Positions 1-64,000 of a stretch of 64,000 nucleotides of DNA are shown piece by piece (position 1 is the stretch's first letter; the number at the start of each line of letters is the position of its first letter). The position numbers were made by a program, and so were the translations under genes. Under the pieces are notes generated by a model that was given only the letters and a program-made list of their open reading frames with translations, searched no databases and was not told the DNA's origin. Source of the stretch: Isoetes taiwanensis. Its lineage: Eukaryota > Streptophyta > Lycopodiopsida > Isoetales > Isoetaceae. Location of the stretch: positions 64,001-128,000 of the forward strand of contig JAJEKV010000285.1 in NCBI GenBank assembly GCA_021234155.1. The letters run 5' to 3'.

Positions 1-348
1 CCACGGCCGGAGCCGCCCAAGAAAGTCCATCACGACCAAATTCTAGGCACGCCCCTGTGTCCAGGGAGATTAGGCACTTTCAACAGTGTATTAATCTCCT
101 CATCAGGAAGGCGCCATTCGAACGACCGAGAAATAATGCAGGAGTTTCGGACCAACTACAGGGTCACACCCCTAACGGTCCGATCTCTGCAGGAGGCAGC
201 AGAGGCAGAGCTTGTCCAACTCTTCGAGGAGGGCAATCTATGTGCCATCCATGCGAAGAGGGTGACGGTGATGCCCAAGGACCTCCACCTGGCGAGGAGG
301 ATCCGCAAGGAGAAGCCCTATTTTCTGTATAAAAATGTTTTTGTATAA
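1..348 (+). pseudogene. Histone H3 / CENH3-like fragment, frameshifted
   Basis: Two overlapping frames together cover the histone fold. One frame (from about 57) reads EIRHFQ...LLIRKAPFE, matching the alpha-N/alpha-1 region. A +1 shift near position 130 leads into [13 protein letters not shown] and then [29 protein letters not shown], followed by a KDxxLARRIR end, matching alpha-2/alpha-3. EIRHFQ and LQEAAE resemble plant CENH3 more than canonical H3, but loop 1 ([10 protein letters not shown]) has the H3 length and lacks the insertion usual in CENH3. The C-terminus runs about ten residues past the normal H3 end ([11 protein letters not shown]). The 5' part lies outside the window. The frame break argues for a pseudogene or a sequence error. 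CENH3 identity is an inference from a few residues. Confidence 0.6.
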
Positions 349-451
349 ATTAAACTGCTACAAAATCTTTTTCTATTGTACTTAGAATGTTCTTAATTGC
401 TAAAGTTGTGTAAAATTTTGCCTTAAAAATGAAAATTTGGCTCGAAGTCAA

Positions 452-897
452 CCCACTCGGGTCATTCCGCGCCAATGTCCTCTGCGTCGCGAATGCAGGC
501 CCCTTTCGCGCAAAGTGACCAAGTCACTTGTTTTAGGGCATAATTGATTCAATTTTTGTACTAGAAATGCAGTACCGTACTTAATTTTTGTTAAAAGCGT
601 CAAAAAGTAATCAAGATGTGGCCACTCGGGTCACCCCGCGCCAATGGCCTCTGCGTCGCCACACAGGCCCCTTTCGCGCAAAGTGATCCGAGTCACCCAT
701 AATTGCACTTTTAGATGTCCTTTTAGCATGAAATAAGTTGCTAGTTAGTCTAGGATTGACCCAAATAGGCATTTCAATGTCTTATAGCTCTTAGAAATAA
801 ATATTTTTTGGTAGAAATCAGGCCACTCCGGTCACCCCGCGCCAAAGGCCTCTGCGTCGCGAACGCAGACCCCTTTCGCGCGAAGTGACCCGAATCA
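452..897. repeat. Three GC-rich ~75-bp foldback repeats
   Basis: Related units lie at about 452-526, 622-697 and 821-897, separated by AT-rich DNA. Each starts with CACTCGGGTCA, passes through CCGCGCC and CTCTGCGTCGC, and ends with CCCTTTCGCG and AAGTGACC. The two halves of each unit are reverse complements: in the third unit arms of about 33 bp pair with some six mismatches around the loop CGCGA. Spacing is about 170-200 bp. They may be terminal or regulatory parts of a mobile element, since they lie just upstream of a TATA box at 1074. Confidence 0.7.
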
Positions 898-1073
898 ACC
901 ATGTTCGACCAAGGCTTGCCCAAATTTGATCCGACAAAACCCCATTTAGTGTTTCTTGACTTGTTTTACTTAGATTTGCACTTCATCTTACTTAATTTGG
1001 AGATCTATAGACTTACAACATAGGTCTACCCGATCAAGAAGTCTTGTGTATGGAAACCTAGGCAGCCTTAGTC

Positions 1074-1082
1074 TATAAAAAG
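1074..1082 (+). promoter_or_regulatory. TATA box (TATAAAAAG)
   Basis: TATAAAAAG lies 118 bp upstream of an ATG at 1192 in good context (cttaATGGcg), with a pyrimidine-rich leader between them. This fits a polymerase II promoter for the broken gene that follows. Expression is not shown. Confidence 0.5.
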
Positions 1083-1191
1083 AGGCCTCATTTGCCATTT
1101 TCTCTCTACCAAACTTGCTCCCATCCTCTTAGACGATTTTTCAGTCCTTTGTCAATCCTTCCGAACCATTTTCTGCACTCGTCTCTGCTTA

Positions 1192-2140
1192 ATGGCGCCC
1201 ACAAGCTTTGTTCAATGGTACAACAGTGCCAACCACATCCATGATTTCCCTGCAGAAGAGGCCTTTCCATGTGTTTGACCATCTCTTCGACCTCCATGCA
1301 ACCCTGACGAGAACCCCTTATTACACAGATATAGTATGCCAGTATGACCAGCAAGTCTTACCCTGGGAAGTCAGCCTTCCCCTAAGGGGAGGGAACTGGG
1401 TATCCTTAGAGTCATTAAGCCAAGTCAAAGGTCAACTGTGGGATAGGGCGAAGAATATGCCTGATTACATGAGTTGTAAGGCTCACAGGCATAGGTATGT
1501 CTCGGTGCATGCAGCTCTCTCTTTGTTTATGCATTACAGGGCAGTCAATAGGGTGGGGGAGCCTTCGATCCAGCCCTTGGACCTGGCACCACTCAACACA
1601 AGGACAGATCAGGGCCAGATCCATGAGATTCAATCCCCAGAGTATATTTACCATGGCACGACATCAGAGGCACTACAGATCGAGCAAGATTATGAGCAGG
1701 AAGGGGAAGAAGACCCAGATTGGAAGAGCAGGGAGGCAGCAAGAATGGAGAGGCAGATAGCAAGGCACGACGACGACATCAGGCGGGCCAATGAACCACC
1801 AATCGACATTACAGCTTTATCGCCGATAGTAATCGAAGGGGAGGAGTACATCTTGGCAAATGACATCCTCCAGCTACTGCCTAGAAGAAGGACTCAGGAT
1901 CGACGAGCTCTTGAGTTTGATTGCAAAGGAGCAGCAGAGCGACTTCATCGACTACTCATATCAGGAAGTCCCAAGGGAACTAGCGGAGCAACACTCTTAC
2001 GCCAGCGAGACGATGTCCAATGCCGCCGCTTACGCGTACATAAAGGAAATATATCATCGGCAGCCGCCAGCCATCCCCGAAGAGGAATCCCAAGCGATCT
2101 AAAGCAGGTTGTACAAACCAGGGAGGGGCCCGAGCTCTAG
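1192..2140 (+). pseudogene. Broken protein-coding gene, unknown function
   Basis: The ATG at 1192 opens MAPTSFVQWYNSANHIHDFP and soon meets a stop. The reading then continues in another frame (from about 1260) as FHVFDHLFDLHATLTRTPYYT to about 1860, through an acidic stretch (EQEGEEDPDW) and a charged EAARMERQIARHDDD segment. After about 1860 a third frame looks more protein-like (IDELLSLIAKEQQSDFIDYSY, then ASETMSNAAAYAYIKEIY) and stops at 2102. Frame changes at both ends suggest two indels. I recognise no domain. The TATA box and foldback repeats upstream suggest a mobile-element or viral-type gene, but nothing in the protein proves it. Confidence 0.4.
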
Positions 2141-3960
2141 TCGACTCGTTCGACCGCGAAGTATGCGGGAGGCGTCTAGCAGCATCAACTTAGATAGTGC
2201 AACCACGATGTGAAGGGATCGTGAAGACCTCCTAGCACTCGATGTTTATGGGGGGGCCGTTCAAAGGAAGGGCCCAGGGACGTAGGTGGTGGGAATGGAA
2301 AAGGCGCTTCGATACTATCTCTTAGTCCTTTGTCAGGGACAGATGATAGTTTTCCACAAGAGGGAGGAGGCCATGGTGCTCCTGATAGCACTCTCAGGCT
2401 TTGGGTAGCACACCAAGTTGAGCAGCAACACGGATCATATCATTCTCTTCAAGATATCCGTAGTACTCTATAGCCTCGACTTCGCAAGGGGTCATTTGAG
2501 AGATGCACCAATGACGGTCGTCACGGCGACAGCACCTCCACTTCCTCCACCTCAAATGGCTCAAAATAAGCAAATCTAGTCCATGAGCTGTTGCTTTATA
2601 TTTGCTAAACGCTTCTTGTGCCTCAGGGATTCTGATGCCTAATACTTAAAGGAAGCCTAATTGCTCTCTGAAAGCAATGTTAATTGCTCCTTAAGAAAAA
2701 CCCAGTATGTACCTCTGAAATCTATCTCAGAACAGGGACGATCAACTTAGGGATAGGAAAAACAAAAATTAGGGAGGCTTAGATCAATTGACGGTCACCA
2801 CAGAAATAGGCCAGGAACCCGCTTGCTTGTTTAACAAATTTTAGAACGAAAAACAGACGCTCGCGCCTTTGCGTCCCTTTATATGCACAAAAAGATGAAA
2901 CCATATGCTTCTAGAAGAATCGAGATGCTACAGAATCGTAACAGCAGTTGCTAAAAAGACCGCCGCTCTTCTTAAATTTTTTTGATGCCTACACGTGTAC
3001 ATTCCTAAACATAGAAATAAACATACATGGACTTCAATTAAGCTGCCCCCTTATCGGCCATATTATATATTAGAGATAGGGGTATAAGTGCATGGCTAGG
3101 CAAAAAATAGACTCTTTGTTGCATGTCTATTTTTTTTTGGACTTTCATTTTGCAAGGCTATATGAAATATAGACTTGTTTTTGAATGTCTGGGGTCTTGC
3201 AAGGCCTGCAGCCTTCAATTTCCAACCCCAGGCTACAAACCATTGCCTTTAAAAATGTTATTGCACTTAACGAGAAATTTAACAAAACAGGCCAAACAAT
3301 TGTTTTCCATTGTCTACTAATAATGTTCTAATTATTTTGTTTGGTATTTGGGGAGGGTATCTCACTGATGGTTGGGCCTAGATTTTGGGGGCGTATGTAT
3401 CTGAAATGGTATGTGGATGGTATTTTTTGGACGTATTTGAGCTGCTTGCTGGCAGGAAATTGGTTCTGTAATGGAGGTGGATTTATCAGTCTATGGTTTG
3501 GAAATAGAAGGAGAAAGGTCTGGATGTGCATGGTTTGAGGATAGAAAGATAAGAATAAATGCTCCTTTCTTTTCTTAGAACGGATCCCAGCGGGGCATGG
3601 AGGCAGGCATGGGTTCTGGTATGGCCTATGGGAGATGAAGCACACGCTCTGGTTCTGGTGAGTTCCGGTGAGCCCTGGTGTTGAGAAAGAGGACAAAGAG
3701 CACTACACCTTCACCGGAAATGGAAGGAACAGAGCTCCCCCCCATCTGGGATCTAAGGCTTATTATAGTTAGGATAGACTGCGTTACTGAGTTATTCGAA
3801 ATGTAGCTGCCTTACTGAGTTATCTGCAGATTTCCAGAAGTGGATGTCCTGTATCCCAGAGTATTAGCTTGGGCTAGTTGGGCAGTGAGATTGAAGCCGC
3901 TTTGATTATGAAGACATGCAGGCTGGCCGATTGCAGCCAAATTTCCAGATACAGAGCATC
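2141..3960. other. No supported gene
   Basis: Open frames here are short and unlike proteins. A heat-shock-type TTCTAGAA lies near 2909. Nothing else can be supported. Confidence 0.5.
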
Positions 3961-4090
3961 ACTTTTTTTTAAGCGGCTTAGGGCTTGGCATCACAGAGCT
4001 TTGGCATCCGCAGGCCTTACAGAGCTTGGCCTTACAGAGCTTTGTCCTTAGGGCTTGGCATCCGCAGGCATCACAGAGCTTTAAAAACGG
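3961..4090. repeat. Short direct-repeat cluster
   Basis: Variants of CTTACAGAGCTTTG, GGGCTTGGCATC and GGCATCCGCAGGC recur several times in about 130 bp, a scrambled local duplication. Confidence 0.6.
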
Positions 4091-4410
4091 CCATATGGCT
4101 TAGGGAACAGGCTGCGACCTACTATTTCAAGAGCCCACAAGGCAGAGTTGTCTTCTAGTTTCTTTCTCCGACTTCGTCAATGGAATGAGCGAGACAAATT
4201 GTGCATGGAATTGTGAATTATGGAAGGCAAGGCCGGAATTGTGACTAGGAAGAGGAGAGGTGGAATTGTGACTAGGAAGAGAAGAGGGAGGAGGTTATTC
4301 GGGTGAAGGGAGGAGGTTCTGGGTGGAAGGAAAGGGATTGGGCTTTGTTGTTTGTGATGCCTCTAAATTGCGAATAGAAGGAGAATGTTTCGACAGTGAA
4401 ATGTGTTTTG

Positions 4411-4463
4411 TTTTTCAACGGAGTTTTTGCTGTGGAGTTTTTCAACGGAGTTTTCGCTGTGGA
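4411..4463. repeat. 27-bp tandem duplication
   Basis: A unit beginning TTTTTCAACGGAGTTTT is present twice with period 27 and one mismatch, in the region upstream of the ING gene. Confidence 0.75.
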
Positions 4464-4941
4464 AGCTTGCCAGAGATTCGGTGATATGCATAAGGTCTCT
4501 GCTGTAGATTTGGCGCCGCTTCTGATACTAGCTGTGCTGTTCTTCCAAGCATCAGTTGCAACAAGAGAAAGCGTGGAAGAGAGGCCTGGTTGACAACGTT
4601 ATGGCTTTTTTTTGTGTGGATGTATATTTGTGTGGAACTCTATGGTTTGAGATGGATGTATATATTTGTGAACATAAGTATATGCAATATATTTCAATGT
4701 TTGTACAATTTCGTAATGACCTTAGGTTTTGGCTTTCGTTTTTGTTTGTACAATGAACATGGGGCGTTGATGGGGTATAATACATGGAATATACCCTCCA
4801 TCGACGGTTCCCATGCTTGCCCCAAGAAAAAAAGCGACAAGGAATAGAAAATAATGGAAAATTCTAGAAACTCCTAATTCATTTCCCTCCCAGTGCGCTG
4901 CGTTCTACGGACAATTAGGGTTTTACCGAACACGAGGAAAC

Positions 4942-7318
4942 ATGACTTACCTTGAAGAATTCTTAGGAAGTAAGTATCGCATGCAAACCTTCCCGTTACT
5001 CATTCTGACGGTAGGTTGTGTGTGCTATCAGGTATTTCCTCTCTGCCTGCCGATTTGCAAAAGAATTACACCTTACTTAGGCAATTGGATGAGCGACAAC
5101 AAGGTTTGCTCTCTCTATGCCCCATATAAGGATTTCGTTATGAAAATGGTAGGTCGTTTAGCTTAATACAAGCTTGAAACAAACAAGTAATTATTCCAAT
5201 ATGCATGGAAGGCATCCATGAAATCTAATTATCTTTAGGGAAACTATAACATACGAAATTGACAGCTACTAATTCTGTTCTCAAAGCAGTAGTTCACCTA
5301 TGTTGGTTCAGAAATTTTTAGTTATGCCTAAATGAATAAAGCCAAACGAAAGTAGAAGAATTGTTATAGGGGAAACTTGGGTCTCTTTTGGGTACATTGC
5401 CCGACTAAGCTAGCACGTAACATATGTTCTTTTTGGCGTTGACCATTCATCTGCATTGTCTGATGTTTTTAATCATCATCCTATCACATAATAAACTTAC
5501 TGAAACCAAGAAAGTTAGGGTGCAGCAAAGACCAACTTGCTGGTTTGAAATTTAAGAGAGAAGGATGTGAACAAGAATGCCCCTTTTGTAACCCAAAGCC
5601 TTCTCGTTAAATTTGGCAGGTCTGGCAGCATTTTATGCATGATGTATCATGTTTTATTCTTCAGAAAGTTGCACTATTGACCGAATTTGTTTATTGAGGC
5701 TGGGTGCACCAAGAACAGAGGAAGGACGTACAGATGTTTTTTATTTATAGAAAATGCGTGTCTACCATGGATGAAACATGATAGAAATGAATTAATATCG
5801 CGAATTGATGCCCTGCAATTTCTAGTTTTTTGTATTTATAGTATGCAACTTGAATAGCCATTTTGGCATGTCCTTAATGTTTTCTCTTATGAAATCTTGG
5901 TTATTTGCAGAACTTGCAAAAACAATGAATTTATCCAAAACTCATGGTCTGGAGGATATATTGCAACTTATAAAATCTGGAAATGGATCTCCAACAACTT
6001 TGACAAACAAATATTGTAGTGAAATAGATACTGCTCACAAGACCTGTCTTGAAGTTGCAAACGAGAAGGTCAATCTAGCAGTTCAGTCATACAATCTGGT
6101 AGTGTGATTATCTTCGTTTAACCTTTTTATTATACAGTTCTGTATCTTGAGGTTTTGCATGATATGATTTACAAACTCTATGCCTTAAAGCAGCTGTACA
6201 ATTAGGTTTATTGAATATAGAGGCATATCTTTTCTGCCTTGGTCAAAAACTTGTTTCAGTCTTTTGAACCTCTATAATCTGCAGGTGTTATTAAGACATC
6301 TTCCCTTTTGCATTTGTGCTCTTTGAATTTTTCCAAAAAGTTGAGGACATAGGTTTTCTGGTTAACTTGGTACGATGCATCTTTGCACATAATCATACCT
6401 TGTGTCTATCCATGAGCGTTTGTTTGTAGCTCCTTACAAGTTTTGGCTGTTAGGTTGATGCTTTTATCTTTAGGCTTATGTTCTTATCTTCAGTCCATCT
6501 GTCCTTTCCAGGGTATTTTAACTTGCAGGGTTTCATTTTTATTCAGATAAATTGGAATTTTTGGTCTTCTGATGATGCAGATGGTATGGTAGGTTGATAC
6601 TCATGTTCAACGACTGGATGATTATCTTAAGAGACTGAAAGAAGAATATGAACAAGGTAAATGATGTTGTTTGTATTTCAGTAGTACTGATATTTCACAA
6701 TGATGTGCTGGATTCCCTTTTCCAGACGCTATGATATAATCATTATGGCTATTTGCATATTGTTAATAAGTATGCATGCTGTTGGGGTTTTATTTGAAAA
6801 ACCATCTGATAAGTTGTATGCTTGTGAGATTGCAGGGAGTGATCATTTATCAGAGGATTCAATCTTAGAAAAGAAAGGGGGTGCATCATGTTCCAGCAAG
6901 GAAGGTGATGCCACTAGGAGTCACAGGAAAAGGTATGTAGTGTTGGTTCATGTCTACGGATTCTCCTATCATTGCCATTGTAATCTTGTAGCTATATATG
7001 CAGGGGGCAGGTTTCAGTGCAACAGACACTCAATGCTGAGATTGACCTTCCAATAGATCCAAATGAACCAACGTATTGTTATTGTAATCAAGTATCTTTT
7101 GGCAACATGATTGCTTGCGATAACCCTGAAGTAAAGTCTTTAGATTCTCAGTTCATTTTTTGTATCTTTTAACTAATTGCCAATCAGCTAAGTTTTTTTT
7201 CTCGCAGTGTAAAATAGAGTGGTTCCATTTCGATTGCGTGGGAATCAAAGAACACCCAAAAGGCAAATGGTATTGTAATGAGTGTGCAATGTACATGAAG
7301 CGACGGAAAGGAAAATAG
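4942..7318 (+). CDS. ING1: ING-family PHD-finger protein (ING1-type), 7 exons
   Basis: Exons: 4942-4969, 5032-5103, 5911-6098, 6593-6656, 6836-6932, 7004-7130 and 7208-7318. All introns are GT-AG and the phases join into 687 nt, 228 aa. ING proteins are subunits of histone acetyltransferase or deacetylase complexes and read H3K4me3 in the nucleus. The N-terminal ING dimerisation domain (about 1-117) starts [19 protein letters not shown], carries [10 protein letters not shown], and ends with [19 protein letters not shown] Ser/Lys-rich linker follows. The C-terminal PHD finger (about 173-220) has all C4HC3 zinc ligands: C175, C177, C188, C193, H199, C202, C215 and C218. The aromatic cage residues Y174, M185 and W197 keep the spacing of known H3K4me3-binding ING proteins. 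The basic tail KRRKGK is typical of plant ING1. The start is the first ATG and fits the family's N-terminus. No defect was seen. Confidence 0.92.
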
Positions 7319-7870
7319 GAACTATTGAATGTACAGCTACATTCGCTGATATGATGGTTTACAAGCTACAAGGTGACGTATATTGTGTCCCAGCACCCAG
7401 GTATTGATATGGTTCTAGAACTATTGTGATGGTGAGCTGTTTTTTTGCCACATCGACAAGATTAAAAGAATACAGCTAGCTTGAGCCATCTATGAAGCTG
7501 CATTTCGAGTTCATGCAGGACCAACATTATATATTTGGAGTAGGAGGATCTCAAAGGCATCCACAAGTCAGGTGCCAAACAACAGCAATGACACAATGAT
7601 AAGAATCATAATTGCCAAGTTAAGTGATTGACACGTTCATTAGAATGGGATTTGTTTTGATTTTCTTTGAAGCTGCTGGCCTCCCCCACACACACACACC
7701 CACCCACACCCCCATAAAAGGGAGACAAATTTTCTCCTTCACATGCGCAAAGAATATGAAATACCCTTGTGTTTTCCACTTGCATGATCTACTTTTAAGT
7801 TTTTGAAAATTATTTAGATGACATTTGCCAAAGCACACATCTAGTATCTCTAATATATAATTATAATAGA
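7319..7870. other. ING 3' flank, no gene
   Basis: Downstream of the ING stop lies AT-rich DNA with a CA/CCCA-rich stretch near 7685-7715. No gene is supported. Confidence 0.5.
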
Positions 7871-7875
7871 GTAGA

Positions 7876-8136
7876 TTCTAGAAAGTTCTTTACTGTGATA
7901 TTTTTTAATGGTTAACACGTGTAGAACGAATGAGTATTTGAACTTTCCAGAAGATTCTGGGGTCTTCTTCCTCTGAATTAAAAATTACCTTTTGTGAATC
8001 CACAATTTTTTAGCCGTTACAGGGCCTAAGGCGCTAGTGCCCAAGTCTTTGTGTACCTTCTCAGAGATGATTTTGCCTCTCTAGAAGTTTGAGAGTAGGA
8101 TCCAGAAGCTTCGTCCCAGTGGTTGTTAGAAGCTTC
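7876..8136. promoter_or_regulatory. Cluster of heat-shock elements
   Basis: Perfect three-module heat-shock elements occur at 7876-7888 (TTCTAGAAAGTTC) and 7945-7957 (TTCCAGAAGATTC). Two-module sites GAAGCTTC lie at 8105-8112 and 8129-8136. Heat-shock factors bind alternating nTTCn/nGAAn. No recognisable heat-shock gene follows, although a weak open frame spans 8089-8277. Similar clusters at 10391-10617 and 35407-35570 lie in repeats, so this may be the regulatory part of a dispersed element. Confidence 0.5.
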
Positions 8137-8882
8137 GGCAGGATCTGGAAGGTCAGAATAGGAGCTTCAAGTGTGGTTTCTTTCTGGCAAAAAGCGTGCG
8201 CAGAGCTATGGCACCTCTATTTGCTTAAGAAAGCTGAGCATGGCAGAGCTCTGGAGATACAGCTGCAGAGCTTTTAGCAGAGGATGGCTTAGCAAGTTCG
8301 GCAAGCCCCTTGCCAGCACCATGGTAGACGCAGCAGTTTGGGATAGTTTATTGGAAACATCGTGGTAATTCTTACTTTGAGTCTTCTGTTGAACTTTTAT
8401 ATGCCTCTAGTCTTTCCTGTTTCCTCCAAATCATCCTCCACATAAAGAATTTCTTATTTCTCCTATTGCGTTTTCCATATACTTACGCTTTTAATTTTCC
8501 TACCTGAACTGCCCTTCCTTCCTAGCTGTGCTAAATCTCGAAATATTAGATTTCTTAGACTGTTTTCTTTGTTTGGATGATGCCAACGTTGCCCAGTTCA
8601 TTGTTCTAAAGTATTGCAGTGGTGGTTAGGCTTTTTGACAGTAACACTATTCGTGCTCAAACAAGGACCAATATGCTCTGACTTATATTGAGAACTCTCT
8701 TTCGAGTCTTTTGTGGAGATCATACAATGTTTAAAGAGTTTTAGGATTGCATATTACAAGATAGACCCAACTGATATTGCTCCAAGTTACTGTGCAGCTG
8801 CACTTATATTATAAGTATATTAGGATGTTTGTGCAGGTAAAACCCAAAATATTACATATAAAGGCCGATAATATTATGCCAT

Positions 8883-9221
8883 GTGGATGATTTGGGCAGA
8901 CATCCTATCACACTTAGGATGCCTAAAATACAGTCAGTGTTTTGGCACCCTAATTTCTTTGGACGGGCGATATTGCCTGCCAAAAACTTTCGGCATGCAA
9001 CAGATCAATTTTATCCACGTACTCACGCTTCTTATGTTGCANCGCAATTCAGTTTGGGATCAATCTATTCAAAGCTTATCAATCCGGCATATCTGAGAAA
9101 AACGGTATATTTTTGTAATGGCTTTTCTGTAGGTATAGCGATGGATCAAGAGGATATGAAAAAAGATCATCTTTTGCCCAAAATCGTTGAATCCATCAAA
9201 GCTTTTAAATCTGGAAACTGA
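8883..9221 (+). pseudogene. Coding-like fragment, unrecognised
   Basis: An open frame of about 112 codons has protein-like composition (VDDLGRHPITLRMPKIQSVF near the start, MDQEDMKKDHLLPKIVESIK near the end). There is no good upstream ATG. The frame is closed just before 8862, so this may be a terminal exon or a captured fragment. One base is ambiguous (n at 9042). I do not recognise the family. Confidence 0.3.
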
Positions 9222-9520
9222 TTTAGATCAGATTTTGGGCTAATGCTGATAGGGCTTTTGGCATATCTGTGATCAGAAAACAAATCCGACCTAGATGGAA
9301 GTAGAGGTAGACTGAATTTTTAGGAACTGGAGATCAGAAGAACTTCTAGCGATGATGTTTGATCAGATCGACTTAAATCAGATTTGTGGTAACCGTGATA
9401 GGGCTTTTGGTATATCCATGATCAGAAAGCAATTCTGACCCAGATATAAGTAGAATCAGACAAAATTCTTAGGAAGAATACTAGAGATCAGAAGGATCAA
9501 GGATTAGCGAAGAATACTGG
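9220..9520. repeat. 150-bp tandem duplication
   Basis: Units start at about 9220 and 9370 (period 150). They share GATAGGGCTTTTGG, a GATCAGAAA motif and an AAGTAGA motif, with moderate divergence. Several GATCAGA motifs give internal substructure. Confidence 0.75.
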
Positions 9521-10390
9521 AGATCAGAATTTGTGGATGCTGTCATACATAAATGTTGCTTGCGTGGATGATGATACTTAATTATTTTGGACTGTGAGTG
9601 TGATATCGGTTAAGGGCAGAACCATTTTTTGGATTAAATACTTTCCTAAACTTGCCACTTAATAATTTGAATAAGGGCCATAGTGTGATTCCAGCCTTAC
9701 ATAAAATGCCCTTTGCTTTATTAGCTACTCTTTTGGGATGCAACCAGATGTTGTACATGGATCATGGTTTGAGGTTGTAATTGGCTCACAAAATTGACTT
9801 TCGTTTTTATTTGCAAATCTTCGTTAGGCACATGGTTGATGCATGCATGCTTATTTTCTATTCTATTCTATTCTTCTATAGATTGTATTAAGCTTTTACA
9901 AACTAGAAACTTCAAACCTATTCCAAATTTATGCATGCATGCCTGTTTTGTAGACTTATATCAAGATCCAGAAATTTCTATTTTACATGCCCATTCTTGC
10001 AAGATTAGGTACCAAATTAGCGTTCCTTTTTTTGCTACTACTATTAATTTCATTGCCATTATATTAGCCAATGCATTTTCTTTTTATCGTTGCTGAGGCT
10101 TGGATGAGGGCATATTATGAGGAAGATTCCCTCTAGAGCCATCCTAAGCGTAGACTTCAAAACAGAATTCATCTAAAAAGACTCCTCCTGCCCACTATTG
10201 TAGGTGCAATCCAAATATGGACATGGTACTTTAGCTAAAAAGGATAAGCTTCTAGCAGAAGACTCGACCCTGCAAGCATCTAGTTTATGGCTTGCCTCAA
10301 TCACAGTCGTCACTCCTCTGCCTCCAAGTGCTGCTGCATCAGGAGGGTCGAGCGTCGATGGGGTGTGATGTGATTTACAGACACTATTTT
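9521..10390. other. No supported gene
   Basis: AT-rich DNA containing scattered ATGCATGC palindromes near 9840 and 9930. A 100-codon open frame at 9794-10096 has no protein-like features and was not accepted. Confidence 0.5.
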
Positions 10391-10617
10391 AGAACTATTT
10401 AGAGTTTTATAGGATTCGACGGCTGAGATCGCGCCATGTGGTGCCTCCTTAGGTTGAGTGCTTACTGAGGTGCTTATCCATGAGCATCTAGAAATTCTAG
10501 AATTTTCTAGAACTATCTAGAGCTTTCTAATATTCGATGGCCGAGATCGCACCATGTGGCATCTCCTTAGGTTGAGGTGCTTACTTGAGGTGCTTATCCA
10601 TGGGCATCTAGAATATT
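10391..10617. repeat. 118-bp tandem duplication with a four-module HSE
   Basis: Units start at about 10391 and 10509. They share CCATGTGG, CTCCTTAGGTTGAG and GGTGCTTATCCATG. At the junction, 10495-10512 reads TTCTAGAATTTTCTAGAA, a perfect four-module heat-shock element. The GGCCGAGAT core recurs in a related repeat near 35500. Confidence 0.75.
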
Positions 10618-10900
10618 ACATGTATGGGAGGTCTCTTTTGATATGTGAGGGCTTTTTTGATCTATGGATGCGAAAAGGGATCATTGGATCCGGGTTTCTA
10701 TACTATTAGATATATTTTCTAGTGCATTTCTAACAAGTAGTTATATGGGATGAGTATATTTGTCACTTAACACAAAATACTTGTATGACATGGATGTAAA
10801 ATGTTTGACAATATGAGGCCTTATGGGATGAGGTTTTGTACAAGGAAAAGTGTATACAGGGCGGTTTCTTCTGACCCTGTGCACGCAGATGACGTGTCCC

Positions 10901-11206
10901 TTATAGCTTCGGTGCATCCCCTGGGTTGCAAACGTAATAGCTACATATGATATTGAGGAAAGCAACCTTTGCATAGCCTTCCGGGCTGTTGACGATGTGA
11001 GCGACAAACTGCTTCAATTGCTCTGGATTTGGTGCAGGGAGATCCATTTGTGAGAATTCGTAAAGCTTCTGGCGTTCCACGACTTCACGACTCAGGCCAA
11101 CAAGGGCGTCTCGAAAGGTGGGTGTCGAGAAGGTCACAGACTTAAAAAGAGCTGGATCCCTTGGAGCAGAAACTTGAAGTGTAGGAAATTTGGGTGCAGT
11201 AGCCAT
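10901..11206 (-). CDS. Small orphan protein, 101 aa
   Basis: The frame opens at an ATG in strong context (tttgccATGGct) and reads MATAPKFPTLQVSAPRDPAL, a central LSREVVERQKLYEFSQ, then APNPEQLKQFVAHIVNSPEG and FLNIICSYYVCNPGD. Composition and codon use look genuinely coding. After the stop, another frame (to about 10741) stays open with GMHRSYKGHVICVHR, so a frameshift may have shortened it. I see no known domain, signal peptide or membrane segment. It could be a mobile-element fragment. Confidence 0.4.
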   Translation of the reverse strand: MATAPKFPTLQVSAPRDPALFKSVTFSTPTFRDALVGLSREVVERQKLYEFSQMDLPAPNPEQLKQFVAHIVNSPEGYAKVAFLNIICSYYVCNPGDAPKL

Positions 11207-12470
11207 GGCAAAGAGCGTCAGAGAAGAACTGTCTTGAATAGGGGATATAAAAAAAACTTCAAATAAGAGGATACTAATCTACAAAATCACAAAGGGGGGA
11301 ATGTGGCCAAATACCCCGTTTCTAGAAATCATTGCTATTCCACGAAAAGGGGGATTTTGAGGGGGTTTTTACGGGGAATTTTAAGGAGGATGTGGGCATC
11401 GTATTTGATGTGTGATTGTATCTGCTCAAAAATATGGCGTGCATCTTTCCATCTTTTCCATTACCCATAATATTCATCGTAATCGAGTGATAAATATTGT
11501 GCGGCGGTAAATTTTCAAAGACTTTTGCACTGCATGGTCAAGATGTTCGTGCTTAACCAAAGCCATAATCTCTTCATGCTCGTCTCTGGACCTCCTCTTC
11601 TTAGGAACTTTGTCAGCTAGGAATAGACTATGGCTATACCTGCAAGATTAGCTATACCCTAAGATGAAAAGAACATAAATTGAATCAGAATTCAAAATTT
11701 GTAACTCAAGTCATAGATCAAACATATGATCTGCTTAAAGAAATTTAATGGCAAAGAATCTGCTCTGACCAAGATGCTCCTTATCATTCTATCATTCTGC
11801 TAAAACAATCCTTTCACAACTAATGCTCTCTGCAGTTTAAGGTTTTGCATCTCTTACAGTGCTCTCTGCAAAAAAATGCTAAAATGCAAGGTATTGGAGA
11901 GCACAGTAGCCGCATGAATCAGAGAGGCTCCACGATTGGGTTTTATCCCCAGGCATAAACATCACCGGCATGATTTTGGTGCTCATAAGCAGCTCTGGTC
12001 TGTCTCTATTTGCATCTTGGACAAGACCCGGCTAAGATTCGTCTAAGCCTAGGCTATGTATTTGGCTATGGTAGATCTGACGGTGCCGAGCTTGATGGTC
12101 CGGTTATATGGTATGAAGACCAGCGACTGGCCTCGCTCAACAACAGGGATGACCAGGAGATTATTGGCAACCGCATATACCAGCATATACCTAGAATATG
12201 CTAAAAACCCCATATAAGCAAAGGTTTGCCCCCCTAGGGGCAACCCAAAAAACTTTTTGCTTTTATATATGGGTTGTTATGAAATTCCTCATGGTCGTTG
12301 AATCGCCGTGTGTTTTGACTTAACTTCGCTCCAAACGTTACTATGCGGAGGCGGCGCAACTTGTGAATTAGCATCGATCTATGGAAAGTTAGGGCCGAAA
12401 CGATGAAAAGAGTTTCTATCTGGAGCGCTTAACCAGGTTCTGATCTGTTTTCCTTTCTTTACGTGCTACA
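11207..12470. other. Intergenic region and likely 5' UTR intron of GnT-II
   Basis: No gene is supported. A near-perfect inverted repeat, TTGCCCCCCTAGGGGCAA, lies at 12226-12243. A pyrimidine-rich stretch ending ACAG at 12471 looks like a splice acceptor in the GnT-II 5' UTR. Confidence 0.4.
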
Positions 12471-12556
12471 GGCACTTGGATATAGATGATTACTCCGCAA
12501 GAAACTATGCGAGATTCCTTGCAGTGGGCTTCCATGGAAGCTTAACTTTGAGGAGC

Positions 12557-13891
12557 ATGGCAAGGCTAGTTGGTTCTGGCTGTAGCACAAAATGGTGGTT
12601 TCTTTTTGCACTTGTCCAGTTGTGCTTGCTTTGTTTCCTTCTCTCTGTTGATAGGCTTTCCTTCTTGGATCTGGAGTGGAATTCAGCTGGACAGACATCT
12701 GATGACCGTAATTTAGTAGTGGATTCGATACCAGGTGAAAATGATGTGCTTTTAAAATTTGAAGATATTCCGTCACAAGTAACTGAAAAAAAGGGTACAC
12801 CTTTTACATTTGAAGATATCCCATTCCAAACAGATTTATCAAAAGATCTGGAGGAAAGAAACAAATTACCACCAAAAAATAAAGATCTATTTCCAGAACT
12901 AGCTGCTGATAATGTTGTAATTGTGCTTTATGTGCACAACCGTCCACAATACCTAAGAATTGTTGTGAATGGTCTTTCGAAGGTAGAAGGAATCAATGAA
13001 ACACTCCTTATTGTGAGCCATGATGGTTTCTATGATGAGATGAATACAATCATAGAAAGTATACGTTTCTGTCAAGTTAAGCAGATTTTTGCCCCATTCT
13101 CTCCACACTTATTTCCTGATTCTTTCCCAGGTGTATCACCGGGGGATTGCCAAGGTAAGGATGATGCGTTGGCTAAGGGATGTAAAGGTAATCCTGACCA
13201 GTATGGTAACCATAGAAGCCCAAGAATTGTATCTCTAAAACATCATTGGTGGTGGATGATGAACACCATCTGGGATGGGCTAAGTGAGACTAGGAGGCAT
13301 GATGGGCATATAGTGTTTATAGAAGAGGATCACTATCTATATCCCAATGCATATAGAAACATTCAGAAACTAATTATGCTGAAAGGTGTTAAATGCCCAG
13401 AATGCTGGGCTGTCAATTTAGCCCCTTGGGATATTAAATCAAGAGGAGAAGAGGGAGAATTTCTGGTTGCAGAAAGGATAGGGAACATGGGATATTCATT
13501 TAACCGCACTGCTTGGAGAAAGATGCATGCCAGTGCAAACACTTTTTGTCATTTTGATGACTATAATTGGGATATCACAATGTGGGCGTCTGTTTATCCT
13601 TCATGGGGACCTACTGTTTATACCTTACGAGGACCAAGAACAAGTGCAATACATTTTGGCAAGTGTGGGCTGCATCAGGGTAAGAAAGATGGACAGCCAG
13701 CTTGTCAAGATTTGGTAGGATATACCCCAGAAATTGATAGAATCGATCAAATAATGAATATCAAGGATGAATGGGAGGTTATTAGACATCCACATACAGG
13801 ATATGGAAAGAATTTTAAAGGTTGGGGTGGTTGGGGTGACCACAGGGATCAGCATCTTTGTCTTGCTCTGTCTAAAATGTATCATGTATAA
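12557..13891 (+). CDS. MGAT2: Alpha-1,6-mannosyl-glycoprotein 2-beta-N-acetylglucosaminyltransferase (GnT-II, GT16)
   Basis: This Golgi enzyme adds beta-1,2-GlcNAc to the alpha-1,6 mannose arm and so commits N-glycans to the biantennary complex form. The chosen ATG gives 444 aa. The frame is open for 27 codons upstream, but no earlier in-frame ATG exists, and a splice acceptor at about 12471 suggests a 5' UTR intron. The layout is type II membrane: a short cytosolic tail, a membrane anchor at about 13-31 (WWFLFALVQLCLLCFLLSV), a variable stem, then the GT16 domain from about 120 (VIVLYVHNRPQYLRI). The metal-binding motif FIEEDHY lies at about 254-260 and the FDDYNWD motif at about 333-339. 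The family end GWGGWGDHRD is present. The coding region has no intron and no defect was seen. Confidence 0.93.
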   Translation: MARLVGSGCSTKWWFLFALVQLCLLCFLLSVDRLSFLDLEWNSAGQTSDDRNLVVDSIPGENDVLLKFEDIPSQVTEKKGTPFTFEDIPFQTDLSKDLEERNKLPPKNKDLFPELAADNVVIVLYVHNRPQYLRIVVNGLSKVEGINETLLIVSHDGFYDEMNTIIESIRFCQVKQIFAPFSPHLFPDSFPGVSPGDCQGKDDALAKGCKGNPDQYGNHRSPRIVSLKHHWWWMMNTIWDGLSETRRHDGHIVFIEEDHYLYPNAYRNIQKLIMLKGVKCPECWAVNLAPWDIKSRGEEGEFLVAERIGNMGYSFNRTAWRKMHASANTFCHFDDYNWDITMWASVYPSWGPTVYTLRGPRTSAIHFGKCGLHQGKKDGQPACQDLVGYTPEIDRIDQIMNIKDEWEVIRHPHTGYGKNFKGWGGWGDHRDQHLCLALSKMYHV

Positions 13892-14448
13892 ACTTATACA
13901 CATTGTTTCATTTTTTTAGAGGAAAATAATAGTAACATTGCTATTTCATTAGTGCAGGATCCACCTGCTAAAGTGCAATTGTAATGATTTGATTTGCGCC
14001 TTACTCGAGAGTTTCCATCAGAAATTCTTTAGATAGACATTTTATAATGTGATTAGAGTAAAAGTATGTATATTATACATTCAAATAGGTTATTTGTAGA
14101 CGGCCATTGCACGGTCGTGTGAGAAGGTATATCCTTGTTTGGAGCAAGCAGGCATTTTCTTCATCACAGAACGTGGAGAAGCCTTCACTTTGTCAGTTTA
14201 ACAAAATAAAGAAGACTGTCACAAGTCTGCACTTAAGTCGAGGCAGGAGAGCAAGTTCTGGAATCCAGGTTACAAAAGTCCGTCCCGATGTCCCTTTTTT
14301 CCTCCTCCATGGTAGAATGGCTTATGGTTTGAGTGATCATTATACACCAGATTGTAGTCCAAATGATGGAGCAAAAGGGCTTTATAATTGATGCTCACTT
14401 TCTCAGAAACCTTGTGCGTCCAAATAGGTCTTGCAATTTTCTATGCAG
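13892..14448. other. GnT-II 3' flank
   Basis: AT-rich 3' sequence. An open frame at 14107-14391 is basic and Ser-rich with no recognised domain, and it is not part of the NAD kinase fold that begins downstream. Confidence 0.4.
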
Positions 14449-14954
14449 CCATGCTTCTGTGATGTTGTATTTGTAACGTATGTACAAGGAGATGGCTTGA
14501 TCCTCTCAATACCTTCTGGCGATACAGCTTATTCTTTGGCTGCTGGAGGTTCAATGGTGCATCCACAGGCTAAATAAAACAGTGAACTTCGTTTTGCACA
14601 TGATCTCTGATGTCTACTGAGCCCATCTGTCTTTGCAGGTTCCAGCAATTCTGTTTACACCAATTTGTCCCCATTCTTTATCATTCAGGCCACCTATTAT
14701 TCTACAAGAGTATGTTATTCTTAGGGTTCAGCTCCCAAATACATTGTAAACGAAATGCTTGGGCTTCTTTTGATGGCAAAAATCGCCTACAATTAAATCC
14801 TGGAGATGTCCTGGTTTGCCATATGGCAGCTTGTCCCGTACCAGCTGCGTGCATAGAGGAATCAACTCATAACTTCTTGCGTAATATGCAGGAAGGGCTG
14901 CACTGGAACTTGAGGAAACGTGAATCATTGGATGGTACCCATAATTTCAAATGA
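14449..14954 (+). pseudogene. NAD kinase C-terminal fragment (NADK1-like)
   Basis: Two exons encode only the end of an NAD kinase, which phosphorylates NAD to NADP. Exon 14449-14568 reads [13 protein letters not shown], then [18 protein letters not shown], the catalytic glycine-rich core (SGSTAYS in relatives, so one S is D here). Exon 14639-14954 reads [20 protein letters not shown] single-base frameshift near 14740 then leads to NAWASFDGKNRLQL and the conserved end LHWNLRKRESLDG. The 70-bp intron starts with GC and ends with AG. No other NADK domain is found upstream to GnT-II. The truncation and the frameshift together indicate a captured or decayed 3' piece. Confidence 0.8.
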
Positions 14955-15171
14955 ATGTTGGACCAAAATCTTGTAATCCAAATATGCAGAAACAGCAAGG
15001 CACGTTACAGTTAGCAGTAAATGAGAGTGTTGGGCAGCTGTAGTCGTCCGTTGATACTTTTGTAACATGGCCATTAAAGTTCCTAGCGTATGTTTTTTTC
15101 TAAGCAATATATAATACTTATATTTAATCTATAGTGGATACATTCTGATTGCAATAGGCTGCAACAGGCAT

Positions 15172-15440
15172 GTTAATCTCCATTCTTCTCATTATCGTTA
15201 GATAAACTTATATTCAAAAAGATGCAGCCTTATATATCGTCACTTCCAGAGATATCATAAACCTGTTAAAATGAAATCAAATCCAAGATGTCTAGAACCT
15301 ATAACTATTAATCTCCATTCTTATCATTATCATTAGATAAACTTGTATTCAAAAAGATGCAGCCTTATATGTCGTCACAACATGAGATTTCATAGACCTG
15401 TTACAAAGGAAATCAAATCCAAGATGTCTAGAACCTATAG
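15172..15440. repeat. 136-bp tandem duplication
   Basis: Units start at about 15172 and 15308. Both contain TTAATCTCCATTCTT, AAAAAGATGCAGCCTTATAT and AATCCAAGATGTCTAGAACC, with few differences. Confidence 0.85.
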
Positions 15441-15750
15441 CAATAGGGCACTATAATACACAACGCAAAAGAGAATAAATGTCAGAATAGGTGGTATTAG
15501 TCCCAAGCTTTTTACGTTGTTATAAGCGCTGCCAATTTCTGCTTGTGTTAGCAATATGCACAATTTGCTAGTGTGAATCCAAAGTTTTTTACGTCTATCA
15601 ACTGCAATTATTAACAAACAGTAAGCAAAACTTGTGTATGACAACTTCAGGTAATACAAAAACCAATGTTGAAGAGAACCTCAAATAGCATAGTCATAGA
15701 AGATATTTGTCAAGATATTTGTAAGCATAAATAGTACATATATTCAAAGA

Positions 15751-16717
15751 TAGAATAGAATAGAATAGAATATGATTTTATCGTCCACGGAGACCAACTG
15801 GCCTATGGAACCCAAGTACAAAGAGAGAGCAGCAGGCGTATTACTACCAGGATTAAAAAAACCCCCGCCCCGAAGGGTTTTCGAGGGAAAAACCTTAGTA
15901 GCAATAAGGATGCTGACATACTGCACAGTTATATACATAATCACAAGTACAGTTGAGGTTAATGTCGGACAGGGGGGCATAACTGAGTCCGCGTATCCAT
16001 TACCTCCCGGAGGTACGATCCCAACAAGCCTACAGAGGCCGTGCTCAGTAGCTCATGCAAGGCCTGATGGGGCACAACTAACCGAGCATACCGAGCCCGG
16101 ATATGCTGGTACGCCGGACAGGCCTGGAGGGCGTGACTTTCATCCTCAATGGCGCTCTGTTGACAGCACTGACAGACTCTGTCCTCACGCGGCTCCCAAA
16201 TCCATCTCCCTGTCTCAATGCGGAGGTGGTGTGCACCTGTGCGAATGGAAGCAATCACCCTGCGCTTTTTCATGGGTAGATGGGTGCGCAGGTAGTGGTG
16301 TGGGCCCCTCGTGAGCATGGGATTAACCTGCTGTCGATAATTTGCCACCTTGACATGTGACAGGGCCTCTGCATCCCAAAGCTTGGCCATGAAGCAAGCA
16401 TCCAAGTACTGCTTCAAGGCAGCGCGTTCCTTCGATGCCTGCACATTCCATAGCGAGAACCACTGGGCTTGCTTGTCTTTCCAGCAGGCTTTGAGTCGCT
16501 GCGGGCCCATCGCCACTGCCAAAGCAAGGTTGGGCAGCCGGGCTTCATCCATAGCCACCACCTTCTGGAAGTAAATAATGTGACGTTCCAGCGCAGCCCT
16601 CTGTAATGGAAGGAAGCCTGTCTCCTGGAGCAAGATCTGATATGGGACCGTGGACTTCACTCCCAATGCCCAGGCCAAGAAGGCCTTCTGTACCTGCTCT
16701 AGATGGAGAACCCACAA
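15751..16717 (-). mobile_element. 5'-truncated LINE (non-LTR retrotransposon)
   Basis: On the minus strand an open frame (15959-16717, about 252 codons) encodes the C-terminal part of a LINE polyprotein: HLEQVQKAFLAWALG, a connection region, KKRRVIASIRTGAHHLRIE, and a Cys/His motif (CQCCQQ...DESHALQACPAY) typical of the region after the RT. It has no ATG of its own because the copy is 5'-truncated at about 16717. Past the stop comes a 3' UTR with a stem-loop (15839-15906) and the segment CCATAGGCCAGTTGG, ending in an (ATTCT)n tail at 15751-15771. The plus-strand copy at 58.9-60.2 kb shares all these parts. Confidence 0.85.
15839..15906 (-). other. LINE 3' UTR stem-loop, copy 1
   Basis: The outer arms 15839-15849 and 15896-15906 pair over 11 bp if the minus strand is the RNA, where two positions are G-U pairs. 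An inner AAACCC/GGGGTTT hairpin lies between them. The same architecture occurs at 19599-19659 and 60016-60078. Confidence 0.65.
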
Positions 16718-16719
16718 TG

Positions 16720-17180
16720 TGCTTATTCACAGTTTTAACACTTAGTAAAGGATGGGGTAGGATTGAAATCAATTCATGTGACGATAGAATGTCATATGAA
16801 TAGATGAGAATTTCATGCTTACAAAGACAGCCAATAAGACGTTCTCGCCAGCACCTGTTAACGTATTTTTGTATACTTTGATTGATTTTTTCATTCAAAA
16901 ATGAACATGGAACACACGATAAAAGCTCATGTAGAGTGCCATATCTTGGCCGTCTTATTGCATGGCTATGGATGTAGAACAATTGCGAAAAAAGCTAACC
17001 AAAGCTCCAAGATATATTGCTTAGCACAGAATGAAATAAATAATTAGACACAATATATATATTAGTCTCCTCATATTCCTTATAACATTGAGTTTCAAAA
17101 TTCAAGATAGATGTTGAACCCAAGAGCAGAACTCCAAACACCTTTCGAAGCTCCAAATGTGATAGTGCAAAATCAAGTGC
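16720..17180. other. No supported gene
   Basis: AT-rich sequence beyond the 5' truncation point of the LINE. Open frames are short and unconvincing. Confidence 0.4.
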
Positions 17181-17935
17181 AAGCAAAGCTTCAAAAACCT
17201 AGCAGAATGCTTGATTAGAAGGTACAATCAATACATCAACATAAAGTCATCATGGAAGCCATCATCTTGATATCATTTTAGACATCACATTTGTGTGCAC
17301 GAAAATGGGCAATGCAAATTTTACTCAAGGAGAAACCTAATGAATATGTGTGATGAGGAAAAACAACAGTGCCAAACTTATGAAAGTTCTTCAAGATATA
17401 AGGAATCCGAAAAGAGAGGAGCTTCAATTAGCCTAAGAAGAAAAGCAAATGCATGTCTATGAACATTTGAAGGCAACCTTGAGAGGTGGGTTCTAAAAGA
17501 GAGGAGCTTCAATTAGCCTAAGCAGAAAAGCAAATGTATGTCTATGAACATTTGAAGGCAATCTAGAGAGGTGGATTCTATGAAACCCAGAGTCCAGCTT
17601 CATGTTTCTTTTTACCATGTGCAGCATCCAAAATCCTATTGCAACAACATAGAAAGGTCTTTTATGAAGAGTTATGCAAATTCGGGTGGAAGCAAAGCTT
17701 CAAAAACCTAGCAGAAAGATTGATTTAGGACGTACAATCAATGTACTAACATGAAGATATGTTGCAAGCCATCATTTTGATGCCATTTTATAGTTGCACA
17801 TCACATTTACATGCACCAGAATGGGCAATGCAAACTTCGGTAAAAGGAAAAAACGTAAAGAATCTGTGCAATGAGAAGAACAACAGTGCCAAACTTATGA
17901 AAGGTCTTCAAAACATAAACATTAGGAATCCATAA
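17181..17935. repeat. Nested duplications (85-bp tandem, ~510-bp spaced)
   Basis: A segment of about 235 bp starting AAGCAAAGCTTCAAAAACCT at 17181 recurs diverged at about 17690, including CAACAGTGCCAAACTTATGA. Between them lies an 85-bp tandem duplication (starts 17416 and 17501) carrying GAGGAGCTTCAATTAGCC. Confidence 0.75.
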
Positions 17936-18536
17936 ACAGAAGAAAAGCAATTTCATATCTATGCACATTTACAAGCAATCTATTCCAATATTGGATGGTT
18001 TGGTGAACGCAAATTATTAGAACGACTAAATCACAACATAGAAAAGCTCCTTTGTGAAGAGTTGGAAGAGGCTTACCATTGGCAGAGCACATCACTTCTG
18101 TTCGAATCGTTTGCGGTTTGCAGTGGCATGTCCTTATCCTAAATCTACTTTGGGACAAATATTTACAAAGAAAACAGTGAATGTAAAGTTGCAGAACAGA
18201 GAAAATTGTCAATACTAAATGAAGAGAAAGCACATGACCTTGATAAAGCTAGAAGCATATAACCTTCCAAATCTATTTGGCCTTCCTTAATGCTTGATAT
18301 GCCTTATGACCTTGAAAGAGATGAAACTAATAAGAAAATCCTTGCCAAACCTCTTTTAAGAAAGTAGAAACTACAATAACATAACTTTGCTAATACTACA
18401 TCTATGGTCAGCTCCATAGACTTGCCAAGCAAATGAAAACGACCATTTTCATACCAATACACTGATGATTGCAGCCAATGCAAAAGCTAAAGGTAAGCTT
18501 ATAGGTATAATGGAGATTTCTATGAGACGATAAGGT

Positions 18537-18830
18537 GGATCCATCCACTTCAAACTGTAGAATACCATTTGTTGCACAGAATGAGGGAAATTTACAATGC
18601 ATACTATACTATGATTAACGCATGCATCCAATTGGCCAACATGCAAGCATCGACAGTTGCAAGAAGGAGTAAAGGCATCGGACTCGGAATGGATAAAGAA
18701 AATGCCACAAATCTGATTTTTGGAATACTTGCAAATTTTTCCAGCAAGGAAAATCTTCTAAACCTTAGAAAACTAACCAGGAAAAAAAATCTAAAAAGTT
18801 TTCGGAACCCCGGAAAAACCAAATTTAAAC
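18537..18830. repeat. Dispersed ~300-bp repeat, copy 1
   Basis: Closely matches 21477-21806. Shared blocks include ACCATTTGTTGCACAGAATG, CCAATTGGCCAACATGC and CCCCGGAAAAACCAAATTTA. Copy 2 has an extra segment of about 30 bp. Both are non-coding. Confidence 0.8.
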
Positions 18831-19367
18831 AATCGCATCGATCCGAGACATCGGATCGCCATTCTAGAATGGGACGAGCATGCATGTCATGCATGCATGC
18901 GGGCGGCGCATGCCCGTTTTGGGTTGGGAGTTCGCTATTTCAGGCGTGTTTCTGCATCCACGTCTCATCGGCGCTTCCTCTTCTCTCAGCAGTACCTTAT
19001 TCTCTTTGAATTGTTTCCAGGCAGGGGAGGGGCTTCTTCCTGCCTGATTTAGCCAATTTGGCGTATCTTTCTTGCTATCCTTTACTGGCCTTTGGCCTCG
19101 TCCTGTGACCTCGTCCTTGATCCTAGTTTGTAAGGAAGTTCTCTGGTAGTCGGGCGCTTTGTTGGTTTCTTGCGAGTCCCATTCTAGAATCGCATCGATC
19201 CGAGACATCGGATCGCCATTCTAGAATGGGACGAGCATGCATGTCATGCATGCATGCGGGCGGCGCATGCCCGTTTTGGGTTGGGAGTTCGCTATTTCAG
19301 GCGTGTTTCTGCATCCACGTCTCATCGGCACTTCCTCTTCTCTCAGCAGTACCTTATTCTCTTTGAA
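18831..19367. repeat. Duplicated 180-bp structured block (period 357)
   Basis: 18831-19010 and 19188-19367 are almost identical. Each contains several inverted repeats: GATCCGA/TCGGATC, CCATTCTAGAATGG, GCATGC arrays and CGGGC/GCCCG. The spacer ends with CGCTTTGTTGGTTTCTTGCG, which appears again at about 19830, so this is a fragmented repeat array. Confidence 0.8.
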
Positions 19368-19598
19368 CCCACCCTCCCCCCCTTCTTTGTTTATTGTACA
19401 AGTTTTGTTTATCATGTTTTTCCACCCATTTGGGTGATGCTTTTTCTCCACCATTTGGGTGATGCTATTCTCGGTATGTTTTTCGTTTGTTGTGTTGGTG
19501 ATGTGCAGTGCGGGTTGGCGGCGGCATCCGTTCGACTTCTCCATGCGGGGGTTTTGGGGGCGATTCTATGCCTTACGTTTGTCTAAGCCCCCCAGAAG

Positions 19599-19659
19599 GC
19601 TTATCACTAGGTTTTTCCTCGAAAACCCGAAGGGCGGGTTTTTAATCCCGGTGATAAGC
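19599..19659 (+). other. LINE-type 3' UTR stem-loop, copy 2
   Basis: The outer stem GCTTATCAC (19599-19607) pairs perfectly with GTGATAAGC (19651-19659). The inner stem AAAACCCG (19622-19629) pairs with CGGGTTTT (19635-19642). The linkers GGTTTTTCC and TTTTTAATCCC match the two LINE copies while the outer stem sequence differs, so pairing is preserved by compensatory change. No RT remains nearby. Confidence 0.65.
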
Positions 19660-21476
19660 TTTCGGCGGTACATCAACCACTCATCTATTTTAATGTATAT
19701 TTGTTTTGGGGTCCAAATGATATAATTGGATTTTCCCTTTATTTTTCGTGGGTAGTTCGCATGTGTGCGGCTACCCACTGTCCACCATTGTAGAAAATCT
19801 GCTGAGATGAATGAGAAGCCTATCTAGGGCGCTTTGTTGGTTTCTTGCGAGTCCCATTCTAGAATAGGATATTACCTGAGAATAAAATTTGGGCAAAACT
19901 AACAATATGTAATGGCTGCTAAGGTAAGGAATAAACGTCATGATGCTGAACAAACAACAAAAAATGAATTCGTTTCACATTTGATGCAGCTACATCTATA
20001 TATAGAACCTTCATCTGCATTTTCCTGTGCAGCCACTTCTGAAAAATTCCATTATCATCATGCACATTGAAGACCATAAAACATAGTAGTAAAATTTGCA
20101 AGAAACACAATCATGACTGCATGTTTTATCACCTAATGGCCACATACAATCTTCAAGTAGAAAAACATGCAATGATCTCCGACCTATATATCTTCCACCT
20201 TGAATACAGAAACAATTCAAGGACTTACTTGATAATCATCATCAGTAAAAAGAAGGGAAAACCGACTCCATTACAACTCCTGTCTTAATAAGTGAAGACT
20301 GGATAACTGTGTTGTAGCTATCAAATTCCTGCATCGACAAAATTCAGTACATCAGCTTTTATAGCTTCTCCACCATTGGAATAAGATTATTAGGAATGAA
20401 AACCAAATTCACAGATTATTAGGAATGAACTGTGCATACAAAAAACAAAGTCCTTATCTCTGAAATAGTTGCTGATGGAGTTGCAATTCACTAAAGAGAC
20501 GTAGAGCACTCCAAATCCTCGGAAATAAGCTCTTAATTCCTGCTTAAACTCTCTCAAGCTAGTTCAAAGAAAATGATAAAGCTCAGGAAAATGCTAAATA
20601 TTACATACCGTTGTTGTAGCTTACCCACTGCCAATGCTTTAAAGTGATCTACTTGTCGTAGGAGAATAAAAAATATAGGTCTAAATAGAGTATATGCTGA
20701 ACAAACGCCCAGGAAATCTTTAAAATGAAGAGCCTCCTCAAAGAATAGTTCAGTAAATTCGATTAACCTGCAAAGAATGAATATTACTGACCCAAAGCGG
20801 CTCGAACCTCATCTAATAATCTGCATCTACACTGTCAAGTTATAGCCTCTTTATTCTGGAAAGGCAAAGTTTCAAAAATTTGGAGGATCTGACATACCAT
20901 AGGATTCAAGGCAGAATTGCCCAAAGATGGCCAGCAGAAAGCTATTATTCTTTTATACACGTCGCTCATACCACTTACGTTGCCTCGAATATCTTGGAAA
21001 ACTCCAAACAAAAAATTATACGGAAAAAACATTTTCAATTTCTAGAATCTCGAAAATAGTCTCCGACATCTAAAATTATTAAAACCTTAGGAAAATCATT
21101 TAAAAGACGAATCGTGAAAGCTTTTCCACCTGCCATTCAAAAGTTCAAAGCTTTAAAACGTGCATCTACTGAGCAAACAGAAAAAAACTACAGAATAACC
21201 TTATTCTTAATGCTGGCAAGTATGTAGCCGGTTCTGCCTCCATCACTATTGCTTCTGGAAAACAACAGAGATCAATCTCAAAAATTTATTGAAGCATAAA
21301 GCCTGAGATGAAGACATAGAATTGCATAGAACCCTGGCTATGCATAGAACTAAGACTGGAGTCGGATCTGTCCTAGATTTCTACAGTTCCATCTGCCTTT
21401 AAAGGTCTAAATACACCCTCAGAAAGCTCCGGAGTAGCTATAAGCCAAGCCAGTGGCCGGAATTGCAATCTAAAGA

Positions 21477-21806
21477 TGGATCTATCCACTCCAAACTGCA
21501 AAATACCATTTGTTGCACAGAATGAGGGAAATTTACAACGCATACTATGAATAATGCATGCATCCAATTGGCCAACATGCATGCAGTGACAGCTGCAAGA
21601 AGCAGTAAAAGGCATCGTACTCGGAATGGATAAGGAAACCCCAAACCTAGAATTTAGAAATCATGTGAAAATGCCACAAATCTGATTTTTGGAATACTTG
21701 CAAATTTTTCTGGCAGCGAAAATCTTCTAAACCTTAGAAAACTAACCTAAAAAAAAAAATCTAAAAAGTTTTTGAAACCCCGGAAAAACCAAATTTAAAC
21801 AATAGG
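21477..21806. repeat. Dispersed ~300-bp repeat, copy 2
   Basis: Second copy of the repeat at 18537-18830, 2.9 kb away in the same orientation. Confidence 0.8.
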
Positions 21807-21928
21807 ATTGGAGATTATCCATGCCTTTAATAAGATGTGCTTCTTTTGGGGGTGGTTGTCCATTATTCCCTTTTTTTTTCCCCATGTCCCATGTTTCCAT
21901 TTTTTCCAGTTTGGCACTTTTTTTGTTC

Positions 21929-22051
21929 CCATTGCCTGCCTAACCCTAAACATTTTTCTTGCATAGGGCAGAGCGTTTCTAAGCCCTCGCCATTGCCCGC
22001 CTAGACCTAAACAATTTTTCTTGCATAGGGCGGAACATTTTTAAGCTCTCA
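21929..22051. repeat. 62-bp tandem duplication
   Basis: Two units share CATTGCC(T/C)GCCTA and TTTTTCTTGCATAGGGC, period about 61-62. Confidence 0.75.
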
Positions 22052-23310
22052 CTGCAATGATTAAGGCTTTATGGAGGACAACCTGTATAAGTTGTGTTGA
22101 TTAATTTCAATTTTAGATCTTCATGGAGGCTCAGTATATTCTTTTGCCACTTAAAATCCATACTGTTCAAATTGATCATTTGAAACCTTACTAATGTCAA
22201 GTTTTGACAGGTGCAGAATTCCAAAAATAAATTAGATGAATCACAACTTTAGTGGTGCTAGATATTCTAAACGAGGTGCGCCTTAAACTAACATCTTTTC
22301 CTTTCAAGTTAAAAAATAGAGAATGCTAGTATTGAAAAAGCATTCTTTGCATGTTTGATACATTGCTATGTGACATTAATACTTGCTTACACATTTGCAG
22401 AACATTAGAAAATCAAAGAATAGAAAATGTACTACCTTTTGCACAAATGATTCAGCTCCAACTATAACCCCATGTCAACTTGCACAATTAAATTACAATC
22501 CTACCGAAGTTTTTTGTTGTATCTGCATGTCATTCTCACAGACAAAAGAAACCGTAGGAATACTCACCCAAAGATATTCTGGCACCCGATCATAAACCTG
22601 CTGGATTAAGCTGTAAAGAGATGAATTGAATAGTAAAAGGTCACTGCGGAGAGCTCCAAGAAAACAGAAAATCAAAATACCTTGAAAATAGAAGAGTTTT
22701 TTTTCAATCTCGATGAAGAAAGCCGTCTAAAAGCTTTAATTGAAGAACAACGATTTGCATTAATTTAACCAGCGATGCATTTCCAATCTTTGCCATTTCG
22801 ACTATGACCCCCAAAGATATTCTACCAGCTCTGTAGCTGACAATGACAGTTGAACATAATAAATATATTGGTTCCAAAAAGTTCTAATTTGTGTCTATGG
22901 AACTTTTATGAAACATGCCGATTTGATTTAGCTGATCCAGGATGACAAAAAACTAATATGCCTAGCATCATAACCAAATCCAAACCCGATATGCCCACGA
23001 AAACATCATGTCAGCATTTTACGCATGTGCAGACATAACAGTAGACATGTGAATGATAAAACCAGAAATCATTTAAGCAGATTAAAGCTCCTTATTTTGC
23101 AGAATCAAGCATATAAAGAGATTTCATCCTTCCATATCTCTCTCATTCATTGTTAAATGAAAATGATTTGAAAACAGCCACACAAACCTAAACAGGATTT
23201 TACCTTAAAAAAAGTAGATGCTATTATTTTTCAGTACACATAGGCTATTAAGAATTCGAACTATCTGTGAACCTTGGGCATGCATACAATCAGCAAGAGA
23301 TGAGATAATT

Positions 23311-23658
23311 CATGCATGCAGGTATTTGGAATCAGGTAAATTTTTCTAAAAGAAGAATAATGCAACAAAAGATACTTCAGCCATTCTTTATCAAAACTAT
23401 CAGGCTATCTCCAAACAGGAAATAGTAACTCCGGCCCCATCCATTTGGCAACCAGATTTGATGACAACAATGCCTCTTCTTTGTATGCCAAATACAGCTT
23501 TGCATTTCATTGGACGTTCCATGGTTCGAAGTTAGCATTGCGAAGGTTATAGCCTAGTGATGGAGCTTCTTCTATAACATAAAGAATGATCATACCTACA
23601 ACCTTCTCCACGCAGGTATTTAGAATCAGGTAAATTTCTCTGAAAGAAGAATAATGCA
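23311..23658. repeat. Direct repeat of ~50 bp, 294 bp apart
   Basis: GCAGGTATTT(G/A)GAATCAGG and GAAGAATAATGCAA occur at about 23320 and 23613, inside an intron of the minus-strand gene. Confidence 0.65.
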
Positions 23659-24633
23659 AGTGTTAGAACATATGAAATATTATTTCAAGAAAGGTACCAG
23701 CAGAATTAGCACTAACAAAAACCTTACCAAAATACACTTATTCCATTCTCCAATGCCTAAACGATCAGAATGAACAAAGAATGCAGCAAGATTTGCAGCC
23801 AATAGATTTGCAGCATGAAACTTTGTCCTTGTTAACTGAAGTATCAAAGTGGATAAAACAACAAACAACACGATCTTTGCATGACAGGTTGTCAATTCTT
23901 CTTTGAGGTAATCCTGCAGACACAACGTATTGATAGAGATCTAAAGGTGCTGATTCATGCACAACCAAAATTATCTGCAAGCGAAAGCAACATTACAATG
24001 CATGCTTTGCGACCTAGATGAAGAAGGATAACGAATTATACATAGCAATACTTACATGCTTGCAAATGCTTGTTGGGCTTAGTGGGAACATATGCACTCT
24101 GCTCCAGTATTGAAAAGGCCATGTGTCATATCAACAAAACATTCTTTAGACTCTTGAGCTCATTTAACAACTTGCTCCATTGAATTAGACTGAATCAGGA
24201 ACATGTTTTGTTGAATATTGTTAAGGTCATCAAGGTGTCTTAGAGCAAAATAAAAAGAAGAATGCATGAAAATGCTACTAAGAATCATAGAGAAGGCATC
24301 AAGCTTATGAAATGACATATGATAGAGTTGCAATCTAAGAAAGGATAACAGACACACTACCCATAATACCATAGCCCTGCTACTGATGAATATATTGCAT
24401 AGAGTAGAAAGACCTATATTGATTATGTTTCTAATGGCCACAAATTTTGAAGTTTTGGTTACAATCTATCAACTAAATCAACGGACCTTAATGTATCAAT
24501 TCAGAACCCAACAATCAACTTACAGCAAACAAATTTGCAGCCATAGAAAATTTCAAAATGGTGTATCAAGTCTTCGATTACATTTGGTGTAAATTTGAGG
24601 TCTTTCAAAAGATGAATGGTTGAAGCTAAACGA

Positions 24634-24790
24634 ACCTTATATTTACTCTGAGTATTCATATTTTTAAAGCAACCGGATTAACTAATTTCAACCTAACTGA
24701 CCCAGGAAAGGGCAATGAAGCAAACTTTATATTTACTCTGAATATTCATATGCCCAAAGCAATAGACTAAATAATTTCAATCTAACTTAT
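24634..24790. repeat. ~92-bp tandem duplication
   Basis: TTATATTTACTCTGA and AATTTCAA(C/T)CTAACT recur with period about 92 in an intron-like region. Confidence 0.65.
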
Positions 24791-24999
24791 TACAGTCACT
24801 TCGTTGTCAGCAACTGCATATCACTTGCTAGAGAGCATCAAGTAGAAAGCATCAAGTAAAAAGAAGAATCAACTCACGGTGCTTAAGATTTGGTTGATGA
24901 ATGTTCTTGAATCCTTACGAATTGCGGTGTGCAATGGATCCACCATTCAAAACACTTGTATGTAGAGTCCTCCATATGAAAACGTAATAAAGATTGAAC

Positions 25000-25165
25000 A
25001 TAAAGAAGAAATCAGACTACAATCTTCTAAGTACTTAGCATTACACAAAAAAGAAATACGTGCTTGATCAGTCAGAATGCACAAGCCTCCAAGCTGGCGC
25101 CCAGCTCATTCCTCGACTACAGAGGTAAGATATATCTCTAACTTCAACTGTAAAACTTGAGAAAA
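25000..25165. repeat. Repeat shared with 56460-56640
   Basis: Matches 56460-56640 in the same orientation: GACTACAATCTT, CTACAGAGGTAAGATATATC and AACTTCAACTGTAAAAC. Both copies lie within the split minus-strand gene and may be duplicated intron or UTR sequence, or a SINE-like repeat. Confidence 0.7.
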
Positions 25166-25326
25166 CTAGCAAAAAGGCACGCCAGATGCTATAGAAAATA
25201 AAGGCGAATGAAAATTAGGGCAGGGTAATTGGATAGGAAAAAATAATTGAATTATCTTTGTATTATGGCAAAATTGTATTGAAATTTACTGTCCGTGATT
25301 GAAATAGCATATGTTGTTTGGATAGT

Positions 25327-25653
25327 TTAGATAATGCCCCTCCGTTTAAGGTACCAGTATTTCTTAGTTTTGGAAGGGCAGGATATGAGGTTATTGTAGC
25401 CGTTTTTGGTTGTGTTGTAAAGGTTTATGTAATGTCTTTCGATTTCTTTTGCCTTTTTCTTGCTTTTGGTTTCTTCTAAGAGGTCAATGTGGAAGTTTTT
25501 TCCGTACGGTTTGTACTTGTCGACGTCTGCTGCCATTTTGAGATTTGGTTTTGATTTGTATTGTTTGTACCTAATTGATAAGTTTGTTATTTATCCTACG
25601 TATTTATTGTTGTTTTTATTGCACGTTAGGCAATATATCTTTGTCGGTGGCAT
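25327..25653 (-). pseudogene. GIY-YIG endonuclease-like ORF with one in-frame TAA
   Basis: From an ATG at 25653 the frame runs 108 codons to a stop at 25327, broken only by TAA at codon 21. It starts MPPTKIYCLTCNKNNNKYVG. After the TAA come ITNLSIRYKQYKS, then KPYGKNFHIDLLEE, KKKAKEIERHYINLYNTTKN and GYNNL, the full GIY-YIG fold. The catalytic Tyr-pair region (IYC...KYVG), the conserved Arg (SIRY) and the Glu (KEIERHYI) are all present. The TAA stands where relatives usually have Gln after YIG/YVG, one base from CAA. It is rich in AAA codons and stands alone inside an intron. Standalone GIY-YIG genes of this type occur in phages, large DNA viruses and some mobile elements. The source here is unknown. 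Confidence 0.75.
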
Positions 25654-26269
25654 TGTTAGTTGTGTTAGAGTTGTTTTGTGATGTAGATGTTTTTGTTTCT
25701 TCTTTTTTTCTTTAGTTTTAGTTTAGGTGTGTTTATAAAAATTAAAATAGCATTCAGAATTGGAATCAAAATTGTACTATAGAGAAACATGTGCAACAAT
25801 AGTTTGATGGAGGCCTCATTGGTTCAATCGAACAAAATCAACACTAGAAGGCTTTTATTTGGCATGACACTATCAAATCTATTACTCTAGAGAATTTTTT
25901 CTTTCTGTTGAATATCTAGTATGATCATTTTACCATTGACAAGTTATTTTAATTTGGTTGATTAATTGAACTTTGGTTGGGTTCCCGTGGACGTAAAAAT
26001 TCATCTTATCTTATCTTATCTTATTATCGTCTTTGGCTTTTGATGACCCCTTCGAAGAGCATTGTCCTAGTTGTCGCCAACATTTTTTTTATATTAATTA
26101 TTATACAAGATTCTATATATAGTGTCCCTTTGAGACTGGTTTTAAAGAAATGTCTTCAATTTATCACTTCTCTTATTAAATTAGATGGTTTTGACATGTG
26201 GCTACATCATTCTTCGCAAGAAAACGTTATAGTAATAATAAACATGTCTCTATTATAACAACGATGACA

Positions 26270-27540
26270 AATTTGATTTTAACAAGTACCTAGAAACATT
26301 GCATAAGAGGCATTGCAGACTAACAATTCTGAATACTGCACAAATCAAATCTGGCCCTTGAAATCCACCAAATATAATATAATAGCCTTGAACATTGACC
26401 ATGTTTAACAATACAAGACATCATGTTTTATGGTACCAGACAATCATTTCAACATAGATAAGTAATGTTTCAGGAGAATACCATTATTGCTTCTGAACTC
26501 ATTATTGCTTCTGAACTGTGAGAGCGTCAATAGGGGACTATTTGGCTAGCAGGTTGTATTAATATATTAAAGCAACACACGTTAACAATTGACACAAACA
26601 TTAATCATTGGGAATTTATAAACTACATTTAGAATCTATATTATTCACATGTTCTATATAATAATCATGACATTTGCAGTTTGTAACTTAGTTTTTATTT
26701 GCCGATATCTCTCTGCAGGGATGGGTCTTGCCAAGAATGGGCATGCTTGAATTGTCCGTAGAGCATGCTCTAAGATCTTCTGTTCATGAATGAGCCTACC
26801 CTATATCATTCCTTTTAAGTTCCATGCATGAAAGTGTGATCTTGTCAACTTCTGGACATTCATTCATGCTGCATATTGCCAAACAAAGAAAGGACGGGAA
26901 GTTCTTGTCCGTGATGTACATATAAGGATGTGGAAATGGCCCATATTATAGAAATGGCTATATCTGAATAAGTTTTCTTTTTGGTTGGAACTGTTCAGAT
27001 GTCTCACACATCACGTTAGACACAAAGTGCAGCAAAATAAAATCTTTTTCTGGGGAACTAGTTTCTTTACCACATTCGAATGGAGTCAATCTTGCTTGGA
27101 GAAACACAACTTTCCACATTCTATTAATGCAGACGAGGCTAACTACAATGAAAATGCTTAGAGATCTGACATCAGGTTTTGGGAGTTATATGAATGAGGC
27201 AAATTCTAATGAGGCGACCTGACAAGAATCCTTCTTTGGCAACCACTATAAGACCCTAAAACATATCAAGGATATGGTGGATCCACATGGATTGTTTGTT
27301 TGCAGACATTGTGTAAGAAGTGAAGATTGGAGCAATGAACGAGAAGAGAAAAGGCAAGGCAAATGTTATTAAAAAGGATGTAGGGAAATATCATACTCGT
27401 AAAAATAATCCATACAATCTCTAAATAATCTCAAATCAGACATATGTCAATGCATTCCACGAATCAAGTGTATCCTAAATAAAAAGAACTACTTATATTT
27501 AGGCCAGATCAAGTATGTGTGTGTTTATTGATCCTACATT
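26270..27540. other. No supported gene (intron-like DNA)
   Basis: AT-rich sequence between exons of the minus-strand gene, with a 17-bp tandem duplication (CATTATTGCTTCTGAAC) near 26483. No other feature is supported. Confidence 0.4.
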
Positions 27541-27548
27541 ATATGCTG

Positions 27549-27905
27549 GAAAGAAATGCATAAACCTGGAAAGAATACGTATAAGCTGCAGTCTCATTGT
27601 TAAGAATACCAGACAGTTGTCCTAAAGCCTCTGGAACCATGCCAGAAAACTAGTACATGGCATCTTCCTCATATTCCTTACAACTATGAGCAAGGGATCT
27701 GGCTCATTGCAACGTGTGGCATGTTTGGCGGAGATGGAAAGAAATGCCTCAAGCTGGAAATAGATATAAGCTGCAGATTAGAGCAGACTTAAGCTAACAC
27801 ACCTTAAATCCCTGGAACCAAGCCAGAAAATGACATCTTTTTCTACTATTCATAAGCATATTCATGAACATGGGATCTGCATCACTGTAATGTGTGGCAT
27901 GTTAT
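27549..27905. repeat. Diverged tandem duplication, period ~190
   Basis: Shared blocks include TATAAGCTGCAG, CTCTGGAACCA/CCCTGGAACCA, GCCAGAAAA, GGGATCTG and TGTGTGGCATGTT. It lies in an intron-like region. Confidence 0.6.
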
Positions 27906-29534
27906 GGATATTCTCTATAGGTTATATGTTTAAGGAATTGCAAGGAAATTCAGTGCATTACAAGAAATTGAAGATGTTGAGGAAAGAAACTAGTTGCAAT
28001 GCAACCCTACTTACAAAGATGCCACAAGAAAACGATCGGCCCTCTAGCTCCCCAACTGCATCTGCTGTTTGTATTGAATGGAAGAGTAACACTTGTAGGT
28101 TGTATTAACAGTAGATTAGAGGAGACGGATAGGCAAGCTCAAATCTGGAAAAGCCATGTTAGACCCTTGCAAGAAAATCTCACCTAATGGGGCACAGGAC
28201 ATAAATTTTGCTGATATATTCGCTGCAATTGTATTTCCCATTTTGCGCGGCTATTTGCATCCATTGCAAGTCTGTTAAAATCCTTTTCCTCCCATTTCCC
28301 TTTACTGCTTCAATTGAAAGAATGCAGTCCAATATCTGGATCCTCATTGTCAAAAAAAGATGTATATGTTTAGTTGATAGTTCCGGCATCAGATGGCAAA
28401 AAAAAACCAGCAAGCTTGAAGAAACTGGGCTTTCCACAGTAAGGCAATCCGTTGCTTTGATCACAGAAGTTTCTAGACTCTAAAACAAGATTATCCATAA
28501 ACAATAGGTTCAAATCCAGGAATCGTTAAGCAAGAGATAGATATGGTGGCAGAGACTTACCGAAGTCTGTTCAGGGACGGTTTTGGAAGCATCAGAAGGG
28601 GCCCCGCAATAATCAGAAAACAGCATCCTTCTCCCTTTGTAAGAAAGATTATATTCTTCTATAGGTAAGTTAACTCCGAAGAGAAGTTACCTGAACTATC
28701 TGCAATGCAAAACCCACTTAAACTAACAATATAATGCAGATTCTTAAACCAAAGTCATGAGTACGCTTGTACCTTGGCTATCAAAAGACTATCAAAAGAA
28801 TGCAAAGCCGGATCAGAATATGTGTTCTCTATCGCAGAAGTAGAGAGAAATATTGATTGAGATTCTGCATCTGACGATATGAATTCATCCCACAAAGATC
28901 TTGATATACCTGCCAAGAATAGTATGAAAATGATCCAAGTTATATGTAAATTCGAAACAATGCTTCTGGCCAAGAATTAAAATCTAATAAGCAGAGAACC
29001 AAAGCGTTTTGATAAAAACTTGCAAGCTTGAATTAACAGCAGTTTCGAAGTATTTCTTCAAGATAATCTTTTTGTGTTGTTTCTCAAGAAATCTTACAAT
29101 CGTCTAGTATATAGTGTGAAAATACGCAAGATCGGAGCTAGAATTGGCAAAAAAGAGGGGAAAGAAAAGCCAGAGGTGATGATACGAAAGCAGAGAAGAA
29201 ATGTGCCAAAATGGGGCAAAAAAAAGCTCGAATTGAAGGGGACTGCGAGGAGAAAATGATGGGAAGGGTTATTCCGGCAACACTCGAGCTCCCGCAGCAG
29301 CAGATATGGCGCAGATCTGGACTAAAAGGATCCCGCGGTGCACCTCTCTTCTTCTTTTCTTCTTCTTTGCTAGAAAAGAATACGCTTATTTGTCCCGAGA
29401 AAACAAAAAACGCCCGGGATGGGCCGCCATAGCCAAGGCAAGCTCGAGCGCCAAAGATAGGGGCTGAAAAAAAAAAAAAAAAGGAATTGCTGCACACCTG
29501 ACGCTGCTGCCAGATGAAGCCCTGCCGTTGCTTC

Positions 29535-29745
29535 TGTAACGAGCCAAGAAGAGACAAAACAGTCAAGGACTAAGATGGCATTGATAAGAAGAACTTAATG
29601 CATTATGAGGATCGATGGATCCTTAAATAACAGAAGGATGAGCTAATCTTAGAAAAACAGTAAATTCAGCATAAATGGGTGCCCCCAATTTCGGCACCGA
29701 GTAGGTGCACCTCTTTTAGATGACATCACATCATATTGACTAACA
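29535..29745 (-). repeat. copia 3' LTR
   Basis: 211 bp, from TGTTAG at 29745 to TTACA at 29535. It lacks an 11-bp segment present in the 5' LTR. The left flank GCTTC matches the far flank of the other LTR. Confidence 0.9.
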
Positions 29746-29775
29746 CTCCTGCTTGCTGGAATCCAAAGAGGTGAG

Positions 29776-30015
29776 ACTCATGTGTTTGTACCTTCTCCTG
29801 CTTGAGTGGAACTGTTGGGCAGAATTCGGAGTTGAGCTCGATGGAAAGTGAATTTAGAGAGAGGCGAGGCCTTGGTGAAGATGTCAGCTGCCATATTTCT
29901 AGTACTGCAATGAGGCATTTGGATGCTTCCTTCTTGAACCTTCTCACGCAGGTAATGATACCTGACTTTTATATGTTTGGACTGATTATGAAACTTGGAA
30001 TCCTGTGCAAGAGAA
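29776..30015 (-). pseudogene. copia RNase H, C-terminal piece
   Basis: Reads FSISLAQDSKFHNQSKHIKV, RYHYLREKV and MAADIFTK, the conserved end of copia RNase H, then stops at 29776. It is separated from the preceding DNQSAI segment (41586) by element B. Confidence 0.88.
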
Positions 30016-30045
30016 ATCGAACAAAGTTTAAAATGAAACGCACTT

Positions 30046-30600
30046 CAAAAGGAATCTTTGAAAGATTCCCTAAAATTCCCTTAAAAAATGCCCTTTTCTT
30101 GGTATATTTGTGACAAGTGTGACAATTTGAATATTTTAGGCACCATTTTTGGAGGGGAATTTGAACTCAGCTTCCATTCAAAATTGTTTGGTACCATTTT
30201 TTGGCCCCCTAGTTTGGTTTGAGAAATAGTAATATTTTTAAGGACAAAACAAAATAGACATTGAAAAAAAACAGCAAGAGCTAAGAGTGCCCAAAAACGT
30301 ATTTAGTTCAAAGTTTATAAATTCACTACAAAATTATGAACAAAATTGCAAAAAATGCAACACATTTTGATATTGCCTCAATGAAGCAAATATTGTCACC
30401 TTAAAGTATGCCTCACACGCGAGATGAAGTCGAAGATGCTTGCGCTTTGCTTTATACACTTGCTCTTATTTGCTCCTCCAGCTTGCTATAGACTTCTGTA
30501 TACCGCGATGGCGACGTATGTATCCAATCTGGACTTTTTTAAACTTTGTAATTTATTTGTTCTCTGTAGTCTTTAGTTTCTTCCAAATAAATTTCAAGAT
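30046..30600. other. Element B left subterminal region
   Basis: AT-rich and without a gene. It holds GAAAGATTCC, which is echoed at the right end. Confidence 0.5.
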
Positions 30601-30836
30601 GGTATAAATTTATACCTTAATAGATAGTAATATGTGGACATAGTATGCTAGAGAGTTCGCACGGTATAAATTTATACCGCAAGAAGACTTGAGCGGTATA
30701 GATTTATACAACAAAAGAACTCGAGCGGTATAAATTTATACAGCAAAATGACTCGAGCGGTATAAATTTATACCGCAAGAGGACCCAAGCGGTATAAATT
30801 TATACCGCAAGAGTTTTCTCGGTATAAATTTATACC
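30601..30836. repeat. Seven-copy array of a 16-bp palindrome, 32-bp period
   Basis: GGTATAAATTTATACC or a near variant occurs at 30601, 30663, 30695, 30727, 30759, 30791 and 30821. Spacing is 62, 32, 32, 32, 32 and 30 bp. Units are extended by GCG...CGC and separated by AAGA(A/G)GAC-type spacers. Further copies lie at 35652, 35682 and 41065, all inside element B. Evenly phased palindromes near a transposon end suggest protein-binding sites. Confidence 0.9.
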
Positions 30837-31904
30837 AAAGATATATATATATATGTATATTATATAAATATATAATATATACAAGAAATTTAGCACGTCC
30901 TACGGAGCATGTTCCTACGTTGTAAGTTCCAATTTTAGCATATTCCTACATGTTGCTGCCGCTGCCAGATTAAGCAGTTGGTCAGTTAAGGGAAAAGATA
31001 TGGGATTGTACCTTGTAGGAAAATGGCAAAGTACATTGTCACTGTGTTTGCTCCACACTTGGGAGGTTGTAAACAACTGCTTAACTATCATTTAACTGAA
31101 ACAGTGAAAGCCCTTTAACTTAATTGAATGCAAAATTCTTCGCGTCCATGCAAGCGTCCATGCAAGTCCTGCAGGCTAAAACTTTCTTTGATAGCCTTGC
31201 AAGCAGTCTGTGACAGTCCAATTTACTAGGTTCCTTACCTAATCATTTTGCAAAATAGGCTACGCAAAGACACATTAGCACATATCACCACCATACATAA
31301 CTTCCTAAATCATACTATCCAACTATAAGAGGGGCTTGAATTATTGTAGAAGCCAATTATAAGTGTCAAAGTGCCAACACTATGACTAAACAACACAGAA
31401 ACTTATACGATTGCTTAAGTGTATGATCTAGCTACTTTTGAAGTGTTGAACTAAAAACACTAAGAAGTGTTGGAAAAACATGGAAAGGTCAGACTTAGCT
31501 CATACTCTAGAATAAAGGGCAAGTGCTCTAGTCCTCAAGAAAGATCTGTAAAAAAAAAAACGATCAAAAAAATAGGCAAATATTAAAATGACCTGTTGTT
31601 ATCTGGCTAGTAAACCATGCGAGTTCCATAGCCCGACAACCATTCAAGTTCCATTGTTGGTCCAATCCATTGTTATACAGACTACATTCTTATTATGTAG
31701 ACTGCATTGTTATTATGAATTAAATTTGATTCTATACTTGGTAAGACCAAATTTTGCATATGTCGCTCATAAATCGCAAACATAGACGAATATGCTATAG
31801 ATTATTTATCTTCTACAACAATAAAACCAGAATTGAAACCTTTTTCCCATAGGTGCCTCTTGTGTTAACTTTTTGCTCAAGACAAAATGTTAAATTATAG
31901 AGGT

Positions 31905-32592
31905 TGTATCCGAAACTAGACTTTATTTTGGCAACTGGCATAGGAGTTCCAAAAGACTGTGGTATAGTTTTTGTAACGCTAACATGGGCAAGTTGTATAC
32001 ACTATAAGGATATTGGCATAACATTTAACCATCTATGGCAGGTGCATGTTGGGAAGATTACAATATTTATGGAATTTCTATTAAGTCTGGTGCAGCTTGA
32101 CACAGCAGTAAGGCAAGTGGCCTAGAATTGCACACGTTGTAAATGTTATTCTAAAAAACCATGGACTTTTGAATATCACTCAAGGTATGTATCCCACATT
32201 TCGTCACTTCTGAGTCTTTGGGGATTTAGCCATGAATTATGCACATTTGATCTACATATTCCTTTTACACTAGTTTGGTGTCCATCATTTAGCATAAATA
32301 TGGAATGGTGACCATTTGAAAGTGTGGCACTCTAATGGCAAAGTTGGTGGCAAAATTACCTTACTGTGCATCTGTACATACAATATGCAGTTTGCTTTTG
32401 GGCCGTTATCTCTTGATCCGAAACTAGACCTTACATTGGCAAATGGCTTGAGAGTTCCATAGTGTTGTTTGAAGGTCATATTGCCATAGTTTGCCTAGCA
32501 CTAACATGAGCAAGTTGTATACACACTATAAGGATATGGGTAGAACGTTTAACCATCGATTGTTAACCATCTATGCTAGGAGCATATGGGAA
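31905..32592. repeat. Diverged ~170-bp duplication, ~505 bp apart
   Basis: Both copies share ATCCGAAACTAGAC, GCAAGTTGTATACAC, CTATAAGGATAT and TTTAACCATC. They are non-coding, inside element B. Confidence 0.7.
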
Positions 32593-32599
32593 GTTTGAT

Positions 32600-35390
32600 G
32601 TATTTGGAGAGTACATAAAGGCACGTGGCCTTAGTTTGACACATTTCAAATGTTATTCTAAAACACCTTTAGGCAAGTTATGTTCTCTTAAAAGAAAAGG
32701 GACCCACACATTGGATATGTACCTATATAGTCTTTTCTAAAAATCTTTGCAATGAAAACGCACACTTTTTTTTTTTTTTTTTTTTTTTTTGTATGCTTCG
32801 TGCCAAGTGTCTTCAAACCAAGGTACCTCTTTCATGCATTTGTTTGCCTTTGGGAAAAAGGGGCACAATTGCCTTAAGCATTTTCTAATAGGCTTTCTTT
32901 ACAAAATACACTAATTTGCCTCGGATGTTTTAGGCATTTAGCCACTATTGAACTAAAGCCTTGGGTGTGAATTTCACCAAGTTATGGAGCCAATATTATT
33001 GAGGCTATATGTGCCACAAAATTAAATTGTGGTATAATATTAGACTTTGGAATATCTCTCGAAATCGATTTGGGGCTTTTTGAAAATCGATTTTGGGCAT
33101 GACTTGGAGCCAAGTTGTCACTGTGGTAGCATACAGATGCTTCGATCTACTTGATGCATGGGTCTTCTACCTTAAGGAGAACGGAAGGAAGGAATATTAG
33201 AAATACAATACAAAGGCTGGATATTTGATGGTTAAGTTGCAACTGTGGCAAGAAAACGAAAATATGTTAAACATAAGACTTTTTAATTTTTTAAGGTCTT
33301 CTATGGAAATCGATTAGGGTAAGCAAACCCTAAACAATCCCAAAACGGCCGCCCAAGGGGCTAGGCCATATCGATGCTGTATGTCTGCTATTCACAATCC
33401 AACAAACAGGATGAAGATCGATTTTTGATGCTGTGCCATGCCTTAGAATACAGGATGATGCTGTGCCATGCCTTAGAATACAGGTCGAATCCTCCATCTC
33501 CAATCAGAATAAGGACGTATGTGCCGGATTTGCTAGAAAATAGCCGCTCATCCCAGATTAGGATGCTCATGGTCGATTTGCTCTAGCTTATAGCAGAAAA
33601 AATACAGAGTTTTTTACCTTAACCGATTGTTCCAGAATCATTAGGTTCTTGTTGCCACACAGCCGTGGCCATACAAATCCGATGCAATGCTGCCGGATTC
33701 CCATAGTTAGGCCTAAGACTGTCATGTTTAATGGCAAAGATCTGTTTCTTTGATCTTGACAGCCAGATTTAACTAATAGATTAAGTTTGAACCAGTGCTG
33801 CATTCCCTCTTCCCCAAATTTCCCTTACAGGATCTAGAGACTCAAAACCTCAAAAGATTCTGACTATCTGTGGCAAGATTATTGAATATTGTATCTGTGG
33901 GCAATCCACACACTGCAGAATTCTATAGTGGAGGCCTCCATCTGCATAGCTAAGAACCTCGGAAGACCAAGGCTGTTCAAAACAAAAAAGATAGAGATTG
34001 CAAGTATCATAAAAGGACTTTTTGAGACTAATAAATAGCATCAGCATAGATTTACCAGAGATTTCAGTGCAAGGCAGCACGCAGAGACTCCAAACTTGTA
34101 AACTTGAATTTGCCTAAAAAGGGGAACTGCAATGATGGAAGGCTTCTTTGAGACCACTCAAGAGCGTACTACAAACAAGAATGCACCTGCTTTTTGCAAG
34201 GGTCTTCTAGAACCCATAGCCGCCCAAAACCATAGGCTGCACCATACTCTGTTCTTCTAGTAGCTTCTTCCTGAAACCATAGCCTGCATCACCATAGCCT
34301 GCATCATTAAGCCCATCACTGACAATCTTTGTCCCCATACAATGCAAGTTCATGTAATTTGAAGAGAGGGCATTTAGAACAAATCACAAAACCACTGGCA
34401 GCGGAATCATTTGAATCATGCATGGCTGCAGCGAATAAGATAAATCCAGCCTGATTTGGCTAATATCAGGCCGGATTTGGGGGTTGCCAATCAAATTTGA
34501 AGACCCAGGAAGAAGAACATCGATTTTGAAACCCATCAAATAAAATTGGGTTCAAAAATCTGATTTGATGGTCTGAGACCCCATTTATGGGTTCACAGTT
34601 AAGGATTTCCAGTCTGTAGCCATCGGATCACGGTTCCGACCCTGTAGCGCAAGATTATAACCAGCACGAAGCCTCACATGATTTCATAACAGACGCTCAA
34701 CCCTCTGCATATTAAACTATTAGACTGTTGCAGACGCTTCAAAAACCGCGGAACTCAGAATACGTTGCAGAAGCTTGGAAATCGTGGCAAAACCTATCAT
34801 AAAAAAATTATAAGAAGCCCAGTAGAAATCGACAAAGCAATAGTGAAACCATGGCAAAATCATGGTAGGAAGCATATATCAGTGCAATAGCCGGCCAAGC
34901 CTAGCCTAAGGCGAATCCAAGCCTTGGTTGCACAGGCAACATAAAAACTACCAAACGAAAAAAGAATCGATGCAAAGACAAAGGGGACAAAACCACGAAT
35001 GTCCATAAAAACCACGCTCCATAAATGTATCTTTGAGCACGAAATTAAAGCCACATAGCAGAGAGTAAGTACGAAGCAAGGAGATGCAATCGATGCTGGA
35101 AACGTGCATATTTATAATTCCAAACGGCCGCTAGGAAACGCATGACCAGGCTCCAAGCCTACTACGAAAATTCTTTGACAAAATCGTTTGGCCATCAACA
35201 AAATATCCGGCAAAAGAATGAAAATATTGCACAGCATCTCTGCAACGACCGGAATCATGAGTAGAGCCGGAATTAAGAGTAGCGCCGCCATAATATGAGA
35301 TATCCAAATTTGAAAATAATATAAGCCCTCTCAAGAGACGAGACAGAACCGTCAAACGAAATTGGATTTGGGTCACCGTAATCATTAAAT
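32600..35390. other. Element B interior, no recognised gene
   Basis: AT-rich sequence with a 29-bp poly-T at about 32766 and a 30-bp tandem duplication (GATGCTGTGCCATGCC) at 33427-33485. A minus-strand open frame at 35131-35397 is weakly protein-like, but no domain is evident. Confidence 0.4.
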
Positions 35391-35406
35391 ACGGCAATTT
35401 AGAATG

Positions 35407-35570
35407 TTCTAGAATTTCTTGCCATCTTCTAGAATTTCCAAGACATTCTGGAAGCTACCATATCTCTGCCAAGAAGCTTCCGGAAGCCACCAGATCCGAC
35501 GGCCGAGATTGCAAGGGAGCAAACCGACGGCCAAGATCTGGCGGTATAGATATAAAAGAAGCTTCTAGAA
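35407..35570. promoter_or_regulatory. Heat-shock-element cluster with TATA box
   Basis: TTCTAGAA at 35407 and 35427 and TTCTGGAA at 35446 precede two perfect three-module sites at 35473-35485 (GAAGCTTCCGGAA) and 35558-35570 (GAAGCTTCTAGAA). TATAAAA lies at 35551-35557. The shared core GACGGCCGAGAT links it to the repeat at 10391-10617. The nearest candidate gene on the plus strand is unclear. Confidence 0.6.
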
Positions 35571-35651
35571 GCCACTCCTAATAATTATATATATATTCAG
35601 ATATAACATATATATTTACATATATATATCCGAAAAAAAGTGAAGTCTTGC

Positions 35652-35697
35652 GGTATAAATCTATACCGCGAGACTTCCTGCGGTATAAATTTATACC
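35652..35697. repeat. Two further GGTATAAATTTATACC palindromes
   Basis: Copies at 35652-35667 (one mismatch) and 35682-35697 are 30 bp apart, the same phasing as the 30.6-kb array. Confidence 0.85.
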
Positions 35698-35740
35698 GTT
35701 TTTTTTTTATATATACAAATATGTGAACGTATATATATTG

Positions 35741-35777
<37 letters not shown>

Positions 35778-36308
35778 CATGTATAAGATGTATATCACTA
35801 ATATATATACACGTATTAGATGTGTGTTTTGTCATCCCATGCCCATGTTCATAGAGATTCATCCCCGCCGTCCAATCACGAAATGAAAGTGTCAAGGTTG
35901 CACCAAGAAAGGGAGAGAAGGGGATGCACACCAATATCCGAGAGCGCAAGCTCCCAAAACAAAGGCAAAATGGAATTGTATTCAATGTTGTATATCAATA
36001 CAGAAGTACAATGATATAAACAAAACGGTGATACTAAGAATAGTATTAGCCGTTCAACCGCCGCCCACTAATAACAGCCGTTACTTAGTTAGGTCGGTGC
36101 TCAGTGCTGATAAGATGCTGACTCTGTTCAGTTCAGCACTTTCTCAGCACCACTGTGCTGAGTGCTGAGTCGCTGCTTCAGCACGTCTAGCAAGATGGTG
36201 GTCTCGATATCACATATATCTTGACACTCCTCCTTGATGAGAGATCGCCATCTCCATGCTCAGCCTCCTCCTCCTAAAGATAAGATCTGAATCTTGGTCA
36301 AGGTTCAC

Positions 36309-36872
36309 TTAATCAGGGTCATCTGAAAAGCTCAAAAACCAAGTTTGCATGAAGAGATCAGCTCTGTTTTCTCTGGTAGGTAAATAAACCTTTGCTTGAC
36401 CTTGATCAACTGTTCCTAGAAGTAAAGAGTCAATTGCTCCTCCTTGCTTTGGAATCATGATCATATATGACGCATATTCAACTCCTTCACAATCAAGTGA
36501 ATTAAGGTCTCCTCCTTGATCTGGAAACAAAATAGAGTTGAGTGCCATAACAGGTGCTGGAATTGTTGGAAGTGATGTAAGTGCTGGAAGTTTCTGTAAT
36601 CCGAACAGAAAAATCAGTTGATCAGGTGTTAGAACCTGAGTGCCTCCTTGTATAAACGCAGCCAAAGTATCAGAAATGAATGCCACTTGATGAAGTGTTG
36701 TTACATTGCCTGAAAATGGGGAGACGAAGGCCACATCAAGATATCCTAGCTCAATGGCTGAGGCATCTATTAATCCTTGCTTGGAAGGTGCTGGAATATC
36801 AGAAATTGGCATCCATTTATTGGGTGCTACTGCATCGTCTGATATCCAGAAAGTAGAAGGATCTAAATCCAC
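36309..36872 (-). CDS. 187-aa ORF of the gag-only copia derivative
   Basis: It starts MDLDPSTFWISDDAVAPNKW and ends WFLSFSDDPD. The middle is rich in hydrophobic and Pro residues (LTSLPTIPAPVMALNSILFP). It resembles the gag/pre-protease tail of some copia elements only in position. I recognise no motif, and there is no zinc knuckle or DSG. It lies between the gag-like region and the 3' LTR. Confidence 0.5.
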   Translation of the reverse strand: MDLDPSTFWISDDAVAPNKWMPISDIPAPSKQGLIDASAIELGYLDVAFVSPFSGNVTTLHQVAFISDTLAAFIQGGTQVLTPDQLIFLFGLQKLPALTSLPTIPAPVMALNSILFPDQGGDLNSLDCEGVEYASYMIMIPKQGGAIDSLLLGTVDQGQAKVYLPTRENRADLFMQTWFLSFSDDPD

Positions 36873-37020
36873 TAGATCATGCTTAATAGAAAGAGATAAT
36901 CTGCTACCAATGTGCTTCTCCTCCTCATCATGCTCATCTCCATTTAGGGTAGATTGAGTCTTTGAATGCCCCTATTTTGCAAAGAGAGTGGCATGACCAT
37001 CTTTACTGCATCTTGCCTCA

Positions 37021-37609
37021 TCATGATCTCCTCCTTAATAGAAGTGATTGCTTGATGGAAGCCCATATCTTTGTCTTGCATAAAAGCTCTTTGTACAAAG
37101 AATCAAATGCATTAGGTAATGACCGAGGAAGAAAAATAGTTGCATCGATTGTGAGATCGATGCTCTTCTCCAAAAGCTTCAACTGTTGGAAGGCGTGCTT
37201 CATGTGATCGAGAACTCGTCAAGACTTTCGCAGATCTCATCCCAAAGACATATCCATCACCTCGCATACAAGTGCCCAATCTTATGGGTCTTTTGGTCAT
37301 GCTTCTCAATGAGAGCATGCCACAAATCGTGGCTATTTCTTCTTTGCCGGAACTCATCAAGGATAGAGTCGACTAAGGAGAGCCCGATATATGCCATCGC
37401 CTTTATCATCTCTACCGCCAAGCATGCAAATCAGCAATATTCTTGGTATCCGGTGCAGGTTCTTGGCCATTGACAATTCCCCAAACTCCTTCATATCTGA
37501 GAATGAAAATCATTCTGCTTTTCCATTGCTGGAAACCTGTGCCATCAAAGATTTGAATCGCATGACTGCCAGGGAAGGTAATCTGGTTGTAGCTTGCATC
37601 CTTCTCCAT
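37021..37609 (-). pseudogene. copia GAG N-terminal region, frameshifted
   Basis: Reads FDGTGFQQWKSRMIFILRYEGVW (37412-37609), the usual copia GAG start. It continues in other frames through SLDEFSITMKHAFQQLKLL and AFDSLYKELLCKTK, the UBN2-type helical core. At least two frame changes break it. Confidence 0.7.
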
Positions 37610-37647
37610 TGCTGTGTTGATCTTGAATCAATCTCAGCACACCTAAT

Positions 37648-37659
37648 GCTCTGATACCA
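37648..37659 (-). other. Primer-binding site of the nested copia derivative
   Basis: The minus strand reads TGGTATCAGAGC directly next to the 5' LTR, the standard initiator-Met tRNA site of Ty1-copia. Confidence 0.9.
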
Positions 37660-38517
37660 TGTCAAGGTTGCACCAAGAAAGGGAGAGAAGGGGATGCACA
37701 CCAATATCCGAGAGCGCAAGCTCCCAAAACAAAGGCAAAATGGAATTGTATTCAATGTTGTATATCAATACAGAAGTACAATGATATAAACAAAACGGTG
37801 ATACTAAGAATAGTATTAGCCGTTCAACCGCCGCCCACTAATAACAGCCGTTACTTAGTTAGGTCGGTGCTTTCGATCGATAAGATCTTCGACTCGTTGG
37901 TTCAAAGCACTTTTCAAGACCATCGCGGTCGAAAGTGGCCGAAGTCGCCGCTTCAAAGACGTCTAGCAAGATGGTGGTCTCGATATCACATATATCTTGA
38001 CAGAAAGGCCAGGATAATGCCACCTCATTGAGGTGCATGGATGGCCATGATGGGCATGCATGGGCATGCATGGGGGCATGCACCACATCCCCAAACCGTT
38101 GGATCAAAAGGGGAGAATAAATCCTAGCCCTTGATTTTTGTGAAGAAGGTGCAAGGAAGGTGCCAAAAAAAAAAAGTTGGTGCAGCAGATCTCAACCGTT
38201 AGATTAAAAGGTGAGCATAAATCCTAGCCATTAACTTTTTAATATTAAATTGATTTTTTTCTTTTAAAGGAGGTGAGGTGGCACCCTCATTAATAAAAAG
38301 GCATCCTCATTAATAAAAAAGGTAGTGAGGTGGCAAAGTATTTATGAATGGACTTTTTAGGAAGCTTCCTTCTGTTTAATCGTCTTCGAAGGCCCGTAGC
38401 TTGCAGTAGAGGGGTCGGATGAAGATGGGGCCTACGCCATTGGATTTCTCTCGTCGAGACCTTTCTAAGGAGTGGTGCTTTGGCACTATTTTGTCGCATT
38501 TGGAGCCAGCGTGATCG

Positions 38518-38640
38518 ATGTGTGATTTTGTCATCCCATGGGTCATATTCATAGAGATTGATCCTAGCCGTCAAATGACAAAATCAAGGGTTGTTATAAT
38601 TCCACCTCATGTGATGCATGGATGGGCACGATGTGCACAT
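38518..38640. repeat. Empty paralogue of the copia-derivative target
   Basis: Shares TTTTGTCATCCCATG, CATAGAGATT and, farther on, a CCACCTCAT plus GATGCATGG(A)TGG stretch with the two flanks of 35890-38002, and lacks the element. It independently supports the insertion boundaries. Confidence 0.7.
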
Positions 38641-38913
38641 GCATACATATGCACATACATGCATGGGCCATGCACCATGCACATGGGCCGTTAGATGGGG
38701 GAAGGTGAAATCTGGATCGTTCAAACTATAAGAGAGGAAGGTGACAAGAAGTTCCTATGCATGTGGTTAGGTGGCATACATGTGCATGCAAGCATTTATT
38801 GTAATCATGAGGTGTTAGTTGAGGTGGCATGTGCATTTATTTGCCACCATATCTTATCTATATTTAATATATAGATTTTGAGGTGGCATTGTAATTAATT
38901 TATGCATTTTTTG

Positions 38914-39170
38914 CCTTTTAATATAGAATATAAAAATCTTAATGTGAAACGTGGCAAGCCATATCTTGCTTTCTTTTCAAGTTTTCTTTCAAACTTTAAC
39001 CATGAGGACGAGCTTGATGTAACTACATGGCAACATTTTTTGCCTTTTATTATAGAAAAACCTTAATGTGGAACGTGGCAAAGCTATATTTTGCTTTCTT
39101 TTCATGTTTTCTTTCGATCTTTAACCATGAGGACGAGCTTGATGTCATGTGAACTACGTGGCAACCTATT
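38914..39170. repeat. ~128-bp tandem duplication
   Basis: Units share ACCATGAGGACGAGCTTGAT, CTTAATGTG(A/G)AACGTGGCA and TTGCTTTCTTTTCA. Confidence 0.8.
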
Positions 39171-39299
39171 TGGTTTTCCTTCCAACACCTTTTTTTTTTC
39201 TAAACTAAGGGCGCCTAGAATCTTTGGAAAATTATTCCTCTCCTTCTTCTCTCTGAAGTTCTAGCTTTCAAGACTCCATGGCGTCCGCTAAAACTCTCA

Positions 39300-39661
39300 A
39301 GACTAGGGGAATCTTCATAGAGTCTAAGCGAATCTAAGGAACCTTGGGAGAATCTTTGGGAACATAGGGGAATCTTATGAGAATCCTGGGGTATTCTTAA
39401 GGAACCTTAGGGAATCTAAGGGGATATAGGGGAATCTTAAGGGAATCTAGGGATTCTTAAACAAATTCATGTGAATCCCTGTAGAATAATGTGGAATCTT
39501 TGTAGGATCTTAGGAAATCCAAGAGAAACTTTGTAGAATTTTAGGGAATCTACGAGAAATGCACAGGGATCTAGGGATGTTTTTAGAATATTGGACAATC
39601 TTAATAGAATGTTGGCAAAACTTGGGTTCGACTTCATACACTCCCTCATGGTACAAATACT

Positions 39662-39750
<89 letters not shown>
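39300..39750. repeat. Degenerate GGAATCT repeats and (TA)n microsatellite
   Basis: About 300 bp of imperfect GGGAATCTTAAG-type units lead to a perfect (TA)n at 39664-39748. Open frames through the (TA)n are artefacts. Confidence 0.8.
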
Positions 39751-39753
<3 letters not shown>

Positions 39754-40710
39754 AAATATGTAGTCCAGGAGTATAAGTTTATATCGTGCAAAATCTTGTG
39801 GGGTCTTTCTTGCTCCCAAAGGTTTTTGCTGATATGGTTTAAGGTTAATAACTAATAATGGTGCTCGGGGGAGTGGCCTTGCATGGAACAATATTTATTG
39901 ATATGATCAAGTAAGAAAGTCATCCAGTATGTATAAGCCTTGCTATTATCAAAGAGAGAGCTAAAAATAAACCTTGACCTTTATTTAGAGGCAAAAAGGC
40001 AAAAAAAGGTATTGTTGCCTATAAATAGAAGGACAACTTTGAGATGTGATATCTCCGCAACCACAACTCAGAAATCGGCGATCCTTACCTTGTTGGAAAG
40101 CTCTTGACGTCTAGTTTCCAGATTGGGCTTGGTTGTCCATAGATTCCTTACGGTTTGAAAGTTATGCCCAGAAAGGTGCATAGGGGTCTGAGTTGACTGC
40201 ACAGCTAGATCTGCTTCTTCCTATGTTGATGATGAGCCTAGCCTTACCTTCTAGTATCTTCTCTTGTTCCTTGCTTGATCATATCATTAGAAGGAGTTCA
40301 TGTAACACCAGTGGTTGGTGGCTAGAAAGAGTTTGTTCTTATACAGTCTTGCGGAGTAACTTGACTTGGTGATATCTCTTCTAGTTGGTCCGGTTGGGTG
40401 GTAAAACGAGTACCCTGTGGTATTTTGCTTTCTAATTAGTTGATGAATTTGCAGGAAGATTAGAGCATTCGTATCATTTGCAACTTAATACTGTTGAAAT
40501 AACACACTCAAGGGATAATTTTATGCAGTTTTCTTAGTTTTTTAGTTCAAAAAGTTCTAAAATAGTTCTAAATTCTCTGACCTTGTAATGCAATGTTAGA
40601 GCATAAATTAGTCGAATCCCGTTGTTATTTTTACTTTTTTTTTCTCTACACACATGCTAACTTCACTTTAGGCAGCTCAAAAACTGCTTCTAAAGGCAAA
40701 GGACCCCAAA

Positions 40711-41106
40711 ATGTTATGGAGACACATGTGTTCAACGAGAAGGAAACTACGTAGTTTGTCCATAGGGGTGCGAGGAGTAGCAACCCCTCAAAAGTTTACC
40801 TATTTCTTTGCAAACAGACAAAAAAAAAGCAAGATAGACAAATACTTCTCTGTGGAGAAATGTGCGTGTGGCCATCGCTACTTCTGGATGATGGAATTGT
40901 CTTTGAAGACTCTCAACATTGACAAGGAGCTTGACTATCTTCTCAACATCACTATATTGTGGATTGGTAATGTGCAAGCCCAAAGACATGATGAATACAT
41001 CTCTGAGAACAACAAAGAAGGCCATGTAATCACAGAGCTTCACTACTTCAACTTCTGTTTCCTCGGTATAAATTTATACGGCATCGTCAGTTGGAACTCC
41101 AACTAA
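40711..41106 (+). CDS. Weak ORF near the right end of element B
   Basis: 131 codons, basic in the middle (FFANRQKKSKIDKYFSVEKC), then SLKTLNIDKELDYLLNITIL. No domain is recognised. It includes a palindrome copy at 41065 near its end, which argues against a conserved protein. It is reported only because element B otherwise shows no candidate gene. Confidence 0.2.
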   Translation: MLWRHMCSTRRKLRSLSIGVRGVATPQKFTYFFANRQKKSKIDKYFSVEKCACGHRYFWMMELSLKTLNIDKELDYLLNITILWIGNVQAQRHDEYISENNKEGHVITELHYFNFCFLGINLYGIVSWNSN

Positions 41107-41585
41107 CTGCATGATTTCGTGGATGTATTATCATTTGTAATACCATATGATGCAAAAACAATAATTTTTCATTCAAGCAGTTTGTTCAACTGTCTCCCAA
41201 TGTCTTTTAAGGTCAATTAGGATGTTTAGCCAAAATGGTTGTGAAATAACAAATTTTTTGTCTTCTATAACAGCCAATATAAACGTTCTAAGGGATAAGA
41301 TACAAAAGCGTCTAATTTTTTCATATGAGTTTGCCCCATAATAAATCTTTGGCTTTCGTAGTGGTCCTTTTCCCCTCTAAAATGAGATATTTTTCTCTGT
41401 TGTTCTTCTCCTTAATGTTAAGTCTTCCTAAAATGTCTGTTTTCATGAGCAGTTTTATAAATCTTTAGACACAAGATAGTAAAAGAGTCCTTTTTAGGGG
41501 TATTTTAGAATTTTGTAAATTTTTAGAAGGAATCTTTCAAACGCACTTCTTAAATAAGTGCGTTTCATTTTAAACCTTGTTATCG

Positions 41586-41955
41586 CACTTTGATTGTCAC
41601 AATAGATGACAATGGGGAGCTCCTGCTTAATGTGAAGATCTGTGGCAACTTTGTGGAGCCATTCGGCTTCCTTGGCGGCCTCACATGCAGCAATATATTC
41701 TGCTTCCATGGTGGATTGAGCAGTCACCTGCTGCTTCTTGGAGCTCCATGTGACAATACCACCATGAAGTAAGAAGCAATAACCGGACGTGGATTTGCTG
41801 AAGGTGATATCTCCGGCATAATCAGCATCACTGAAGCCTTGGAAAGAAGCATGGGGAGATTCAGATGGATGTTTGCCGAGAAGAATACCATAGTTGGTTG
41901 TGGCCTTGATGTAACGGAGGACCCGCTTAAGTGCCAGCCAATGAGGCATACCTGG
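41586..41955 (-). pseudogene. copia RNase H, middle piece
   Basis: Between elements A and B, the minus strand reads NPGMPHWLALKRVLRYIKAT, FSDADYAGD, STSGYCFLLHGGIVTWSSKK, STMEAEYIA and CDNQSAI. These are the RNase H Asp, Glu and Asp of the catalytic core. The open frame seen across 41494-42033 runs artificially into both inserted elements. Confidence 0.9.
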
Positions 41956-42736
41956 ATTGGGGTGAAAGCATGTTGTAGTGGAACACCCTGGGTGTCCCCC
42001 CTGTCCTCCTAAAAATGTGGTGGGAGATATCAAATTTGTGGTGCGATTTTAAATGTTTGTTTGGCGCCTAGTGATGTACTGCCCGGATTCAATCATTTTC
42101 TGAACTGCAACAACCCGATTCCTACGCCACCCGTCCCATTCCAATTTCCTACGCCACCCGTCCCATTCCAATCTCCACCGAACCGATTTCTAAACCCACG
42201 ACCCACCCGCGCCTTTCACGAAGCAACACGGCTATGGCTTTTAATCCGGTTGTGGATCAATCCGTTCATACCTTCAATCATTTAATTTGGAAGCAAATCG
42301 CCACGGTAAGAGAAAGAGAACTCGAGAACAAGACGGGATCATAAAAGGCGTAAAGGAAAAGACAAAGGGAAGCTAAAGAAGAATTAGCAAAAATTGCAAC
42401 AAAGAGGGAGGATCCACGAACGGCCTCTACCGGCGGTCGGATGGTATTAAAATTGTTATCTTCATTTCATAGCACCACTAAAGGCTTGTCTAACAGCGAT
42501 AAGAAAGAGGTTTTACTAGATTATCTGCAGAAAGAGGTTTTACTAGATTGTGAAGAAGTCTAACAGCAATGACAGTTTAGCAGCCAAGAGTAGTTGCCTT
42601 GCTATGGCCGTAAGAGGAAGCATTAATACCGAAAGTGCTAATCCCCGCGATTGCTTTCGGGGTTTTGGTAAACTGGCTATTTGGGTGTTCATCCTAGGAA
42701 TCTTACCAAAGCAAAATTGAAGAGGGAAGAGATAGA

Positions 42737-44197
42737 TTGCAAAGGGGGGGAAATGGGTTTTGTACAAAAGAGTTAGAAGAGCGGGTCATAGAACTTGTAA
42801 AAGCAATTTTGGACCGAAAAAAGCAGAGGGTCTCTCCAAATGCAAAGGATGTTAAGTTCAAAAGATTGGAACGAAATGTAAGAGAGGATCATGCCACTCA
42901 CTATCTGGAAGAATCACAGGTTATTTCATTTCTTCATCTTCACCACATTTTTTATTGTTAATGTGGTATGTGGTTAGTGATTGCTTGTGATATGTGGTTC
43001 TTTGTGGTTAGTGATTGCTTGTGGTGTGTGGTGCCTATTAATCTTTGTGATATATGATATGTCTTTGCCTAGTGTGGTGAGGCACGTGGTGTGAAATAAA
43101 TGTCAATATATGCTTTGTGGTGCCTAGTGTGGTGAATAACATGGTGTAAAATACATCTTTGTAATATATGCTATGTGGTGCCTAGTGTGGTGAAAAATAT
43201 GGTGTAAAATAAATGCTCTAAATATACGCTTTGTGGTGCCTAGTGTGGTGAATAACATGGTGTAAAATAAATGCTGTAATATATGCTATGTGGTCCCTAG
43301 TGTGGTGAATAACATGGTGTGGTGCCGGTGTGTGGTGCCTAGTGTGGTGCCTAGTGTGGTTAAAAATATGGTGTAAAATAAATCTTTGTAATATATTCTA
43401 TGTGGTGCCTAGTGTGGTGAATAACGAGGTGTAAGATGAATGTCTGTAATATATGCTATGTTTAATAGAAATCTCACTGTTTAATTGACAGGGTGAAAGT
43501 GACACACAGAAAAATTACATTAAGGATGGACAGAATGGGACAGAGAATCATTGGAAATCTGTCACATCAAATGCAAGGTCAATCATTCAAAAGCTGGCTG
43601 TGCAGGAAGCATTGGGGGAAAACCATAAATCTAGTTTTGCATGCAGACATTGGCTTATCACAATCCAGCTATGGCGGAAGAAAACAGAAGGAGAACACGA
43701 GCACAAACAATTTCACCAGTTCAAATGCAAATGATCCGGTAGGACCTATCTTTGGAGCAAATAAACCAGGAACAGAGGCGGATATTAGAGGAGCGGAGGA
43801 CCCATGAATTCCGAGGTATTCTAGGCTTAAAACATAGGTTAATTCCTGATGGGCTTAAAGAATTAGAAGCCAAGGCAGTGATAGGCGGTTGCCTTTCTTT
43901 GTAGTAGATGTTGTTTTACACAGATGATGTTGTTTACACAGATGGTCGGGGAGACTTAACAGAATGGTGCGGCCGCGGGGTTCAGGGGTGGTGTATGATT
44001 CTCGAGGATGAGTTCTCGGCTCTCCCGTGCTTGAGGAAGCGGATATGTTCATCCAACTAAAGCAGGAAATGATCCATGCTTCAGCCATTAAAAAAGTGCT
44101 CGACAGGCCAGATGCATGGAGACACAACAACCTGAGACAATACTTTATGAATCTGTATCATAAGTGGGAGCGTAAACGCGAGAAGCTCATGTTTTAG
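42737..44197 (+). pseudogene. Element A plus-strand gene, decayed, unknown
   Basis: Exon 1 (to 42919) reads TKELEERVIELVKAILDRKK and HATHYLEESQ. A splice at 42920/43491 joins it in phase to GESDTQKNYIKDGQNG, ENHWKSVTSNARSIIQKL and QEALGEN. Later segments in other frames look coding: MAEENRRRTRAQTISPVQMQ, LSLEQINQEQRRILEERRTH, and near the end FIQLKQEMIHASAIKKVLDR and RHNNLRQYFMNLYHKWERK, stopping at 44197. The lack of an ATG in exon 1 and the several frame changes mark decay. It is charged and helical, possibly a DNA-binding or accessory transposon protein. No domain can be named. Confidence 0.45.
42961..43465. repeat. GTGGTG-rich tandem array (intron of element A gene)
   Basis: About eight units of roughly 55-60 bp built on TATGTGGTGCCTAGTGTGGT followed by GAATAACATGGTGTAAAATA. 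The array fills the inferred intron between 42920 and 43491. The same GTGGTG core dominates the element's ends. Confidence 0.85.
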
Positions 44198-44199
44198 TG

Positions 44200-45340
44200 T
44201 TCTTTGGATTACACCAACTATTCAGCAGAAACACTTGATGAAGTCTTGAACGTACTTGGAAGAAGAAGAGTTACAGATCTCACAATGCAGGATCTGATTG
44301 AGGCCCGATGAATCGTATGTCATCTCTAATGCATTTTGATAATACTAGAAGCTCGGGGTTATAGTTTTCCACGATTTTTCTGCATACTTCATTTCATAAG
44401 AAGTATGAACTATTCTACCTGGGTATGGTAGATTTCCATATGTATTTTTCTCCCTTTGAAATATAAAAACAACGTTTGCATCACCACAACTTCACCAGTT
44501 TTCCACGGCTTTCACCACAGATTTCACCATAATCAGCCGGGGCATTGACCATTTTTGACCCGGTCGAGGAAAATGGAATGGCTCTCAGATTCTCGATAGT
44601 ATCTTGGTGATTTTGGTGACAAAGCAATATATGGATCCCAAATTAGGTCCCCGAATTGATATGAAAGTATTAGGAAAATCCACTTCTTTGTGGCAATTGT
44701 GTAAAGGGTAATCGTATAGAAACTTTTATGAATATAAAGAAGTTTACATTTTGCATTCTCATTTTTATGCTTGATTCATGAAATTTGTACTTGAATGTTG
44801 AATGAATTCCAAGGTATAACCTGGATTAAACTGAATTAAACTGAATTAAACTTGCACAAGGCACGTTAGACATATGGGTGAGATCAAAGAAAGGCACTAA
44901 GGCCCTGTGGTATCTCATTTTTAGAAACAGGGCACGTGCTAAAAGCAATTAGAAATTTACACAAGGCACAAATTTACACAAGACACAAAGCCATTATAAA
45001 CTATTTTCTCGATTAAACAAAAGGCACAAGGCACGGATTACTGATCGGCACAAGGCCATCATATGTTAAAACAGAAGATACCAGAATACTTCAGAATTAG
45101 AAATTTACACAAGGTTCAAAAAGGCACAAGGCCATCATATATTCAAAAAGGCACTAAGGCCATCATATATTACAAAGAGGCACTAAGGCCTGTATCACAA
45201 GGGGTGAGTTCACAAGGGGGTGAGATCAAATGAAGGCACTAAGGCCTATATACCATCTGTTTTTCAAAAAAAATACAAAGGCACAAAAGGCCTGTAGACT
45301 AACTTGATCAAAAGAAAAAAAAAGGTGGCACAGCCGGGAC
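44200..45340. other. Element A interior, AAGGCACTAAGGCC repeats
   Basis: No gene. From about 44860 to 45300, short units such as AAGGCACTAAGGCC and ACACAAGGCAC recur many times in degenerate form. Confidence 0.6.
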
Positions 45341-45341
45341 T

Positions 45342-45912
45342 TCAAGCTTCATCTGTAAGAAAAAGTGAAGAAAATTAGTTTAGAATACATAAAAGAAAGC
45401 AAAAATTTAATGCATGCATGCTACTTACTCTGTAGAAAATTTTGGAGTTCCAAAAAAACTTCATGTTCTTCTTCGTCTTCTACCTCTTCTTCTTCTTCTT
45501 CGGTCTGGTCTTCGCTCGATTCGTTATCAGAATCTTGGGAATCAAATTGATCATCAGAAGAAGCTTCATCAGAGGAATCGAAATTAGAGGAGGATTCCAC
45601 CTCTTCTGAAAGCTCCGAAAGATCTTCAGAGCTTTCAGAAGAGGTGGAATGAGACTCAGAGCTCTCAGGCTCAGGGCTCTCGGGTACTGGGCTCTCAGGT
45701 TCGGGCTCCAGCAAATGGTAATTTGGCCAAGATCCTATTTCATAACTGGCCATCACCTGTGCCAAAGGAATTGAAAGCAGTTTCCGGCGCTTAGGGGAGG
45801 GAGAGCGAGAGCGAGAGGGAGAGGGAGAGGCAGAGCTGGAGGGAGAGCGGCAGCGGCAGCGCTTCGACATTCTGTTGGAAGGAATTGGACGATGCTTCTC
45901 CTTCACGACCAT
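45342..45912 (-). CDS. Element A protein with SR-like and acidic Ser/Glu-rich tracts
   Basis: The ATG at 45912 is in good context (ggctATGGtcg). The first exon runs to 45429 (donor GTAAGT) and a short last exon (45342-45352, acceptor TTACAG) gives the stop, about 165 aa. The N-terminal part is basic and repetitive (MSKRCRCRSPSSSASPSPSR), then comes LLSIPLAQVMASYEIGSWPN, and the C-terminal half is Pro/Glu then Ser/Asp/Glu-rich, ending in a Glu run. Low complexity prevents a family call. Such proteins occur as nuclear or activator-like factors. A plus-strand poly-Ser frame opposite is a shadow. Confidence 0.45.
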
Positions 45913-46099
45913 AGCCTATAAAGGCTGGCGTGAAATTAATTTCGTAGGCTACGATTTTAGGATTTCGTACCATTATCATCTTTATTCCTAAAGATTTAGT
46001 AGGAAACTAATAATAACCTCGAAAGGACCATTATTTTATTTTCTAAAAAACATTAAAAAAAAAATATATATATATATATATCTATCCTGAATTGGCCAT

Positions 46100-46700
46100 T
46101 CATGAATAGCTCCAACATGCCACCTACGATGCACCACATGATTCACCAAGGTCATGTAAAGGCTCAAGCATGCCAAGGTGGCTCAAATATGCCACCTAGG
46201 CTCCAACATGCCAAGGTGGCTCAAACATGCCACGTATGCTCCAACATGCCACCTACGATGCACCACATGATTCACCACATGATTCACCAAATGCACCTCA
46301 TGATTCACCACATGCACCATTTGCATCACCAAACATGCTGGTCAATGAAAGTCAAACATGTAACAAAGGTCATGTAAAGGCTCAAGCATGCCAAGGTGGC
46401 TCAAATATGCCACCTAGGCTCCAACATGCCAAGGTGGCTCAAACATGCCACGTAAGCTCCAACATGCCACCCACGATGCACCACATGATTCACCACATGA
46501 TTCACCAAATGCACCTCATGATTCACCACATGCACCATCGCATCACCAAACATGTTGGTCAATGAAAGTCAAACATGCCACGTAAGCTCCAACATGCCAC
46601 CTACGATTCACCACATGATTCACCACATGGTTCACCAAATGCACCACATGATTCACCACATGCAGCATTTGCATCACCACATCTATCACGACATGTAACA
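46100..46700. repeat. CACCACATG-rich tandem repeats, ~219-bp higher-order unit
   Basis: Units such as ATTCACCACATG, CCAACATGCCACC and CCAAGGTGGCTCAAA recur. GGTCATGTAAAGGCTCAAGC appears at 46150 and 46369 (period 219). CACCAC is the complement of GTGGTG in the 43-kb array. Confidence 0.85.
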
Positions 46701-47021
46701 CCACATTGTCATGAATCTTTGAATACATCAATTTCTTCTGGAGATTTGAACTCCACCAGAGTGTTGCTCTGGTCAGCCGAAAAAGTCTATTGTATACAAT
46801 AGTATACAACAATGTACATTAGAGTGTCAATGAAAGAATAGGTTACAAGAATAACCTCTTTGGTTAAAATAATACAAACATGTGATTACAAGTAAAGATC
46901 TATTGATCGTCAACCTCGACTTCATTACTACAAAGAAGCGTAGCTTCACAACATCAATCATCATTTGCAGCGTGTCCAACGGCTCGCAACTAGAAATTGG
47001 TACACCCCCGCAACAAACATA

Positions 47022-47585
47022 TCAGGCCTCACATTGGATGAGTAATACCTTCAAAATTCTGAACTCACCTTGCATTGGGATAGTATGTCCAAGTCTCGCG
47101 ACATCGCAGCCACAACTTTCTTTACGAAGACACATATAGCGAGGGACTACACGACCAAGAATCGGTGAGTGGGGGAACTTGTAATTTTCTTGTGGCGCAG
47201 CTTTTATGGTGCTTGGGAATTTTGTGTTTGCATCCTCAACAAAACTCATAGCAGGCTCGAGCCCTTGTACATTTCTAGGTTTGTCAAAATGGTACACACC
47301 GGGCCGACATTTAACCGGGTGACCTCCAAGACCTACAATGACATACACTTTGTCGGTCTTTAGCGATAACATCTTTGGCGAGAATGGTACATTCCGAAAT
47401 TGCAAGTTGAGGGTGCAACAGTTTGTCCTTTGAAGCAAGCTCGTTCGACAGTAATGTGTAAATGAGCGGATCCATGAAATGGTACCTCTGTTCCATGTCA
47501 TGCTTGATGCAGAATTGGTGCATACACCTGCCAAAGTCCAAGGTCCGGTAAAACAAGGCGATTTAAGAAACAACGAAGACTTCAA
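47022..47585 (-). pseudogene. Element A minus-strand protein piece, frameshifted
   Basis: One frame (47556-47340) reads HQFCIKHDMEQRYHFMDPLI, ELASKDKLLHPQLA and ISECTILAKDVIAKDRQ. A frame change near 47340 continues as KVYVIVGLGGHPVKCRPGVY, SFVEDANTKFPSTIKAA and CLRKESCGCDVARLGHTIPM. Composition is clearly protein-like. I recognise no family. It may be an exon of the same transcription unit as the HAD-like segment upstream. Confidence 0.4.
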
Positions 47586-47924
47586 ATCTGAGTTGTTTAT
47601 ATTAAATTACTAACCTCATGAAGAAATGGACTATCCTCACTTCGAACCAATCCCTACTTTTCTCCAATATTCTCGATTGCCTCTTGATCAAGCACAAGAG
47701 GCTCTACATCCTTTAAACACTTCAAGTGGCAAGTGTTCTGGTCGGATGTGCGCTCTTAACACTGCAGTCCTCGTGCTGGTGGTGTAAGTTTACATTCAGC
47801 AAATGGAAGATCATTGAAAACCTTGAGGAACATTGAAATAGCCAAGAAATGAACAATTGAAGTAAAACTTTGTTTATATTAAAAAGTCAAGAGAGGTTAC
47901 ATCATATACACAATAATACTATTT

Positions 47925-48600
47925 CTAGGCTTTAGTTCTATGTTTTTTCATCATATTAATACAAATTTGACTCTCAGTGTCAAACATATTCAGCATTTTG
48001 TTGCTTTCGACATAACTTTGCACATTCCCTGCCTTCAGCAACCCCTGAAGCCAAACCTTTAGATCATTCATGAGGAAATTGCCATCTACTCTGTCAGGGC
48101 TCCAGCTGTTTGGACAGATCATGGTGTTTGGCGCATTGAGGTACCCTTTGTATGAGAAGCACGTTCTCTTTTGTGAAACCTGGAAATTCGACGTAGACCT
48201 TTTTCAGGTGCTTCAAAAAAATTGGCTTTTTACTATTAAATAAATTTGTGTTCGTACAGTGATCCTGACTCCATATGAACTTGAATTTGTCCTTGTGTTT
48301 CATCAATGCTCCCTTAACTATGACTCTCAAGTTTTGAGCCTGCAGGCTGGACCAAAGTGCTATATGAAAATTCTGACTGCACCAATCTATGAACTCGGCC
48401 CAGCCTGGTCTAGTTACTACCCACTTGGTTCTGTTAAGTGTGATCAACTTAACATCATCTTCTTTGGCAGTGGGTATGGACTCACTCTTGTCATAGCTTC
48501 TACCCAGAACTCCATTGTAGTAAAAAACAAGCAGGATTGGGCTTAACCTTGTAGTCTTCTGCATGGACAGAGTTGGTGCGGGGGCTGGAAACTTCGCCAA
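47925..48600 (-). pseudogene. FCP1/NLI-interacting-factor HAD-like domain protein
   Basis: The frame from the ATG at 48600 reads LSPILLVFYYNGVLG (motif I position), then VVTRPGWAEFIDWCSQNFHI, ALWSS (motif II) and KFKFIWSQDHCT, then FLKHLKKVYVEFPGFTKENV. A one-base shift near 48160 continues as SYKGYLNAPNTMICPNSW and DLKVWLQGLLKAGNVQSYVE, the normal C-terminus of plant FCP1/NLI-type phosphatase domains. The catalytic Asp of the usual DxDxT/DxNG motif is replaced (FYYNG), so phosphatase activity is unlikely even if the frame were intact. It is carried inside element A. Its role there is unknown. Confidence 0.72.
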
Positions 48601-48633
48601 AGCATTTCTTGGTGCGGGGCTAGAAACTTCGCT

Positions 48634-49288
48634 TCAAGCATCTATTCGATGCGGGGATGGAAACTTCGCTTCGAGAATGTCTTGGAGGTGTCTTTTGCTT
48701 GGAATTACGCTCTTGCTTTTTCTCCGAGACACTTCCACCTGCAAAATTTTTAATGATTCGGTAACTATATGGGTCAAATTAAAAAGAAGCGAGGGCACAA
48801 AAGGTTGGAAGTTACCTTGTGACTTACATTCCGAAACGATTTGTTGGATCATAACCCGATGCATCTGCTGATTTGGTGATTGGTGTGGAGCATGACTTAA
48901 TGCATCCGTTGATCTGGCAGATTCTTGTCGGTTGGAGCACCCATCGGAGCTTGACTTGATGCACCCTCTTGATTTGTTGACATCTACCTGATTTGTCCGA
49001 GGCTTCACGTAACGATGCATCTTCTGATTTGCCCGAGTTTCTATCTGTGTCTAATGCTTTCGAAGGGGTGGGAGTGTCTTGTCCCCCTAACTGACCACAT
49101 TGTACATCTATATCTACAAAGTAGGGATGAAGAAGTAAGCTACATATCCCAATTGCATCAAACAAGACTTGGTTACCTTTGAGGGTAGAAAATAATTCCC
49201 TTTTTGGTGTGCTAGATGGACTCACATAGTCATTGCCACCAGTATGAACAGTTAGACCTGAATTAGTAAACGGCACCATGCTCTGCAA
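48634..49288 (-). pseudogene. Element A minus-strand low-complexity piece
   Basis: The open frame starts MQSMVPFTNSGLTVHTGGND, then STLKGNQVLFDAIGICSLLL. An overlapping frame (48634-49020) continues with DALSHAPHQSPNQQMH and QQIVSECKSQGNFQP. DNA-level repeats of a CAGATGCATC/GATGCA type are evident. It is probably a disordered linker region of the same gene as the HAD-like part. No domain is seen. Confidence 0.35.
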
Positions 49289-49372
49289 ACCTGGAATTGA
49301 ATCACAATTGATTGTAACTATGCTTTGGTTTTTTTAACTAAGTTCCAGACTTTTTTACTCTCTTTACGATGT

Positions 49373-49600
49373 TCCTGTTTTTATATATCTAAAGTGTCCC
49401 CTAAAATGAGCGAGCGATCTCATCCCAGGGGGCACTTTAGATACACAAAACAGGAGAAGCAAAAGAGACTAAGCCAGCCAGGATCTTGTTTTATGTCGGG
49501 CTTACTCCCTTTTCGAGTTTCCTGCTTGAGGTATCTAATTCGCCACCTGAGTGAGCGATGTCATCCTAGGGGGCAAATTAGATACAATAAACAGAAAACG
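49373..49600. repeat. Two related inverted repeats
   Basis: Hairpin 1 (about 49375-49452) has arms CCTGTTTT...TATCTAAAGTG and CACTTTAGATA...AAAACAGG. Hairpin 2 (about 49530-49585) has arms GTATCTAATT and AATTAGATAC. They share the loop GAGCGATNTCATCC and the flank GAGACTAAGCCAG. The changes in one arm are matched in the other. Confidence 0.75.
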
Positions 49601-49638
49601 AAGGAGACTAAGCCAGGCTTACTCTCTTTTCGAGCTAC

Positions 49639-50453
49639 CTATAAGTGCTCACCTGTAAGTGCCTCAGTAGCTTGAAGTTGCTTTTGATCCTCCCTACTCA
49701 CACCTAAGGCTTGTACCCATGCTGTAGAAAATTCATGACAGCAATTCTCAATGCAACAGTGATTACAAATCCTGCAAAGTGAACGCAAATTTGTCAATGA
49801 GAATACAATTATACTAAGCACTTCAGGAATTTTGTTATGAAGTACCTCAAGAAATTTGGCGGACATGGAAGATGGTATTGGTGGTGCATTGAGCAATCAA
49901 AGTTGGTAGTGGTTTCCCCATCCTTTGGAGGATCTTGCCACAGAATGGACAGCCACTACCATAATCTTCACCTTATCAAGGTGCGGAAGTAGTGGATCCA
50001 AGACAAATAAAGGAAGGCGGTCCTTGCAAGACGAAACCTCTCTAACCTTGGTTCGGCACTTTCAATCTTTGTTGTGTCTGCTTCCCTGGCTGACAGCAGA
50101 TTAAGCTCCTCGATTTTTGTCTGCTCAAGTTCTGGTAATAGTTCCTTCAGCTCAGCCTCTGTATCTTGGCATATAGCCCGAATACCGTCTGCACGACTTG
50201 GTTTATCCTTAATCATTCCTTCCCATTTTTTTAAATCTTTATTCATCTTTCTCGATGCGGAACTCAAGTTCTTTGAACCTTCATTTGTAGCACTGCGGCA
50301 GTTTTGATCACAAGTTTGCAACCTTACCTTACACTGAATCACTTCTGATCTTGTAGAGTTGATCCATTCTCCCAGTGTCCTGTTGAATTCATCTGGAAAG
50401 TAATCCAAGGTTAGTACCACATGACACAACATGCACCACTTTACACACCACAA
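49639..50453 (-). CDS. Element A coiled-coil and Cys-rich exons
   Basis: The exon at about 49968-50400 reads DEFNRTLGEWINSTRSEVI, CKVRLQTCDQNCRSATNEG, KNLSSASRKMNKDLKKWEGM and ELEQTKIEELNLLSAREAD, a helical coiled-coil stretch. A following segment reads GSGCPFCGKILQRMGKPLPT with IAQC, a possible zinc-binding site. The 49639-49800 exon reads ICNHCCIENCCHEFSTAWVQ, Cys/His-rich and B-box-like. Splice joins are plausible but not proven. It could be the N-terminal side of the same transcription unit as the HAD-like protein. Confidence 0.4.
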
Positions 50454-50459
50454 ATTCCA

Positions 50460-50820
50460 TCATGACAAACTTTGCACCACAAATGGCGTCATATTCACCA
50501 CATGTGGTGTGGCATGTGGCACCAAACTGGTGCCACATGCCACACCACATATGGCACCACAATGCACCCAAGGCACCACATATGGCAATCCATTACTTCG
50601 CACCACAAATGGCGTCAAAGACACCACATGTGGTGCAAAATGTGGATCCATAGTGGTGCCACATTAGACACCACATGTGGCACCACAATGCACAGAAGGC
50701 ACCACATCCGGCAGGCATCCACCACCCCATATGTGGCAGATAGCGTGGTGCAATATTTAGCGCAGCAGTTGGCACCACATATGGCAGACAATCCACCATT
50801 CACAAGTATCACCATATCTA
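50460..50820. repeat. CACCACATGTGGTG palindromes and CACCACA repeats
   Basis: The perfect 14-bp palindrome CACCACATGTGGTG lies at 50496-50509 and 50622-50635, among many GGCACCACA and CACCACAAATGGCGTC units. Both orientations of the GTGGTG core occur. Confidence 0.85.
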
Positions 50821-51038
50821 ACATCACATATGACACTAAGTATAGAAACATATGGAAGCCAATTCACTATTCAGATAAGGTACCACGTTTGGTACTATAT
50901 GTGACACTACATATGCTACAAACTACATTATTAACATATAAGCGGCACCATATGACTGTCTCCGTAACACATTTGGAGCTACATACTCTCGTGAACTGAA
51001 ATTATCCACCACAACTCGAAACTAGCGGCACAAATTTC

Positions 51039-51614
51039 CTACACATAACTTACAAAGACACCCAAATGAAGAAGTAAGTGGTGTACACGATTGTTCAAGC
51101 TTGCTAGACCTTCTTTGGAAAATAACTTGGTTCCAATATTAAATTGCATCATATGGTGGTTCCGGAAGAAGAGGGTTGAAAAGTACCTATTTTTTTCAGT
51201 TGATTTTCCCGAGATTCTTCTTCTGACTTGAGGAGGCTTGAATTGTGGCCTAGTCATTTCAAGAGAGGAAGCATCATCTGTGGCGAGGTTGCTCTGCTTT
51301 CTCACTATTTGAAATGATTGCATGCTTCCTCTTACGTTGGGGACGGAGGCTTGAGACCCTTTTTTCTTTAACTGTTGCGGAAACTCAACCAATTTATTTC
51401 TTTTCCTTTTGTGTGAAGGTAAACATAGCATGACCATAGTGCGTGAGGCCATGCCTCCCCGTGCACACTTCACACTTTGTGATTTTTTGTAAAGGCACAT
51501 ATATTCATTATACCTCTCCTTGCTCATATTCTTCAACTTTTGCATGATGAAACAAAACAATATTCTAAACAACAGAGAATCATGGGCATCCCCCGAATCT
51601 AGAATGCAACCCAC
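51039..51614 (-). CDS. Element A minus-strand upstream exon, basic protein
   Basis: The open frame reads SGDAHDSLLFRILFCFIMQK, LKNMSKERYNEYMCLYKK, SVKCARGGMASRTMVMLCLP, SHKRKRNKLVEFPQQLKKKG and PQVRRRISGKSTEKN. It is strongly basic and may contain a nuclear-localisation signal (KRKR). An acceptor-like ACAG precedes it at about 51615. No domain is recognised. It is probably an early exon of the element's minus-strand gene. Confidence 0.4.
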   Translation of the reverse strand: MGCILDSGDAHDSLLFRILFCFIMQKLKNMSKERYNEYMCLYKKSQSVKCARGGMASRTMVMLCLPSHKRKRNKLVEFPQQLKKKGSQASVPNVRGSMQSFQIVRKQSNLATDDASSLEMTRPQFKPPQVRRRISGKSTEKNRYFSTLFFRNHHMMQFNIGTKLFSKEGLASLNNRVHHLLLHLGVFVSYV

Positions 51615-52062
51615 TGTAAGTGGATTTTCCTAATACTTTCGGGTCCCCAAACAGACTTCGATTTCTTCTTGTGTGGCGTAATGCTTTTCTTGCACTGTAC
51701 ATTTCCTTGTAGGTGTATCCCGTGGCATTCAAGTTCGGTATGATCAGAGCCATTTAAGTGATCGATCTTCTTGCCGAAATCGAAATGGTCTTGCCGGATT
51801 AAGGGAGCGTGATCGAGTTTTTGAGGGAAAATGAAAATTCAGAATCAGAAATGGTCTTGCCGGATTAAGGGAGCGTGATCAGAGTTTTTGAGGGAAAATG
51901 ATCGTGTACGTTGCTGAATAAGCCTGAATAAGACTGAAAGGACAAAATTTTGAATAAGTAATCATGTGTATTTTTGAAAAAATAACTCCCTCTCCCACTA
52001 CAAATTCGGTAGTTCCCACCACACTTAGCACCCAAAAATGTGGTGCTAAAATGCACGTTTTT
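51615..52062. other. Element A right subterminal region
   Basis: No gene. A direct repeat of about 60 bp (AAATGGTCTTGCCGGATTAA) occurs at about 51783 and 51848. GTGGTG motifs lie near the right TIR. Confidence 0.6.
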
Positions 52063-52087
52063 GTTCCACTACAACATGCTTTCACCC

Positions 52088-54169
52088 ATTGTTGAGGAAG
52101 CGGCTGAGCAAACTGACTGGGAAACCAATGTCAGGTCTGGTAGAGATCATTAGGTAGTTTAGGCAGCCCAAGACACTGCGATAGAGAATGTTGGCCATTT
52201 GTTGACACTCTTCCACAGTGGGAGAATATGGTTGAAGGTGAAGACCTGGTTCCATGGGAGTAGAAGCTCCATCACAATCCTGCATGGCAAACCTGTGGAG
52301 AACGTCCATGGCATATTTCTCTTGGTCAAGCCACAAGAGGCGTTTAGAGCGGTCCCTGGTGATGTGCAGACCCAAACAGCTGCGGATCTCATGAAGATCG
52401 TGCATGGAGAAAGCTTGTGCTAGCCGATCTTTGAATGCACGGAGTGCAGGCAGGGAGTTGCTGGCAATGACGAGGTCGTCAATATATAAGGCAAGCAGGA
52501 TGAAGAATCCAGGTGTGCGAAGAGCATAAAGATTTGTATCTGCGTCTCCACTTTGAAAACCGAGAGCCAAGAGAAAAGAGTGCATTTTGGAATACCATGC
52601 CCGAGGGGCCTGTCGGAGACCATAGAGTGCTTTATGTAGCCTGCAAACCAGATGCTCAGATCCTGTGGCAATGTAGCCTGCAGGTTGCTGAAGATACACT
52701 TCTTCCTTCAAATCCCCATATAGGAAGGCTGCTTGCACGTCCATCTGATGGACCTCGAGATCTTGGACAGCTGCAATGGCCAATAGAATGCGGATGGAGG
52801 CCATTTTGACCATTGGAGAGAAAGTCTCCTGGAAATCTTGCCCTGGGATTTGAGAATATCCACGTGCCACAAGGCGAGCCTTGTATTTATCTAGTGTGCC
52901 ATCAGACCTGATCTTTACCTTGTAGAGCCATTTGGATCCAACCATGCGTCTGCCTGGTGGAAGTTCACACAAAGTCCATACCTGATTTTTAGACAGGGCG
53001 TGCATTTCTGCGTCCATGGCTTGACGCCAGAGGTGAGCATTTGGATCCTGACATGCCTGATCATAGGTGGCAGGGACTAGAGGGTCCAAAGTGTTCATGG
53101 CTGCCTGATGATAAGCCAAGAGTTTGGCCGTGGGCTTCCATGGGCGGCCAGATCGCCGTGGCGGAGCTTGCACAGGACATGAGTGGACTGGACCATCATG
53201 TGTATTTGTGGGAGAATCAAGGAAATCAAGACATGTTGGAGGATCAGCAGGTTCAAAATCATTAGGATTTTGGAGAGGAAAGGAATTATCAGAGGTGAGT
53301 TGGGGCAGAAAAATGAGATCTTCTTTGCGAGGAGGAGGATTAAGCAAGGTACTGCCAAGTTGGTCTTCAATGAATTCAACATCTCGGCTGAAGAAATAGG
53401 AGTTTGTGGCAGGGTCATAAAGCTTGTATCCTTTTTTGAGGGTGGTGTAGCCAAGAAAAATGGTTGGGCGGCTGCGCGGATTGAAAGAACTTTGTGCTGG
53501 ATGCTTGAGGATGAGTGCATAAGCAATGCATCCAAAGACACGCAGGTGAGAAAGATCAGGCTTTTGGGAGGTCCACTTTTGGAAAGGTGTGAGGGAAGAG
53601 TGGCGTGAAACAAGGCGATTTCGCAGGTATGCAGCAGTGCTGGTGGCTTCAGCCCAAAAATATTTGGAAAGTTTTGCATGAATGAGCAGGCATCTTGCTT
53701 GATCTTTGAGAGTGCGGTTCATCCGTTCGGCCAGCCCATTTTGCTCTGAATTCCCTGCTACAGTGGTCCTGTGTTCGATGCCATGCTCCTTGCAGAAGTT
53801 GGAGAAGGCATTTGAGGTGTACTCTCCTCCGTTATCTGTCATCAAACTTTTAGGATAAAAGCCAAGTTGAGTACGTACCCAAGCAATATGATCTTTGAAG
53901 GCAGAGAAGACGTCACTTTTTGCCTTGAGAAAATAGAGGACAATGAATCTGGAATGGTCATCTATGAATATAAGAAAATATTGGGCTTTGCCTGGAGTGA
54001 GGGGATGTGGCCCGGACAGATCTGAATGAATTCGATCGCCAGGAGCTTCTGCTCTATGATTGCTTGAGGGAAAAGACATCTTATGCTGCTTTCCAAGAAT
54101 GCAAATGCTGCAAGTGGCATCAAGTGAGAGCTTGGGAATCCCACTAACTGCATCAGCAGAAAGAGTGTG
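52088..54169 (-). CDS. pol: copia integrase and reverse transcriptase
   Basis: Open from the codon after the TGA at 54170 to the element A insertion point. Near the start it reads LDATCSICILGKQHK (pre-integrase CxxC). The integrase core has HSDLSGPHPLTPGK, MTDNGGEYTS and SEQNGLAERMNRTL, giving the D, D and E residues. The RT region begins WTLCELPPGRRMVGSKWLYK and carries ARLVARGYSQ, MDVQAAFLYGDLKEEVYLQQ and the catalytic LYIDDLVIAS. It ends STRPDIGFPVSLLSRFLNN, where RNase H should follow but element A interrupts. Apart from the nested insertions and one upstream TGA the frame is open, consistent with a young element. Confidence 0.93.
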
Positions 54170-55591
54170 TCAGATGCTATCGACCCCTGCATGCCCCAAT
54201 CGGTGATGCCAGATGGTGTCTTGTGCTGCTTGAGTGTGAAAAGCAGTGCCTTCAATGGCTGCAAATAATTTATAGAGTCTGCCGTGGCGAGTGCCGTATG
54301 CCACAGTCTTCTGATAGGAATCCATGATGGTTGCCTTTCTGTTTGCAAAGAGCAATGTATAACCAAGGTCCTCTAGTTGTCCCACGCATATGAGATTGTG
54401 ATCAAGACCGGGAACTAGGAAGACATCTGACAGGAACAAAACCTGATCTTTCGAGAGGGTGATCTTGACAGTGCCAATTTGGGATGCTTGAAGAACCCTT
54501 CCATTGCTAGAAGTGATCAGATGCTTGTGTTGCAAATTGCGCAGGTGAAGGAAATGCTGAGATTCTCCAGTCATGTGGTTTGAGGCTGCTGAATCAAGCC
54601 ACCATATAGAGCTGCTCCTGCTAACCCCGCTTACAGTCATGAAAGCGTGACTCCTTGGAAACTCTTCTTCAATGGAGGCCGTGAAATTTGCAGTGGCTGA
54701 ATGAGATTTGGGGTCAGGCTGAGCCAAAGATGGAGCAACGGTAGTGGGGATCCGATTCTTGGCAGTGTCTGCTTCCAGCTTCCAGCATTTTTCTCTAAGA
54801 TGCCCTTTGCGTTTGCAATAATCACAACGAGGTCTCTTAGAGTCCCCGGATTTGTTCTCAGGCTTGGGCTTTCCTCTTGTGAATAATGCTATTTGACCAT
54901 CAGTACCTTGCTGCTGTAGCAGCCTGGATTCTTCTTGAAGAACCCTGGCACTCACTTCTTCCCAATTTAAGGAACTTGATTGATTTGATAGCACCACAAC
55001 CAAATTTCCATATGCAGGTGTTAGGCTGGAGAGTAAAGCCAAACAGTTTCTGACCTCAGAGTAAGATGAGCATTTGTCGCAGAGCTTGATGGGCCCTGAT
55101 TCCTCCAGTTGATCCATGAGGTTACGCATTTTGGAAATATGAGTGCTCATAGATTCCCCATCCACAAATCTGGTGGTGTAGAGACGTTGTTGAAGCATCA
55201 CTTGGGCAGCAACAGACTTTTCCTCGCACATTCGAAGAAGCTTGCTCCAACATTCGTGAGCAGAACTGGAGATTTTGAGACGGTGTAGAAAAGTGGGATG
55301 AATGCTAGAGATAAGGACGGAATGGGCCCTTGAATCTTTTGACGACCACTTCCTTAAAGCATCCGCTTCATTAGGGCGCTTAGATGTGCCGTTCACGACT
55401 TCCCATAAACCTACAGCTATGAAGTACGTGGAAATTTGGTATTTCCACATATAAAATTTTTTCCCTTTGAATCGTTCAATCCCATATTTGTCTAATCCCT
55501 TGGTAGGATCAACAAGCTCAGGTGAATCAGGAGATTGAGAGGCTGGGGCAATAACAGAAGACGTGGCTGAGCTGGAGTCCATCTCTTGCAA
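54170..55591 (-). CDS. gag: copia GAG and protease
   Basis: The ATG at 55591 starts MQEMDSSSATSSVIAPASQS. The UBN2-type GAG core (about 35-250) has YGIERFKGKKFYMWKYQIST, SAHECWSKLL and STHISKMRNLMDQLEE. The CCHC zinc knuckle is CDYCKRKGHLREKC. The aspartic protease is WWLDSAASNHMTG (DSA where most copias have DSG). The GAG_pre-integrase motif is TIWHHRLGHAGVDSI, followed directly by TGA at 54170. The same frame stays open beyond into integrase, so this TGA is the only point mutation that splits the polyprotein. Confidence 0.93.
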   Translation of the reverse strand: MQEMDSSSATSSVIAPASQSPDSPELVDPTKGLDKYGIERFKGKKFYMWKYQISTYFIAVGLWEVVNGTSKRPNEADALRKWSSKDSRAHSVLISSIHPTFLHRLKISSSAHECWSKLLRMCEEKSVAAQVMLQQRLYTTRFVDGESMSTHISKMRNLMDQLEESGPIKLCDKCSSYSEVRNCLALLSSLTPAYGNLVVVLSNQSSSLNWEEVSARVLQEESRLLQQQGTDGQIALFTRGKPKPENKSGDSKRPRCDYCKRKGHLREKCWKLEADTAKNRIPTTVAPSLAQPDPKSHSATANFTASIEEEFPRSHAFMTVSGVSRSSSIWWLDSAASNHMTGESQHFLHLRNLQHKHLITSSNGRVLQASQIGTVKITLSKDQVLFLSDVFLVPGLDHNLICVGQLEDLGYTLLFANRKATIMDSYQKTVAYGTRHGRLYKLFAAIEGTAFHTQAAQDTIWHHRLGHAGVDSI

Positions 55592-55614
55592 AATGTTTGT
55601 CTAATGAAAAACCT

Positions 55615-55626
55615 GCTCTGATACCA
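55615..55626 (-). other. copia primer-binding site
   Basis: The minus strand reads TGGTATCAGAGC immediately after the 5' LTR, complementary to initiator Met tRNA. It confirms element orientation and the LTR boundary. Confidence 0.93.
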
Positions 55627-55847
55627 TGTAACGAGCCAAGAAGAGACAAAACAGTCAAGGACGTAATAGCAGCTAAGATGGCATTGATCAGAAGAACTTA
55701 ATGCATTATGAGGATCGATGGATCCTTAAATAACAAAAGGATGAGCTAATCTTAGAAAACAGTAAATTCAGCATAAATGGGTGCCCCCAATTTCGGCACC
55801 GAGTAGGTGCACCTCTTTTAGATGACAGCACATCATATTGACTAACA
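55627..55847 (-). repeat. copia 5' LTR
   Basis: 221 bp, TGTTAG at 55847 to TTACA at 55627. Nearly identical to 29535-29745. The right flank GCTTC is the target duplication. Confidence 0.93.
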
Positions 55848-55852
55848 GCTTC

Positions 55853-56835
55853 CGGGATATGTGGAAGAATGATGGAATGCAGAGGCAGAGGTATTAACCT
55901 CTGTTTGCCTTGTTCGAGCTCCTGATGTGTGAGACGCAATAATAGCCCTGCTTATTGCTTGCATATATGCAAGACTACTGGAGCTCTATCGGATTTGTTG
56001 CAGCAGTGCTACTTGGGACTGCAAAGATGAAAGGGAAGGATTGAATGCGTTAACAAGAAGGAAATCCGAAGGAAGCGAGAGAATGGGTAAGGAAAATCAA
56101 AGAAGCAAACGACAGAAACGGTAAGAGAAATGGAAGGAAACTGTGAAAGCAAGGAAAAACAGAAGGGGATGGGAAGATGGAGATGGAGATTCTATCCGCT
56201 TCTTTCTTTGATCTAGTCTTGGGTAGAAGAAAATCCTGACAGAAGCGAGCATAAATGTAATGCCGGAGCGGAGAGATTGCGAACGACTCCATCTTCGTCT
56301 GTATTTTTCTGCCTTTTTCTAATTTTAATGGCCGTCGATCTGTAAATCTGAAGATCTTAGGGCTTAGACCATGCCACATCAGATTCTGCTGCCATGTAGT
56401 TGTTACGTGGATAGCCTAGAATTGCAAGGAGGGTTGCACGCTTGGTTAGGCTGGCGTGCTAAAAATTAGACTACAATCTTGAAGCACTTAGCACTATACA
56501 AATTAAAACACCTGCCTGATCAATCAGAATGCAGCAAGCCTGATGAGCAGCAAGCCTCCAAGCAAACACCCAGCTCCTTCCTCGGCTACAGAGGTAAGAT
56601 ATATCTCCAACTTCAACTGTAAAACCTGAGAAAAAAATCACAAACTCAGTTTTTATGCAAGATCCGACCGAGTTTAATCGTCCCATTGCCATCGCTTTAC
56701 CTGCAGCTCCACTTACCTTAAGTATCCGATCCAAGTTAGTGTGCTCTTCAGGCGATCATCGAGCTGCTTGAGGTGCAATAAAATGAGCTGAGCAATATTT
56801 CGAAGAAAACCAACCCACCGAAATGCTCCTTCACT
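55853..56835 (-). pseudogene. Multi-exon gene of unknown function, 5' part (split by copia)
   Basis: The exon 56717-56835 (acceptor TTTAG, donor GTAAGT) reads SEGAFRWVGFLRNIAQLILL then HLKQLDDRLKSTLTWIGYL. The exon whose 5' part is 55853-55947 reads LLLRLTHQELEQGKQRLI then PLPLHSIILPHIPE, and continues after removal of the 26-kb copia insertion into ATAGLHLAAAS at 29534-29498. Its donor GTGTGC joins in phase to the exon at 28909. The phase between the first two exons does not match in the frame used downstream, so an exon is missing or the model is incomplete. The family is unrecognised. Confidence 0.5.
56460..56640. repeat. Repeat shared with 25000-25165
   Basis: Second copy of the repeat described at 25000, including CTACAGAGGTAAGATATATC. 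Confidence 0.7.
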
Positions 56836-56949
56836 CTAAATTTCGTCATTGAATGTTGGCGGGGTTGTTCAAAACCTGCACTTTAATTTCGCCAACTGGG
56901 ATCCCGCAGGGGGGAAGTTGGATGCCGGAGGGGGGGCTGCAAGATGAAG

Positions 56950-56983
56950 GGAACGCCGCATGCTGCGTTATATGCGGCGTTCC
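56950..56983. repeat. 12-bp perfect inverted repeat
   Basis: GGAACGCCGCAT at 56950-56961 pairs with ATGCGGCGTTCC at 56972-56983 around a 10-base loop. It is GC-rich in AT-rich surroundings. It is not followed by a T-run and its role is unknown. Confidence 0.7.
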
Positions 56984-56989
56984 TTGGCA

Positions 56990-58870
56990 CAAATACCAAC
57001 ACACTTCAAAAATAAAAAAGAAGATATCTTCTGTCTTATTTTGGGATGGGGTTGGAAATCGCGCCAGGGAATGCGGGGTGCGATGTTCCCCCTCCCCCTG
57101 TGGGATTTTTTGAGTTGTCTCTGCCGAGCCAAGGAAGACCCAAGATTACTGGCGCAGCTAGCAATGAGATTGAAGGAAGATGCTCCTTGGAACAGAACTT
57201 GAAAAGGTGTAGTACACTTTATGACCGTGCTCGAGGAGATCTCACGTCCATCAATCACACCGTCAGAACTGAGGTGTTCAACCCTGCTTCTAGGGATGGC
57301 GTGCTTAGAAGCAAATGCACTATCCATGAAACAAGCGTTTGCAGCACTATCAAGTTGCGCCTATCCATGCTTCTAACATCTCGATCTCTTACTTCAATGA
57401 TATATAGATGGAAAACTCCTTACTAACCTTCTCAGAAGAAATAAACCCTTCACTACATATGGGGAGAGTCTGAAGAATGACGGCCAGTCGTCGAAAGATT
57501 CCAACTGTGGACTGGTTCTTGATTTTTTCTGACTTAATTGGGTGCTTAACAGGACATTCACAAGTGATTTGACCAGCCCCACCACATGGCATCAGGTGGG
57601 CCTATCAATTCCATGACATCCAAGACATAACCTTCCCTAATCATGTGCTCACGAGGTATTGTATTACGACCACAAACTGCATTCCACTGTAGATGCCAAG
57701 TTCGCTATAACTTTCTAGCGGTGCTTATTGTTTCTTCGAACCACCCATTTGTTCTTGCAAAGTCATAGAAATTCTAGTAAGGTCAGTTGCAATTTGAGAA
57801 ATGGAAAAGTGCGATGCAGACACTAAATTCGTTGCCACATAGTCCACGTATCATTGGCAGTAGAATTGGTGCTACTCCTGTACCTTGAAGAAACCAAGAT
57901 GTTTGAATGGACCTTTCGGGCACCTACCAGATTTCATTTTATGTGTCTGCGTGCCAACCATAGTCTGCAACCTCTCCATAGCAACATTTTCATTACCCTC
58001 CTTCTTTATCTGATCAAACATAAGCCTATTGCACTTTTGAAGGAGATTTAATGCTAAGGTGTGCATAAGATGTGCAAACAACATGAGAACCATGGAGAAA
58101 TATCATATGGTTGATACTTGAAGATGCCTGGTTGAAGATAAATCCATCTGACCTAGATAAGAACATTTAACCTATAGTAAATGCAAATTTAATGTTTATT
58201 TTGGGGATGAAGTAAATAATTTAGGGTCGATTATAATTACCAAGTTTTTATATAAGGCAAGTCTGTCCAATTTGGATCCAGTATTCACTTGAAACTTGGT
58301 CCAATATGTTTTCTACAAATTCTATTGTATATAATCGATGCAAGACCAACTGCTGGAACTATGCGAATAAAAATCCAAGATATATAGCTGTTTCAAAGAG
58401 ATTCGATCGATCTATTTGGTGGAGACAAAGGTTTATAAAGCTTTTCTTTTTTCTTTTTTCTTTTGTATGAATTAAGGCAGGTGCTAAGGCTATGACATGC
58501 ATGGATAGGGTTATAACTCTATGTAAAATCATCTGAACCTTTCTAAGATGACTATATTAATGGTAACAGCTCATATTGAATTGATCGGCTGGGTACTAAT
58601 TGGGAATCTTTTTAAATATCTGTCAACAGCTAAAATAATGCATTGGGTATGTGTGTGTGTGTTCTATAATATTATGTGTTGTATATGTGTGTTCTATAAT
58701 ATTGGTTTCACAGCAAAACACACAAACCTTTCCAAGCTGTTTGCATTTATTGCGCCCGCTCTCCATTTTCAAACCCTTTTGTGGCTCAGCTCCGTCGTTA
58801 CTTCTCAATGCAATGGGCGAGTTTTTTCCAACACGAGAGCCGAGCCTAAGCTTTCTTGCTTCAGCTATTC
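56990..58870. other. No supported gene
   Basis: A minus-strand frame at 56968-57327 and a plus-strand frame at 57046-57426 overlap. Neither shows a domain. 57380-58090 looks like worn coding DNA (minus-strand RCPKGPFKHLGFFKVQE) but cannot be placed. A GTGTGTTCTATAATATT duplication lies near 58655-58700. Confidence 0.4.
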
Positions 58871-58879
58871 TTCTAATGC

Positions 58880-60171
58880 CTACAAGCAGAGTTGCTCAAG
58901 TGGGCAGGACAGCCCATGGTGCCCGTCCTTGCTGCACTGTTCAACAGGGCGCTGCAAGAGGGTTTTCCCCGGTCATGGACCACAAGCAGGGTTGTTCCGA
59001 TCTACAAGGCAGGGGACCCACACTGTCCAGCCAATTACCGAACCATCATAGTCAGCTCAGTGTTTGCCAAGCAGTGCGTGGGCATTCTCGAACAGCAGGT
59101 AACCAGATGGGCAGAGGCAGCGGAAGTCAGGGCACTTACCCAGGTAGGCTTCCGACCCTGACATTTGACCATTGATCACATCTTCACACTCAGGGCCCTG
59201 GTCGAGGACAGCAGGAACCGTCGGGAGGACCTGTATTGCTGTTTTGTGGACTTTGCAAAAGCTTTCGACACAGTACCCCAGGAAAAGTTGTGGGCCAGAT
59301 TGCACCATCTGGGGCTCCCTATAGATCTGCAGAACGCAGTGTACAGACTGTATGAGAGCTGCACAGGCCGCATGCAACCGGAATGACAGTCATTTTCCAG
59401 TAGCATTGAGTTAGGCAAGGTTGTCCTCTCTCATCCACACTCTTTGGACTTTACATTGACCAGTTGGAAGCCTGGCTTGCTGCCAATGGGGGGGATGGTA
59501 TACAGCTCTTGCACCAGGTCATCCGGCAGCTCATCTATGCGGATGATGTGGACCTCTTGGCCCATACACCAAAGGGCATGCAGGCACACCTAGATGCCCT
59601 GGCACACTACAAACAGCACATAAACCCCACCCTGGTTCGAGGCGTTCTCAGTTGCCCATGAAGAAGCGCAGGATCATCGCGTCCATTCGAACAAGGGCCC
59701 ACCATCTTCGGCTTGAAACGGGTCGGTGGGTTGGAGAGCCGCGCCAGGACAGGCTTTGTCTGTGTTGCCCCCTCGGGATTGTTGAGGATGAAAGTCATGC
59801 CTTCCAGAGCTGTCCAGCCTATAGTAAGATTCGGACTCGCTACATTCTCTTGGTGCGACCTGGTCTGCCCCTGCACGAGCTACTTAGTACACCGTCAATC
59901 CCTTGGCTCCTACCTCCAGGAGGTTTTGGATCTGCGGACTCACCTCTGCCCCCGGGCGCCTACCTGAGGTGCCGGGAATTCATGTGTATATGTATATTTG
60001 TACAGCTGCCAGCAGGCTTGTTGCTGCGACGGTTTTTCCCTCCTAAGGGGGGGTTTTTTAATCCGGGTAGCAACGGGCTTGCTGCACCCATGTAATTTGG
60101 GTCCCATAGGCCGATTGGCCTCCGCGGACGATAAAAGAACCTTCCTCCCTCCCTCCCTCCCTCCCTCAAAG
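58880..60171 (+). mobile_element. Decayed LINE (RT and C-terminal parts)
   Basis: The RT begins in the frame from 58892 (ALFNRALQEGFPRSW, VVPIYKAGDPHCPANYRTI). An in-frame TGA at about 59160 interrupts it before IDHIFTLRALVEDSR and CCFVDFAKAFDTVPQEKLW. After a frameshift comes RQGCPLSSTLFGLYID and the catalytic IYADDVDLL. An internal deletion then joins directly to KKRRIIASIRTRAHHLRLE and the Cys/His motif CLCCPLG...DESHAFQSCPAY, as in the 15.75-kb copy. The 3' UTR stem-loop (60016-60078) and CCATAGGCCGATTGG precede a (CCTC)n tail at about 60144-60171. The element is inactive. Confidence 0.88.
60016..60078 (+). other. LINE 3' UTR stem-loop, copy 3
   Basis: The outer arm GCTTGTTGCTGC (60016-60027) pairs with GTAGCAACGGGC (60067-60078) over 12 bp using three G-U pairs. 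Between the arms lie GGTTTTTCCC and GGGGTTTTTTAATCC, as in copies 1 and 2. Confidence 0.65.
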
Positions 60172-60179
60172 ATAATTTC

Positions 60180-61050
60180 TATTGAAGTTTTATTGGTGAG
60201 ATTGTTCCAAAGAGGAAACATTATCTTTTGCATCAAAACTCAAATTGAGTTATTGCTAGAGCAATCAGACTAGACACCAAGGTACCTAAATTTTCTTGAA
60301 TACAATTTGAAGGGTCTATTAACTCTGCATATATGATGAAGTCGCCATTTTTCCAGGCAAAACTATTGGTACTTTCGTATCATTTTATAGGAAGGATTTG
60401 CTTTATGTGTTGAGCTTGAATACTAAATATCGTGAATGTTCTCTGCCATATCCATAACAGGGACATGTATGTTCTCATTTTAATCTATCTTTGTTCTATC
60501 TTTTAAAATTACATCATTTAAGATTGCCACCTCCAAATCCTTGGCTATTGCCATTTCTGTGACAAACTTCAATCCCTTTCTATTGTTCTGTTTCTTAGTG
60601 ATGCCTTCTCATCTTCTAAGCTGTGATTTTATTTTTGTGGATGATGTTTCTCATACAACATTTTGCATTTGCATGGCACCAAACCCATTTGAAGCTTTGC
60701 CCATTTTGAAGATGCGATATTTTTGTGGATTGTGCTGTATGCATCTTGCTTTAGTCTTCCAATGGATATACATTTTTTTAATACAATTGCAAGCACATAG
60801 AGGAGGTATTTTCTAGCATTGCAATTCTTTCCCATCTAGCATAAATTGATGTTCTTCAATGCTGCTTCAATGATGTTTAGATCGTCCAAAATTATTTGAA
60901 ATCTAAATAATTGCCAGAAGCAACTACATACTCCAATACACTATCAAATGTGTCCAACCATCTTTGCTATTCTATATAGTAGGATTGTGAACTTATGTTG
61001 ACATCTCCAGGTTTGCTAAGTCATGTAATTTCTTTTTTTTTTTTTTTCTT
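60180..61050. other. No supported gene
   Basis: AT-rich DNA ending in a poly-T run (about 61031-61048) that abuts a MITE. Open frames lack protein character. Confidence 0.5.
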
Positions 61051-61053
61051 TTA

Positions 61054-61302
61054 CATCCAACACTTTAAAATTAAACCCCCCCTGAAATCCCTTTGGCGTA
61101 GATAGCGATCCTTGTTTGTGGGGTATTCTTGTACAAATTTTGATATACTATATAACAAGATTTGAGGCAATGTACTAAATGATGTTGATTTTTTACGTAT
61201 TATATGATTTTAAGGTCTCTCACTGCCCTATGTCATCCCCGTATGAATATGCACCCAACCAAAGAGGGTTTCAGAGGGAATTTAATTTTAAAGTGTTGGA
61301 TG
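61054..61302. mobile_element. 249-bp MITE with TA target duplication
   Basis: The outer 22 bp are perfect inverted repeats (CATCCAACACTTTAAAATTA... with its complement ending GTTGGATG), and weaker pairing extends to about 48 bp (CCTTTGG/CCAAAGA). TA flanks each end (61052-61053 and 61303-61304), as in Tc1/mariner-type MITEs. It has no coding capacity. Confidence 0.75.
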
Positions 61303-61849
61303 TAATGGTTTGTATTAATTCAAAACAATTTTGTTTGGGGCCTAGGAAAACGTGGTGTGCAAATTAGAGAAAAGGGTATATATAGATATACAAAAATAGC
61401 AATGAAAATACTAGAATAAGCAAAGAAACAATATAACTTACAAAAAAACAATGAGATACAGGAAAGAAACAATAAGAAAGATATCCCGAGCAATAAGAAA
61501 TAGTTTTTTAAATTTGACATTGAAGTTTTACACGGCCCGTATTTAAGAGTTAAATCATAATAGGTTCACATGTGGTTTCGAAATTCAGAAAAATAAAATT
61601 TGAATATCAATGTCAAAATATAACATTTAAGAGAACTATTGGCATTACAAATCACCATAGTTTACAAGCTTGATACAAGAGACATCATTGACCAATTAAG
61701 CTTCCCCTTTGTATATCAAGCCCTTGCAAACTGCAAGGATGGGAAAGAGTACCATGTGTCATGCAGAAGCCAGCCATTGATTTCCATCAAATAAATTTTA
61801 AAATTTTAACAAAGCAAACAAACACTTTTAAACCAACAAGCTTTATTCG

Positions 61850-61910
61850 GCACTGCACATGCCAAATCTGATCACTTCAGCACTGCACATGCCAAACCTG
61901 ATCACTCTGA
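61850..61910. repeat. ~30-bp tandem duplication
   Basis: CACTGCACATGCCAAA(T/C)CTG followed by ATCACT occurs twice in succession. Confidence 0.8.
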
Positions 61911-62219
61911 GACATTTGAATGCAACAAGAATTTTAGATGGACTTACAGAATCTATATAGATTATAATAAAGGAGTGAGAATTGAGGGCTGCTTCAGATA
62001 TCATGCCGTGGACCTGCATATATTTTATAATCCTTCATTCTTGGTTAGAAACTACAAAGCACTGAGATGTACACAAAGCATCTAATAAAATATAAACACT
62101 GTAATAATACAGTTCGCTATAAACCCATGGAAGCAGAGGCATAAGCAAGAAAATTGAAATGACAATTAGGAGGCATTGCTAAAGAAGCCATAGAAGCAGG
62201 AAACTGAGAGCAAGATTGC

Positions 62220-62586
62220 ATGTCGGCGGTGGTAACCATGGAGGCCGAAATGCATGATCCCAATTATGGGACTGAATTACAAAGGAAACCACCTGATGCC
62301 ATACACCTCAGGAAGCTTACTGCAAGGGCTTTCCAACGCAGCAAACATCGCTCAAAACGGACACCCGAGATGGGAGATATCTGAGATTGAAGCAATATCA
62401 AAACTGATGGTAATCTTGGAGGCTGAAATAGATGATCCCAATTCTGGGACTGAAGTAGAGAGAAAATTACTTAACGCCATACATTCTTGGAAAGCTTACT
62501 GCAAAAACTTTCCAATGCATCAAATCGCTCGAAACGGATACCCAAAGAAGGAGATATCTGAGATTGAAGCAGCGCCAAAACCCTAG
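62220..62586 (+). pseudogene. Duplicated coding-like segment, 178-bp period
   Basis: The ATG at 62220 reads MSAVVTMEAEMHDPNYGTEL through unit 1 and stops early. Unit 2 (from 62410) reads VILEAEIDDPNSGTEVERKL, LNAIHSWKAYCKNFP and KKEISEIEAAPKP to the stop at 62586. A one-base deletion in unit 1 near 62312 puts the units out of frame. Acidic N-terminal motifs are duplicated. No known domain. Confidence 0.4.
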
Positions 62587-62617
62587 CCCCAGTGAGCTGC
62601 GCCATCACCAAATCAGC

Positions 62618-62726
62618 CAAGCCTTTATCTAATATTTATATACAACCACACACTCTCTCTTTTTTTTAGCCTTTATCTAATATTCACATACAACCAGACA
62701 ATCTCTCTCTGTTTTTTTTTTTTTAA
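62618..62726. repeat. ~54-bp tandem duplication
   Basis: AGCCTTTATCTAATATT, ACATACAACCA and CTCTCTCT run into T-tracts, twice. Confidence 0.8.
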
Positions 62727-62729
62727 ATC

Positions 62730-64000
62730 AATGGCCACGAAAAGGTGCACTCTAGAGGTACTATATATTTCTTGTACTATCTTCGCCATATGGACCTGAG
62801 GGTCTTAAATGGCGTGATTAATATATTATTATTTAGTACAATCAAACGAATACATCAACCAAATCATAGCAAATCCATTGAAAAGCATACAAAAAACACA
62901 AAGGAAACCCCCTGTTATTGTGTTATATGTTGAATATGCAAGTAAGGTTTAGAAAATGAAAAAAAAAAATTGAATTCTAGACTTCTGCGAGCTTCATACT
63001 TTGCGTTTCATGTACAGTTGTCATGGCAATGTTCGGTATTTGTTGAATAACACTTCATTTGCAAATCTAGGTGGAATCCAGTTCTACCAATAAAGGGATC
63101 ACCTAGTAAGACAAACGAGTCAATTGTTGAATTATTGGATAGAGATGTTGGAGACTCATTTGTTGTCTTTGTGTCTATCTATCTACAGGTCCATTTTGCC
63201 ATTTGCACAGTTCTTGTATTGCCTTTAATAATTATGCGCCAAAGAGAGGGTTAATGTTTCATGTGCAAATTAAATTACTATAGTGCTTGCGTGTCAAAGG
63301 ATCTGCTCTCTCCAGGAGGATTTTGTCAAGACAGAAAGGTATTGGGAGTCATCTTAAATAAAACGCAAGAAGATGCATGCGCATGAATTAGGGTATGAAT
63401 TTGCATTCAATACCTTAGGTATCTCTTTTATTAGATAGTTTTGTGTCAATTATTTTCCCTTTATAATCATCAATGCTTTTGGCTTTGAAATATTTTATGG
63501 TGATACTGCAAATATTTGCTTTATTCTTTTCAAAAATGTATGTGCTTTGTTAACCACCACTGATGTTACTTTATTTGATGGAATTGCATTTTCTTTATAT
63601 ATCTTTTATAATGTCTATGATCAATGAGAAGTTTTTCAGGAGATAAAAATGCAAAGAGATATCACCTGCGGGGCTAATTCTAACAACTTTAGCTTGCTTC
63701 TTGAACATTGTAATGAAAACAAGAAAACTAGCCACATAGCTCATTTACACTAAACTCATTTGTGTGACCTGTTAAGTAATCTCCGCAGCAGCTTCTTGAG
63801 ATCCAGCATCTGATGCATGCTATGTACTCTATTGTGTATCTTTGCTGCAACAAACATAGGATACAGAAGGAACTTCGGAAGGAAGTTCAGTAATTAATAC
63901 TAGAGTTGTCCCAGGGACCATTTTGGGTCCATGCACCATAAATGGTCCATCATATTCCCTGCCACTTAAACCCATATATCTCACAAGAGAAATTTTAATT
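62730..64000. other. No supported gene
   Basis: AT-rich terminal segment. No gene, repeat or RNA could be supported. Confidence 0.5.

Follow-up and report, generated by a model that had tools for sequence, protein, structure and literature searches.

Two nested TIR transposons with 4-bp target duplications in a copia retrotransposon of Isoetes taiwanensis, probable members of two distinct cut-and-paste families

In a stretch of 64,000 nucleotides of Isoetes taiwanensis DNA (hereafter the window), one copia retrotransposon is interrupted twice, each time by a long sequence that has terminal inverted repeats (TIRs) and a 4-bp repeat at either side. This locus raises the question of whether the two sequences, called E1 and E2, are genuine transposons, and to which kind of transposon they belong. 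The host element and its two interruptions comprise the following features (lines that name no strand have none assigned).

29535-55847, minus strand: host copia retrotransposon, interrupted twice, with LTRs at 29535-29745 and 55627-55847
29530-29534 and 55848-55852: 5-bp target duplication GCTTC of the copia
30016-30019: target duplication ATCG of E1, left copy
41582-41585: target duplication ATCG of E1, right copy
41956-41959: target duplication ATTG of E2, left copy
52088-52091: target duplication ATTG of E2, right copy

E1 (30020-41581) measures 11,562 bp and matches at 25 of 26 terminal bases, with ATCG at either side; E2 (41960-52087) measures 10,128 bp and matches at all 26, with ATTG at either side. 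Removal of both inserts and of one copy of each duplication leaves a copia of 4,615 bp, and when the 60-base flanks were joined the copia frame was open with one duplication copy and broken with two. Furthermore, both insertion sites are empty in two other copia copies (C1094 and C1101), in each of which ATCG and ATTG stand only once. Because these copies are uninterrupted, neither misassembly nor coincidence can reasonably account for the observation. The empty sites, together with the restored frame, show that E1 and E2 are real insertions, later than the copia. The two nested TIR elements described in the initial annotation are thus present at their coordinates, and its statement that their boundaries are internally proven is borne out by the frame read-through, the length of the copia and the empty sites. 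The copia that carries E1 and E2 is young: of 210 aligned bases of its LTRs 207 are the same, gaps of 11 bp and 1 bp not counted. Since E1 and E2 both jumped after the copia had inserted, both systems have been recently active.

Both termini were searched in the genome (1.66 Gb in 1110 contigs) with three mismatches allowed. The E2 terminus matched at 838 places genome-wide (426 + 412) and the E1 terminus at 2248 (1119 + 1129), while the reversed patterns of both, used as controls, gave 0 matches genome-wide. The E1 pairs examined were 20 of the 23 found within 15 kb among 100 listed ends of the 2248, together with the window copy (pairs C109, C112 and C434 were left out of the duplication count), and an exact 4-bp duplication was present at 21/21. 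The E2 pairs were 25 convergent neighbours at most 57 kb apart, from about 100 listed exact ends of the 838, again with the window copy (one pair on C23, with ends 60.5 kb apart, was not included); here the exact duplication was present at 24/26, the exceptions being C674, without a duplication, and C230, with 3 bp. Taken together, 45 of the 47 pairs have an exact 4-bp duplication, and none of the 47 has one that reaches 5 bp. Mismatched pairing of ends gave 4-bp agreement in 2/420 (E1) and 0/650 (E2) control combinations. Two additional E1 pairs, which delimit copies of 2.23 and 2.27 kb, are flanked by the 4-bp duplications TCAT and CTCT. In the terminus search and the check for empty sites, which the initial annotation had proposed, copies are abundant, the duplications are truly and typically of 4 bp, and empty copia sites exist.

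The integration preference ATYG that had been suggested for both elements did not hold: ATYG or its complement occurs at 0/45 other exact-duplication sites (43 plus the 2 additional E1 sites), and this candidate was rejected since, among the sites examined, it is present at the two window sites only. At E2 sites, the two central target bases are A/T at 38/48 positions, as against a fraction of 0.595 in the flanks (P 0.003, one-sided, for positions picked post hoc); at E1 sites no bias was seen (24/42). The 4-mers at the pairs examined are varied and none is TTAA, the target of piggyBac and Sola3, from which E1 and E2 differ in this respect. A self-comparison of the window contains no match between E1 and E2 among the matches listed (up to the 160 longest). 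The structure of E2 is as follows.

41960-52087: E2, a TIR transposon, internally deleted and non-autonomous
42245-42560, plus strand: broken 5′ reading frame ahead of where the transposase core would lie (cf. 240-770 of C357 as oriented)
43006-43461, plus strand: TGTGGTG repeat array with a 58-bp unit; more copies near both E2 ends and at about 50445-50760
43461-43478, plus strand: deletion junction in E2, which here lacks 2.7-3.3 kb that include the transposase core and are retained in C590 and C357
48094-48633, minus strand: degenerate passenger frame with an NIF phosphatase domain (PF03031)

The ten E2 pairs that lie 9-11 kb apart were taken as full-length copies. Seven of them are collinear with the window E2, the main pieces having about 88-95% identity, and the other three (C33, C357 and C590) differ in the middle, which encodes a transposase core with conserved D-D-D in broken frames. 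The window E2 belongs to a family of about 10 kb and has lost part of its interior by deletion. The motif TGTGGTG occurs 50 times in E2 versus 5 times in the remaining 54 kb of the window. NIF-related sequence, also seen in L042, is present in 8/11 E2 copies (those of the window type, window included), where it spans most of the 179-aa frame of the window; in five of these eight it is broken and only about 35-52% identical. In the copies that bear the transposase, similarity to the NIF frame is limited to its first 51 residues (C33 and C590) or absent (C357). In C499 the NIF frame stays open for 278 aa. It gave no match in the protein collection, and in the three copies read (window, C499 and C501) it has a tyrosine at the position of the usual NIF nucleophile aspartate.

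The E2-type transposase was further characterized in a 536-aa stop-to-stop open frame (C1064); the 3 kb of DNA in which this frame lies are 88% identical to C33. Protein relatives were found in Adiantum, Taxus, Klebsormidium, Calypogeia, a beetle and many metagenomes; none was confirmed in viral contigs. The alignment A2 comprises 50 of the 94 matches, and 26 rows were used in the tree. In the E2 type the residue spacings are 81-95 for D1-D2, 7 for D2-K, 28-29 for K-H, which is longer in three of the 45 rows measured, and 6 for H-D3. One E2-type frame (L115) matched no Pfam family up to E 10; the relative P0020 matched DUF6597 at E 2.4e-4, short of the family cut-off, and other relatives gave weaker, sub-threshold matches. 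Searches of PDB sequences returned nothing beyond two unrelated chains (E 0.12 and 0.58). The predicted-fold match list for one relative comprises retroviral integrases, Mos1 and other transposases, and this protein is predicted to resemble retroviral integrase and Mos1 in fold. Ten E2-type transposase rows in G000, at 44-46% identity and all without internal stops, perhaps represent a separate, younger family.

Which known group comes closest to E2? Sola elements, in the account of a plant review, have 4-bp duplications, a DDD enzyme and variable TIRs, are known from a moss, and measure 2-9 kb, some exceeding 15 kb (PMC10741241). SOLA elements are also reported from the ferns Azolla and Salvinia (PMC6786969), Sola1 is listed from Physcomitrella and Capsicum in a land-plant review (PMC9033089), and Sola2 is described with 4-bp duplications (PMC3627910). 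The initial annotation had called a 4-bp duplication unusual, which holds against the families that it listed and fails for Sola, where the plant review describes 4 bp (PMC10741241). E2 is like Sola in its 4-bp duplication, its TIRs (26 bp in the window copy, thus above the 11 bp that serve as the lower limit for Sola), its DDD transposase and its predicted RNase H-like core, and E1 in its 4-bp duplication, at all pairs counted and at both additional ones. This is a comparison with described features, the termini here being GGGTGAAAGC and AACAARGTTT; by these features E2 is most likely Sola-like. CACTA (En/Spm) elements, which are also large and occur in plants, resemble the present ones in their arrays of subterminal repeats and in having derivatives with internal deletions, but differ from them both in their CACTA ends and in their 3-bp duplication. 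The 3-bp duplication likewise separates PIF/Harbinger from E1 and E2. General literature searches, made neither by family name nor by sequence, recognized no description of either family.

E1 was found to be a composite of the following parts.

30020-41581: E1, a TIR transposon, non-autonomous, with a 2.2-kb core and extra internal sequence
30020-30881: core block 1, with the left TIR and six of eight TATAAATTTATA palindromes
35586-35792: core block 2, with TA-rich edges and approximate boundaries
39670-39829: core block 3, left edge approximate
40477-41581: core block 4, right end with TIR
35890-38002, minus strand: small LTR element nested within E1, with LTRs at 35890-36226 and 37660-38002 and the duplication GAAAG
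39830-40476: probable solo LTR (TG...CA) within E1, with the duplication TTTGC

The two complete copies of 2.23 and 2.27 kb align to the window E1 in these four blocks only. Each end of E1 is matched by 39 further copies among those scored, its right 982 bp at 95-98% and its left 860 bp at 94-99%. The solo LTR lies between blocks 3 and 4, and its empty site is seen in the 2.2-kb copy L133; it is therefore an insertion into the 2.2-kb E1 unit. The extra pieces other than the solo LTR and the nested LTR element start and stop in TA-rich DNA, which makes their duplications unreadable; we infer that all of the extra sequence besides the solo LTR also entered this unit by insertion. A probe from the interior (33900-34900) detected one full-length relative at 94% and partial matches (40 of 83 candidates scored). 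Hence, of the initial description of two large TIR elements, the insertions stand, while E1 is not a simple 11.5-kb element; it is a 2.2-kb non-autonomous element with about 9.3 kb of extra interior, and its large size is secondary. The window contains the TATAAATTTATA motif 8 times, always within E1, and the element C74 contains it 12 times. The palindrome CGGTATAAATTTATACCG or its core is repeated at 30600-30837, at 35650-35698 and at about 41063; an E1-ended element whose interior differs is likewise rich in it. At 30020-30081, near its left end, the window E1 is shorter than other copies by about 19 bp, which in those copies lie between two AACGCACTT repeats; despite missing these bases it inserted after the young copia.

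A candidate enzyme for E1 came from C74, an element of 8,357 bp with E1 ends and the duplication TAGT. It has the ends and the palindrome motif in common with the window E1 and nothing more, and it matches at E 2e-15 the family DUF7869 (PF25273), a placeholder without a named function. A second E1-ended pair, C113, with the duplication GAAA, carries the same DUF7869 stretch, and in both elements the distance to the right terminus is nearly equal, about 1.25 kb. In a sample of ten further DUF7869 places out of 41 rows, the exact E1 terminus was present at the predicted place in nine and had 7 mismatches in the tenth; seven control stretches had 9-12 mismatches. Genome-wide, 150 matches to DUF7869 were scored out of 9902 first-look candidates, often with open frames, and none was found in 14 control genomes. 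The spacing 7-29-6 recurs in 4/4 DUF7869 frames, with D1-D2 of 80 in the three measurable ones. Profile comparison of the DUF7869 and E2-type enzymes detected no similarity, the E1 profile being built from 4 sequences; we read the spacing as suggesting a shared catalytic plan, homology being unproven. DUF7869 is probably the transposase of E1. One full-text literature search for the name DUF7869 returned no paper, and its link to a TIR transposon with 4-bp duplications is the newest part of this work.

These results make us confident that E1 and E2 belong to two separate families of cut-and-paste DNA transposons that duplicate 4 bp, with both window copies non-autonomous, E2 by internal deletion and E1 as one of a short, 2.2-kb subfamily, and with E2 most likely Sola-like. 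The direct observations are the precise insertion with 4 bp duplicated, the ends shared among the copies of each family, the internal deletion of E2 and the element-borne proteins. A DDD transposase would be supplied in trans by related copies, of the E2 type for E2 and probably DUF7869 for E1. It would bind the TIRs, the subterminal repeat arrays perhaps serving as extra binding sites, then excise the element and insert it where the target has been cut at positions 4 nt apart on the two strands; filling of the gaps would produce the 4-bp duplication.

We tentatively considered a broader proposal, which we rather doubt: DUF7869 would be the transposase domain of an unrecognized, very abundant group of plant TIR elements with 4-bp duplications, sharing a D-x(79-94)-D-x6-K-x(27-28)-H-x5-D core with the E2 enzyme, and E1 and E2 would be deep branches of one superfamily that has attained very high copy number in this genome. 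That such a superfamily, with 4-bp duplications and a D-D-K-H-D core, is unrecognized and distinct from Sola seems unlikely. The common D2-K, K-H and H-D3 spacings (apart from the three longer E2-type rows), the D1-D2 distance of 80 next to 81-95, the L115 frame without a Pfam family and the placeholder status of DUF7869 point to it. However, size, TIRs, 4-bp duplication and DDD enzyme are as described for Sola (PMC10741241), SOLA is reported from ferns (PMC6786969), and the profiles do not join the two enzymes.

This lack of profile similarity, and the putative nature of the catalysis and fold of DUF7869, would also agree with DUF7869 being a passenger in E1-ended elements that are moved by another protein. 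We regard this as improbable in view of its nearly equal distance to the right terminus in C74 and C113, both complete and differing in their duplications, its position near an exact terminus in nine of the ten further copies sampled, its abundance in often open frames, and acidic residues spaced like those of the E2 enzyme. Ginger transposons have 4-bp duplications, a Gypsy-type integrase and TGT ends. E2 has the duplication in common with them, and its enzyme model resembles retroviral integrases, but L115 has no Pfam integrase match, Mos1 and other transposases stand in the same fold list, and the termini here begin with GGG and AAC; a Ginger origin is very improbable. Misassembly, inverted repeats arising by chance or 3-bp duplications wrongly called, to which C230 and C674 could be ascribed, are scarcely credible against hundreds of matching termini with none for the reversed patterns, the exact 4 bp at nearly all pairs and the empty copia sites.

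Elsewhere in the window, 15878-19625 is bounded by a candidate TIR pair TTTTCGAGGGAAAA (13/14) with the 9-bp repeat CCCGAAGGG at its flanks, possibly another transposon. The frames at 15959-16726 and 59547-60095 resemble LINE 3′ coding sequence by eye, and a 494-aa open frame at 12407-13891 looks by eye like what we take to be an N-acetylglucosaminyltransferase.

The annotation of plant transposons relies largely on superfamilies whose duplications measure 2, 3, 8 or 9 bp. The two families described here, both abundant and recently moving, use 4 bp, and one of them is linked to a domain of unknown function in Pfam. If this reading is true, many 'hypothetical' plant proteins of the DUF7869 and E2 types would be transposases, and unannotated copies could be found through their termini and the length of their duplications.
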